From contig NC_037594.1 of the NCBI RefSeq assembly GCF_003073045.1, positions 29,190,737-29,254,736 of the forward strand: a stretch of 64,000 bases of DNA. Reading direction: 5' to 3'. How positions within the stretch are numbered: position 1 is the first letter of the stretch; every line of letters begins with the position of its first letter. Positions 1 to 64,000 of the stretch are shown piece by piece. The notes beneath the pieces were generated by a model that worked only from the letters and a program-made list of their open reading frames with translations, made no database searches and was not told where the DNA came from. A program made the position numbers and the translations under genes. The DNA is from Pomacea canaliculata. Lineage: Eukaryota; Mollusca; Gastropoda; Architaenioglossa; Ampullariidae.

Positions 1-218
1 CCTAACCCCTTTAGGTCTTGTAAATATTAGTCATATATATATATGTAAAGGGGAAGTATTGTATTTGCAAATAAAACTGCACAGAATTTCGCGAATCATA
101 TAGTAATGTGTCAGCAAGATGTACAACGAAGAGGCAGTATTGTACAATATTATATAGTTTTTTTGATTATTATATAAAGGATATTTCCAATAACAAAATT
201 TCCCAATGTATTTTCAAG

Positions 219-475
219 GCTGGAATACATAGCGATGACAGTCTCCTCCGATGGGGCACCTCATCATCTTCTATGCTCTTTCACGGAGTCGGAGTCGTAT
301 GTAAGTTTGACAAAATCGAGAAATTCGCCATCTTGGAAATCGAGGAATGTGGAGTTCGCTTCAAGTTCCGGGCTCACAACCCCAGAGAGCCTCCCAACAA
401 GCAGAGACTCATGCCAGGACTGTCCATCCAAGCACCCGCCAGCGCCAGCTTCAGCACCAATGATGAATTTGAGAG
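219..475 (+). CDS. Gene A exon: second half of the VWD-like module
   Basis: Open frame of 85 codons between the acceptor TTTTCAAG and the donor AG|GTGAAC. It shares RWG, FHGVG, VCKFD, KFAIL, CGVRFKFR, NPR and LMPGLSI blocks with the B exon at 8772-9028. Length (257 nt) and intron phases (0 in, 2 out) are identical to B. No lesion is seen inside this exon. Confidence 0.75.
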
Positions 476-2542
476 GTGAACATTGGCTTCAGAATTGATT
501 TTATGGTAGTAGTAGTAGTAATAGTTCAAAGTAGTTTACAGGACACGGGGTGATTTGTTTACAATAATGCATGCCCCTCATCATATGAATCATCGCCCTT
601 GCAGATATATAGATAAATTCTATAAATTAAAGATTACAGATAAATTGTAGGGGTTATCTCTACTGAATTGAACGGTAAATTATTACTCTAAATTATTACT
701 GGTATGGGGTTTCATGCAGCTGCATCGAAGATTATGAATATTAACACTTTTGCTGAACATATCTCAATATCAAGAAAAAATTTTCATTAGTTGATTGTCA
801 AGTTTTTCTCGTAGACGGGTTTTCTTTTGATTAAAATGGTGGTTTTAAAGATTATTTTACAGACTTAGGTTACATTACTTTTAACCTCATCATCTGTTAT
901 AATCTAACTATCAAAAGGTATACTTGAACTTCTTAATCTCATGCTCTGGTGACTGTCTATGTCAAATGGTTAAACTTATTCATGATTCCAGTAATCAGCA
1001 ATTTTCATTGTTTTGTTTCTAAAGCATTCCGTTCTTTTCCTTATGTGGTCGGACATTTGGAGATGGCGACAACAACACCATCTTCAACAACCACAGAATC
1101 AACATCTTGGGTTTAATAAACGGCATCAGGTAAGACTGAAGCTGTGAAACAGGTGTGTGTATGTGAGAACTGCATTTTTGTGTTTAGATTGTATTCTCGT
1201 GATTACCTGATTAGCTTAAGTTTTTCCGTTGTGTGAAGGAATAGCATTCATTAGATAGGAGAGGAAAATAGACGATAAAGTCGAGGACAGATGTAAAAGT
1301 TGCGGTGGCTGCTCTCTGTTTCAGGTCATGCTGTACTTCATTCTGGCGCAGAAACTTGTTCAGACTCTGTGAGTAGAGCAACTAAAGAAACTAAAACTTT
1401 TGTGTGTAAAATATAGGTACAATAGGAAACTCATTTTTAACATTAATCTGGTTTCCTTACGCTGTCAAAAACATACTCAGATTTTTTTAGCGGGTTGGAG
1501 AATACGTTGTATGAAATGGAAGACTGTTTGCTCTGGTTACCTTTACAGTGTAGAGTGTGTAGTTTTGTAGTGAATGCTCAAAGAACGTGGCTTCCTAACC
1601 CATTGAGTACCTTCTTAACCAAAACACACACAATCATCAACACAGGGGCATAAAACACTAGCAAACATTTTAACTCAAAGAATTAAATATATATTTCAAA
1701 ATTCTTCAGCAAACAAAATCATTAACGTACTTTACAAATATACTTTCATATACACTAAAATCATTTTCTCACTTAAAACCAAAAGTCGAGCATTCATATG
1801 ATTCGTTGAAAATTCTGTTTTCTAGTCCCCTTCGCCAGTTCTGAGCTTCAACATGAAACGCTCGCAAACCAACAGTCTTTCTTTCAGCTTCTGCCTCTCT
1901 CGGAGCCAAGCACGATCGGGCATTACCAATATACTAGAAAAGCATAAACACAGAAATAATCAACCCTGGACAAAAAAAGTCACTAACATTTACCATTTAT
2001 TAAGGTTTCAGTTTACAACACTACCCACCAAAATTATCCCGTTCAGATTATTTACATTCGGTAATTTACATCACATACGAAGTTAACAATAATAACTATA
2101 AACACTCTCGTACAAAAAAGAGAAATAATCGTGCAAACTTAAAAACTAATATATATATATTGATTCACCTCAACAGATTTTTCAATTTAATAAATAAAAT
2201 CTTTTACTAAGTTTGATCATGATTTTAAAGTTGTCTGGACTTAGGAACAAAACCATAAATTTTCCACAACCTGGTTAAAATCAGATTTCTCCGGAATTAA
2301 AAAAAAAATAAAACAAAAGCAAGTAACTCCAGGTCTCAGCCCTAACCTTCACCATTTATGGTAGTGTATCCTTTGAATGACCCAGTAAACATGTGACTGT
2401 CAGGAGACGCACGCGCGCACAACACATACACACTAGCGTTCATTCAAAGCTGAGACTAGGTAGCTACTGTGATCGGCTACAGGTTTTAGCTATAGCTACA
2501 GAATGCTAATAAAGTATGTGTGATTCATTTGCTTGTCAACAG

Positions 2543-2835
2543 AATAGATAAAACCGGCCGAGCTGCTCCCCTACTCCAGGGAGTGCACCGACGCCATGAC
2601 CCTGTTCGAGCATTGCCCTAACAAAACTTCCGCCGTTCGCGCCTGCAGTGGTGTGGTGAAAAACAAGGTGACTGTGAAATGTTTGGGACAGAATCTGATG
2701 GCAGCTTTCAACAAATGTCTGGCCAATGTGTGCGGAGGAAACCTGTGCAAGTACAACATTAAGGCAGAGACCGGATGCCACGTACCACTTACCTTGCAGC
2801 GAGAAAAAAGAGAACAAAGATGTCCCGGGTCTTAA
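2543..2835 (+). CDS. Gene A terminal exon: Cys-rich domain, short form
   Basis: The coding frame ends at TAA 2833-2835. Cysteines follow C-x9-C-x9-C-x11-C-x11-C-x4-C-x4-C-x9-C, the spacing of gene B's terminal domain, with RACSGVVKN and VCGG blocks shared. NKT is a possible N-glycosylation site. The exon is out of phase with the upstream 44-nt exon by one base, which is part of the case for gene A being broken. AATAAA follows at 2991-2996. Confidence 0.72.
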
Positions 2836-5700
2836 GATATTCATTTAAATTCGTTACCTAGAAACGATCTTGAAAATGTGAAACAATTTAGTTTCCCTGA
2901 TGCAATGACATGTTAAGATGGACTTAAGGACAAATCTGTTGTTTTAATGTTTCGCTTCGTTCTTTGGAAATACTTACCATGCAGTAACAGAATAAAACAG
3001 TTGTCAACAAACGTGATATTTCTTTTTCTTCTCTACAACTCTAGTCCTGTCCATAATAACTCATGAAAAAGACACAAAAATGATTATTTTTTTTAGTTTA
3101 CTGGCTCTTCAACCTTTGCTTAAACAAGCCGGAGTCTGTTGTTATGTGTGAGACTATTCGAAAGATGAATATTAGCAGATACGGAGAAACTGAAAGTTTG
3201 AGTGAAGACCTGTCCTGTCGAGAGAATTAATTTCCTTTGTCACAGACACAAGCGCGCTCGACACTCACGCAGTAGACCGGACAATCGTGAACACACCATC
3301 GCACACATGTAAACACAGTGTCCACACGTGTTCTCACTCAACAGATTACAAAGACCTGTCGCTGGGATTCTCGTTTTATATTATCGGGAATTTATTTTTT
3401 GTTTGTTGGGGTTCATATGGGCACTAAGTCCGAATACTGTCATCACGATGAAGTTAATAAAGACTTACATTGTCGAAGTAGCTCGAATGAGTTTGTGCAA
3501 TCATCGAATATATCCACACGCCACACAACCACACTCAAGTGCTCCTGGAAGTATCTCCATTGACGACAATGCTATCGTCTTGCACTGGATGACCCCTTCT
3601 GAGGTCAGGGCTGCTGGGGAAGACGCTCCACGGCTACTACTCCGGTTGACGGAGACAAAAGTTTCTACTTCTAGTAATCCACTGCATCTGGTACTGGTTA
3701 CACAGACATTTTTGGCTGAAGGAGACAACACTTTAACTTCCTGTGATAATCTTCAACAAAATGACAAAATGGGGGCGTGGAGGGAAACGCTCTGGTCTCC
3801 TGCTTGTCCGTGTCTTGACCATCTTGAGCCAAACTTGCCATCGCACTTACTTCCCCTATAATTAAACCCTGAAAACACTTATTCCTTAATGAACACACAA
3901 GTTGGACCTCTATAAAATGTAACCTCTGACTTGAGATAACTTCAGGAACTACGTGGTGTCTCGGCATTCACTTGTCTTCCTGGATGTGAAGCGTTGGCCG
4001 ATGAAGTTAATTATATTATAGTCCCCCTTTCTAGAATCTTCTATCTAAAAAAAAAAACTTTGTTTCTTGACAGACAACCCATGCTGTGCAGACTCGTGTA
4101 AAAATTTCCATCTGGCAACCGATTGTATTTACCTGCTTGCAAGACCAACAAGTAGAGGCTGTCTGTTGTTTCCACGGTGCGACTTTTCAACGCTGTTGTG
4201 TGAATGAATGTACATCATTGTAAGACTATGAATGTGTTGTTGTGTTTTTGTTTTTGTTTTGAGCTTTTATCTGCACAGACGTAGAGTTGCATCTAATTAC
4301 CTTCTTTGATAAATAAATTCTTATTTTATTCTAGTAAGCATAACTTGGTTAAAATTTAAGTTGCTTTCAGAGAGAGTGGTGCCCAGCTGGTGCAATCCAG
4401 ATAGGGTGGAGATCAATAAATCATATGTAAATAATTTATTTACTCTTCTTTGTGTAGATGTTGCTTCTCCATGTCGTGCATCTGCACTAGCATACAGGAA
4501 AAAATAGAATGTTTATCGATATTAGGACACGAAAACTATGAAAAAGCTTTTATCCTGTGAATGCGATGTCATCTATCTTTCTGTTATTTTTATTTGTATA
4601 TATATATAAATCTTTCTTCTCTTTTTATCAATTTATCTCTCCTTTTCTCTCATTGTGTATGTGCACATGAGTGAGGGAGAGATTGAACGCATGCGCACAC
4701 ACACACACATACACGCGCTCACCCTTCGCGAACGCGCAACTGCACGTGAAGACATCGTGAAGACGTCTACAGCCGTGACCATACCTGGTGTCAGTTGAAC
4801 AGCAAAAGCCTCTGACACTTGACATGACTCCTAAATTTGCACTCGATACGCAGAGAAAATCGGATGAGGGGATTCCTCCCTGCAGCCATAAATGTATCCT
4901 TCCTTGTCTTTCGGTTTTAATGGCTGTCATCATTACATCTCGTTTATCACCCCCGCAGCTGCCGCTGCTTGCAACGTCAACGACATCTCCAACACATTTC
5001 TGTGATTACTGCTGTTGTCTCCCCTGTAGATCATCAGTATTTTCTTTCTTCACTGGTTTTTTTGTTTGTTTGCTTTTTTGGTTTCTAAAATCGCTTTTAT
5101 GTTGAGTTTAATTATTCACTCATAATTTAAAAAGAAATTATTAAGTAAATAAATTACTTCCTAAATGCTTGAATGTTTTGTGTGTTCCCTTTGTTCTGAA
5201 AATAATAACAGAAATTCTAAAACATTGGAAAGTAAGAAGCGAATAGTTTTTTTCCTGACACATCATATAAATAGCGAATCTCTATTATAGATTATTCTTC
5301 GATTTGTGAGATAGAAAGAGAAAATAAGTTTGTTTAGACACAAGGACTGCACAGTTCTCTTCATCCCATTATAATCATGAGGATGAAAATGAAAACAAGA
5401 CAATCTGCTTTGTCGACAGCAACCTTTAGTCAACAGATCGTCGATACTGAAGCTTTGCACTAAATGAGTGAGGTCTAAATTATACTAAAAATGTTATAAA
5501 AATGTAATGAAAATAGCCCTTCTTGACACTTTTTACATAAAAAGCGCAATAGATAGACAAAAAAAAGTTGCTCATCATTTTTCGGTGGCTGCCTTCACCC
5601 GAAGGTCGATGGTACTTCAACCGTCAACCTTATCGTCTCTTGGGCAACAGAAGTCATAAAATGCACGGAATCGCTGTCATGCATTCCTATCAATCACACG
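2836..5700. other. Intergenic DNA between genes A and B
   Basis: Contains gene A's 3' end, a weak Cys-rich candidate exon at 4074-4207, a short CA repeat near 4696-4712 and AT-rich sequence. The longest open frame (3328-3861) has no recognisable domain or family similarity. Nothing else here is supportable. Confidence 0.5.
4074..4207 (+). CDS. Possible Cys-rich terminal exon, unassigned
   Basis: A polypyrimidine tract and TTGACAG acceptor precede a 44-codon frame ending at TGA 4205-4207. It has eight cysteines, including PCC and DSC clusters. An AATAAA-like signal (ATAAATAAA) follows near 4310. The cysteine spacing does not match the terminal domain of genes A-E, and no upstream coding exon could be linked. 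It may be a chance frame; confidence is low. Confidence 0.15.
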
Positions 5701-5712
5701 TTGAGTAAGAAC

Positions 5713-5720
5713 TATATAAA
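5713..5720 (+). promoter_or_regulatory. Candidate TATA box for gene B
   Basis: TATATAAA, followed about 60 bases later by a splice donor (CCACAG|GTAAGG, exon end 5782). A start site near 5745 would give a short 5' UTR exon joined to the acceptor TTTTCCAG at 7231-7237, ten bases upstream of gene B's ATG. Inferred from motif spacing only. Confidence 0.4.
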
Positions 5721-5744
5721 GAGCTTGGAATCTAGATGTCCCAA

Positions 5745-5782
5745 GGTGCATTCAAGAAAGACCATTTCCTCTTTTTCCACAG
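5745..5782 (+). other. Candidate non-coding 5' UTR exon of gene B
   Basis: A short segment between a TATA box and a consensus donor GTAAGG. It would splice over an intron of about 1.45 kb that holds a dead LINE fragment to 7238, just before ATG 7248. The left boundary is approximate. Confidence 0.3.
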
Positions 5783-6404
5783 GTAAGGGATCACTACCAT
5801 TTTCTTACCTCTGATTATTCCACTTCACAATTCAAATGTCTCTCGAAGTTACCACCTGTCTTTGCAAATGAGGTTTGACAATGGTACAAATGAACAAATC
5901 TTTATTTACTATTTATTCTGTTATATAATAAACAAAACTTAAGCTTTTTTTATTCTAGCTTTCGGACTAATTAGTAGAAATCAAATCAGAACAAAGTAAT
6001 ACAAATTAAAGCAATTATTATATGCACAAACATAATGTTGATATTTGAATTGATTGGTTTTATTATTGGCTAGGACACTAGCAATGGATTGTTCGTGTTA
6101 ACTTTGTCGGTATAATCAAGCTGGGTAGATAATCAAAGGGTTTGGAAAAGGTGTTGTAGGGGTCCTACTTTGAATTTGTACAGGCTTGATGTTGTTTTTT
6201 GGAGATCAGGGAATGTTCTTCCAAAAAAAACTGCTTGAATATTTTATGCTCGTCTTGAATAGGTCAATTCTGAATGGGGAAGGTCGTTTTGGTAAACAGA
6301 GAACAAAGAGGACCTAAGATTAAGCCTTGTTGTCATTCAGGTAGCGATTATGACCTTGTTCTAACGAACCAGAAGCTAAAAGCGAAGTGACTCTCAAACA
6401 CCCT

Positions 6405-7030
6405 TCTGAATGATTTGGATAAACTGCAGGACCCTACGACCATTTACGATCAGACTGATCGACAGTTCAAAAGCATATGGAATGGAGATTCAGCACTGAA
6501 AACAGAAAAGTTATGTTCAGTAGTAACGGCAAAGTAGAGATTTATATGAACGGGGTACAGCTAGAAGAGGTCAGCAGCTTCAAATACTTGGGAGCCACCC
6601 TCTCCAAGGATGCAGCGGTAAAGCAGAGACATAGACATGAGCGGGGTACAGGTCGAAGAGGTCAGCAGCCTCAAGTACATAGGAGCCACCTTCTCCAAGG
6701 ACGGCAGTTCCAGATACCCGCATCAGGCTCCCAACAGCAACGGCGGCAATGGCTAGACTAGATACGACCTGACATAAGCCATAGATAAGGTTCACTACAA
6801 AGTATAATCGAACAATTCCCTTGTAGTGCCTTTATGGATGTGGCACGGGGACTCTGCTCACCAAAACTGAAAGATAAGTCGAGGCATTCAAAACAAGTGC
6901 CTTAGGAGGCCCACCCGGAATCTCCTACAAACAACATAGAACCAACGACTTCGTACCGAATAAGGTTGTGACACAGTCGTATGACACCAGGCATCAATAC
7001 TCACATGTGACCCTGGCACGACACCCTGTT
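6405..7030 (+). mobile_element. Decayed non-LTR retrotransposon (LINE) RT fragment with an internal duplication
   Basis: Translation in shifting frames gives AYGMEI, then RKVM, MNGVQLEEVSSFKYLGATLSKD, recognisable as the palm-to-thumb part of a LINE reverse transcriptase. A second diverged copy of the VEEVSSLKYIGATFSKD stretch follows about 91 bases later, so the segment is tandemly duplicated out of frame. Near 6850-6970 TLLTKTE, EAFKT and NDFVP remnants continue the same protein. Stops and frameshifts show it is dead. It lies in the inferred 5' UTR intron of gene B. Clade not assigned. Confidence 0.75.
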
Positions 7031-7247
7031 GAAGACTTTTTTTCTGTTTCCATACTCTGACAATTTTACAATTGTTTTACATTTTTTAAAAATTCAATTT
7101 TATTTTCTCTCAACAATTGTCGTTGAAATTTATTTAAACAATTACCATTTTCTTTGAAGTTGTGTTGACAATTTACAAATGAAGTGTTAAAAATAAAAAC
7201 TTGTGTTTAGTATGTGCAAGCGCCTGTCATTTTCCAGGGTAACAAAC

Positions 7248-7317
7248 ATGAACACCCTTTTTCTTTGTGTGCTCTGCGTCTCGCCGCTAATCTTTGCCTT
7301 TGCCTCTGGAAACAAAC
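7248..7317 (+). CDS. Gene B exon 1: signal peptide
   Basis: ATG AAC ACC begins a 23-codon segment with a leucine/valine/phenylalanine-rich core and a probable cleavage site near AFAS. Donor GTGAGT at 7318, phase 1. The start was chosen because it is the first ATG after the acceptor at 7237 and opens directly into the hydrophobic core. Confidence 0.75.
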
Positions 7318-10300
7318 GTGAGTGACTGCAACCCTGGAATTTTTTTAAATTTTTTTTATGGCATATTTATCATTATGACTGGCAGTGTCCCTTACACTAC
7401 TATTTGGCATTTGTATTACTCGTTGTTTTAAAGTGCACACCTTATAACATTTTTCTTTTAAGTTTTGTAAACCATGCATCTTCTTAAATGTCATGATTAG
7501 AATTTCTACAAGTTCTAAACTATGACAACCGGGTATCTTGAGGTACAACTTTGCGAATTCAGATATCTGTCCCCGTGTTTCAACAGATGACTTTGAAATT
7601 GGAATTGCAAAAACATTCTAATTCAACTGTCATCTTTGTTTCAAACGCAGCGCCCCCAGGGGCATGCACAAAAGGAAAACAACAAATATGTGTTCGGAAT
7701 GCAACTTGTGTAAACAATCAATGTGTGTGCAACCCCGGCTTGAAAGGTGATGGTCGCTTCGAGTGTGTCCAGAAAGGTCAGTCCCCTCATTATATTCACA
7801 TAGTAACTACATCCTCATCTTCCAACGATCATGAATTTTATTTATACACGAACAAACATTTGATGGGGTTCGTAACGAGGACTTTGTAAGCTGGAAATTT
7901 TTTTTAGACAATAGCATCAATTAAACATGAAATTATGGAAGTTAAAATGTGACTTAATTATTTCCTAGATACCAGCAATAAAACTTGCATATTTCTGAGC
8001 TTAAACTCATCAACTTGAACTTTTATTTAGCTCTCTCAAAATTTCTCGTAAGGCAAACAATATAGCTCCATAATAGCAATGAATCTTTTATGGTAGTCGA
8101 AAAAAATGAAAAAATGAAGGAGAGGCTTATTCAATATCTCTTTCATCAAAAAGTTTGGGATGCTATTTTTTTGAATGTCTTGCATGCATGGCGATGTCTA
8201 AGGTAGCTAACATCCTTGCCCTACCTCTTCAGACGAACACGTGTGTCAAGTAACGGCCGACCCACGTGACTACGCTTTCGAAGGAGGCAGAGCTCGCATT
8301 TATATTCCCTGTAAATATCGTCTAACAAAGTTCATGACCACCTTCCGCAACTCACAGTCTAAGATGAGATTCTGCGAGTTCGAGGCTTTCAGCTTCGGCA
8401 AGATTGTTGATGGACATAACTTTGTTGGCGGACTTGAAGTTAAAGTGTTTGTCTACGACAGCGAAACTCAACAAGCCTATCAGAGAGACTTTCTCAAGTT
8501 TGAGATCGATTCGGTAAATTATGAAATAATTTCAAATAAAATCTTAGTATTAAATCATAAGAGAAAAAGAATATTACCAATTTACAAACAGTAAACATCA
8601 GGCACTGACAAGAAAAATTTTGTTCAGCTTGTGATTTGATTTTTTAAAAACTGAAATGTCCAATGAAGATGGTGATTATGTGTACGACTATCACTGTTTT
8701 CTTAACATTGTTTTATTTACCGAAAACCAATATTTTTAATAATAATTATCAAGTCATTATGCATTTTGAAGGCCGGAATTGCTAGCGAGGGCCATCGTCT
8801 CCGATGGGGCAGCTCGCAATCGGCTTCAATCTTTCACGGAGTCGGAATCGTGTGTAAGTTCGACATAGAAGAGAAATTTGCCATCTTGGACGTCAAGGAC
8901 TGTGGAGTTCGCTTCAAGTTCCGGTCTTACAACCCCAGGAACCCCGCCAACAAGCAGCACTTGATGCCAGGACTGTCCATTAAAGTTCCTGCCACCGCCA
9001 TCTTCACTACCAATGAAAAGACGGAAAGGTGAAAAATCTTTTCTTCAAAACACTTTCTCGCAGTTAACTAGCTGAATGGTAGTTTAGTCTTGTGTGGTGC
9101 AATGAGACTTAGTTTGGTCTCTCGTCAGGCTAACCCTAGATCTTTGTATGTCCCTTTCTTCCTCTCTTTCCATCGTTTGCTGTCTTCCTATGTCAAACAT
9201 CATTGCCAAACGTGCAGTACCTAGTACTTTTATCAAATGTGTTGGCACAAGTAACATAAAAAGTTAAATAAAGAAAGATGCTTCAGAGCAAAATTCACAA
9301 ATCCAGTTATTTTGTAGATGTGTTTATGATGGTACAAACGGTCATCATTCTCTCCTCTTATGCACAGTTTATTTGTCATTGCTGTCTTGTGTCTTGTCTG
9401 CAGTTTTCCTAATGTTCTGTGCGGTCGACCATCACCACAAGACGACAGCGAGATCTTCAACAGGGAATTAGTTCGGCTAAAACTGGATAAACGACATCAG
9501 GTACTGTTAGAAGGGTGGATCAGTCGGGTGTGCGTGCTAATAATACCTATCTGATGTTCTATTAAAATTGTAAGAGTAAACGCTTACAATACTTTTTTTT
9601 TTAGTTACCTTAGTCGACAATGTTAGTATTGTGTGTGCTTTCATGAGAGAGAGAGAAAGCATGAGAACTGACCCAACTCTTCATGCATTTAATATTTCAA
9701 GAAAATAAATGATTGTTGCCTGCATCGCTATTGAAATACAAAATCCTACCACAATGATCTTTTCTTCAGGTTATGCTTTACACCATATTGGAGCAGAGAC
9801 TGAATCAGACTCTGTAAGTAAAAATTACACCTAATAGTTTGTTAATGAACTTTATTTAACAATGACAAATATATACAAGCTTCCGCACACGCATACAAAT
9901 CAGTTTGAACTCGACTTGTTAAGTTCTCTTCTTTTTTTTTTTTTATCTTTATTTTTTTTTAATGTCTTACATTTGTCAGTCTCTGATCAGAAGAGAGAAG
10001 CTTAAAACCAAAATTTACTCCGTTAAAGAAGTTGTGTCCTCCATACTTTGATCCGCTCTTCTTGTCCCAGACTATGGTGGTGTATGAGTCACATTTCTGT
10101 TGTATATTTTGTTGTCAAAACCAGTTAACTAGAACAATTACTTTTATTTATTTTCCAATCTATTTATTTTCCAGGTATTTAGTAAAGGGTGCATTTTTCT
10201 GGACTAACAGTTATCTTGAATTTTAATATGGATAAGTGTCTATGATCATATTCTAAAGCAAGAAAATTTTGTCTGCTTATCTTTGCCTGCCTGGCTTTTT

Positions 10301-10870
10301 ATACATTTTGTACACGTCCACTGGTTGATCGAATTATAGATACAAAAGTGTTCAACTTTTTAAATATTTAAAAATTATTTCTAGTTAATTCATCTTTTGA
10401 CATAACTGTTTTTGTTTAACTTTATGAGGTGATAGTAAAGCTTTTTTTTTAAAATTTAAGATGGCCGAAAGACCTCAGGCACACCTGCAAACATTTGTTA
10501 AGAGCTGGAAAATCTTAAGCTAAACTTAATTTAGTAAAACAGAAATGGTTACTTTTAAACATTTTCTGTTACATTTTATTTTGTCGACAGGATAGCTAAT
10601 CAGTCCCAACTTCTTCCATATGGTAACGACTGCAGAAATAGTTTTCAACTGTTTAAAACCTGTCGCCATAAGAGCTTGGCAGTAAGAGCATGCAGTGGAG
10701 TGGTCAAGAACACCAAGACGGTCAGATGTTTAGGAACGATGGTCATGGCCATCTTCAACCACTGCCTGTCCCAGGTGTGTGGAGGGTCTCTGTGTAACCT
10801 CGACTTTGAGGCCACGTACGGATGTCACGCGCCGTTGACATTTACCCAAGAGAAGAAAAAGAACTGTTAG
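7248..10870 (+). CDS. Gene B: secreted EGF / VWD-like / Cys-rich protein, 384 aa
   Basis: Exons 7248-7317, 7651-7776, 8233-8513, 8772-9028, 9404-9500, 9770-9813 and 10591-10870 (stop TAG) join through GT-AG introns into 1155 nt without a stop. Residues 1-20 are a hydrophobic signal peptide. Residues about 24-65 are an EGF-like domain with six cysteines (spacing 7,5,4,1,11) and a GDG turn. Residues 66-277 resemble a VWD module, with TADPRDYAFEGG in place of GDPH and LCGR in place of CGLCGN. Residues 278-291 form a short exon-encoded segment. Residues 293-384 hold a nine-cysteine domain. Intron phases are 1-1-0-2-0-2. RNAT is a possible N-glycosylation site. AATAAA lies at 11078. Most likely extracellular; function unknown. 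It is the only complete EGF-bearing member here. Confidence 0.82.
7651..7776 (+). CDS. Gene B exon 2: EGF-like cassette exon
   Basis: 126 nt (42 codons) between AACGCAG and GTCAGT, bounded by phase-1 introns on both sides. Six cysteines fit the EGF fold, and NPGLKGDGRFEC is typical of EGF modules near the last cysteine. Genes C and E join signal peptide directly to VWD in the same phase, so this exon can be gained or lost without shifting the frame. Confidence 0.8.
8233..8513 (+). CDS. Gene B exon 3: first half of the VWD-like module
   Basis: 281 nt, phase 1 in and phase 0 out. It reads CQVTADPRDYAFEGG, then IPCKYRL, and later FCEFEAFSFGK, corresponding in position to GDPHIRAFSG, LPCRF and FAFGR in gene C. 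The GDPH motif of classic VWD domains is not kept. Confidence 0.78.
8772..9028 (+). CDS. Gene B exon 4: second half of the VWD-like module
   Basis: 257 nt, same length and phases (0 in, 2 out) as gene A's exon at 219-475, with near-identical RWG, FHGVG, CGVRFKFR and LMPGLSI blocks. The acceptor TTTTGAAG has a weak polypyrimidine tract, but the boundary matches gene A. Confidence 0.78.
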
Positions 10871-11070
10871 AAACAGATTTTCTTCAGAGCTTCTTTGTTT
10901 GGACTCACACCTGACAGAAAGGGAAAAAACTTGAGTCTGCCTTATCCAAATACAAATCTGTTGTGATATCTGGCTTTGCTTGTTAATATTCAGTAATCAT
11001 GTTTACTGTACTGCAAACAGAGCAGGATCATTGCCAGATTGCAATGTTTTCTGTTGGACACACAATGGTG

Positions 11071-11086
11071 TGCATAAAATAAAATA
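11071..11086 (+). terminator. Gene B polyadenylation signal
   Basis: Overlapping AATAAA hexamers, the first at 11078-11083, about 200 bases after gene B's stop codon. This is a normal distance for a short 3' UTR. Confidence 0.5.
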
Positions 11087-11099
11087 ATAGGAAATGTAC

Positions 11100-11410
11100 A
11101 GCATCTGCTTTTGTGATGGTGTGCTTAGAGTATGGTGATGAGTTTGGGTATAAAGGTTAACATACTCGATGTCTGTCTTGGTTTGCTGACCTGTCTGTCT
11201 CTTTCTTTGTCCTGCCCTGGTCTGTCTGACAGCTTATAAACAAACAAAAGGTCCCACCGTCAGTATTTGTAAACATGGAGACAGACAGCACCAAGCAATG
11301 CTAAATACTTTTGAAGCCACTCATTTCATTTCCTACCTACAATACACCACGCTATACGATTAGTACAGTCAATCTGTCACAACCTGCAATTTATTTATTT
11401 TTGCTTGAAT
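11100..11410. other. Intergenic, nothing recognised
   Basis: Sequence after gene B with no open frame, repeat or motif that I can support. Confidence 0.4.
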
Positions 11411-11575
11411 GTGGGGTCCGGTGGCCTAACGGTTAGCGACTGTCAAGTACAGTAAAGTTTGGCTGTCCTGGGTTCGGATCTCGTCTCGGACACGCTGTTA
11501 TTTCTGTGCAGTGAAAGTCACCGAAGGCGATAATCAGAAAAGCTACTGACTGAAATCCCACGACCATATCGGTCC
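11411..11575 (+). mobile_element. tRNA-derived SINE, full head
   Basis: An RNA polymerase III A box (TGGCCTAACGG, 11422-11432) and B box (GGTTCGGATCT, 11471-11481) about 40 bases apart. They are followed by TCGTCTCGGACACGCTGTT, which recurs in the copies near 48.9 and 61.6 kb. It is not a functional tRNA: I see no cloverleaf acceptor pairing. The 3' boundary is approximate. Confidence 0.65.
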
Positions 11576-12061
11576 AGCACTTAAAATCATGACAAATATA
11601 TTAAAGATCGCGACATTTAATGTTTCAACAGTTTTATATCGAAACCGATATGCTTTATTATCTCAAGGCCTGTCAAACGGGGACAGGTGAGTGTACGTGT
11701 GTTGGGAGGAAGAGGAAGCAGGAGGATGGTCTGTGTGAAGTCGATTAGTTGAAACGGTAATAGGTGGATGGATTTTTGTCTCTCGTGGCTGAACACATTG
11801 AAAAAAAAAATAAAAATCACGAACAGCAAGAGCGTGAGGCGAAGGCATTTAGTAGCCTTGTAGTCAGTCACTTGAGTCAGTCTTCTCAATGTGTGAACTA
11901 GTGATGGAGGTCCAAGTGAGACGTTTATAGAGTGCGTGTTCCTAGGGAAACCAGGTGGACAGACCATCAAAATGTAGGAAAGTCGAATTGCTTGTCACTC
12001 GCTAAAGTCAGAACTACATGCACTGCATCCCATTGCCACAATCTTCAACATACCTGATTCC

Positions 12062-12107
12062 AGTCATCTCTCTCTCTCGAACTCTCTTCTCTCTCTATCT
12101 CTCTGTG
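12062..12107 (+). repeat. TC-rich microsatellite
   Basis: Imperfect (TC)n runs interrupted by short non-repeat bases. Confidence 0.6.
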
Positions 12108-12239
12108 GTTAATTTGATAAATCGGTGTTATATGAAATAATGGCATTATTTCCTGAAATTGTCATATGGGTGTTCACATAAATATTGTAAATGTGTGTAT
12201 TTAGATATCTATGTGTCCACTCATCTTTTTTTATTATTT

Positions 12240-12290
12240 TGGCTGTTGTTTTATTGTTATTATTGTTATTATTGTTGTTATTGTTATAAA
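12240..12290 (+). repeat. TTGTTA-type microsatellite
   Basis: Imperfect (TTGTTATTA)n tract directly before the LINE fragment at 12323. Confidence 0.6.
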
Positions 12291-12322
12291 AATATGTTAT
12301 TTGTGTAGCACTAGCCCTGACA

Positions 12323-12556
12323 TTAAAAAACGCAAATGGGTTGGATAGGATACACCCTGCGCAAACCAGCTGACACCATTGCCAGGCAGGCACTTGACTG
12401 GAACCCTCAGGGAAGAGAGGAGTTGGGAGACCCGAAGCAGACTTGGAAAAGAACAGTAAGAGAGCGAGGCAAAGGACATCGGAGCCACCTGGGCCCAACT
12501 GAGGGACTGCCCTATACCGGGTCCGCTGTTGAGATTTTGTTGCGGTCCTATGCTCC
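12323..12556 (+). mobile_element. LINE fragment, RT C-terminal tail
   Basis: Reads WIGYTLRK, RQALDWNPQG and QTWKRTV, the conserved tail of a non-LTR reverse transcriptase family (W-G-H-T-L-R-K ... R-Q-A-L-W-P-Q-G ... TW-R). It ends in frameshifted sequence and stops. It abuts an RT fragment in the opposite orientation at 12560. Confidence 0.7.
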
Positions 12557-12559
12557 TTG

Positions 12560-12850
12560 AGGTTGTTCTCCCAAGCTGAACTCTGCTCACGTAGACAACT
12601 TTCCCTCGCCGGTGACCATGATTTTACTCTTGTCAATGCTTGTTTTCATTCCAGCTCATTCTGTTGATAAGGTCTTCCAGTTCTTTTTCAGTACCTGCTA
12701 TCAGATGGATGTCGTGAGTAAAGTGTGAGCTGCAAATCAGCTTTCCACCGATGGGAGTGGTCGTCATGGAGGTTTTCATGTATGATGTTCGCCAAATGCT
12801 AAACAGCACAGGTGATAGAGTGAACCCGAAAGATGCGCCTGCTGTCGTGT
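12560..12850 (-). mobile_element. LINE fragment, RT palm region, inverted
   Basis: The minus strand reads GFTLSPVLFSI, then IGGKLICSSHFTHDIHLIAG and KELEDLINRM, followed after a frameshift by KSKIMVTGEGK. This matches the palm of a non-LTR RT. The catalytic FADD is changed to FTHD, so it is inactive. It faces the plus-strand tail fragment at 12323-12556 (converging). This is not the order expected from twin priming, so it probably reflects rearrangement or two insertions. Confidence 0.7.
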
Positions 12851-13851
12851 GAAAAAAAACTCCTTTGTTGCTATGTTGTTATCAGCAGCACTAAGCTTGC
12901 ACTTCTGAGCTATGTTAAATGTTTGCATACTTCCTTTTGCAGCCTTTCAAACCAGTTCTCTCCAGGAGGATTAGTAACAGCGTGCAAGAGACTATAAGGC
13001 TGTTTGCATCACACTGAATTTAATATATCTTCCAAAGAACAGAGTTGATTATACGATTCGTTAAGACACTCGTATACTGGCTTTTGCTACATGAGAAATG
13101 TCAACTTTAGAAGTGCTTTAACTAGACTGCAATAAGGTATTTATATAGTCCATACCCTCAGATTAATATACAGGACATTATCTTTTCATTTATATTCCCC
13201 ATTTTACTCACATATCGACAAAACGAGCTTCATTTTATATTTTTTGGTTGGAATATCGACTTTCGTGAGAAATATATTCCTTTGAAATTTTGTAGAAATT
13301 CGCTTTTCACATTAACGTTGCTCCTTAGCAACAGTTAGGAGAACGATAAAAGTATGTTACACAGCAGGACATGCTTTGAAGGCATTAATGATGCACAACA
13401 AAGCTCTGTCATCAAGTGCATGTTTGTGAGTAGCATGTTTACCTTGTTAGATGTTTTGTAAATAACTGCAGGTGTGACTACTACCTCTTTGTAATACGGA
13501 TTAAGGACCAAAGCAATGAAAAAAGTTCGTTTCGGTTTGCATCTACAACTCTGAGGGCAAGGGAGGTGTGTGAGGGGGAAACATCTGAAGAATACTTACA
13601 AACTACATCTTTGCTGGATTGATGTGAAGTGGTGCTGGCCTCTTCAACAACATGTCTCGACAAGAAGTTACCGAGGTTAGTGAGAGCTAATTGATCAAAG
13701 AACATTATTCACTGGATTTTATTCTTAACAACACAGCATTTAGTGTCCAGCTTTTGTTTCTCAAGACAATAAATAAAAGTTTAAGGACATCATTATTAAT
13801 TTTATTAGTTCCCTTTGACGTGTTGTTTTTGTTCTTGTTTTCATTAAAAAG
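12851..13851. other. Upstream region of gene C
   Basis: AT-rich sequence. Minus-strand frames near 13481-13896 show no domain and are probably chance. No TATA box could be tied to gene C. Confidence 0.4.
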
Positions 13852-13914
13852 GCTGAGTATCCGTGATGAGCACAGCTGCTTGTTGGACTTGGACAACCAC
13901 AGTCGGTGTTGATT
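13852..13914 (+). other. Gene C 5' UTR segment
   Basis: Begins after a probable acceptor (TTCATTAAAAAG) and runs to the ATG at 13915. Gene E has a comparable acceptor followed by the same GCTG at 26877, which supports a 5' UTR intron in both. Confidence 0.4.
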
Positions 13915-16751
13915 ATGGGGCTACTACAGATACTGTTCTTTGCAGCCTTTGTGCCATTTAGTGATGCTCATTTCGACTACAACTGGACAGGTAAAGACAC
14001 GGGTGTGCTATTACAAATACATTATTGTAATATCATTTAACTTCTTACCTGTCACTGCGCTACTTTTGTGTACAATAGAAAGATAGGACAAAATTAATTT
14101 ACCTGAGCAATTTAAAATAAAGGTCGCTCCCTAAAGGTCTTTAAGAAGTGAAACCTCTCTTTTTCTTGGGATCAGCTCTCCTCTAAGTTGATACCTCAAC
14201 AGGTATTACACTAAGTGCAGTGAATTTCAAACCAACTTACATTTGTTTATTAGGATTTTTTTTAACAACAATTGCTTTTCCTTTATCGTGGTATCTGGGG
14301 AAATATTACTCAGGTGAATTACTCGTGTACATTCACTTGAAGCACCTTTATTTAATTATCACCTCTATTTTGAGGTACTTGTCACGCAGTTTTAACAGAG
14401 TCTACAAAATATTTTGTATTACTTTTTACACAATTTTATATTTTCAAGAGACGATTTGATATATTTTGCCCGACATCCTTTTTCAGTTTTCTTTCTCTAC
14501 CTCTCAATCTCTCTGGCATTGCTTTGAGGTGAGTGGACTATTCATTAGGGGAACATTCTTCCAAACATTCACCCCGAGGGAGCTACCAGACCGCTTTTAC
14601 CACTCATCTACCCCTTTAAACAATCTACAAAAATCACTGTTCATTAAGATGTAACATTTCTCGTGATTACTGAGCAGATACCGACTCCGGACTCTTCGGG
14701 GACCCACATATAAGGGCATTCAGTGGAGCGAGAGGAACAATCCTACTCCCTTGCCGGTTCCACGCCAGTGAATTAACTTCCACAGTCAACAAAACCACGT
14801 GCACCACCGAGATCTTCGCCTTCGGCCGCGTGTTTGGACGAGGCGTGTACACGGGTGGAGTGGAGATCCACCTCAATATCGTGTCTTTACGGGACCCTGT
14901 CCCGCATCACTGGACCATGAAATTTGTTCTCAAGAAGGTATGTGATGTTTTGAAAAGTTATCATCTTTTTTTAAAATATTTTGGGGTGCTGTTGGGAATT
15001 CAGCACAGGGACTTTTTCAAGCAAATTATAGGAAGTGTGTGTATATGCGATTGTCTTTGTCCATGAGCATGTCTTCCTGTGCTGTTTCTTTTGTGTTCCT
15101 CAGGGCTGCCTGAGTTCAGGTGGAAATACTTGTCAATGGGGGAAAAGCAGTGTCATCAGGCTCGGTCCGTGTATACTAAACTGGACTTTCCACCAGTCTT
15201 TTGTGATGCTGCAAGCACCTGTTTGTGGGCTGAAACTGGTGTACAGGCTCAATGACAATCCACCCGGAGTTATCATAAGCGCACAATCGAGAAGGATCAT
15301 CACCGTGAATGGGTAATCTTGTCCTTTGTCATATGTAGTCCTAGTTTATACTCCATCAGCGTGTGTATGTCTAGAAATATAAACAGAAAAAGTGTGCATC
15401 AGAGAGAAACCTACGTCCGTTCCAGAAAATTATGAATGTCACTGGTCCAGAATATTAGTAATGGTAACTGTCACAGTAATGGTAGTTGTCACAGTAATGG
15501 TAGTTGTCACAGTAATGGTAGTTGTCACATTGTCGAGCCATGAGCAGACTGTAACTGTGATGTTCACTTTCAGGTATCGCAATTATGTTTTTTGTGGCAA
15601 CAATAATGATACTTCGAGGATGTACGTGGATGATGCAAAGTCATTGAAGTTGGATGATGTTAACCAGGTCGAGACATTTTCTTTTTGGTGTACTGCAAAC
15701 TTTTTAAAACTATAATATAACTATTTAAAAATTCTTTAAAGATTTTTTTCATAAACATATATTTACTTAAACAAGGTAAGTTAAAGATGATTTCGTTTTC
15801 TTCTTGCAATAGAGTACAGAAGTAAAAGACGATTCGAATGCATTTTAGTTACAATAGGAATAGGCAGGCTTTGTGAATTTCTATTTAAAAAATGTATCGG
15901 GATTTGAATATTTTAAATTATAGTACATGGTGCATTACATTTTCACATTTTTACACTGGGTGACACAGCATACCTGGAAGGAAGCACACACATATTAATA
16001 CTTAGCTCTTGTTCTTTGTTAATATAAGACATTTGTGAAGATGTTTAACTGTCTTCTGACTTGTGCAGGCTTTGGCATACAGGACTCTTTCTTCAAATCT
16101 GACACAGCAGATGTAAGTATATATATATACAAATATCAAGACTACAATATCTATATACATGTAATTGTCTCTTTACAACTTTCCATCACACGATAAAATA
16201 TTTTGATGTCTATAAATGTTGGTCGCTCTGTCGATTTGGCAGAGAATATAGGCGCATGCGTTTTAGTCTGTCTGTGTGTGTGTGTGTGTTTGTGCGCGTG
16301 TGTGTGTGTGAGGGCACGAGTGCATGTGTATGTCTATGTCTTACTAACCTGTAGGAGTAACAACAATGACAACACTAACAAAACACTCCCCCTTCTTTGT
16401 TGCAGTCTTATACCATCGTTGACGGCGGATCTGCATCCCAATGCCGGCCATTGCTCCACTGCCATCACTTCTTTCGCCTCGTGCAGTCCCCTCGCCAGAC
16501 TAAAGGCCATAAAGACTTGTCTGGACATCTTCAGGATGCGATCACTGCTACGCTGCTTTGTAAAACGAGGAGAAACATACCCGATGTATGTCTTCTCACT
16601 CTGTGTAAATTCAGTCTGCACATCACATCGTAAAAGCTGTCCCTTATTCAAGTATGAGATGAATCTGTGCAGTTCCGGTTCTAAACTCACAGGGGCCATG
16701 AGCCTCACGATGAAACAACCCTGCCTGAAGGACAAAGGCAAGCTTGAATAG
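13915..16751 (+). CDS. Gene C: secreted VWD-like / Cys-rich protein, 342 aa
   Basis: Exons 13915-13990, 14678-14937, 15104-15312, 15574-15667, 16069-16112 and 16406-16751 (stop TAG) join into 1029 nt with no stop, all GT-AG, phases 1-0-2-0-2. Residues 1-18 are a signal peptide, then HFDYNWT. Residues 26-213 are a VWD-like module with GDPHIRAFSG, LPCRF, APVCGL and FCGNNND; the usual CGLCGN is reduced to one CGN. Residues 214-227 come from the 44-nt exon. Residues 228-342 hold a nine-cysteine domain with the family spacing (long form, x11, x15 and x6 gaps). NKTT is a possible N-glycosylation site. AATAAA lies at 16909. Probably extracellular; function unknown. This is the cleanest copy in the cluster. 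Confidence 0.85.
14678..14937 (+). CDS. Gene C exon 2: first half of the VWD-like module
   Basis: 260 nt, phase 1 in and phase 0 out, between GAGCAG and GTATGT. It carries GLFGDPHIRAFSGARG and LPCRF, the clearest VWD signature in the window, then FAFGRVFGRGVYTGG, which is shared with D and E. Confidence 0.82.
15104..15312 (+). CDS. Gene C exon 3: second half of the VWD-like module
   Basis: 209 nt, phase 0 in and phase 2 out, acceptor TTCCTCAG and donor GG|GTAATC. It ends with QAPVCGLKLVYRL and GVIISAQSRR. E (28251-28477) and D (21625-21860) have matching APLCGLTLVYRT and APVCGVSLVYKT blocks. Confidence 0.8.
15457..15528 (+). repeat. 18-bp minisatellite in gene C intron 3
   Basis: Four tandem copies of AGTAATGGTAGTTGTCAC (the first has two changes), ending 45 bases before the acceptor of the CGN exon at 15574. 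The period is a multiple of three and it reads open, but homology shows it is intronic. Confidence 0.85.
15574..15667 (+). CDS. Gene C exon 4: reduced CGN motif
   Basis: 94 nt, phase 2 in and phase 0 out. It encodes YRNYVFCGNNND and then an acidic KLDDVNQ end. Orthologous exons are 9404-9500 (B, LCGR), 28740-28833 (E, FCGNRTD), 21192-21288 (D, LCGNRTD) and 1025-1129 (A, LCGR). Confidence 0.8.
16269..16320 (+). repeat. GT microsatellite in gene C intron 5
   Basis: Imperfect (GT)n run with interruptions, about 100 bases before the terminal exon. Confidence 0.7.
16406..16751 (+). CDS. Gene C terminal exon: Cys-rich domain, long form
   Basis: 346 nt coding, acceptor TTGTTGCAG. After IPSLTADLHPNAGHC, the cysteines follow C-x9-C-x11-C-x11-C-x15-C-x4-C-x6-C-x9-C, plus a ninth near the end. 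E has the same spacing exactly and D has it once its frameshift is allowed for. The single-exon origin suggests an independently folded disulfide-rich domain. Confidence 0.82.
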
Positions 16752-16908
16752 GTTGATGATGAAACAGAACTATTGGTTCATCTACCCGGTATTCAAGGAA
16801 ATCGTTGATTACAATGTTCCTTTTATTATTTAACTTGATTCTAATGTCTGAAGGAGAAGTCAATGCACTTTCTTGTACATGAAATAGTAAATGCAATCCT
16901 GCTGCAAA

Positions 16909-16914
16909 AATAAA
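16909..16914 (+). terminator. Gene C polyadenylation signal
   Basis: AATAAA 158 bases after gene C's stop codon. Confidence 0.55.
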
Positions 16915-16920
16915 TTGCAT

Positions 16921-17278
16921 GCTCCCTGCTGGAGTCCAGTTGTTGTGACCTTGTTTTGCGAACAGAGTGAGTAATTGATCCCCTCCACGGTATACCGTGT
17001 TAAATAGTAATAAAATAAAATAACATCTGTTTTAGAATAAGCTCCTTAGTATTTGTTTATCAAAACTTTGTCAAAAAGAAGCCGCACAGACACGGACACT
17101 GATAAACAGTTAGAGGGTCGCTTATCAGACTTGAAGGAAACTGGCTAAAGGGTCATTTTGTCAAGACAGACAACAGCTATCCTTTTGATTAAGGTTAAGG
17201 ATGATATTCTATTACATTAGATAAAACATTTTTTAAAATGGTATGTGGAGCTTTCAAAAGTTACATTTATAAAGAAAA
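16921..17278. other. Intergenic, nothing recognised
   Basis: Follows gene C's 3' end. No frame, repeat or motif that I can support. Confidence 0.4.
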
Positions 17279-17376
17279 ATATAACACAACAATAACACAA
17301 CAATAATAACAACAACAATAACAACGACAACAACAGCAACAACAATAACAATAACAACAACGACGACGACGACGAT
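17279..17376 (+). repeat. AAC/ATAAC-rich microsatellite
   Basis: Imperfect (AAC)n and (ATAAC)n ending in a short (GAC)n, directly continuous with the ATG array. Confidence 0.8.

Positions 17377-17463
<87 letters not shown>
17377..17463 (+). repeat. Perfect (ATG)29 trinucleotide array
   Basis: 87 bases of uninterrupted ATG repeat. Its minus-strand reading as poly-His or poly-Ser is an artefact of the repeat. Confidence 0.95.
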
Positions 17464-17886
17464 CGAACTTATAACACGTAGCTTCACGACCAAGACTAGT
17501 TGCACTCTGCACAGACTAGAAAGATAATAGAGTATAAATAATGAAAGATAACAGAGGACGGTGAGATGCGTGTAGGCACACTGAGCATCATGAACCACCA
17601 TGAAGTGTCAGAGGTAGGACGTTCTCCTTAAATGTCTCAGCAAAGGGAAAACAAACCACTGAAAGACAGGCATGCAAGCCTACAATCAGACATATAAACT
17701 GGACAAGAGGCAGAACGAACGAATAAGCGAACGAGAGGAGAAAGAGAAAGGAATAAAGCGGATGGCGTCAGTAGAATGGGGCGACCACAGAACTTATTCC
17801 CCGATAGTCACCCGGCAAAATATTTAGGGAATACTGTCGTACTGAGAGGACTTCCCTCCGTTACAGAATAATAAAAGAGAGAGAAT

Positions 17887-18484
17887 ACACAGGAGAAATA
17901 AAGGATTCGTTTCTCACTTAATTACCACTGATTAGCACTATTTCGGTTGCCGATGTTTATAAACATTGAAAAAATCCAGTGAAATCGACCTTTGTGTCCT
18001 TCCGCCGTGTAACCACGATAGCTTCCAGAGATGGCAGAGGAGTCTTATTGTGATGTCAGTCTTCTTGTGATGTCAGTCTACTTATGACGTCACACGCACA
18101 GAAAGTGTCTGAGGTCATTGCGAAAATTTGACGTCATTTTATCGTATGACGCACTCTGTGTGTAAGGCTTGTAAGGCTCTGTCTGTCGGAAACTGATGAA
18201 AAGACAATTTTGAATCTTTTCCATCTTTTCGTGGCAATCGGGTGCAGCACATTCTCGAAGCATGGTTGTCACTATGGAAACCACACGTCATAGGGTCACG
18301 TGACGGAGAACGAGACTTCGTGGAAGCAAAAAAAGAGTCCCGTGTCATTTCTCTTATTAAACACAACATTCTACTAAAAACCTTCAACGTTTTCCACATG
18401 AACACACATATAAATAGACGAGATTCAAATGTATCCTACTCTGTACGCCATTCTAAGCAGTTTTATTTTGCCTTTAGAATCCCT
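17887..18484 (+). mobile_element. TTAA element copy 1 (Kolobok-like, non-autonomous), 5' truncated
   Basis: About 600 bases nearly identical to copies at 25302 and 44635. The right end reads TAGAATCCCT followed by TTTA rather than TTAA; the left terminus is missing (homology starts near ACACAGGAGAAATAAAGG). On the minus strand it has the degenerate THAP start (CAAPDC preceded by ATG CTT). It has perfect TGACGTCA sites at 18085 and 18129 and TATAAATA at 18409-18416. Confidence 0.8.
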
Positions 18485-20362
18485 TTTAGGAACTTGAGCT
18501 TATTTTTCCTACAGTCTTCTGTTGTTTATCTACTTGTACACAAAGATATCTTTTGAGGGAAAGTGTTTCTATGATGATTTAAATATTTTAAATATTTTCA
18601 TTTACTTAGATAAAAATATAAATCGACTGTAGCATTATTCTACATTGCACTGGGACAACTTCGTACTCCTTATGAAGCTTCCATGAAGGGTGTTTACTAG
18701 AACAGTGTTTGCACCTTTGTTTATAGGTTTCTACCGTCTTTAATGTTGTTTATTAGTGAGCCAGCAGGTGCGGGGTTTTCTGAAGTGCTTTCACTTAAAT
18801 CATGTTTGTGAGTGCGGACATTTTAATGACCCAACCACTCGATCTTTTATCTCTGCACATTGTGATTTAAAGGTCTACTGTAGTCCACACATTCTTAAGT
18901 GACTCGGATGATCATTTCTTCAAATGTGAGTGACCAGTGTTACTTCACTTTCAAGATATGAGCTTTCAAAAATATTTATTTAGGCAAAGATTTAATTTTT
19001 AAAAATGGTGCCATTTTTATACCTAAATATGCTTGTGTTTTAAGGATATACCCAGAAAGTTGGAAACCTTTTTCCCTTAAAGGCCATTTTAATATTTATA
19101 TCATCATTAGCTGACTGTACAAAATTGTGTACTAACAAATTAGCATTGTTTATTTGGTCAGCCGCATCGTGTTAATGTTTTTGCTACGTGTACAGTCTCA
19201 TCCTGCCTGGCACTGCTGTCCTCTCAGTCACCACAATCCGCTTTTCCTAATTAGGTTCGCGAAAACTATACTCTGCCACGATGAAAACCATGGCCAAAAA
19301 ATGTTTTCAGTCTGTAAAATATATGTTTGTAATTTCCTACATGCATGATCAATGTCCTTTGAAATAGGAAAGCGAATATATTTTGTTGTGCAGTGTTGTT
19401 GTTCTATATTTCATTTCTCATGCTGAATTCAAAAGTCCACTGATGTAGTCACACAATGGATGAACAGAAATAGGACATAGTGTAGATGATTTCTTTTGAG
19501 CTGTTTAATGATTTTCTTGCAGTGTCTAGAATTGATCACTATTTTTTAATGTTAACTTTGTATGAATTCCACTTCTTTTTATTTTGCTATTACAGCTTTG
19601 GTTCATGTCTGAAGCTAAACGTTTTGAAAAAAATAAAGTTTTATTTCATGATTTCTTGAAGAGTCATTTTCTTTTCTTCCACACTGTAAACACCTTTATT
19701 CACGAATTTATTCTACTTTGTGTTTGTATAAGTGTTCATGATCGTGTTTTTCTCTCATGCATTCTACTCTTGCACTATTCTTCTATTTCCTCTATCTTCT
19801 CCTTTCTGTCATTCTATTTCTGTTTCTTCTATCTCTTAGCTTTTATCTGCTTGCACCTGTCTACCTGTCTGCTTGCTGCTGTTGAATGTAAATTAATGTA
19901 TCTTTCAGGTAAATTTACGGCACATAAGACAACCTCAACATCCAGCATTTTGACAGTCTGCACACAACACTTTGTATTTTCTTTGAAGCTTTAATATGCT
20001 TTTGAGTTGATTACCAACACTCAGGACAAATATTTAAGCTAAATATTTAATATTTATTAAATATTTTTTGCTAAGGCGAAAGAGAATGCAGTGTGATGAC
20101 AAAGATTACTGCGCCACCTCACGGGTTCATTGCGAACTGCAAAGGAATGAACCCCGAGTAAAGGTGACACACCTTTGTCAAACCTTGCTTCGAGCTTTGG
20201 GTGACGTATGGAGGAGATTCAACTGCCAAACGTCACTTTACAAATTATTGGACTTGTCCTAGTGAATCCTGGGTTACATGGTAGTCACGATTGTTAAGGT
20301 ATTGATAGTCGATATCGAATGGACAATAGATTGGGTTGGCTTTTGTCAGGAACCATTTCTTA
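18485..20362. other. Intergenic, AT-rich
   Basis: No coding exon recognised. The open frame at 19584-19994 is low-complexity and shows no domain. A denser stretch at 20090-20270 has no recognised identity. Confidence 0.4.
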
Positions 20363-22421
20363 TTATTTACCAACTCGCATTTTCAAAGATTTTTTTGGCA
20401 TTCTGGAGCAGTTGGGCGAGCGGTAAGCACTCCACAGACGCGTTGGTGGCTTCTCGGTTATCTCAATACAAGGGCCCAGACCTGTCTTAAATAAATTACA
20501 ATTAGCAGAGCTTGGGTTGCACATCATAGAAAGGCAGAATTGAAGATGATCATTGGGTAAGTTGCACCGGAGGCTGACAAGCAGGTCAACAGTCGTCTCT
20601 TGCTGAAAATGCCGAGGCAGGTGTTTATCGCCCTGTCTTTGTCAGTTGGTCCACACCCGACAAACAAGGTGCTTGCATTTTCACACAGCCTGCTGTTGGG
20701 ATGCAGCTGCGGAGTCAGCGAGGGGATAATGCTGCGACAGAAAATGCTCATCCTGGAAATTAAATTATAGTGATGAACTGATGAAGTTTCTACAATTTTG
20801 TACTGCTTAATGAAAAGAAATTTGATTTTTAAACATTTCCACAGCCAGTCATACTCACAGATTCTGTTGCACAGGGGAAGAAAGCATTCTGTAGCCAATC
20901 ACCTGTTTGAAACCAAGCAAAAACCACAGACCAGTTACATATTTCTATCAATACTAAACTCTTACCTAAATTTCTTATGCTTTATGGTTTATTGCTGTAT
21001 CGGTAAAGAAATGAAATATCTTTGTCAGACAATTTAATTTCAGAGATAAAAAAAACTGATTTAAAAAAGCTACATGAAAACATACTTTATAATTTGCTGT
21101 GGTTTATGTGTTTAACAGTAGTGTCTTTGTTTTCTATCTAATCTTAACTAGATGTTAGTACACTGCTAACGATCGCCGAAAATGTTCCAACCTCTTTAGT
21201 AGAATCCAGTTTAAGAAACACTCGATCGTCTTCGAACATACTTTCACCATCGGTCCTGTTGCCACACAAAGCGTAGTCCCGCAAGTACCTGCAAGTAAGC
21301 AACCACTCGCCATCTGGATATATAATCCACAAAAAGTGAAATAAGCTGTGACATCTACTAATAAAATTTCCAGAGTCCAGACTGCCCTCCTAAAGACAAA
21401 TGTTACTAAATTCTGTGATTGTGATTAATCTCAGCGTTTGCCGAAACAGCCAAGAAACAAGCTTGAAAGACTTCAAGAATGAAAAAGAAACAAATCCACA
21501 GTGTATTGATGTATCGTGATCATTATTGTCGAGGAAAACAACAATAACATAAGTTAAAAAAATTAAAATTGACAGTTGAGATGGAGTTCTGTTGTGCTCT
21601 GTATAGAATACAGGGGACGACTACCCAAGGGGAGAGATGTAGCGCCGTGATGCAGTCTGAATGATGATCTCTGACAAGTTGACTGAGATAGTCTTGTACA
21701 CCAGGGACACACCGCACACAGGTGCACTCAGTGTCACGTGAGGTCCATTGAAGATCCACTTGAGTGTCACGCCACCTACCTGGGTTTCATTACTTATCCC
21801 CCACGGAACATTTAATATACGTGTTTCCACAAGGCTTGAGACAGCTATCTGCAGGATGCCCTGAGAATAAATAATATAGAAAACAGCAATATATATATAA
21901 ACACACAGAGCTGTAAACATAAACTATATGAACTGTTCATTTCCAGACAAAAATTGTATTTCTACTAGGTTTTTTTCCAATCGTTTCATCAATTTTTCTT
22001 GTTGTTATTGTTGTTATTGTTGTTGATGATGTTGCTATTGTTATTGTTATTGTTGTTGCTATTATTATTATTGTTGTGATCCGAGCTGGCTTCCTTATGG
22101 TCACTGATGTACATACTTTCACATTATCATGTTTACACTTCATGGGCAAAACTATTTAAATTACTTACATCTGTGATAACGAGGCCGATGCCGTGTGTAC
22201 CAATATTGTTCCTCGAGATTTGGATAGCAATCTCTGCTCCACCCGTGTACACACCCTGACTACTCACAACCCCGAAGGCAGAGACACTCGTGACACAACG
22301 CGTGGTGTTGACAACATCAGAGATTCAGTCGGGCGGCCAAGAACTTGCAAGGGAAGTAGGATCGTTACTCGTGCTCCGCCGAACGTCCTTATGTTGTCCC
22401 AGAAGAGTCCGCATTCAGTGT
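20363..22421 (-). pseudogene. Gene D: inverted, inactivated VWD-like/Cys-rich copy
   Basis: Five exons on the minus strand match genes C and E: 22421-22169 (first VWD exon), 21860-21625, 21288-21192 (LCGNRTD), 20902-20859 (44 nt) and 20731-20363 (terminal). The first VWD exon has lost GDPH (GLFWDN) and contains at least two frame changes between LLP and VNTT; read straight through it hits TGA. In the terminal exon the frame breaks after PMIIFN: the naive frame stops at 20524, but the next frame continues CLSMMCNPS, a conserved-spacing C and the closing cysteine, to an ancestral stop at 20363-20365. No signal-peptide exon was found upstream. The middle exons are intact with usable splice sites. 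Closest to gene E. Confidence 0.8.
21937..22140 (-). repeat. TTGTTA/ATT microsatellite inside gene D intron
   Basis: Imperfect (TTGTTATTG)n and ATT repeats, densest at 22000-22080, between gene D's first two surviving exons. Confidence 0.7.
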
Positions 22422-22429
22422 CTGAACAT

Positions 22430-23200
22430 TTCACACCAAAGACAACAAGGACCTGTTACCACTACAAGACTGGACCAATGAATGTGAGTGTTGGTGGCGG
22501 TAAAAGTCTTTTCTTATAAACGGGTCAAATATTTTATCGGCAAATAGTCATTTGTGAAAATTGTTTTTCTTAGTTCCCTGTGTTACACACGATGTCTTTT
22601 TAAAGGATTTAAAAAAATAAACACTACACACAGATATGAAAGAGTATTATTGCCGGTCATAAGTATTTGATAAATAAATGTGACATTTGTTTAGCACCTT
22701 TTTTCCAGCATCAGCGAAACTCAATGTGCTTTACAGATAAATGCAAGCGCATCATATTAATTTGTAATATAATAATTAAATAGTGTTATCAACGCAGCTC
22801 TTTCAGGTAATAAATTATTTTCCAGACAAGATGTTATTACCACTAAAGACCAAGTGTTATGTGTGTTATGGTACCGACCAACAGCAGAAAGTTTTACAAA
22901 TTTATCCATAGTTGCAATTATCAAACGCAGTTATTGTAGTCCAAAAAAACAAAATGTTCGAGAAAATAATATCGACAACACCAACATAAGTTAGAAACAA
23001 AGGTAAGATTGAGCTTACCCGCAAAGGTGTTAGTAAGAGGAAGAAGTCACTGGTATCACCTGGAGCTTAGCAGTAACGGTCAACAAGACATGAAATTAGT
23101 TAAAACATAAAAGCTGTGCTTTACATCGACTTCTTTGTAGTCTAGTTTTATAACATCGGATCTCTTCAAAGGGCAGGATGGTGTGCAGTTCAAAGGGCAA
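22430..23200. other. Region upstream of gene D, no signal-peptide exon
   Basis: I searched the minus strand for the NWTG exon end shared by C and E and did not find it. A stretch at 22685-22745 (TTAGCACC...GTGCTTTACAG) looks like an interspersed repeat, but I cannot name it. Confidence 0.35.
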
Positions 23201-23217
23201 GACGGTGTGCAGTCGAT

Positions 23218-23990
23218 ACACACAAACAAACACAAAAATCGCATCCAGAAGCATCCACTCAGACATAACTGTACACACAATGATACCCAGACATGGACAC
23301 AAGTAAAACAGTAAAACACAAGACACACACATAGACATAGAGAAACATACAGACTCACTCAGGGGCAAAATACAGACATTTGTGTACATAATCAAAGAGA
23401 GACGCACCCTGACACACACACACCACACACACACACACACACATCACAACACACAACACACACACACACTTGAAGATTTACAAACACAGACAAAACAGAC
23501 ACACGTTGATAAACACATGGAAACACATATAACAACGACACAAAAACAGACACACGAACAAAAGCCTAGATATACAGACACACAGAGAGATACAAAACAC
23601 ACACAGACAGGTAGTGACAGACATGCAAACACACACTACTTATTCCAACATACAGACAAAAACAGTCAGACAGACAAACATGCAGAGACACAGAGACACA
23701 CAAACAAGACACAGGTGCACTACAGAGACACCTACACAGACATACACAGACACAGAGACATACAAAACGACACAGGTGCGCACAGACACACACTCAGACA
23801 CACTGATATACAGAGACACAAACATAGATTACATACATAGACTCACACAGACACACGGAGACAAGCACAGACATTCAAATACACACAAACACACCACAGA
23901 CACAGTCAAACATAAAAAACACACAACACCACAGACACGCAGACATAAAGACACAAACAAAACACAAACAATCACAGACATACATTTACA
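23218..23990 (+). repeat. Degenerate CA/ACAGAC-rich tract
   Basis: About 770 bases dominated by ACACAGACAC-like units with shifting period. Both strands give long spurious frames (Thr/His/Gln-rich on plus, Cys/Val-rich on minus). Confidence 0.9.
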
Positions 23991-24159
23991 TTTCCCATGT
24001 GGTTCGAGCACTGGACTTCAAAAAGGTCCTGGTTGAAAACATCCAAACACTGCTCAGAAACCAACTGTTTTCCTCGGTCGAGCATGCTTGTGAAAACTGA
24101 CTATGCAGATGATCTTGATGGAATGAGAGTCAGTAATTGCACATTATCCCATAAAGAAG

Positions 24160-24330
24160 AGAGACAGTAACAACACATTACAAAAAGACAGTAACAACAC
24201 ATTGCAGCATCTCACAAAGAGACTGACAAACAGCAACAACACATTACAAGAAGACAGCAACAACACATTACACCATCTCAACAAAGAGACTGACAGACAG
24301 CAACAACACATTACAAGATCTCAGAAAGAG
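24160..24330 (+). repeat. Minisatellite with ACAGYAACAACACATTAC core
   Basis: Five imperfect copies of the core. They alternate with CATCTCACAAAGAGACTGACA spacers, giving a nested short and about 65-70-base period. Confidence 0.8.
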
Positions 24331-24339
24331 GCTGCCAGG

Positions 24340-25297
24340 AAGCAGCTACAGTTACTTGAGGCGTGAGGTACACAAGCAGGAAAAGCAACGTGGACATTAT
24401 TTAAACTGCTCGAGTTCGAGTCCCAGACATCACTCTGCGTTTGTCAGGCTTAGTAACTCTTGCTCTCAATTCCCGCATATTTTATTAATAACTCAGAAAT
24501 GACAGAACTACATGGAAACGGTCTTATCGTTCCTTCTCCTTCCTTCTCTCGCTCCCCATTCCGTGCTGTGCCGTGCTTCACTCTCTCAGCAGGCTCCTGT
24601 CCAGACTGCTTTTCCAAACTTCTGTTCCCTTACATCCCATCCACACAACTCCATTCCTTTCACCGACAACCGTATGCTGTTAAAACCCTACCACATGGTC
24701 ACCTAGCGACTGTACAGCAAGACAGTAGAATTCTCGTCCCCTCCACATCCACCGAGTGCATGAGGTGCAGGATGCTGAATGACTCTGTCCGAGCACGAAA
24801 CCTGACGTTTGTGAGAGTTCAAGTTATGAGGTTGTCAGGGTTACATAGCTGATTAACAGTAAATCAAATACAGGAGTTCTTGTTAACTTCAAAGTCATTT
24901 TTAATTGGAATTGTCAAAACTTCATCGTCAGCGTATAAAGTTTGTTTTGTAGTTTCTGCGACAGGTGCATGATAAATCTGCTTTCATGTAAGTACATAAA
25001 GCTTGGCATTTGCTATCGTCAAACTGGGGGAACGTCAGTATTGGCAAGATAACAAATAATAGATAAAAGGCACAAGACTCCTTGTATATGTCATTAGCCA
25101 AATATCGACAATCACATAGGTCTTAGCTAAATATTTAGAGAAGGGGCCCCCTCTGTTGTTTACATACAAACTTTGAGGGTGTATAGCAAAAGCTCTATGC
25201 CTTGAGAAATAATGTTTTTTAATCAATCTCTTTGATGACATCCATCTTTTCAGTTGAAAAAGTTTTGAATATGTATATTAAGTTTCCCGATTTAGCA
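24340..25297. other. Intergenic, nothing firmly recognised
   Basis: A B-box-like GAGTTCGAGTCCC at 24412-24424 has no matching A box. The open frame at 24460-24852 shows no domain. Confidence 0.35.
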
Positions 25298-25301
25298 TTA
25301 A

Positions 25302-26011
25302 AGGGATACACAAGGCTTGTGATAAGGCTCTGGTGACGGTTGAACGTTTCAAAACTATATTTAGTTACGATTCCAGAGCATGAGAGCAACACAGGAGAAA
25401 TAAAGGATTCGTTTCTCACTTAATTACCACTTATTAGCACTATTTCGGTTGCCGATGTTTATAAACATTGAAAAAATCCAGTGAAATCGACCTTTGTGTC
25501 CTTCCGCCGAGTAACCACGATAGCTTCCTGAGATAGTCAAGCAGACGAGTCTCGGTGTGACGTCAGAGTCTTTGTGATGTCAGAGTCTTCTTGTGACGTC
25601 AGTCTCCTTATGACGTCACACGTACAGGAAGTGTCTGAGGTCATTGCGAAGATTTGACGTCATTTTATTCGTATGACGCACTCTGTGTGTAAGGCTTGTA
25701 AGGCTCTGTCTGTCGGAAACTGATGAAAAGACAATTTTGAATCTTTTCCATCTTTTCGTGGCAATCGGGTGCAGCACATTCTCGAGGCATGGTTGTCACT
25801 ATGGAAACCACACGTCATAGGGTCACGTGACGGAGAACGAGACTTCGTGGAAGCAAAAAAAGAGTCCCGTGTAATTTCTCTTATTAAACACAACATTCTA
25901 CTAAAAACTTTCAACGTTTTCCACATGAACACACATATAAATAGACGAGATTCAAATTTATCCTACTCTTTACGCCATTCTAAGCAGTTTTATTTTTCCT
26001 TTAGAATCTCT
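25302..26011 (+). mobile_element. TTAA element copy 2 (Kolobok-like, non-autonomous), complete
   Basis: 710 bases flanked by TTAA (25298-25301 and 26012-26015). The left end is AGGGATACAC and the right end TAGAATCTCT, an imperfect inverted repeat. The minus strand starts a THAP zinc finger (MPRECAAPDCHEK) that is frameshifted before KLSFHQFPTDRALQ. TTAA targets plus a THAP domain fit the Kolobok superfamily. Perfect TGACGTCA motifs lie at 25558, 25594, 25611 and 25655, and TATAAATA at 25936-25943. It lies between genes D and E, about 0.9 kb upstream of gene E's ATG. Too short for a transposase. Confidence 0.82.
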
Positions 26012-26015
26012 TTAA

Positions 26016-26876
26016 GCAACATCCGAGTCTCGGGTACCATCTATATTCACGATGCGAACGACTTGCTATACAGACGAGAAATGAGAGAAATTATAAGTTT
26101 ATTATTAACTTTGTGTCCTGGATGTGTTTCGTAACTCGTTAATGTCTGAACTGACTTTCTGTTAACCCATCTGTTCAAAAAGAAACTTGCAACAAAATCC
26201 ACAATGTCTCAAGTGTGCATTGACTCAAACTTCAGGTCGAGCAGGAAGATTTCTCGCATTTGTATCCAATCGAAAAGCCACAAACTTCACATTATTCTGC
26301 GGGAAAACTACTTCAACACGAAAATAAAATAGACGATCAAATTCATCAAGGGTTTGTGCCACTAAATTAAAAAGGAGGCCGTGTAAAAATGTCACTAAAA
26401 TGTATTTAATGTCTCTACCTGACCTTATGTCTTCATGACTGTTACAGTCAGAACCCTGACATCTCCAGCTAATATATGGTAAACAGTTTTATCTAAAAAT
26501 GTCTGAATGACCTCAATACCTGTCTAGTAAAACCTGTTATAATCTTGCTGTGGCCAAAGCCACAAGTCTTATAAGGACTTGAGCCGAAGACTAGCAGCTT
26601 TTTCGTGGTAACACCAGGTTGTGGTGAGTTCGATCTTTATTAGTTTCTAACTTGTGTTTATTCTGTTGGTGCTATTTAAGCATCTCAAAGATGTTGGCTT
26701 GTTTGGATGATCGGCGTTTGACAATAGCCAATATCGATGGTAGTTCGATAATTGCCCATGATGATGTTTCTGAGTACTAATAGTATGATTTGGGTTCATT
26801 CTGGAAGTCTGGGGTACTACTGAACACAATGTTTCCATTGGCCATAACATTTGATTTGTTTTGTTCTTTTTTTTAG
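26016..26876. other. Upstream region of gene E
   Basis: No coding exon recognised. It ends at the probable 5' UTR acceptor TTTTTTTTAG (26876). Confidence 0.4.
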
Positions 26877-27336
26877 GCTGCTTGTCTTTTTGCATATCAT
26901 AGTCCATGAAGTCAACTTTTACAGTGCAGGCGACTTTTTCACGACCATGAGTATAGTTCTTCGCAACCTGGTGTTGTTGACCTTTTTTCATTTTTCAACA
27001 GCTTGCTTTAAGTACAACTGGACAGGTAATGTATATGCACAAGTATTGTACAATATTGCCGTAATATCGGATTCAGTAACAAAACTGTGTCAATCAAAAT
27101 TAATTAAGCAGTAAGTGTACTACAAGAATGGATGTATAAACTTTGGTTGGTATCTGTGCGGAATCCTTTTTCCAAATGAGGAATATTTACATTTCCTTTG
27201 ATGCACTCCACTAACACTCGTATACCATCGACACCAGCAGCACCATCATCCTCCCACAACAAGCACCACCATCCCCTATATATATATTGTCGAACTATGA
27301 GAGTTGGTGTTATAACAAGGTCCTTCCTTGGTGCAG

Positions 27337-27589
27337 ACACTGAATGTGGACTCTACGGGGATCCACACATCCGGCCTTCAGTGGAGCTCGGGGAACCATC
27401 TTCCTTCCTTGCCGGTTCCATGCCGCCCAGCTGTTCATGAATAGTCCTTCCAGCGGAATTTGCTTTACAAACATTTTGGTATTCGGGGTCGTGCGTGGTA
27501 AGGGAGTTTACACTGGTGGAGCAGAGATTCATATCATATTGGTTAGCAACAGTCATCTGAAGCATTCTCTTCAGATTGTTATCTCCGAG
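27337..27589 (+). CDS. Gene E exon 2 with frameshift near 27374
   Basis: The first part reads DTECGLYGDPHI in frame with exon 1. From 27374 onward the homologous frame AFSGARGTIFLPCRFHA is one base off. Donor GTAAGT at 27590 keeps the family's phase 0 end. Confidence 0.75.
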
Positions 27590-28250
27590 GTAAGTATTTT
27601 TAAACAGGAAATAATTTGGCCCATTTTTTATTAAAACGATCCATTTTGGATAGTATTTATAGGTCAAAAAGCTAAAAATGGATCACTGTTGAATTTATAT
27701 GACGTACTGTCACACAGTCTACTTTTTCATTAGAATTATTCTTCGTTTTCAGCTTAATTTTGCTTTAAATGTTTATTTCACACTTTGTGAGAAGAAGGAC
27801 AGCATGGTTTCAAAACAGAGACAAAGAAACTAAACGAAAATTACAGAACAATAAACAAAAATCAACAAACGCAAAAGAATAATTAAGAAAAAAGAGATGA
27901 AGAGAGAACGGTGTCTATTGGGGTGAGTGAAGAGCATCTTTATTCGGCAGAGCGAATGTGAAACCTCCAAATCAAATAAAAGGAACAAAATTGTTGAAGA
28001 AGAAAAAATTATTATGAAAGATGACATTCTTTTGTCAAATATGATAGGTTGCTGGTTATATCTCAGATTCTTTCATACAAACGTGTTTTTACACTCGGTC
28101 CTTTGCATGATGATACTGTTGATTATGCTTGGTCCCCACTGACTCCTACATAATTTTAAATGTTTGACAGATGCTTCGTAATGTAGTAATGGTAATGATA
28201 GTAATTATCAGAAGATAATGCGTGCGTGTTTGCTGTCTTCCATGCTTCAG

Positions 28251-28477
28251 GGCATCCTGAAAATAACAGGCGGACTCGATCCGATGCCCAGCATTACATG
28301 GGGAACAAGCAATCAAATGCAGATAGGTCCTCTTGTAATCACGTGGACATTTAATGGCCCCTATGTGACACTGAGTGCACCTTTGTGTGGACTGACCCTG
28401 GTGTACAGGACACTCTCTCTCCGCCCGTCAGGGATTATTATTCAGGCTGCTACAAGACAATCCCTCGCTTATGCTGG
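28251..28477 (+). CDS. Gene E exon 3: second half of the VWD-like module
   Basis: 227 nt, acceptor ATGCTTCAG, donor GG|GTAATC. It shares WTFNGPYVTLSAPLCG with gene D's WIFNGPHVTLSAPVCG, the strongest D-E similarity in the cluster. Confidence 0.78.
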
Positions 28478-29813
28478 GTAATCTGACTGGATTATTTATT
28501 TGTATATATATATATAGACTAGGACTTCATATTAACACTAAATGTTACAATGTTTATTTATTATTATGTTATTGTTGTTGTCTCCAAAATAGTGATAATA
28601 AGCGTTTCTTATTCTGAAAGTAGATAAGAATATGTGGAATATTATGCAGTTTTATTAGAACATGTGAGAGTTAATTAATCAGACTTTTCTTCCTTTGTGG
28701 AAATGTATAAGACATCGGAGAGTGGTTGTTTATTTGCAGGTACCATAAATACGTTTTCTGTGGCAACAGAACTGATGTTGAAACTATGTTCGAAGACGAT
28801 GGAATGTCTTTGGACTTGAATACCATTGACCAGGTTGAAAAAAATTTTTATGATTACTTCCCGGATTTGTATTAGATTCCTTTATACGACAACGATAGAT
28901 AGATGGTTGTACGAACCAATCATTAATCGTGTTTTAATCTGATCTGAACATGGTTCTGAAGTATCAGCTACTGGCATCGTCCAGAATTAGTATTCAAAAC
29001 GGTTCGTTGATCCTAATGACAAGCTTGACTTTTGGTGGACAAGGCTCGCCAAAATGATTTCATCCATTTCGTGTTCCCTGTATTGAGGCTTTGAGCTTGC
29101 ATTCAAACTCAGAAATAATTTTTTTACAAATCAATTATAGTTGTTTTTGCTATTGTTGTTATTAAAATAATATAGCAAATGATGCTAAGAAAATAAAACT
29201 GTTTCCTTCAAAAAGAATATTCTTACAATAATAAAGCTAGTAAAAGGCAACAGATTTATGTCGAGATTTCCTCGCTGTCTTTTAAAAAAAAAGATTGAGA
29301 GAAAAGGTTTATTTTAAAAGTGTAGTGAGTAGAAATGTGTAATTGATATGAGGCTTTTGCATTGTTTCAACAGGTGCTTGCCTACAGAATTCTTTCACCT
29401 TCTCTGTCCCAGCAGCTGTGAGTATGGCCGAATGTTTAATATTCAAAAAAGTTTTAGTTTCATTAACTAATTTGTAAAAATAGAGTAGATTTCTTTGAAT
29501 CATTACCACGATGGAGTTGTCTTCATAAATATCATATGCATTATTTATTTTTGTATGTGCATAGATATTAGTGTATGTATATCTACTGATGCAGGAGTAT
29601 AGTATTAGGCAGAAGTTTTACATTTTGGAAGACGTGTTAGAGGAAATAAATAACTAATAAAATAATAACATGTGCTCTGTTATCCCCACACTAAATACCG
29701 ATGAAAAGCAAATGCTCACCAGATAGGTGCAGGTCTTAGTGTGGTGTAGACACAGTATACTGACCAACCAGGTGTTGCAGCAAAGAAAAAGCTGTCTTCA
29801 TCTTCTGTTGCAG

Positions 29814-30156
29814 CCTCATCCCATCCCTGACAGGGCAGCTGCATCCAAACCGTGGGGCGTGTGAACAAGCAAGCAAGATGTTTCGTGGGTGCAGCTCGGA
29901 GGATAAGATCAAGGCAATAAAAATCTGCCTCTTCATCTTCACCAAGCGACTACTGTTGAAGTGCTTCTCAGACTCCGGTGCAACAACCCCAATGATAGTT
30001 TTCAATACTTGTATTTCGGTGGTATGCAATCCAAGTGGTGTTTACTGCGATTCTTTCAAAACAGCTGTAAGGCCCTGTATCCTGACAGTAAATAAACCAC
30101 CAAAGCTTCTCTCACTCATGTATAATTCTACCGACTGCACAACCCCGACAAAATAA
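29814..30156 (+). CDS. Gene E terminal exon: Cys-rich domain, long form
   Basis: 343 nt, acceptor CTGTTGCAG. Spacing is C-x9-C-x11-C-x11-C-x15-C-x4-C-x6-C-x9-C, identical to gene C although most other residues differ. IPSLTGQLHPN precedes the first cysteine, as in C and D. Confidence 0.8.
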
Positions 30157-30663
30157 TTCCATGAGGCAAAATGTGGAATGATGAGAAATAGTTACTGACA
30201 AATAGAGAAAATATTCAATTGTCAGATCTTATAGTTTTTGTCTTCTCAGTTATCAGTTTCAGTGCAGTAGGCTCAATTCAGTGGTATAAAAAGTGACTTT
30301 TTGCAGTTGCATATCATCTACAAGGCACCAAAAGCAAACATTTATGAATATGTCATGTTTTCACATAATTTGTTCTTGCACAGTTCGTTTTGAACACTTA
30401 TGGTGAGGCGATGATGTTCTCCATATCAGTGCACATACTATCCCCTGAGTGACCCCCATTTTGTTACCCGATTTTTTATTTATTTATTTTTTTTTTTTTT
30501 ATCGCCTTGGATAAGAACAAAGAAAACCTAACATATTCTAAAAATATTTATCCTGAGTGTTCGTAACCGTGTCGGTTGTGTCAACTTTATTAAAAGCTCC
30601 AGGAAAAATGCAAAATATTTTGTATGCAACTGTACAAAACTATTTGTGAACAAACTTCACGAT

Positions 30664-30669
30664 AATAAA
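30664..30669 (+). terminator. Possible polyadenylation signal of gene E
   Basis: AATAAA about 500 bases after gene E's stop codon; no closer perfect hexamer was noted. Confidence 0.35.
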
Positions 30670-33600
30670 CCTCTGCAACTGGATATTATGTCTTACGTGT
30701 CATAAGCTTGTCTTAAAATGACAGAAATCAAATTTAATTACAAAAATTTCCGTCAAGGCAGGGAAGCAGACAGTGGGAATGAGCACAAAGAGGAAAGAAA
30801 GAGAGAGCGAATGAAAAAAGGAAAAAGTGTAATAAAGATGACAATACAGTGATAAAGGGTTGTCTTAGTGAGAACGCACTAAACGGTATAAGAGATGATA
30901 TTGCAGTTGATATTGAGTCTCTAGATCCTTCAGTAAAGAATTTCATTACTTCTTCAGTTTGTATTGTATTTCCTCGATAATAGGATTTTTCATTAACACA
31001 GACACAGACAAGCTTATAGTCAACTAACAGGCATTTCGAATCCCTGAGCTGAGTATTTCACTGTCTCTCTCTTCAGCAATAGGTCGCAAAATGTTGCAAT
31101 GAAACAGTAAATCACTACACGTTAAAGAGAAACAACTCTGTCTGTCAAATCACAATTTTTCTCTATTGACTACCTCCCTTTGACTTAAATGCCTTTGAGA
31201 ACGATTAGTCCTTTGGAAACTGCACATTTCCCAGCTGTTAATTCACGGACACTTATTTTAATGCGAAATCTTCAATAAATAGTAATACACAATTTTAATA
31301 CTTTTATATACTAAAATTAGTTAAATACTGTTTATTGTAACTCATAAACTATTCACTCTATGAACTATTAAAAGACATGTTTTTGCTTTGTCCAATGATT
31401 CATACTTCGAATTCACCATTCATAATTTATTTCTCTCATAAACTGTATTCTGGTTTAATAATGCTCACTTAATAGTTCAAATGTTTTATTTTTCAACACC
31501 AAATTGCACATAAAATTCTCACTTTTAAAATACCTACAAGTAGACACATTTTCCGAGTAAAGTATAAATAGCAACTAGCCACAAATTGCAGGTTTCTTTT
31601 ATTCGTTCCCTCTTAAGATAGTCACTAAACGATGGTAGAGGTGAACATCGCTCAGAAGAATCCAAACACTCGCGCAGTCATATCACAGCTTCTTTATCTC
31701 CACTCAAAAGTTCTAATTGCTATAGATATCAACCTTTCCCTTTAGAAGCAATATATCTGACACAAAGAAATGAATAAGTGAAGATAGTAATAAATAACAC
31801 AAGAAAATAACGAAAAATGAACTTTAAAAAATAAAAGGAACAGGTAAAGAAAGGAAAAAAGGAGGAGGGCAGTCGGGAACGTGCTGACGACACCTGGTCG
31901 GATTCAATAATTAACATATGACAATGTGTAACACAATCCACAATCCAGACCAACTTTATTCCTACCGTTCTTTGTTTGTCTTATTTTCACAAAACAAAGA
32001 AGTGCAGCTGCGCTAAGCCGACCGTGTTTACAAGCAGGTAAGTCGACCACGTCCCTATTGAGCTGCTTGTGTGAAGACCTTTGACACAAACAGCAAAACC
32101 TTCTTCACCGACTTTAGACACAGAGATTGATGACTTTTCCATCCGGTTTTGCCGAATAATTGCAGCCAGCATAATCTTCCTTCTCATGCAAGCTAACGTC
32201 TTGTGGAGGGGGGTTCTAGGGGCTGTGTGGGTCCAGACAGGTCATTGCCATCACTACAGCGTATCCTCCCATCAGTCTATTTCAGAAGCGTGGGTTCTCA
32301 CGGGGATTACCGGTCGTTTGTTAACCTGGGCTGACAGAGAAGCACTTTGGCCTGTCTGAAGGAGTCCGTGCTTCGCAAGTATCGTTGTTGGCAGAGGAAG
32401 TCCCCATCATGATCATCTTCTGAGAGCAGATGGACTTTCCACTGTCTCCATCAAACTTATGTATGTCTTTGATGTGCTAGGTCAGGATGGTGTGAGCTTA
32501 ACTCGATCCCTTACATCCTCAGACTCACTTCATAAAACAACTCACGCACCACACTTCATCTTCTTTAGAACAGCAAATTCATTTCACACGCTTCTGTCCA
32601 CGTTCTAGTCATGGCAAAGATCTTAGAAAACCAAATTGTCACTTGGTACTCTGAATGAAATTGGGAACAGGCTGAGGTGTTGTGGTTCGTTTATCGTACA
32701 CGAGGGGTTTGCTCACATTTACGGAATTGGAGGAGGGGTTGATTGGATGCAGGTCTGGTCTCGCTCTACCGAGACGGATGATGGTACATGGAGTCTGGGG
32801 GTTTTTTTTCTGAGATTTCCTGAGTTTCAATGATAATAGCATGGTGATATAAAACGAAGACTGGCAAGTGTATCTACGAGTGATTTTGGCGAATGGAGTT
32901 AATGAGTCATGGTAAGCAACATGGCATGGGTTTGAAACATTTATATCAAGAATATTATTATAAAATCGAAGTATTTTGCTGAAGATATAAAAGAGGTACC
33001 TGCCTCACCGACTCCAACAGAGACAGGTACATCATGAGAAAACTCTAGTTCTGAAATACTTCCTTACTAAAAAGCTTCGGTATTAATCGCCTTTTAAAAT
33101 TATTGGTCATCAATAGCCATACATTTAAAATTCAATCCTGAATCTTCTTGATGGCGATGTATTTATAAGCGGGAGAACAGATAGTATGCAAAAGCATTGA
33201 CTAGAAACAAAATGAGTTAAATAAGAGTGAAGCATCTCTTGATGTAGGTGACAAAATAATTGAATAAAGTACAGAGCCCGGAGGGAACAAATCCAGACAG
33301 ACGGGGATAGCACAGACATTCGATGATGACTAAGGAAATAGTACAAATATGTGACCAGGACCAGTCTAACGGTTGACTAGGTATACCATGCAGAGTATAA
33401 AACTGTAAATAACGGTTGCAGGATCAATAATAACCCCAACCCCACCTCCGCCCTGATAATCGATCTTTGCGTTGAAGTCAATTATGGTGTGAAAAAAAAA
33501 TCGATTTCATGCCGGGAGGTCAAAGGTCACGGGCTGCCGTTTTAGAGGATAAACGGAGGAAATAGCCTCGAGTCTCAACTGTCATGTTGGCGAGAAATTA

Positions 33601-34300
33601 GGGGAGATGCGGTAATCTGAGAAAATAACTGGTGCCCTGGTTACCTTTTAAAGTGACAGCTATTATTGATGGAAGACGGAATTTACAATTCAAGATATAC
33701 AAATGTTTATCTTTTTATTGCTCTATTCAAAACTGAGTTCCTGGGCCTTTTTGCCTATAGCAGGAATCACAGTTATTCTCGTGGACTTTTGTATGGATAA
33801 AATTTATTCATTCATTCATTTATCCAGTTATTGGTGCCAGTTATGTTGCCCCTGGAAATGTGAAGAGCAAAAGATCGAAGATGCAGCTGAGAAGCCAAGC
33901 CCCTCTGACAAGTCCTCCTCGTAAGTCAGTTCTTCCTTGGATGAAGGAAAAGAAAGTGAAGAAAGTTGTACTCAAGATAAGCAAGAGAAACGTTTGATCT
34001 TCTGATGTCGTCTCAGAAGTGAAGAGTGAAGGATGTTGTAGATGGACAGCGGTCAGAAAGTTGGAAGTCAGGAGAAAGTATACTCTTGGAGCTGTACCAA
34101 AACATCAACACAGCTCGTCCATCGGGTGGTAGAACCAGAATGTTATTTTTTTATTATTCACAGGTGGTTTTCGATCAGTCTCTCTTTTTTTCTTTTTTTT
34201 TTTCTACTCAACACAGACATATTCAACTGCTTCTCAATGACACTCATTTTCTTGAAAACTTGTCGAATTTGGTCTTCGCTATGTTTTTGAAATCCTTGTC
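30670..34300. other. Gene-poor region, nothing recognised
   Basis: AT-rich DNA with only short frames and no domain or splice chain that I can support. Confidence 0.45.
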
Positions 34301-34319
34301 TATCTGTTGGTAAGTCTTA

Positions 34320-34520
34320 CAGTTTGCTGTTAGCTCCCGCCATCAAATCAATGTCGTCTTCAAAGCTTCTTCCTTCCCACCAATGGACATGAAACAGTGA
34401 TGGCATGGAAGGATTTCTCGGATGAAGTTCTCCAACAAGAAATTGGACAGCACAGGCGAACTGGGTGAACCCTCGATGCACGCCTACTGCCAAAGAAAAG
34501 CCCCGCTGGGATTACACAGT
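34320..34520 (-). mobile_element. Decayed LINE RT fragment
   Basis: The minus strand reads EGSPSSPVLSNFLLENFIRE, then MSIGGK, and after a frameshift EDDIDLMAGAN, matching GVRQGCPLSPVLFN and FADDIDLMAG of the RT family also seen at 6.4 and 12.6 kb. Frame changes show it is dead. Confidence 0.65.
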
Positions 34521-34529
34521 AGTACTAAA

Positions 34530-37500
34530 AAGAGAAGCAAAATGTGGACGAAGAGGTCCGGCAACAGACCCTTGGAGCTGAGAGAAGAGGCCAGGAGGGG
34601 GTTAATTGCTCCATACAGGAACCAGCCCGCAGCTCGGTGCTTTGTTAAAGCTGTCGACTCTGGCGTCGCCATGGAGACAATGACTATTTCAGCCTCTTAA
34701 AGAAAAGACGAGATGGTGCCAGGAGGCCAGGGCAATTTGAGATAACCGAGACAGTAATCTTAAGATAGGATTCGTTGAAATATATCAGTATGTCTCCACT
34801 ACACTTCTTTGATGGAGAGTGGACAGCCATGTTTTATGGCGCCTCTGGCTGTGTGTCTAGGCGTCTACAGATTTACTGGAAAATACACGATATATTTATG
34901 GATCGAAGACCTGGAAAATGGGAAATTGGTGTTTCAAATTACGAACTGTTCTTTTATTACAAAAGTGCATCCTGTTTGGGGCTTGCTTACAAAGATAGGG
35001 ACGACACTAGACATTAAGATGTAGTTCCTGTAAGGAAAGATCCTTTTTTATACATCTGCCTGCCATTCAAGCTATTTCAGGCGAGGTATTTTGTGTACCC
35101 TGAGGCAGCAGCTTTATTTACATGTTGTAGCTACGGTTCCCAGACATAAGGACAATAATAAGACACTATTGCATTTCTTTATCAGATATGTGCAAGAGAG
35201 CTTTCTATAAAACTTGTCTCGGGTTTTACAGATATCAATTCCAAATAACAATTTAGCACTGATATTAGTGTAACATATTCCAAATGATGTGACAATGTAT
35301 TACGAATATTTTTGTTGATCATATTTGACGAAACATTTTAAATATCAATGGCATCTTCTTATTTTAACAAAGTCCATCGTATTCATTATAGAACAGTACT
35401 TTGCAGATCATACTCTCTCTTTATGAAGAGGCAACTCACTTTGCCAAGAAATCTTGCATTGACCTCCCAGAAGTCTCTAAAGATGACACTAAACAATGGT
35501 GGCAATAAAAGCTGCCAACTGCACAGACTATGTTTGTTGCGCAGTGATATACTTGACGTGAAGGCGAGAGAATAATATTATATATATTGTGGTACTGACA
35601 GGTGATCCGTCCTGAAGCCAATGTTCCCATGAAAAAAAAAATGATATCTTTGGAGGTAGCTGAATAAGATCACAGGGCACCTGCCTTTGTTTACACTTGA
35701 CACAGATTGATGCTGAAAGTGCATGTGTTTCCTGTCTGCCCTCAAACTGTTACACGCCGGCCTACTTCTCGCATGGAGGAGCCTGATGGCAACAGATGCT
35801 CATGAAAGCTAATGCAAAAATATGTGCTTTGTCTTGGAACCCTGCATTCTCTACAAAAACCATTCTTTTAAATTTCACAGGTGAAACACGCGAAGGATAA
35901 ACTTGAAAGTGAGGGTTAAATAAGCAGAAAGTTGTTACCTTAATCATGTGACAACTGAAGAGACAGAACTCACTTTGACATTGTCGCCAAACTTACTTTG
36001 TTACAAGCCCCTAAACATAATATTTATGTTCTTCCACTTAAACATTGACCGATTGAATGAATAGTTTATGCAGAATTAAAATTAGTCTAAACTAAACCCA
36101 GTATATTTTCAACATATTTTCTGTTTGTTTAAAGTTTAAACCGAAGCAAATAACTGTTGTCAGATCAGCAAACAAAAGTATTTCTTTTTGTTCTGGTAGA
36201 GTCATTTCCCTTACAATCGTTAATATATCAATCCTTTTTCTGGACTGTGCAGGTCTAATGCTATGGTACAATGTGTGTTGTGACATGTGAAACAAATAGG
36301 TGTAGAGGTGATGGTAAACCAGATGCGGCCAATGTATCCCGCAGCCTCTTTGCGCAAACAAAATTCACAGGAAAGAGGACGGAAGTCACTTTGTTGTTAA
36401 GAAAAAGGATTGTAAAAGATTTTTACTTGCCTGCAAGTTTTGTTTCATCAAATATGGAGATAGAAAAATTATCTTTTAAAGATGTTTATTGTTTTAATGT
36501 AAGATCAAGGCCATACGAAGATTATGAATGTAAAAAATGTAGAAAAGCATTTTCTGTAAATGATCACTAATTGATTCGTCAGTAAATCCACAGTCAAAAT
36601 CATTTTGATAGTATGGGTCGTTCACTCAGTCGATACACACGGCAGCCAGCTGTCTCATTTAAGAAGAAATAATTAAAACTAATTTAAAAACCGAACGACG
36701 GAGAGCTAACATTAATTAAAAGAGAAATTACAGGACTGTGTGTTGACCTATAAACGCCATTTGTCAATTTTGAACACTCATTTTTTAATTGGTTGCAAGG
36801 TTGCGAAATTACACCAGAATCTCAAACAGTATTTGCATACATGAAAACTGTCAGAATTCTCGCTCCTACTGGCCATAAATACCTGATGTAAACCGAAACC
36901 ATCCACTGTTCTTTTTTTCAGACAATTGAAAGACGATTTAAATAGCTAGTGTCTTCATGTCCTAGTTTTTTTTTTTGCTTTGCTCTTTAAAGAATCCCGT
37001 CCCGTCGGCGGTTAATTGCCAAGAGGAAGACCGCAAAGCAAAGAACAAAGTAAAGAACCCAAATAGTGTTTTCTGACAAGAAAAACTTTTTCCGTGATCA
37101 AAGTGAGGCAGAGGAACGAATACGAATGGGAGTCTAATGGCATCTTTCCACACAACTAAAGGAGGAGGACATGTTTCAGGCCTGCTGCTGGTTATCTCTT
37201 GTGGGAGTCTGGTTCATGCTCTCAGGAAACAAAGCGAGCGTCCTAATTATTCAATCCTGTCACTGAAAATAGTCTTCGGTGACTATGAGAAAGTAGAGAT
37301 GCCAGCCAAGGGAACCCAAGAAACCATACTGTCCATGTTATAACTTTTTGTTTTTAAAATCATGCAGGCAAAACCATACAAACGAGGAATTTGATAAGAA
37401 TTATTTCGATCCATGCAAAACAGTTGAGAGGATGACATAATTAGACAAATCCCCATCCCAGCAGGACATCATCTGCTATCTTTGTACAACTGAGTCGATC

Positions 37501-38265
37501 AGAGGAGTTCACACTCAGCATCCTCCGGCCACAGAGACGAGAAAGTTCAGAATTTATTTTCTTTTCGATAAACCTTCTTTTATGATATCGTTTATTATCC
37601 AACATGACATCAAGACTAAATGAAAGGACTGCATGAAGGAAAATGGGGGTGAGTGGGGTATTTAACACATCCACACTAATTTGCCCCTCAAATAGTCGCT
37701 TGGTGGAAGTAAAATGAAGGCAAAGCAGGCGTGACATTGCAAGCATCGTCTTTGATGCATCTTGCACTCGACATCTTCTAACGAGGCGGAGACCGAGGCG
37801 TATCCCAGGAAAGACAACAAACCCTCGCTGACAGCAACTGAACCCGACTGTTTATCATCAATCTTAGTAACAGCTAAGTTCCATTTGACTCTGTGAATTC
37901 TCTCGTTTTCTCGAAACGATAAATGCACGAAGATGGAAACCATAGCCTCCAAAAAAAAAAAAACCGCTCTTACTTACTCCATCCTGTCTGCTTTACATTT
38001 TGAAAAAGGTTTATTTTACTCAGTGTTAATGGAATGGTCTACGGGCAATTTGGAGGCTTGTGCCTCGACTGGTCGGTTAGTTCACTACTCATGCAAGTGC
38101 GCGCGCGAACACACACACAACCAACTGTGAAAAGCAAAGCATCAGTGAAGATGGTGTACCTTGGCTCTCTCCAAGTGCATGCCCCACGTGTGAAAAGTTG
38201 CCCTCGACGTCTGAGGCAATGAACGATCAGTAAAGTAATGCCCCAGCTGCTCCCGCCATCCAGGA
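34530..38265. other. Gene-poor region
   Basis: No supported gene. The open frame at 36271-36570 ends in YECKKCRKAFSVNDH, which resembles half a C2H2 finger, but it is isolated and in AT-rich DNA. The frames at 37441-37952 are also unassigned. Confidence 0.4.
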
Positions 38266-38269
38266 AATT

Positions 38270-38558
38270 TTATTGCCTCTTCCCCCAACGGTAGAAGCTC
38301 TTACTCCCCTGATGATGCATTGCTGGGGAGACTGAGTCCAGAGAGAACGGGGAGTCAGGAAGAATTTTCTTCACATCCTGTGGTAACCGAGGGTGTTCAT
38401 GTGGCGTCGATATACCTTCATTGACCTTTTGCCTCCGATGAGTGCAGTCTGTGCCAAACAGACCGGAAGGGAACTTGATCGAGGTCACATCAACGGGTAT
38501 CACTGTCTCACCAGTTACTTTTCTCCAGTACTCCCTCACCCCAGTCTGTAACTGTAGC
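38270..38558 (-). CDS. Possible terminal exon, unidentified protein
   Basis: On the minus strand a good acceptor (CACTTCCTTTCAG) is followed by about 95 open codons beginning LQLQTGVREYWRKVTGE and ending GKRQ, with the TAA stop lying inside AATAAA. Composition looks protein-like (mixed charged residues, several aromatic). I recognise no domain and could not find an upstream exon. It could be a chance frame. Confidence 0.25.
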
Positions 38559-38579
38559 TGAAAGGAAGTGAGCATTGAA

Positions 38580-41517
38580 CTAAATATTAGCAGTGAGCTA
38601 AGTATCTGTCAATCAGGTTTTTTTTATTTCCTACGAAAATCCTAACTCCATCTTGCACGAACTAAATGAATATTTCATTGATGTCTTCTTTTTTTTAGTT
38701 GCGTGTCTTGACAAGAATCTTTGGTTTAGCTATTCAGTAGGTGTGGGGTAGTCGCTTCTCTGCGGTGTACCAAGGTTGTAATGGCAATGTGATGGTCGAT
38801 AATTATTCTGACATCGCTCAGCTTCCACTAGGAAGGCAGCCCGTGGCCCCGGTGAGAATGACACCAGCATTAATCATTAGAATCAGTGCAAAAAGAGCAA
38901 GAATAAAATAGCAATATAATATCGTGCTTACTACACAAGGCCCAGACGTGATAAATGTTCATTATTTCTCAATTTCTCCACCTTTCTCATTTTTTTTAAA
39001 GAATAGCAGATCAACAAACGTGCGTTTCAGCTCAAAGATTTGCACTGAAATAGAATCAGAGCATGTACTGACAACAGCTGAACAACTTAAAAAGGTTTAA
39101 AGTAAAACAAACATCATAATAACGGTTCTTGTTGATTCTCCATACGTAGGAGAAAAATCTTTTTACTGCTATTTTCAGTATCGTCGTACATTATTTGCAG
39201 AATGCACTTTATCCTCTTAAATCACAATCAGAACATTAGTTGTAAACGAGCGCCACCTTGTCGTCTGTTACGATTAGGTTTTGTAATTTGATGTTCTCCT
39301 CCTTTCTGTCGCTTTTTTAAACCTTTCTCTTCGTTCTGTTCTGTTCTTTTTCTTGTTTCTTTTAGTCTTTGCTGTAATATCTCTTTCTGTCTCTTTTTCA
39401 TCTCTTTTTTCTTTTCCACCAAAGTAAACTCGATATAAATGATTTCTCTCCCTCTCTCTCTCTACTTTTCTTATGGAGGAAACGCAAAAAGAAATATTGA
39501 GTTCAGAACAGGTTTTCATATAGGAAGTGTTTGTCCATAAATTCACTAGAGAGAAGTGTTCAGATAAAATAATTATTATAGTTTTCAAATTGAAAGAAAT
39601 TGTAATTATTGTGAGGTTTAGATTTTGGTTCAAATGTTACTATTTATTTATAGTATACACTTTTTTGTTCCTATACTCGAATAAAAAGTTCTGCAGTTAG
39701 TTTACACAAATCTGATTGTCTAGGGTTTTACAGATAAGTGTCCAGTCGACTAGACTGAACATATTTTCTTTTCACAAACTAAGTGACCTTTTATTAATAT
39801 GTGGTTAAATATTGGCATTTTTATTACAACTCTTTGACCCTACCTTTAGGCTGACTTGGTGTTTTTAGTTTTATTTTAATTTTACTTCTTTAAGAAAACG
39901 TTAGCGAATAGAGGCCTTCAAACTGATCAACTGCCAGAAAGGAAGACAGACAGACAGAAAAAGAAAGACATTAAATACCAGGCTTGTACAGAGCAGCTGA
40001 TGCGGACAGCACCGACAATTGCGGCTCCAGGTAGTGAACGGCAATCAGGGAAAGACAACACGAGAACAGAACCTTCTACCCAGTAGTGTCCCTTAGCGAC
40101 TAATGTTAATGAACGTGTATTTTTATCCTCCACCCCGACATTTGTAATAATGAGCTGACCTGGCGATAACTGTTGGGTTTACAGGCTTCGACATCAGGGT
40201 CAATGTTTCCAGTCTAAAAACATCATTCCTCCGGAGACAAACGATTTGCTTGCGTTCTTCATTTCCCCATATCCCCCGAATTCTATTTTCTTCTTTCTGT
40301 AAAATCAGTTATCTTCAACAACCGCTCATTAATCCTCGGTGTTTGTTATGTGTCAATAAGATATTTATAGAATATTTTTTCTAGGACTAGATTTATTTAT
40401 GTAACAAAAAAGCTATTTTTATATTTGTTTTCCATACACCTGTTTACCTTACAAACGAATGTAGAATTATTCTCTCTCTCGTCTTTATTCTCTCAAGGTA
40501 ACTGTTATGTAATTATCAACTTATGTGAAAAATGTGGTACAGACTACACCCCAAGTTTTTTGAGTTCAATCACCTTTGTTATAAAAATAAATAAATTGGC
40601 TATTGTGAGGAAAACTAGAATTCATCCTACTTTAAAGCCAACGAGCATACTCAATGGGTTCACTCACCTTATACTTTTTTTGAAGTTGCTTTTTTCTGTC
40701 TTTTTTTCTTTTCTATCGCCTGCCCTAGACTGGATAAATCCAATTTAATTCAATGTTCAAGTTGGAAACGCTCCCCAGGGAAAAGTAAACATGGCTCCTG
40801 GCAGCTAAACAGGTCCATTTCCATATATAATGCCACTCAATCTCGGATTACTTTCTGGATAAAAATTTGTGGTTAGCTGGTGCATAGCACCACGAGAAGC
40901 ACACGCGTGTACCTCTGATCAAAACAAGGGTTATCAGGCGCCTCCTCAGCCCGCTAATCAACAAAAGTAATTAACACTGGCACGCCACTGGGCCGCCATC
41001 ATGTCGACTGTTGATTCTAAGGTTTTAATTAAAGAATTGGAAAGAAGTCAAGGTCGTGTGCTTAGAAATCTCTTCCGGTTGTCCGGTTCGATGCCTCTGT
41101 TGCGCATTTTGAGTGAATTTGAAAGTCAATGTGGTATCGTGTTATACTACGAGACTCTCGTCTGAGACAAAAATAACTAGCTTCTTATAGCCTCATGATT
41201 ATCTTTCTCTTTTTTTTCTGGGGGATTTGGGGAAAGGAAGACCTCATTAAGAATAAGATACTATTTCATGTCAATACCTATTCGGAAAAAAATGTCACGA
41301 AGATGATTTTTATATTAGGTATGGTTGTCAAGCGCATGTCACGTGACCATTTCCATATAAACAGATTTTGGTTTCAATTTCTCTAAATTTAGTCTCATTT
41401 ATTTTGTTAGCAATCGGATATAAAAGTTCATTGATGTAATGTATTCGTATGAAGTGCTGACATCTATCTAATGTGATTTGTAAAAACTATTTAAAACAAC
41501 CAAAGGATATTCAAAGT
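38580..41517. other. Gene-poor region, nothing recognised
   Basis: Simple-sequence and AT-rich DNA. Frames on either strand near 39228-39633 are low-complexity Lys/Glu/Arg readings of pyrimidine-rich DNA. Confidence 0.4.
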
Positions 41518-41525
41518 ACCTAACT

Positions 41526-41698
41526 CAGTGGTTCTTAACCTTGTTTGAGGTACCGAACCCACAAGTTTCATTCACACATTCACCGAACCCTTCTTTAGTG
41601 TCATCACGAATTGTGGGTGTGTCTTGACCTCCGTCGAACCCATGAGAGCGACTCACCGAACCCCTAGGGTTCGATAGAACCCCGGTTAAGAACCACTG
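41526..41698 (+). mobile_element. hAT-like MITE, 173 bp
   Basis: Perfect 15-base terminal inverted repeats, CAGTGGTTCTTAACC and GGTTAAGAACCACTG. They are flanked by an 8-base target duplication with one mismatch (ACCTAACT at 41518, ACCTAAAT at 41699), which is the hAT size class. The interior has four spaced CGAACCC blocks. No coding capacity. Confidence 0.88.
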
Positions 41699-41709
41699 AC
41701 CTAAATGTT

Positions 41710-44630
41710 TCAGATTGGAAACAAGCCTTCGAGAAAATTATTTTCTCCCTAGAAGAGAAGCTGCAATAGTTTAGGGAACCAAATCCAGTAGCCTGCACTT
41801 GCTCATGTATCTAATAGAATTTCAGATATTTTCTGACTGAAGGTTGCGTCTTTGATTTTGTTTGCCCGTCCATCGTCAAAAAACACACACACACACAAAC
41901 GAAATCAGTTTAACCTGGAAATAATATTTTATATGGTTTTATGCAAGTGCAAAGCCATAATTTGCTGTTGATGATGATGATCTATGTCAAAGTCAAATGA
42001 TGCAAAACAATTGTAAACAGGCATGAATGAGAATGAGGTAACCCCAGGAAAAAAACAGACCCATCCAAACTTCTTGGGGTAGAATTTCCATTATAAAGGG
42101 CATAAAAACTCAACAATAGAAAAAAAGTGAGACAAATATTCGTGGCAACCCAGCATCCTCACCCCACTCCAACTCGGCAGACTGCCTGGCACTGTGCTTA
42201 ATCCCACGTGACCGCTCACTATACAGCCGGCAGGGGGGCATTTCTTTCGACCTCATTGGCAAGAAAAATTGTGTAGATACAGACCGAAGCCGCTTACTGT
42301 CTGTCTCGGGAGACATTCCTGTGGCCTCCGTCTGTGGTCCACCTTGTGTTTTGTCGCCGGCAGCAATCGATGTGAGATTTCGGTCGCATCTTGTGGGTTA
42401 ATAAACGCTTGCTTTGCAAAAAAAATGTGAAAAGATATTGTATGGTGTATTTTTCTCAGATTTTTTTCGGGACAAATGCCGAGAGCAAAGCAACTTTTCA
42501 ACAAATTCATATCATTAAACACAACTGTGAACCATGAGAAATACTAAAAAATGCCAAAAGAAACCTTTGAAAGCTGTCAGTTACCTCTTCTCATTTTATT
42601 TAAATATCGATGTGAAACATATTGATCAAAGCTTATTTTGTAGCTGAAATGATCATGTCCCGCTTATTAAGAAAGTTTCGGCATCGCGGAGTTCCACTTT
42701 TGTTTTCTTCGATGTCTGATGAAGCTGAGATTTTTGTAGACACGACTTAGTCATTTCAGTCCTGCTATCATCACAAGGTCTGTTCCGTTTTGAAATTGAG
42801 TCTCATTACTGCTGGTCATTAAAGATTAGAGATTGCAAATAATTTACTTTATTTATTCCCTCCTACCCTCTCTCTTCGCTGTCTCTCTGATTGAACATTT
42901 TAGTTTTCTTTCTCATTTCTTTTTGATGCAGTATGCAATTCTGTCCAATCTGCACTTTCTATCCAAACGGCGATTTCTTCTCTCAGTTATTTTACTGAGC
43001 AATAGGTTACTTTTGTGTTTGATACTCGCGTTCTTGTTTGTATCAGTAAGCAAAAATATATATGTGTATATGTGTGTGATTCTTTCTGCTTGGGCTGGTC
43101 TTTAACAATAATTGGCACTTTCCATGTGTATGTTGTCCATGTCTACCTTCAATGTACCTATGTATCCTGTCAAAAAGGTCTTTTGTTGCCTATTTTGGCT
43201 CATATTTGTGTTGCGCAAGATTTTACAAAATTGCTTCTTAGGTAAATGTCTGCCGTCTCCAAAACATTGAAAGCGCTGTCAAAAGTTGGCGATAACAAAT
43301 AGGGACTTATACCTAAATTGAACTCAACCAATCGTTTTGAATCTCTAAGGACCAGTCACTCTAAGTGCTTTTAAAGTTGCAGATGGCTGACAACGTAATT
43401 TCTTTCCCTAGAAGCCGAGACCACCCAACTAAGCTCACCAATAGAGAGCATGGACATCTCTCCAAAGGGTCTGATTATGTTGGGATCATTGGCATGGGTA
43501 TTGGTGGCGATTGCGGGAGGTCGGTAATCCCTTGGTAGGATGCATCTATGTCTTTTCTCGTGAAACCCACCATAATCCTGTGCCCAAGAGACAGTTTCAG
43601 TGATCTGTTTTGTTTCTGAGGATCGAGCAAATGGCTCTTTCTTGTAAGTTTTCTTATTTGATTGAAACCCTTTTAAGGTCAGAAGTACAGAAACTGATTT
43701 ACTGTAAATCTGGAAGCTTTGAACTGTTCTGGGGGAAATGTATTCATTTTCTTTTTTTCTCGTACTCTAATCCTTCCTCTCTCTTCCCCTTATCTCTTTC
43801 TCCCCCAAATTTCCTTTCCTTTTTTTTTCTTGTTGGTTCTTTTTCCTTCTTATTTTTACTATCAAAACTACTTTGCTGCATGAACTACATGAACCTGTGT
43901 GTCTTTATCTTCATCTCTAAGTAGATTAATTTCCAAAAATATCCTTATTTAGCCATCGTTGCAACACCATGGAAATTAACTACCTAAGACTTGTACAATG
44001 CCACTCCATTCGTCTGGTGATGGCTTCCTTTCTCTTTCATGCCTTTTCCAGTGGTTATGGGTTTACTGACCGAGCGATCCATTCATGCCTGGAATGGTTC
44101 TGAAAATAGACTGCTGGCACTTGGCACATCCTGGCTCTTGCTTAAGATGTATGCTAAACACGTCTGACCTACTTCTGGCAGGATGAGGGTTTGAAGGGAA
44201 AAGTCCTCTGAGAACGAACATAACGCTGATCTGTCCTTTCCTTGTGACGCCATAGTAAAATACTCCCAAGTGCCCTCAGCAAAGGCTGTTGGGAGTAATT
44301 GATAGTTGCGATTCTCCCCATCCCCCTCCCCAACTCCTTCATACATCTTGCAGACGTTCTCGTAATTATTTTTTTCGGAATGGCAAGCACAGCAGCCATA
44401 CTGGCGGTGACCGATGCACAGAACGAATGCACGCACCCGACGATGAAAGATCGTCCAGTCATGACTAATACATTGACCTCATGGGGGCGCTGCGTCACTG
44501 GAATCAAACTTTGTGGTCGACTGCTATTTATGGCACATTCTCTGTCTGCTCTGTAAGTGTGGCTGCCGCACGTGGTCTTTGTCATCCTTGTTCGTGGGGT
44601 ACATGCGCATACATCTTACTTTCCAATGTC
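41710..44630. other. Gene-poor region, nothing recognised
   Basis: No supported exon. Frames at 42833-43245 and 43610-43924 are hydrophobic readings of T-rich DNA. Confidence 0.4.
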
Positions 44631-44634
44631 TTAA

Positions 44635-45304
44635 ACGGATTCTAAATGCAAACTAAAACTGGCTTAGAATCGCGTAAAGAGTAGGATAATTTGAATCTCG
44701 TCTATTTATATGTGTGTTCATGTGGAAAACGTTGAAGGTTTTTAGTAGAATGTTGTGTTTAATAACAGAAATTGACACGGGACTCTTTTTTTGCTTCCAC
44801 GAAGTCTCGTTCTCCGTCACGTGACCCTATGACGTGTGGTTTCCATAGTGACAACCATGCCTCGAGAATGTGCTGCACCCGATTGCCACGAAAAGATGGA
44901 AAAGATTCAAAATTGTCTTTTCATCAGTTTCCGACAGACAGAGCCTTACAAGCCTGACACACAGAGTGCGTCATACGATAAAATGACGTCAAATCTTCCT
45001 GTGCGTGTGACGTCACAAGGAGACTGACGTCATAAGAAGACTGACGTCACAATAAGACCCGTCTGCTTGAATATCTCAGGAAGCTATCGTGGTTACTCGG
45101 CGGAAGGACACAAGGGTCGATTTCACTGGATTTTTTCAATGTTTATAAACATCGGCAACCGAAATAGTGCTAATAAGTGGTAATTAAGTGAGAAACGAAT
45201 CCTTTATTTCTCCTGTATTGCTCTCGTGCTTGCAATTGTAACTAAATATAGTTTTGAAACGTTTGACCGTCGTCACAGCCTTATCACAAGCCTTTAGAAT
45301 CCCT
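44635..45304 (-). mobile_element. TTAA element copy 3 (Kolobok-like, non-autonomous), complete
   Basis: 670 bases in reverse orientation to copies 1 and 2, flanked by TTAA at 44631-44634 and 45305-45308. Ends are ACGGATTCTA and TAGAATCCCT. The plus strand carries the THAP start MPRECAAPDCHEK, with the same frameshift before the LSFHQFPTDRALQ reading. TGACGTCA is perfect at 44984, 45008, 45025 and 45042; TATTTATA (reverse of TATAAATA) is at 44703. Confidence 0.82.
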
Positions 45305-45309
45305 TTAAC

Positions 45310-47160
45310 TAGAACAAAAAAAGTAATTATGAATAACAGCCCTGTTTATTGCATTACAAAACATGACCATTACCATAGAGTATAAAAATATGTTTATTAG
45401 CTGATTAATACTCAGCATTGTTTAAAAAAGACAATACGAACGTGCGCCGTGTCTGTCTACTTTCAGAGAACACGAAGAATCTATGATCATGAATATGCAT
45501 GTGAGAGATTGGCCAAATTTTGATGGCCAATATGGAATCACAAATGTGGGTCGCAAGGTGATTTTGCCAATCTCGCCATCGCTGGATACGCTGGATTTTG
45601 CTTGGGGGCTTCTTGGCTCAGGGCGAAGCAAGATTACAAGATATCCTAGAGCTTGGACCAAGCCTGGCTTTATCTTGTCTGGTTGCTGGGTAGCTCCAAA
45701 CTCCTTCCCTTGACAACCAATGTAGGTAGTACAACTCGAGGCACAAGAAAGATCTGCAAAAAATTTATTACTGAAACATGAGTTTCTCCTATTCCTAAGA
45801 TAACACAGCTTTGTAGTCATTACGGAAAGCAGTTTTACTAGTGAGTTTGAGCATAGCTTGTCTTCTTTATTGAACGAACGTCATCTTCCCTTCTCTCCTT
45901 CTATATATATATATCTTTCCTCTCTCAATAATGCTCGATTTTATTTTTAAGAGTCAATCGGGACATCTTAATTATTTTTCTTCTCGTCTTCTCTTTCAAA
46001 AATGATGCAATTGGGGTTTTTTTTAATTAAACCTTCATTTTCAATAGTTTTCAATATTTCATTCTTTGCCTTACTGTCCCCATCTTAATTTTCTCTCTTA
46101 CCGTCAGTCACGATGCAGATTTCACACCACCACCAACAACACCACCACACACAGTCGTGTTGCATGAGAAAAATTTCAAACAGACAGGCTGATAGAGCTA
46201 ATGGAAAGAATTGCGTGCCGAGCAATCAAATAGTTCCTTCGACTCACTAGCAAGCAGGATGCCATGGTCACACAAGGTACACTGCTGTGACAACAAGGCC
46301 ATCAATCTGCCAGATCCTCACTGAGCCTCTTTCTCCGCACTTCATGACACTCTGGAAGGTCAGGCACCAAGGTAGTTTATCCAGAAACAAGCCAGGAAGA
46401 CAGGAGGCTGTTCAGTCACCTGCTTCACTACCATAAGCTGCGTTTCGGGACGAAGATTCTTCGAGAACAACCTGTTGGTCATTTATTTCTCTCTCGCATT
46501 CATATATATATATAAGTACCAACACGCACATAACATAAATATATATTGGTATACATGTATATAGTCAGATAATTGAAATAAAATAGAAACTTTTGAAGTT
46601 AATTGCTCTGTAATAGGTATAATAAGATTCCCCAGAATACAACAAATTGTGTAACTTTAGCTCCTCCATCACGCAGTCCTCAGAAGGAAAGATGGCGCCG
46701 TAACTTGAGCTAAGGTACGAAAGACCTACAAAAAATTAGAAGGCACGAATGATAAATTAGGTCGAGGGCAGATGCTGGAGAACTTTGGGTCGATAGCAGA
46801 GTATTGATGAAGGAGACTAGGAGTGTAAAATTAGACCAAAGGATGGAGGGATTAGAAGACTTGCGTGGTGTTTGCCATGCATCAGGAGGCAGGAGGCGGA
46901 AGTGTAGCGGGTTGATGTGATTTAACGAAAACATCCATGGTGAGGGAAGGGCGTGCACGACAAATCGACGAGATATGTATTTTAAAAGTTTTCTTGGTTT
47001 TTTAAATGTTCCTGTTTTCCACTGGAATTAACAGAGTTGAAGCCAGGGTAGCCAGAGGAAATGGCTTATGCATCACAGTCACTTTTAAACTGCTGCTAGG
47101 CATTCAGTTGCATATTTCGGAAGAAGGAAGATGGATGTTGTTCGGTCGTCTTCGAGCTAC
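45310..47160. other. Gene-poor region
   Basis: Short TA runs near 45901 and 46502. No gene supported. Confidence 0.4.
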
Positions 47161-47163
47161 ACC

Positions 47164-47290
47164 CAGTAATTTTCTTCTTTTTCTTCTTTTTCTTTTTCTT
47201 CTTTTTCTTCTTTTTTCTTTTTCTTCTTTTTTTTCTTTTTCTTTTTTCTTCTTTTTTCTTCTTTTTCTTCTTTTTCTTTTCTTCTTTTCC
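47164..47290 (+). repeat. TTCTTT polypyrimidine tract
   Basis: About 127 bases of (TTCTTTTTC)-type repeat with all pyrimidines on the plus strand, so it could adopt triplex (H-DNA) structure. The Lys/Arg-rich minus-strand frame is an artefact. Confidence 0.88.
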
Positions 47291-47299
47291 CAGGGATGA

Positions 47300-48870
47300 T
47301 GGGTTTGCATTATTTTTTACCCATACACTGCTTAAGAGAAAAAACAACCTATGTGCTATGTCCTATGTCTGAAAGTATCTTTTCCCACGCACCTTTCTAG
47401 TTTATCTGCTTGGGTTTCTCTTCCTGTATAAGAACCTCGCAATAGTAATAAGTCTTGTTTTAACACATCATATCATGTTGTTTGTTCTTGTTGCGTTAAG
47501 CCGATAGAACACTTTTAATTATGCCATGCAGAAGATGAACTTTTATGAGATCTTGCAATTGCACATGCAGACACCAGAAGTAGATACGCCTGAGGCCTCT
47601 TGGCGAGTGCTTGACCCTCTAGAGTCTTCTGACTAAGACATGGGAGGACAAGGAGGCAGACAACTTTCCACCACGGCTGCATGAACAACCCTGACACCCA
47701 GCTTCCCTGCCCCCAATCAATACACCTCACACCATGAATGTTCTGAAGATGCCAGGAACTGTTACTTTCGCGACTGTCCACCCACACACCATGGTGACCT
47801 CACGGGCGAGAAAGGTCCCCGGGAGAACAAAGAACCCTGAGTTGTTCTCACAGTTCTGCCAATCAATGCTGGGACTTAAATCTGTGAATAAATTTGTATA
47901 TTTTACATCTCCTTTTTCTGTATACACCAAGTCTGTACATCAGCTTCAACTTTAAATAATAAACTGTAATAGTCATCTGTATTATTAGTTTCAAATATCC
48001 TGCTTTTCATATTGGTTTTAATTCCTCCAGTTTCATTGAATCCAGTGGGAATTCTTACTTTCATTTGCTTTTAATTAATATTTTTAGAGCCGTTGACAAA
48101 AGAAATGAGAAAACCGTAAATCTTCTTTCTAATTTCATATGTACACGATATCTTAATTTGAATATCCCATCTAATTTCTTAATGTGATTCTAAGTCACGT
48201 GGTAGAGCACAGACCTATTTGTTCATCTCTGCAAAATAGTTTATGTATACTATTGTGACTATCCTTTTATTGGAAAATGGTACATTAAGACTGTCACAGT
48301 TTCTCCCTGTTCTGTGGTCTACCATTACAGATATATATCTCCAGGGAGTGTCGGGGGTCACTCCCTGATGACGTTGGTAACGGTTTTTCACGTCAGTGGC
48401 CACCAGTCTCCCATTTCCGTGGAAGCTCCGACACAGCCATCCTCTCAGACAAGAAAATAAGTTATGGCGGGTGGTCTAGATGGAAGTAAGTGTTTCTGTG
48501 AGAGATGTACGTGTGACCATGTTCATCTATGGCTGCCAGAGCACGTCAACGAAACAGTTATCGCGCTGCGAGGACAGGACCGAGAGATGAACGAGTGTTG
48601 GTTGCGAGGCCAGGTCACGTCAGATCAACAACCTATTGCCCTGCTGACGCTCATTCTCTGGCTGCATGAATGAGCCACGTTCAGGGGCGATATGCAGAAG
48701 AAAGTTGCAATAATGGCTTTCTTGCTATTATGCTTAGCCTCTTGTTGTCGTCGAGATAATTGTTTGTGATTGTAGAGCCACAGTCACAGCCAGAAAATGA
48801 ATGCAAGAATGTCTCTCTTTTTCTCTCTATTACAGAGGGAGAGACCGGGGAATTGGTGTTTAACGCCGAG
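47300..48870. other. Gene-poor region, nothing recognised
   Basis: Frames near 47515-47955 and 48464-48673 show no domain or convincing splice partners. Confidence 0.4.
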
Positions 48871-49045
48871 CCAGCAGTTAAGGATATAATTATCACGGAA
48901 AGGCAGCCAGCCCTGTAAACAGATGCCACACGCACAGAAAAAAAAAAACAGCTTGCCTGAGACGAGGGCTGAACCCAGGAAAGCCATCCTTCACTGTAAT
49001 CCTTCACTGGCTAATCTTTGCGCCAACGAGTCTCCCAAAGCACAG
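48830..49045 (-). mobile_element. tRNA-derived SINE copy, reverse orientation
   Basis: On the minus strand GTTGGCGCAAAGATTAGCC (A-box-like) and GGGTTCAGCCCTCGTCTCA (B-box region) precede a CTGTTTACAGGGCTGGCTG stretch and a GCTCGGCGTTAAACACCAAT tail. The same order occurs in the copy near 61.6 kb and the B-box flank matches the copy at 11.47 kb. Confidence 0.65.
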
Positions 49046-49049
49046 AGGA

Positions 49050-50735
49050 GTTGGGGAGGGGAATCAAAAATCCCCTTAAACGACATTATTTTTCTTATTG
49101 AGTAGATTTTAATCTGTGCTGTACAATTCTATAATTTTGATATGTTTTTTTTTTTTTGCATTTTTACGGAATCAAACTCTTAAGTTTGAGAGGATTTATT
49201 ACGTTTACGTTCCTGCCTTTGCCTCTCAGAACTTGAGGAATGACACCTGTCCCCTGAACCAGTACAAGCATCCTTGCCATTTTACCTTTTTTTTTTTGGG
49301 GGGGGGGCATGTTACCGATGCAGAAAGACAGCAAATATTTCCAGACTATCACGGCATCACACAGCTAGCACGTGCTAAGACATGTTCGAAGTCACGTGCT
49401 TCTGAGTAAAGGAGACGTGCGTTCATTAGGCAGAAATGAAGACAAACCCATTTCCTCTTTTCAAAAAAAATAGTTCTGTTCACATGTCTTGTGTTCCTGG
49501 AACACACATCTTAATTTAATCACCACATTACTAACAAGATTAAAACGTCTTTTCCTTTATTTTTTTTTCCACCCCATTCATCTATTCAATGTGTTTCTCT
49601 TGCAAGCGGGATTCTGGTTGGATGGTTTATACGAAAAATAAAACGCAATTTCATTATGAAAAAAAAAATGGAGGATCTCTGTACAAGGAGCAAGTCGTGG
49701 GCAAATTAACACATCCAGAGATGTGTAGCCAGAAGTAAGATCTGAACTCAGAACCCTCGGGGCAGTGAAACCACCACGGTGTTAATAAGCCCCCATAGTG
49801 GGAGAGGGGTTGGCGGGAAAGATTTATATTTATTTATCCTGCCTTTAGACTACTTGTTTGGAATGCGTGGTGATGCACGAGGCTCAATGGACGGCCCCAT
49901 ACAGCCTTGTCGACAGCTGAGTCACGTGACTTCACCCTGCAACTGATCGATCAGTCGTGACGTCAGGAGGGTGGGTGATGGTCAGGAAAACAAGAGGAGG
50001 CAGGGTGGGCGGGTATTGGTAGGTCTGTAAGTCTCACCAGCAGAACAATCTGCCACAGGCTTTGGGAATCCGAAAAAGAAGAGAATCTAAGGTGAGGCGC
50101 GTGAACAGAGAGAGAGAGAGAGAAAGAAAGAAAACAAAAAGTTTGTCAGAGCGCAAAGAGGATTTTTGATTGACACCAGACCTTTACATCTTTTTTTTTT
50201 TCTTACCCTTCGCCCACTATCTACACGTCTCCTCCCCTCTATGCTTCAACAGCTTCTCTGCCATTGTTTCCACATGTCTGGAAAGGTGAGCAATGGAGAC
50301 AAAAAGAGGACGGGGAAATGTGTGGGCAGAGATCTTCATGCTGGAGACACTTTTACAAGCTTGTCCTGCTGTTTTCCTGACAAATGACATGGAGATCGCT
50401 CCACACAGTACAAAGAACGGAGCAGAAGGAAGGACGAAGAGAAAAAAGAATAGTTTTGTCTCTTCTTTGTCACACTTGACTACGGAGTCAGTGTTTTCTC
50501 CATATCCGCGTTTGAAAATGGATTTTTGGACCAAGAAAAACTACTTATTTTGTTTCTGCATTTATTTTATTTTTCACTTATTTTTATATTATATTTAATA
50601 AGTAATTATCTGTTTAAATTATTTTTTACCTCCTTTAGTTATTTTTTTAATAATTTTTTGGAAAAGGGAAAAATCATGCATACAAGTGGGTCAACCAACT
50701 AAAAAAAAAAATTAAACAAAAAATAATAATACAAC
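49050..50735. other. Gene-poor region
   Basis: A GC-richer stretch at 49880-50020 contains CACGTGAC and TGACGTCA motifs and may be regulatory, but nothing ties it to a gene. Confidence 0.35.
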
Positions 50736-50742
50736 GCACAGG

Positions 50743-50773
50743 AGGTGGTGGTGGTTGTTGTTGTTGTTGTTGG

Positions 50774-50823
<50 letters not shown>

Positions 50824-50826
50824 GGG
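50743..50826 (+). repeat. (GTT)n/(GGT)n microsatellite
   Basis: About 84 bases of GTT repeats with one GGTT interruption, starting with GGT units. Confidence 0.92.
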
Positions 50827-50829
50827 TTC

Positions 50830-53800
50830 ATTTACCACAAAAGAGTGACAACAAAACTAGTAAACAAGAAAATACGAAAAAATGGAACAGAAAAAGGAAA
50901 AAATCGCCAATACTGAATCACTATCAGTGAACATCGACAGCACGCTAATCATGATAGAAAAAGTTCAGTTGCCCACGCAGCTCAAACGCATGTGCCTCAT
51001 GGAACACCGCCGAGGGCAACAACTCGCCTGGAGCCAACAAAATCGTGTTTTCGTTGAGACAAGGAAGACATGACTCCGCGAAAAGCAATTTAATCACTCC
51101 AATTTTACAATTTTACATGGTTTTGTAACTGATCATCCTGATGGCCATCCATCATTTTTTTGTAATTGTTTTTTTTTTTTTTTCAATTTTATGTAGCAGG
51201 TTTTAGATGAAGTAAAAAACAGAGCTCGTCAGAGACTAAGGTTTGATCGATGGGCAGAAAAACGATATATTTCAATGTTTCTCAGCCTGTGACAGACGAA
51301 CAACAAATACTTAGGATTCTTTGGGTGTAGGTTGCTGTTTGTTTTTATCTTCGAAGTATGCATGACGATGGACGTGTGTGGCATTCACATCCGCCTCCGA
51401 GAAAAAAAAAGCAAAGACACGGGATGTGGCATTGCGAGACAAAGCCAGTGGAGAAATGTAGAGGATGCTTGTGACTGACGACAAAAACAAGCCACTGGCA
51501 TTTTGCAGTGCCTTTGATGGCTTTGTAAAAACAGATTACTTTCTGTCTAAATTTCGGGAAACACTTTTACTCAGTCCTACGCCTGCTTTTGGATTTCTCA
51601 TGCATATCTCACAGCATTTGCATCTCTCTTCTTCTAAGTAAGAACCCGTCCTCTGGGAGCTTTGATCAGATTTTATTTTCCAACCCCTCTCCCCCTCTCT
51701 CTCTCCCTCTCTCTTCTTTTGGATGTGCGTGTGGGTGTATAAACATGTAAATACATCGATTCATTGTGCAGATACGATTGTATCTTGGTTTATCAGGCTA
51801 CTATACATGTTCTGAGTTCGTTTGAATTTACCTAGAACTACAACAAGCAGGTACGAATATGAGTATGCGAGAGAGTGTGTGGCGTGGGTGGATGAGCTAG
51901 TGGACAAGTCCACGTGCAGGTCGGTAAAGAAAAAGCTGTTATTCATCGTATTCTGCAGATCAATCGCATCTGCCGCGAAACCAGTCAAGCAGAAAGAAGA
52001 AAACAAAGCAATTGGCTGTAAGGGCTGTCTCCCCTGGGACCATTTATATTTCGATTTGCACTGTAAACAGACACGCGGCTTTATTGTGAGTTTGTTTGGG
52101 GGTTAGTAGCTTTTAATCGTTTATTCCTGACATCCGGGGGTCACGACATCTGTTTCCCTACCTAAAAAAAATGAGAGAAGACATTTAACAGAATAACTGT
52201 CAGTGTGTTTCTGTATAGAGCGAAACAAACTGATAAATCACTTACTTTGTTGACTTTAAGGACCTTATCACGATTCGCTTCTAAATAATCGACAGTCGTT
52301 GTAAAATATGACTGACTCCTCCTAAGGCCTCGTGTCACGTGTGAGACGTCACGATTGTACCAGGTGCTATGCTCGTGATTGACAGAGCGTGACAGCGCTG
52401 ACCTACGCGAGTTCACCATCAATACACGAGAAATAAATTCTGGCGGAATACATTTTGACACTCCGAGTCACGATCTTCCGAATAGACTTTGAGGTTTGTT
52501 TGGCAGACTGGGTTCAGAACTTTGAGAATATTGTTATTTTTCAGTGTAAAACAGAGAAGTTTTCGTATTAATAGGTTTATTGTTTTTCGTTTTATTTCCA
52601 AATGTTCAATTATGCTTCTGTTAACAATCGCTTACGAGGGTTTTATCTTAATTTGTGTCGTTTACTCTTCTCTTATTTATTTTATTTATTTATTTAATTA
52701 TTTTTTTTTTACATTTCTTTTTTTTTTACAATAGTATCGGCACGATTATAACAAAAAAATTTAAATAACTATTGCTATTTTTAATTTTTATAAATATAAG
52801 ATTTGTGAAGTACATGTATTCTAACATGACTAAGAGTTAAAATTTCCACTGTTTATTCCTGCTAACTAAATGTTAAATTGAAGCTTATTTCGTTAAGTAA
52901 TGCGCCTTCCTCTGTCTAATCCCTTTCCCGTCTTCCTGTAATAGCACAGCAAATGCGGGCTTACAACCGTTGTGAAAACAGTATGAGATGAATGGAGTTT
53001 TTAAGCAATAAACACGAAATTATGGTAGTGTCTTTGGAAAGTAGAGCAGCCAAGCTCTTTGATTTCAGTTTAGGACAAAATGGTGCAATTTCCTCCGGAA
53101 ACTGGTGGCTTTTCCATTTGAAAGATCATGAGGTTAAAGTTTATTTTTGTCCATTCACGAGATTGAGGCCAAAAACAACAGCTTACTTTATTTTTTAGTA
53201 CCTTTCCAGTCGGTCTGGTGTCCTCGCCACCAAGTGGGACATCTAGATGGCAAGGAGTCATCTGGAGGGCTTTTTCTTATTTGACCTCTCTCTCACACAC
53301 ACACACACTCACACATACACCGTCTCTGCAATGCTCTGTCTCTCTCTCACACACACACCATCCAATCCTCCTCAATAAAAAAATAATGAGTTCGATTAAG
53401 AAAGAATATCAACAGGATGCCTGTCTTAAACTCTTTTTACTCGCGTCCTCGTGGTTATTACGCGCAGCAACATTTATGATCCAAAGAAGAAACAACCAGC
53501 GGCCACAACCCAGCAAGTTCTCAGGAGATGAAAGGGCAACAACCTTTCTAAGACAGTCCGCGCTGCCATTTTATGACTAGTTTGCCAAGAGAACAGATTC
53601 TAATCCCATGGCTTGAAATAAAATTCTAAACAATTTCATTTCCGGTGGGAAATAATCTCTTAGTCCCAAAACATTATTCCAGTGCATAAATGTCACAAGC
53701 TGGCTGCAATAAAATTGGAGCTAACATTATTGCTGTGAAGTGTTTGAACCCTACTCAAAAGGTTGAACCCTACGTCGACTGCGAGGACCAGCTTCAGTTT

Positions 53801-53985
53801 CCTTCGACAGCTGCAGCAGCAGCCACTCAACTTGTACAAACACCTACAAACCACAGCTGCAGCAGCAGTCGCTCACATTGTACACCAACCACAGCTTGGC
53901 GTACAACAACATATTTACACGAAAACCATGAACCATTATAAAATCATTGCAATATACTGTTTCTTCTTTGAATACTGCTTACAGC
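50830..53985. other. Gene-poor region
   Basis: Short CA runs near 53295 and 53349. No supported exon. Confidence 0.4.
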
Positions 53986-53988
53986 CAT

Positions 53989-54050
53989 TATCATCATCAT
54001 CGTCGTCGTCGTCGTCGTCGTCATCGTCAATCGTCAATCATCATCATTAT
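53989..54050 (+). repeat. ATC/GTC trinucleotide array
   Basis: (ATC)n passing into (GTC)8 and back to imperfect ATC repeats. Confidence 0.85.
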
Positions 54051-54571
54051 TTCCCTTAACCTCTTCCCTAACAATCATACAAAAAGTAAAAGGAGCTTCT
54101 AGTTAATTGTCTGGCATGTAAATTTTTTTAATTACTCGGTAGGGAAATGTTCTTTCCCCTGTCCATTCCTCTGACGCTAACAAAATATTCCCATTTCCCT
54201 TCCTCCTGAGTAATCGATCTTTCCCCATCGCCCCTGATCGATCCGCTGTTCCTTCTCTTGCCTGTGTTAACACTAAACACTCGAGTTCAGTCTCTCCACG
54301 ATACTCTGATACTCCACCTTCCGCCAGAGGGAACTTTGACCACCAATGGAAATGTCTTCCTGGATTAGGGCCACGACGCCGGTCAGGATTTTGGAAGAAA
54401 GGTTGAAGGAAGCAGTTTGGGAAGAAGATGTATGTCTTGGTCAAACAGAGACTTGTGATTCCGCAATGTGTGAAGGTGTAGTCGATGATTCTGTCATTTG
54501 ACTTCAGACAGCCACCCTCACTAAGTTAATTGTTAGTTGCTGGTCATCGTCCTCTTTTCAATGTAATGGGA

Positions 54572-54720
54572 AGATTTGATAGAGTGTTGGCATACAAGAC
54601 CAACAGAGCGCTGGTTCGATACCCGTGAGGCGCAGCAAACTTCCCCAGTTAACCCAACTATCTGGAAGAACTAACCTGACTCCATAGAGGGTTGGAGAAA
54701 GTAGAGAGAGAGAGTCCCAA
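54572..54720 (+). mobile_element. Possible second tRNA-like SINE
   Basis: A perfect B box (GGTTCGATACC, 54613-54623) about 35 bases after an A-box-like TTGATAGAGTGTTGGC. The tail differs from the 11.4 kb family. No second copy is seen in the window. Confidence 0.4.
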
Positions 54721-54729
54721 GAAAAGTAG

Positions 54730-57700
54730 AGTAGCATAACAGCATAGCAAAGTGTTTGGCAAGAAAACTGCCACCAGAAGGCTACTCTGATACCTAAAAA
54801 TAAACAGGCTGATGAAGCTCTACTGCCTTTGTATTACAATCTTTCGAAATATCAGTTAGAGACAATGGCAGGACTGGAGATGTCGAATCCAATGTTACAA
54901 TCATCGAAGACCAACGCGAAATACACAGCAAGGGACCGCTACACAAATCCTGTCCTACACACTACAAGGGAGGTTGGAGCACAAGGACTGTGCTGTGGGA
55001 AGATGGACTCCATCTTGACTCAGAACCTGAGTGAGGAAAGATGGTCTCACTAATTGCAAGAGAAGAAGCGACAGCTCTGGGATTCCTTCATCTGCGATGA
55101 TTGAAGGACACAAAGCAGACCCAATACCTTAGTCGTTTTGAAGAATTCTCTTCCATTTCAGGTCCACCGCGAGAAAAAACAGCGACCCAAGGCTCTGCCA
55201 GCTTCACGTTGTGCGGGAGGGCAAAGGTCGCTGCGTGGTCTGTGGCTAATGGCGAATGGAGTTTCATTCTGGAAGCTTCTTTGCTGGAGACTTCATCACG
55301 CCGACCATCGCACACCTCATCACGCACTGCGCACGTGCGGTACTGAAAGTCTGTAGCCAGCGGGGAAGCAAACATCTGTCACCACACAGTCGACACTTGA
55401 GCAGTCTCTTGGGGATGATATGACATCTGTAGGGTTTTTTTTCCCCATCTACAACCTTTTAAAATAAACGGCTGTTTTTCATCTTGATGAAAGCACTTAA
55501 TGTTTCTGCCTTAAATAGGTCGCTCGATATCAGAGAAACCTCTTCTGTAAGTGTGTGGCGGCGATGTCCCGTGATTACAAACCATTATCGCCTTTCTAAC
55601 TTCTATGGAAGCATCTTGTCATCCCAAGCTTCCGCCCATCTCCTTCCCTTCTTGCAACTCGTGTGCAGTGTGAAAGCCATTTTCTAATTAAGAACTATTG
55701 CATGTAATTATGCGCAAGACATAAAGAAAATAGGAATGTTCTTTTTTTATCTCTTTGGTTGTTTAAATGTAGAAGTGGGCATGATTATTGGATTGCGCAA
55801 TCATCAAAAATCGACTCACAAACTCACGAAGTAAACAGATATCTCAGCAGGAAAATGTCCAAGAAATGATTTTCAAAATTTGTGTTTCATTTGTCTTACC
55901 GCAGTCCAAGAAATGGAAGCGAAAGAGAAGCCGTGAGCATAATATGCAAATGGATGGAGAAAGAGGAGAAAATAAATTATTGCACCAGAGCCTTTGACAA
56001 GAATTAGTGCTGATGACTCAGGGCTCGTAAAGGATTAAACAAATGGAGGCAATAAATGACAAAAATATTTTTGCATGCATGGAACTCCAAGAGGAAAATA
56101 CTGCTCTTCGTGTCCTGTCATTGCGTGTGATTGGAAGGATTCTGCTGCATTTTGGGGATAGGTGGTCAAGAAAGTTAATGATGAAATGTTTAATTTTCAC
56201 ACACACACACACACACAGCAGTTGAGGTTGTAAGGTTCTCCGACCCAAACTCAACAAGTTACACAAGATGTTAACTTCAATGGCGCGTCCTTCTGGAACT
56301 GCCAGCCTGCTGCGCTGCACCAGCTTTAAACACGGCAAATAAAAACATTGAAAGGATCCAAAATAGTAACTAACGGGGGAGCACTGAGCTATATTTAGCC
56401 CTGCTGATCCGTTCTTCTGAACGGAGGGTCCGTGTAATGGCTTTGCTTTTATATAGAAACGATCTCCTTCCTTGTTGGTTTTTTTTTTCTCTCTCTCTCG
56501 TACGCGAAGCTCTGGGACTTGAATCGATAGCAGTAAGTCGTAAGAACAACGCTAGTTCGTGAGCTTGTTGGAAAAATAGACAAGAAGAAAGATGTATGAA
56601 GATGGAGTTGTTTGTTTGAAAATTGACCTTATTTGATAGCAATACGTCACTTCCGGCGCATGTTCGCTAAAAGCAAACGTGAAAGCCTTTCTCTAGCCGT
56701 TCGATGTCCACCCAAACCTCCAATTTTAAAAATGATTGTGGATGAGTGCGGCCTTTTTGTCTCTTTTCTTTTCTGACTTAACTCTTCCCAGAAGAGCAAG
56801 CTATTAATTTTAAGTGAGCAGTCTTTATCTTTCTCCTTGCTGTTGCCCCAGGGGTGATATAAGGGATCGCTTGCCAGTTATGAGTTACCATGACCAGGTT
56901 TTCTGGCTCGGTCCTTTTATAGTTCAGTCTCTTTGCTACACTTCATCCCTCCCAGCAGTGACCGTTTATTCATTACAATGATCTGTCCCTTGGCTCCATA
57001 TAATAGTTTCTCTTATGGTCTTCTTCTTCAGTTGTGGCTAATCGTGAATGGGAGTGAACACCACTCTGCTTCGTTGTTTGTCCCTTTATACCAGGGTTGT
57101 TGGTTGATTCCCAAGGTAGAGTAAGAAGAGTTCAGCTCGTGCCTAACCTCATCTGTAGTATTAGAAGAATGAGGATGAGGATGAGGATGAGTATGATGAT
57201 GATGGAGACTGAGGAGGACTAAAAATATATCTGAAATAATCCAGACATTCAGTTGAATTTACTTCTCTTTTCATTATTATCTTTATTAGACGGATTACAG
57301 AAGAGGAAGATTGTCTCTTTGGCTGTATGCAAATCGCACGGCTTGGTCAGTCCACAGAAGTCTTCATAACCAGCCTGCGCTGATTGAACTGTTTGTGAAA
57401 GGCAACTGATAAAAGGGACATGCTTTCATGAGAAAACTGTCTCTAGAATATTGAATTAGAAAGAATAACCAATGCAAAATAGGATTATACAGTACATGCT
57501 CCGTTATTGTCCCTGTGAGAACCTGAAGCAGTTGTAGTTGCTGCTGATGCTGTGAAATGCTAAATAGTTTTTGTGTACTTCTCGATGGGCGAGTGGATTT
57601 TTTCTCAGCTCGTCTTGCCTTTCTGAGACTGGGGAAGGGAATTGCAACCATGCAGGAAATAATGAGCAGACAGCTCGAGCGTTTTATACAGCTTTTCCAC

Positions 57701-60240
57701 TTTCAAATCAGAACTAAACCCCACATTTTTCATACCAATGGCCTTAAAGATTTAGCTGGTAAGCATGGCTGGATACTTGTCTCAGAGGTTGGTAGCTCGA
57801 TGTATGAGAATGAGTACATCACTGTAATGTGTTCAAGATCAGTCCGATTCATTTCATCGTCATTTTCTTTTGCTTTTCTTCATCTTTATCGTCGTTTACT
57901 GTTGTTGTCATCATCTTAACATCTGATGAATGGTCAGAGGTATTTTTTTTAGATGACCTTCCACCCTGTTATCTTCATTTTCCAACCGATGAACAGAAAT
58001 ACTTTCTAAGGGCAGCCGGTCTGTGAAACTAAAGCCGGAGGATCAAGAGAAGGCGGTGAGCTTTCAGGAAACCAAATGACTGCACGCAGACGAAATTGTT
58101 CAACCATCACTAGAGAGAGCTTTCTCTTGTCTTCCGTTCTTCCGCCCAGCTGGGTCCCATCTCTGCCCACCCTTTTGAAGTTCTTCCAACCGGCCTCGCG
58201 GTCACTTCGAAGTATTCCAAATTCTGATCAAGCATAATTCTTTCACATGTTACCTTTGGTAATCCACCCCAAAATCCCCGTGTTTACATATTTGTTTGTC
58301 GAATTGAATGCAGGGGATATCGTCATTCGCCACACCAAACACCAGAGAGGAAGACAATCATCTATTATTTTCTGCTTGACCGAAACCTTTCATCGATAAT
58401 TTAGCTTTTCTTGAATTTTGACAAGGAAGCAGATAGGTTAATGTTCTGTACTAAAAACAAGTCTTTCGAAGAAATAGCAAACCCAGTAAATGAGTTTCAT
58501 GAACAGGTAATAAATTCCCCCCGGAAATCCCCAAGTGTTCACGGCATCTCGCTCCAGGCGAGTAATGTCTCTCCCTCCATGCTAGCACAGCCATCCGCTT
58601 TTTTACAGTTTTGTCAGAAAATCAATCCTTCTACCTTCATGACATCCTATAACTCTCCACTCTGTCGCTAGATGTCTCTGTGTATCTTGCAAACATAGGC
58701 TGTGATGATGAATCAAACACAGCTGAAGACTCGGTTTGTTTCCAGACATCGTCCTCGGCTAGAACTGCTCTGGTTTGTGTCAAAAAAAAACTTTCTTGGT
58801 TGCTTTCAGTTTGTTCCTTTCATCCTTCCTGAATTCTTTGGATGAAACATGTCTTTGAGAGTCCTGCAGATGGGCATTTGAGGACAGATCGATGAGCTGT
58901 TTCTACCGCATCTTTCTTTGCTGTCTTCTCTGTGTGTGTGTGTGTGTGAGAGAGAGACTTATTTCATCCTTCACTCTTGCAAGATATACAATACTTCCAT
59001 TGCAAGTCAAGCACTTTCATCACAAGCTATCATGTCCAGTGTATTCCCTGCTGAACTAGACATGCAGCACTTTCATCAGAGAACAAACAATTGTATGTCG
59101 TGTAGTATAGTATTTTCATTTCCACCCGATGCACCGAACAGACGAGCTGCTTACTTTTCGATGGCGACCTGCTGATGCGTCCTACAGGATCAACACGCGC
59201 GTGCACGTGCGGCGCATGCATGAGTGCCGGCATGCTTACTCGTGTTAACATCCTCATCATTTCTTGAAATGAAATGATACACCAGGGAACTCTCTCATGA
59301 TGGAGATGCTGGACACCTTGGTTCCAACAAACCTTAGCCAGAAACCCCATCACATTGGCAGTCATCCTGTTGGCTGTTGTGTCCCTAGTGTGGCGTGTGC
59401 ACGCGTGCATAAACGTGATTCTGTTTTTATTTTGTTTTTCCAACTGTAGCCTTGTCTATATTTTAGTTTCTTTTTAATCTAAGTTTTTTTTTTTCTTCAA
59501 GCTCAAAATAGTTGTCTTCTTAACAAAGTGGTTTACCGTATGACACGATACGTCGAAGATGTAGCTTGATCCTTCCCTTTCTTTACCTTAATTCTCTCCC
59601 TTCTCAACTGCCCTCGCACTCTATTTTTCCACACCCACTCCATTCCTCACTCATCTTGTTTTTGCAAACTCTTACTAATTCCAAAGTGCACGAACTGTAT
59701 TCTAGAGAAACAATGAAATGTGCTAAAAATGGATTTGTGTCCTCTGAATGTACTTTCTCGTGGGTGAGCAGTCCTTGTAGTATCTGCATTCTTCAATAAT
59801 TTAAGGTTTTGAAAAGTCCTTCATGGCAAAGACAGCAGCAGGTATGGGCGTATCTTTGTTGCCAGTGATATATATATATATGATCGATCAGCTGAGCTTT
59901 GCATGTGGTCTTAAATGTGCCTCCGAGCTGCTGTTGGCAAAGTCTTTTGTAAGAGCATCAATCTTCACCGTGTTACCCCGTCAGGACTCATTTAGCCCAC
60001 CCTCACCACCATCTTGAGAGCTATATATATATATCTTTACTTTTCTACTATGTGTTGTAGAAACTGTTGAGGCGGGTGTAGAAGTATCAATGAGTTTTTT
60101 TTTTTTCTTCCTTTATTTGCTTTCTTCTCTGCCTCTTTCGAAATAGCCTGATTTCAGTTTTTCGCTCGTTCTTTTCCGGTTGTGTATAAATTCTTCAGGC
60201 AAGAGAGGAAATTCCTTCTGCTGCATTTGCCTTGTCGTCA
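54730..60240. other. Gene-poor region, nothing recognised
   Basis: A GATGAG repeat at 57169-57206, short CA/GT runs at 56201 and 58931, and CpG-richer sequence at 55150-55370. No exon chain. Confidence 0.4.
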
Positions 60241-60243
60241 GTA

Positions 60244-60497
60244 AGCGAGAGTGACTTACACGTGGTCCTCCCGCTCGCCCGCTCGCTTTGCACGAAGTAG
60301 TCGTCCATGATTACCGGAAAGCCTCCTGCCCCTCTTCAGCCTGGAGGAGAAGGTCTGGCGGGCCAGTCGCCAGCTTTGTGACACCTGAAGGATGTGACGA
60401 TATCGGACAGACAGGTTCAAACAGATCGGGTGGTCCGTGCGGTGTGTTGCTGTAGGCGCTGGCACCCTGATTCCAGCCACAGGTGAGTACCTGAGTA
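60244..60497 (-). CDS. Possible exon with candidate start codon on the minus strand
   Basis: A GC-rich block bounded on the minus strand by an acceptor-like CTACTCAG and a donor-like CACGT|GTAAGT (about 60258). An ATG just before the donor (near 60309) opens MDDYFVQSERASGRTT, which could be a short first coding segment. No downstream exon was found and I recognise no family. Confidence 0.2.
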
Positions 60498-60529
60498 GGT
60501 ACATTGTACACTGTACACCGTGTGGTCAA

Positions 60530-61490
60530 CAGTTGAGTCTGTACGCAGGTACAGTCTTACTGGATGTCATTTTGCTGCAGTCTTGTATTTTGTCAGAGTA
60601 TTGACAAGAACGAGGACACTTCCGATGGTGATATTGTGATAAAGTTGGAAGAATGGCCATGATGAATGATTAGCGAGGGAGTTAAAAACTTTCCAGTATG
60701 TTTCACTCTTGTGTTCTTCGATCGTTAGAAGAACTTGTGTTCCTTAGTTTTTTTTTCCAAATTATTATTGTCAATGCACTCAAAATTTTTCATTAGTCTC
60801 TCTCTCTCTCCTTTTTTTCGTTTGTTCTTTCTTCCCTCGTATGAATGTCTGCAGCTGCGCGCGCTCACGTGCCAGCGTGCGATTGCGTTTTCATGAGCAC
60901 GTCCCTCCAGTCAATCCAAAAGGCTATTTTCCCTGAGAGTCTTTTCGCTGCAAAGCTGTCAGTAATTTTTCTTTAGGTCCCTCGTGCTTCCTAAGTATGA
61001 TGTATGCAGTCTGTATCAGCCAGTTTATTCTCAGCTGCATCATTCTTTGAGAATGTGTCTTGCTAACTACATGATTCACTACAGTTCCAAGGCAAATTTT
61101 TTTTCTAGAACAAGAGAGAGGGTTGGTCTTACCCGGGTAAAAAGGTCAGGAGCAGACTCTGTACTTACTTTCGCCTTCATTGCTTCCGTCTGGCCGGGGG
61201 AGACCTGTCTCTCCTTTGGCTGCTGGAGCGTGCAGAGGGAGATATGGCGATACAGACTTGGTTTATTAACTGGGTTGAGTTCATTACAAGATAATAACCC
61301 ACAAATTTCATTGATTCAATATGGCTTCAATTCATGTATAGAAAAAAACTGCAGTTCTTGAGTTTTGAAAGGAGGTCAAGGCCTCACTTCTGCGACATAA
61401 CAAAGTGAACTTGATGTTACGGTAGCTCATCATTGCCATAACTCAAATATCACGGGTATGTGAATAAACACAGCAGAAGATGTTAGTTGA
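60530..61490. other. Gene-poor region, nothing recognised
   Basis: No supported exon or repeat. Confidence 0.4.
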
Positions 61491-61494
61491 GGGG

Positions 61495-61650
61495 AAGTAA
61501 TTAGTTGTGTTAAGCCGAGCAAGCAATTAAGGCAGTCAGTCCTGTAAACAGATGCCACGTGCAAAGAAACAACAGCGTGCCCGAGACGAGATCTGAACCC
61601 AGGACACCCAATCCTGACTGTACTAATGACAGATGAAGATCTCTAGGGAT
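61495..61650 (-). mobile_element. tRNA-derived SINE copy, reverse orientation, truncated head
   Basis: The minus strand has GGGTTCAGATCTCGTCTCGG, then GCACGCTGTTGTTTC, CTGTTTACAGGACTGACTG and a GCTCGGCTTAACAC tail, co-linear with the copy at 48.9 kb. The A-box half is poorly preserved. Confidence 0.6.
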
Positions 61651-61659
61651 GTGGAGGTC

Positions 61660-64000
61660 CGAGGAGGAAGAAAAAACACATTTTTTAGAAAGCAATATTG
61701 CATGCTATCGCTATACCATTTTACATAATATTATTCTAGAGTTTCTTAATTTGGACAAGCCGGCTTGGGGCTACTTTATCTTTCCTTCCTCTCCTCTCTC
61801 AACTCTCGACGGATGAGGGTTTTTTGCGGAGTGAGATTTAATGGTGGGAGCAATATGCATAGAAATTAAACTGACCTACTTTCTAAGTGATGAGCCAGTT
61901 TTCTTCAGGGTTAGTTAAATGTCAAGGCGATCATGCTGATGACTTGTTTTGACAGAACCTGAATTAGGAGCTATGAATATGTATGTACCTAATGATCTCT
62001 GAATCGAGCTTCATTGACAGTTTCTCGAAATACCAACGCAGACAGTTCGGGTTTCAATCACTCGTGCTCGAGCTTAAAATTATTCTCCAAGGACATCCTC
62101 AGCAAACAGTCTGACCTGTTTCATCAGTGAACCACAACAGCTTTGCCACGAAAACATTTTACGACAAAGAGATAGAAATTAATTCTTTGTATACATTACT
62201 TTATTCCATGCTTTAGTCACTTTTTTTGGACTGTTTGACCGAATATGAAAGATCTCACTTTATACTTATTCCCAAAATCTGGTGAAATAATTCTGACATT
62301 GCAGTTTTTCCCTGGATTTTTTTAATTCCTTATTTCCCATTAATAAATATCTGCTCTCTCGTTGGCTGCGGTCTCCATTCATTTAAGAAAAACGAATTTG
62401 TGGCAATTCACGCATTTCTAAAAAACAGAAATAAAACTTGGTTATACACATTGTGATAACAAGAGCTGTGTGTTCTGTTCCCATTCTACTAATTTTGAGT
62501 GTAATCTATTGTCTCCCTTCTTAATTTCTAGTTTGTAGGCGAACTATGCATGTGTAAGCTTATTCTAAATTAGAATACATTGCGGTTAAATTACTGTCTA
62601 AATTCAGTAGTTCAACAACTCATTGATGCAATGTGATTGTTGATGAGCAAATAGTTTACCGAACACTGAGCTAATTTACTCATTTGATTGCCGGGCTATA
62701 TTTAGAAAAGCCTGTGAAAAGTTTGGGCTCAATTTCAGGGATAAAACATGCATTTTTATATATCCGTGCCACCAAATTCCCCCAGGAACCTGACTTTTCT
62801 GCAAAATTTAACAGATGTGGTTTTATCTCGCAACAACTCACCCAGCTAAGGCTGAAAGGAGAATACAGAGTTGTGTGGTGACTGCCAAATATCCAGGGGG
62901 AGCTAGTAATGACACTGGGGGCTGCAGGGTAATGACCGAGCTGCTCACACTCCAAGTCGTCACGCATGGTAATTGACTTTGAGTCTCGCGAGGAACAGCA
63001 AAGTTAATAGAAGCTCCCTTCGGGAATGGTCCTTCTCTCGTTCTTGTCAACCGATTTGGACACTGTAGTAAAAAAGTACTCTGTTGTAGTGGTTGTATTC
63101 CAGATGTGTGTGTGTGTGGTCTTTTTTTTTACTTTCCCGTTATTTTTCTATTTTGGTTGTAGAGGTTGTCATGGCTGAAAAATCGCTGAACTCTTTAGTG
63201 TACAGTTTGTCAGTATCTTTAGGTGAATGAATAACAAAAAAACACGGAAAAATATTTCTCTATTTATCTCTTTATTAAAAAAAGTTACATTTTATTTTAC
63301 TAAGGGATTCTCTATAGTCTTAATCCTGAGGTAAATGGCCTCTTGTTTGGAAACAGAACGCATTGCAAACAATCAATAAACTGATTCACTTACTTTTTAT
63401 AACTTGCTTTTGTGTGCGGTGGCGAGCCTGCATTTAGTGAGGGTCGTTTTTCTTCACTGCGAATGCTTGTTATGCCAGATATAATCTTGCTATTAAAGAG
63501 CTGAAACCGATAACGATTAAATAAACGATTGGAACATTGTAATTTTTCTTCAGATGTTGTATCCCTTTATATTTTCCAGCAGCCAGTGCCCCAGGGGAAG
63601 ACTTTGAAGGCGTGTCACGTGGATTGGACAGAGGTTTGCCGGCGAAACTTTGTGTTGGCTGCGGCCTGACAGATGGCAGCTGGAGTGTTACTTCTGATCC
63701 TCTGATGTCCTTCTGATGTTGCCACTGTACGCATTAGTGTCAGTTTGTCTGACCTCTGGCTCCCCACAGTGAGTTCATCTGAGTAGACGAAAGAGCGACT
63801 GGGCCCGTCACTAGCTGAGGTAATTAACCTCTTCTTCTCGCCTTGATAACAGGTTTTCTTTCCTTTCCTTTCCTTCCCTACTTCTGTTGGGGTCCAGTCG
63901 ATGGCGCAGTCTCTCAGCCATGGGGGATACACGGAGACTCGTTTACTGGCTGAGATTTTCATCTCTGCTACTAGAACCTCCCCGTGTTTTTTGTTTACTT
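61660..64000. other. Gene-poor region to window end
   Basis: A GC-richer block at 63580-63960 has an unassigned minus-strand frame of 115 codons with no recognised domain. Nothing else can be supported. Confidence 0.4.

Follow-up and report, generated by a model that had tools for sequence, protein, structure and literature searches.

Organisation of the cluster and gene models

The analysed window is a 64,000-nt stretch of the Pomacea canaliculata genome (GCF_003073045.1, NC_037594.1, positions 29,190,737-29,254,736 of the forward strand). Five related genes, A to E, are located at 219..30156 of the window (Table 1), which agrees with the five-copy cluster of the original prediction. The family itself is larger: two more copies (Y and Z) are found upstream of the window on the same contig and three (F, G and H) on contig C10, giving at least ten copies, at least seven of them on the window's contig. 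Gene A extends at least 2 kb upstream of the window start.

Genes B and C could be spliced in full, yielding open frames of 384 and 342 aa, respectively. Each model contains one VWD/terminal-domain unit and has neither mucin repeats nor a cystine knot. The expectation of VWD-like, probably secreted products is also borne out, with the signal peptides of B and C judged by eye. An EGF-like exon is present in Y, Z, A, B, F, G and H and absent from C, D and E; the best E-value of gene B exon 2 against Pfam EB/EGF is 0.00085, a weak match that does not reach the cut-off. The terminal exon is closed by a stop codon in A, B, C and E.

A 44-nt exon had been expected before every terminal exon. This holds for A to E, while in the C10 relatives F and G it is fused to the preceding exon (by eye). 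Its exact length and AG/GT borders were confirmed by script in all five copies checked that way (A, B, C, E and Z), and the gene D exon was counted by eye as 44 nt; the exon was not located in Y. Both tblastn blocks and inspection by eye suggest broken reading frames in A, D, E, Y and Z.

Table 1. Features of genes A to E, in window positions.
Gene	Feature	Positions	Strand	Basis or remark
A	VWD second half	219..475	+	65% identical to B; earlier exons upstream of window
A	VWD-end exon, internal frame break	1025..1129	+	by eye against B
A	44-nt exon	1325..1368	+	script check
A	C8-like terminal domain (reading frame; acceptor unsettled)	2548..2835	+	53% identical to B
B	exon 1, signal peptide (by eye)	7248..7317	+	open spliced frame
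B	exon 2, EGF-like, 6 Cys	7651..7776	+	weak Pfam EB/EGF matches
B	exon 3, VWD first half	8233..8513	+	spliced exon borders; profile match to FCGBP
B	exon 4, VWD second half	8772..9028	+	spliced frame; relatives on C5 and C10
B	exon 5, VWD end (LCG)	9404..9500	+	hhalign to canonical VWD LCG
B	exon 6, 44-nt exon	9770..9813	+	spliced frame, script check
B	exon 7, C8-like terminal domain	10591..10870	+	spliced frame, Cys spacing, AlphaFold2 model
C	exon 1, signal peptide (by eye)	13915..13990	+	spliced frame
C	exon 2, VWD first half with GDPH	14678..14937	+	spliced frame
C	exon 3, VWD second half	15104..15312	+	spliced frame
C	exon 4, VWD end (FCGN)	15574..15667	+	spliced frame
C	exon 5, 44-nt exon	16069..16112	+	spliced frame, script check
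C	exon 6, C8-like terminal domain	16406..16751	+	spliced frame, Cys spacing
D	VWD first half, frame broken	22217..22422	-	two blocks, two frames
D	VWD second half	21624..21803	-	tblastn block
D	VWD end (LCGN)	21192..21281	-	tblastn block
D	C8-like terminal domain, frame broken	20400..20730, low end approximate	-	
E	VWD first half with GDPH, frame broken	27336..27589	+	two frames
E	VWD second half (coding piece used)	28266..28478	+	
E	VWD end (FCGN)	28741..28833	+	
E	44-nt exon	29374..29417	+	script check
E	C8-like terminal domain	29814..30156	+	

The VWD module

On sequence grounds the first part of the protein can be identified as a VWD domain, since the whole-protein profile scored 31.0 against VWD-C8 while shuffled profiles averaged 13.8 (sd 2.5) and none of 300 scored as high. 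With default settings, hhalign gave this comparison a probability of 28% and a P of 0.00063 over 103 columns. A six-copy profile of exon 3 matched two FCGBP chains in the PDB with the VWD starts aligned (whole-chain E 0.0013 and 0.0067), these E-values being summed over weak stretches of which no single one is significant (best i-Evalue 2.8). Whole B, C and G had no match to Pfam VWD (PF00094) up to an E-value of 10, and neither did individual exons of B, C and E.

The GDPH site is kept in C and E and reads ADPH in both G and H, SDPH in F and ADPR in A and B; a start of this type is lost in D, Y and Z. The CGLCGN motif appears to be interrupted, the gap ranging from 35 residues in C to 47 in B. 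Gene C lacks the first VWD cysteine and keeps its partner.

Cysteine pattern of the terminal exon and its possible relation to C8

The cysteine spacing originally described for the terminal exon (9, 9-11, 11, 11-15, 4, 4-6, 9) was recovered in A, B, C and E, and also in D when read across two frames, cysteines C1-C4 lying in one frame and C5-C9 in another. A ninth cysteine, missed earlier, is located 10-19 residues beyond the eighth in all six copies of our alignment A1 (A, B, C, E, Z and F). Copy Z has 8 residues between cysteines C7 and C8, the other copies 9.

In all six aligned copies, eight cysteines follow the order and spacing of the Pfam C8 domain (PF08742), with two exceptions. The canonical spacing is 9-14, 13, 10, 12, 4, (CxC), 9 (n=8 sequences); the C2-C3 gap is 9-11 residues long against the canonical 13, and the C6-C7 gap 4-6 residues against about 9-11 with the CxC cysteines inside. 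The terminal domain directly follows VWD, the position occupied by C8 in mucins and VWF.

The earlier description of a conserved, Cys-rich terminal exon holds. In profile searches this exon passed the cut-off of no Pfam family, and no model for VWD or C8 reached its threshold. One of the six aligned copies, F, matched Pfam C8 under the gathering cut-off (E 0.16, 12.7 bits with 23.7 needed), C8 being the sole family matched by this copy; G and H had no Pfam C8 match. None of 1000 full shuffles reached the summed six-copy score of an 82-position C8 HMM, a sum that counts related copies as independent; the score was reached in 18 of 1000 shuffles with cysteines fixed and in 1 of 1000 with cysteines moved. 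For a 54-position C8 HMM the respective counts were 7, 84 and 7 of 1000.

When whole proteins were aligned by hhalign with -mact 0.01, the alignment ran from the VWD start to the C8 end with the C8 cysteines facing each other, as they also do in a global alignment of the terminal domain alone to C8. The scores do not stand above the nulls. The global score of the terminal domain against C8 was reached in 21, 67 and 96 of 400 all-column, non-Cys and segment-order nulls, and the local score in 65, 53 and 169 of 400, respectively. With the terminal domain shuffled, the whole-protein score was still as high in 150 (local) and 237 (global) of 300 cases.

AlphaFold2 models the gene B terminal domain as all-helical with a mean pLDDT of 85.5; helix 41-63 of this model is unbroken through cysteines C4-C6, a continuity that may be at odds with the bonding of C8. 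A canonical snail C8, modelled as a control, reached a pLDDT of only 36. No C8 structure was among the matches listed by Foldseek and VIA-align for the terminal-domain model, and comparison of the terminal exon with the PDB gave no convincing sequence or fold match.

Paired cysteine losses in copies G and H

Both C10 copies are clearly homologous to the others (27.7 bits for G and 45.9 bits for H, scores reached by none of 1000 shuffles in either case). According to alignment and spacing, of the nine cysteines G is missing just C2 and C6, and H just C4 and C8. The VWF C8 disulfides are 1046-1089, 1060-1084 and 1071-1111, and we take C2-C6 and C4-C8 to be pairs bonded in this domain. VWF also has the bonds 1091-1099 and 1097-1097. 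At the sequence level, the lost pairs would agree with two of the three VWF C8 bonds. If four bonds are assumed in the terminal domain, one of them assigned by us, the chance of both paired losses is 0.02.

Interpretation and alternatives

Most likely, the terminal exon encodes a worn-down, divergent C8 module and not a new domain. This reading is favoured by the position after VWD, the order of the eight cysteines, the C8-profile test and the paired losses taken together, none of them being conclusive alone. It makes the undescribed kind of domain proposed originally less likely, while the family as such could still be undescribed: nothing on it appeared in the titles and abstract openings listed by literature searches on VWD, C8 or von Willebrand in snails, molluscs, gastropods or Pomacea. 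The terminal exon could instead be a new helical Cys-rich domain unrelated to C8 and attached behind VWD, its cysteine order being convergent. The Pfam cut-offs, the PDB sequence and fold searches and the hhalign comparison with C8, no better than shuffles, all speak for such a domain, yet it would have to occupy the exact place of C8, and both the 82-position profile and the two paired losses point to C8; we consider it unlikely. We find it similarly improbable that a molluscan non-C8 domain replaced C8 behind a VWD with an insertion-split CGLCGN, preserving the same disulfide logic with a new helical partner.

Conservation of the copies is not due to chance, as pN was lower than pS in each of the 17 exon comparisons made and dN/dS was 0.17-0.53 in the ten with unsaturated dS. 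These values bear on two further alternatives. The cluster could be a mostly dead, decaying tandem array with only one or two genes still working: besides the five copies that look frame-broken, B and C are the only ones of the seven cluster copies with open spliced frames. However, dN/dS stays below 0.6 even in pairs with broken members (D-E 0.45-0.49), and residual indels could explain some of the breaks, the genome being highly heterozygous and its PacBio assembly Pilon-corrected; we lean against a mostly dead cluster while regarding it as a real possibility. The products could also be humoral defence or egg-fluid proteins and not structural matrix, as might be suggested by tandem duplication with deep divergence between copies and by the combination of a signal-peptide-like start with EGF-like and VWD modules. 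On the other side, dN/dS never exceeds 0.53 in whole-exon comparisons, averages that could nevertheless hide selected sites; we regard this role as less likely than not.

Proposed architecture and role

Overall, the family probably consists of small secreted proteins with one reduced D assembly each, (EGF-like)-VWD-C8, devoid of the TIL and E modules found after C8 in mucins, FCGBP and VWF. The putative diverged C8 would be a helical domain held by bonds C2-C6, C3-C5 and C4-C8, with an additional new C7-C9 bond and with cysteine C1 bonded back to VWD. A, B and F each have one unpaired cysteine. Because the CxC cysteines, which are located at the dimer interface in VWF and MUC2, are absent, a compact monomer can be expected, or possibly a dimer in A, B and F. 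The family may have diversified through tandem duplication, with some copies decaying. As to the role, we can only guess, tentatively, at a structural or ligand-binding part of a secreted layer such as mucus, egg fluid or extracellular matrix.

If this interpretation is true, a VWD-C8 unit can drift past Pfam detection of either half while keeping its cysteine framework, and the family would represent a D unit reduced to a minimum and lacking polymerising cysteines. The paired losses in G and H would then constitute a natural series for testing C8 bonding, and single-unit D proteins of molluscs may be under-annotated.

Comparison with known systems

IgG Fc-binding protein (FCGBP), built of VWD-C8-TIL-E assemblies, resembles the snail family in that the VWD starts are in register, the CxC cysteines are likewise missing from some of the C8 domains of FCGBP, and GDPH is retained in snail copies C and E. 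In contrast to the many assemblies of FCGBP, the snail proteins have one, without TIL or E; their CGLCGN motif appears split and sequence identity is very low. The D1-D3 assemblies of VWF and those of MUC2/MUC5AC share with the family a VWD followed by a Cys-rich module, modelled as helical in the snail, with C-x4-C and C-x9-C, whereas the snail proteins have one unit only, lack TIL and the CxC cysteines, and possess no counterpart of the cysteines near the dimer interface, VWF 1091/1097/1099 and MUC2 C1088. For seminal plasma glycoprotein 120 of cichlids, the resemblance is one of terms: a paper on this fish seminal plasma protein names the VWD domain eight times and the C8 domain once.

The same snail also has multi-unit VWD-C8 genes, found with a VWF query at C5:28.43-28.51 Mb, on the same contig and about 0.7 Mb away from the cluster. 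They differ from the cluster genes in having several full D units, TIL-like exons (by eye) and strongly canonical C8 domains.

Gene models and exon conservation

Spliced by hand, gene B gives an open frame of 384 aa from seven exons and gene C one of 342 aa from six. The original prediction that five clustered copies (A-E) share a conserved Cys-rich terminal exon is borne out: its cysteine spacing (9, 9-11, 11, 11-15, 4, 4-6, 9) is found in A, B, C and E, and in D the cysteines C1-C4 and C5-C9, numbered in order, fall in two different frames. The ninth cysteine lies 13-19 residues beyond the eighth in A, B, C and E, and 10-19 once F, a copy on contig C10, is added. The exon before the terminal one measures exactly 44 nt in five copies (A, B, C, E and Z, the last of them upstream of the window), and a count by eye gives 44 nt for D as well; in F and G, also on C10, it is joined to the preceding exon (by eye). 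Since pN was below pS in all 17 exon comparisons made and dN/dS was 0.17-0.53 in the 10 where it was computable, selection acts on the exons.

Family size, frame breaks and possible gene conversion

The genome was searched for copies with the terminal domain and exon 4 as queries, and local tblastn was added. With these queries at least seven copies are found on C5, the contig of the window (A-E, Y and Z, the last two and the beginning of A lying upstream of the window), and at least three on C10 (F with the adjoining H, and G). Every copy but C, D and E has an EGF-like exon. A, D, E, Y and Z show frame breaks, and some of them are probably real if the sequence is that of the published assembly, which was corrected with Illumina reads (PMC6129957). 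Between A and B, dS is low in exons 3 (0.55) and 4 (0.46) but saturated in the EGF and terminal exons, which suggests patchy, piecewise gene conversion.

Features of the window (C5:29190737-29254736; assembly of 440,159,624 bases in 24 contigs) and related loci; positions are those of the window unless a contig is named
Feature	Position	Strand	Remark
Exon 4 of A	219-475		A/B pair with low dS; exon 3 of A lies before the window
Exon 4 of B	8772-9028		A/B pair with low dS
LINE reverse transcriptase-like fragment	6459-6761	+	by eye
LINE reverse transcriptase-like fragment	12633-12878	-	by eye
tRNA-derived SINE-like sequence	11413-11494		by eye; similar stretch ahead of G on C10
Two-copy repeat	17887-18436 and 25389-25963	same strand	either side of inverted gene D; 98% identical over blocks of 146 and 300 nt
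ORF region	31000-64000		29 ORFs of >=100 aa listed; by eye, none recognised as a gene
Canonical multi-unit VWD-C8 genes	C5:28435194-28511952		about 0.7 Mb before the cluster
F and H	C10, near 21.26-21.27 Mb		adjoining copies
G	C10, near 2.57 Mb

The VWD part

The Pfam scan lists no VWD match. The profile of the first VWD exon (exon 3, six copies) retrieved from the PDB two FCGBP chains (E 0.0013 and 0.0067) that line up with it where VWD domains begin, with an i-Evalue of only 2.8 for the best single stretch. When B and C were combined into a profile, together with pieces of A, Z, E and F, hhalign against eight canonical VWD-C8 sequences gave P 0.00063 and a probability of 28%. The whole-protein profile with columns fixed to B scored 31.0 locally (VWD part alone, 30.4), a score reached by 0/300 column shuffles (mean 13.8, sd 2.5, maximum 23.8); the reversed profile scored 14.7. 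Judged by profile similarity, the first part of the cluster proteins is a VWD domain. In the long hhalign alignment (-mact 0.01), the exon-4 cysteine (DCGV in B, VCGL in C) stands opposite the first cysteine of CGLCGN and the exon-5 LCG opposite the second, so that 47 residues in B, and 35 in C, seem to separate the two halves of the motif instead of the usual two.

Identity of the terminal domain

That the terminal domain could be C8 (PF08742), the Pfam domain following VWD in mucins and VWF, was first prompted by its position, ahead of any test. Canonical C8 cysteines are spaced 9-14, 13, 10, 12 and 4, then come the CxC cysteines and 9 (n = 8; six sequences from the same genome and two of VWF). 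An 82-position HMM built from 20 C8 sequences gave the six aligned copies (A, B, C, E, Z, F) a summed score of 34.2. In sets of 1000 shuffles, this score was equalled by none of the full shuffles, by 18 with cysteines fixed and by 1 with cysteines moved; for a 54-position HMM the counts were 7, 84 and 7. Such sums overstate significance because the copies are kin. Taken singly with the longer model, F was reached by 4, 13 and 2 of 1000 and E by 24, 69 and 45 in the same order; A, B, Z and C were not significant.

The original prediction described the exon as an unrecognised Cys-rich domain. It is indeed a real, conserved feature, and in the Pfam-A scan no terminal domain passed the cut-off: among the six aligned copies only F matched C8 (E 0.16, 12.7 bits against 23.7), and G and H gave no C8 match. 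Profile-profile comparison gives the C8 reading no support: in hhalign the global score was reached by 21, 67 and 96 of 400 nulls (all columns, non-Cys columns, segment order) and the local score by 65, 53 and 169, and with terminal columns shuffled the whole-protein score stayed as high in 150/300 (local) and 237/300 (global). The exon is most likely a worn C8 module, and a new domain is rather unlikely. Each protein is quite probably a single reduced D assembly, (EGF-like)-VWD-C8 without TIL and E.

Paired cysteine losses

The terminal domains of G and H are homologous to those of the other copies (27.7 bits, shuffle maximum 12.4, and 45.9 bits, maximum 21.9; 0/1000 shuffles each). Of the nine cysteines, G lacks only C2 and C6, with C4-C5 and C5-C7 spacings of 17 and 12; H lacks only C4 and the eighth, whose site is set by spacing. 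In the C8-3 domain of VWF the disulfides are 1046-1089, 1060-1084 and 1071-1111, which we take to correspond to C2-C6, C3-C5 and C4-C8 (the eighth cysteine). The chance that G and H both lose a whole bond is 0.02 for random loss among C2-C9 with four bonds, including C7-C9, our own assignment. Two VWD cysteines, those aligning with the VWF disulfide bond 898-993, also seem to be missing from H (by eye; the exon end is uncertain); with these added, the chance is 0.0016 (14 framework cysteines, 7 bonds). By eye, this scheme pairs every cysteine of G's VWD and terminal domain and leaves one odd cysteine in exon 4 of A, B and F. C is an exception: it lacks the first VWD cysteine, keeps its partner and has three extra cysteines. 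VWF also has a 1091-1099 bond and an intersubunit bond at 1097 (accessible text of PMC8847404).

Comparison with known systems

For P. canaliculata, two papers on proteins of the egg capsule and the ampulla mention VWA, and the word VWD is absent from their accessible text (PMC13394694, PMC8533556). The cluster proteins would be secreted, single-unit and disulfide-locked. The cysteines near the dimer interface described for VWF and MUC2 in the accessible parts of PMC8847404 and PMC6739602 have no counterpart in the snail copies, and since TIL is absent as well, mucin-like polymers would not be expected. GDPH, the cleavage site in many FCGBP VWD domains, is retained in C and E; altering Asp or His in FCGBP D10 prevents or inhibits cleavage (PMC10880436). 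B, which has ADPR, should stay uncleaved.
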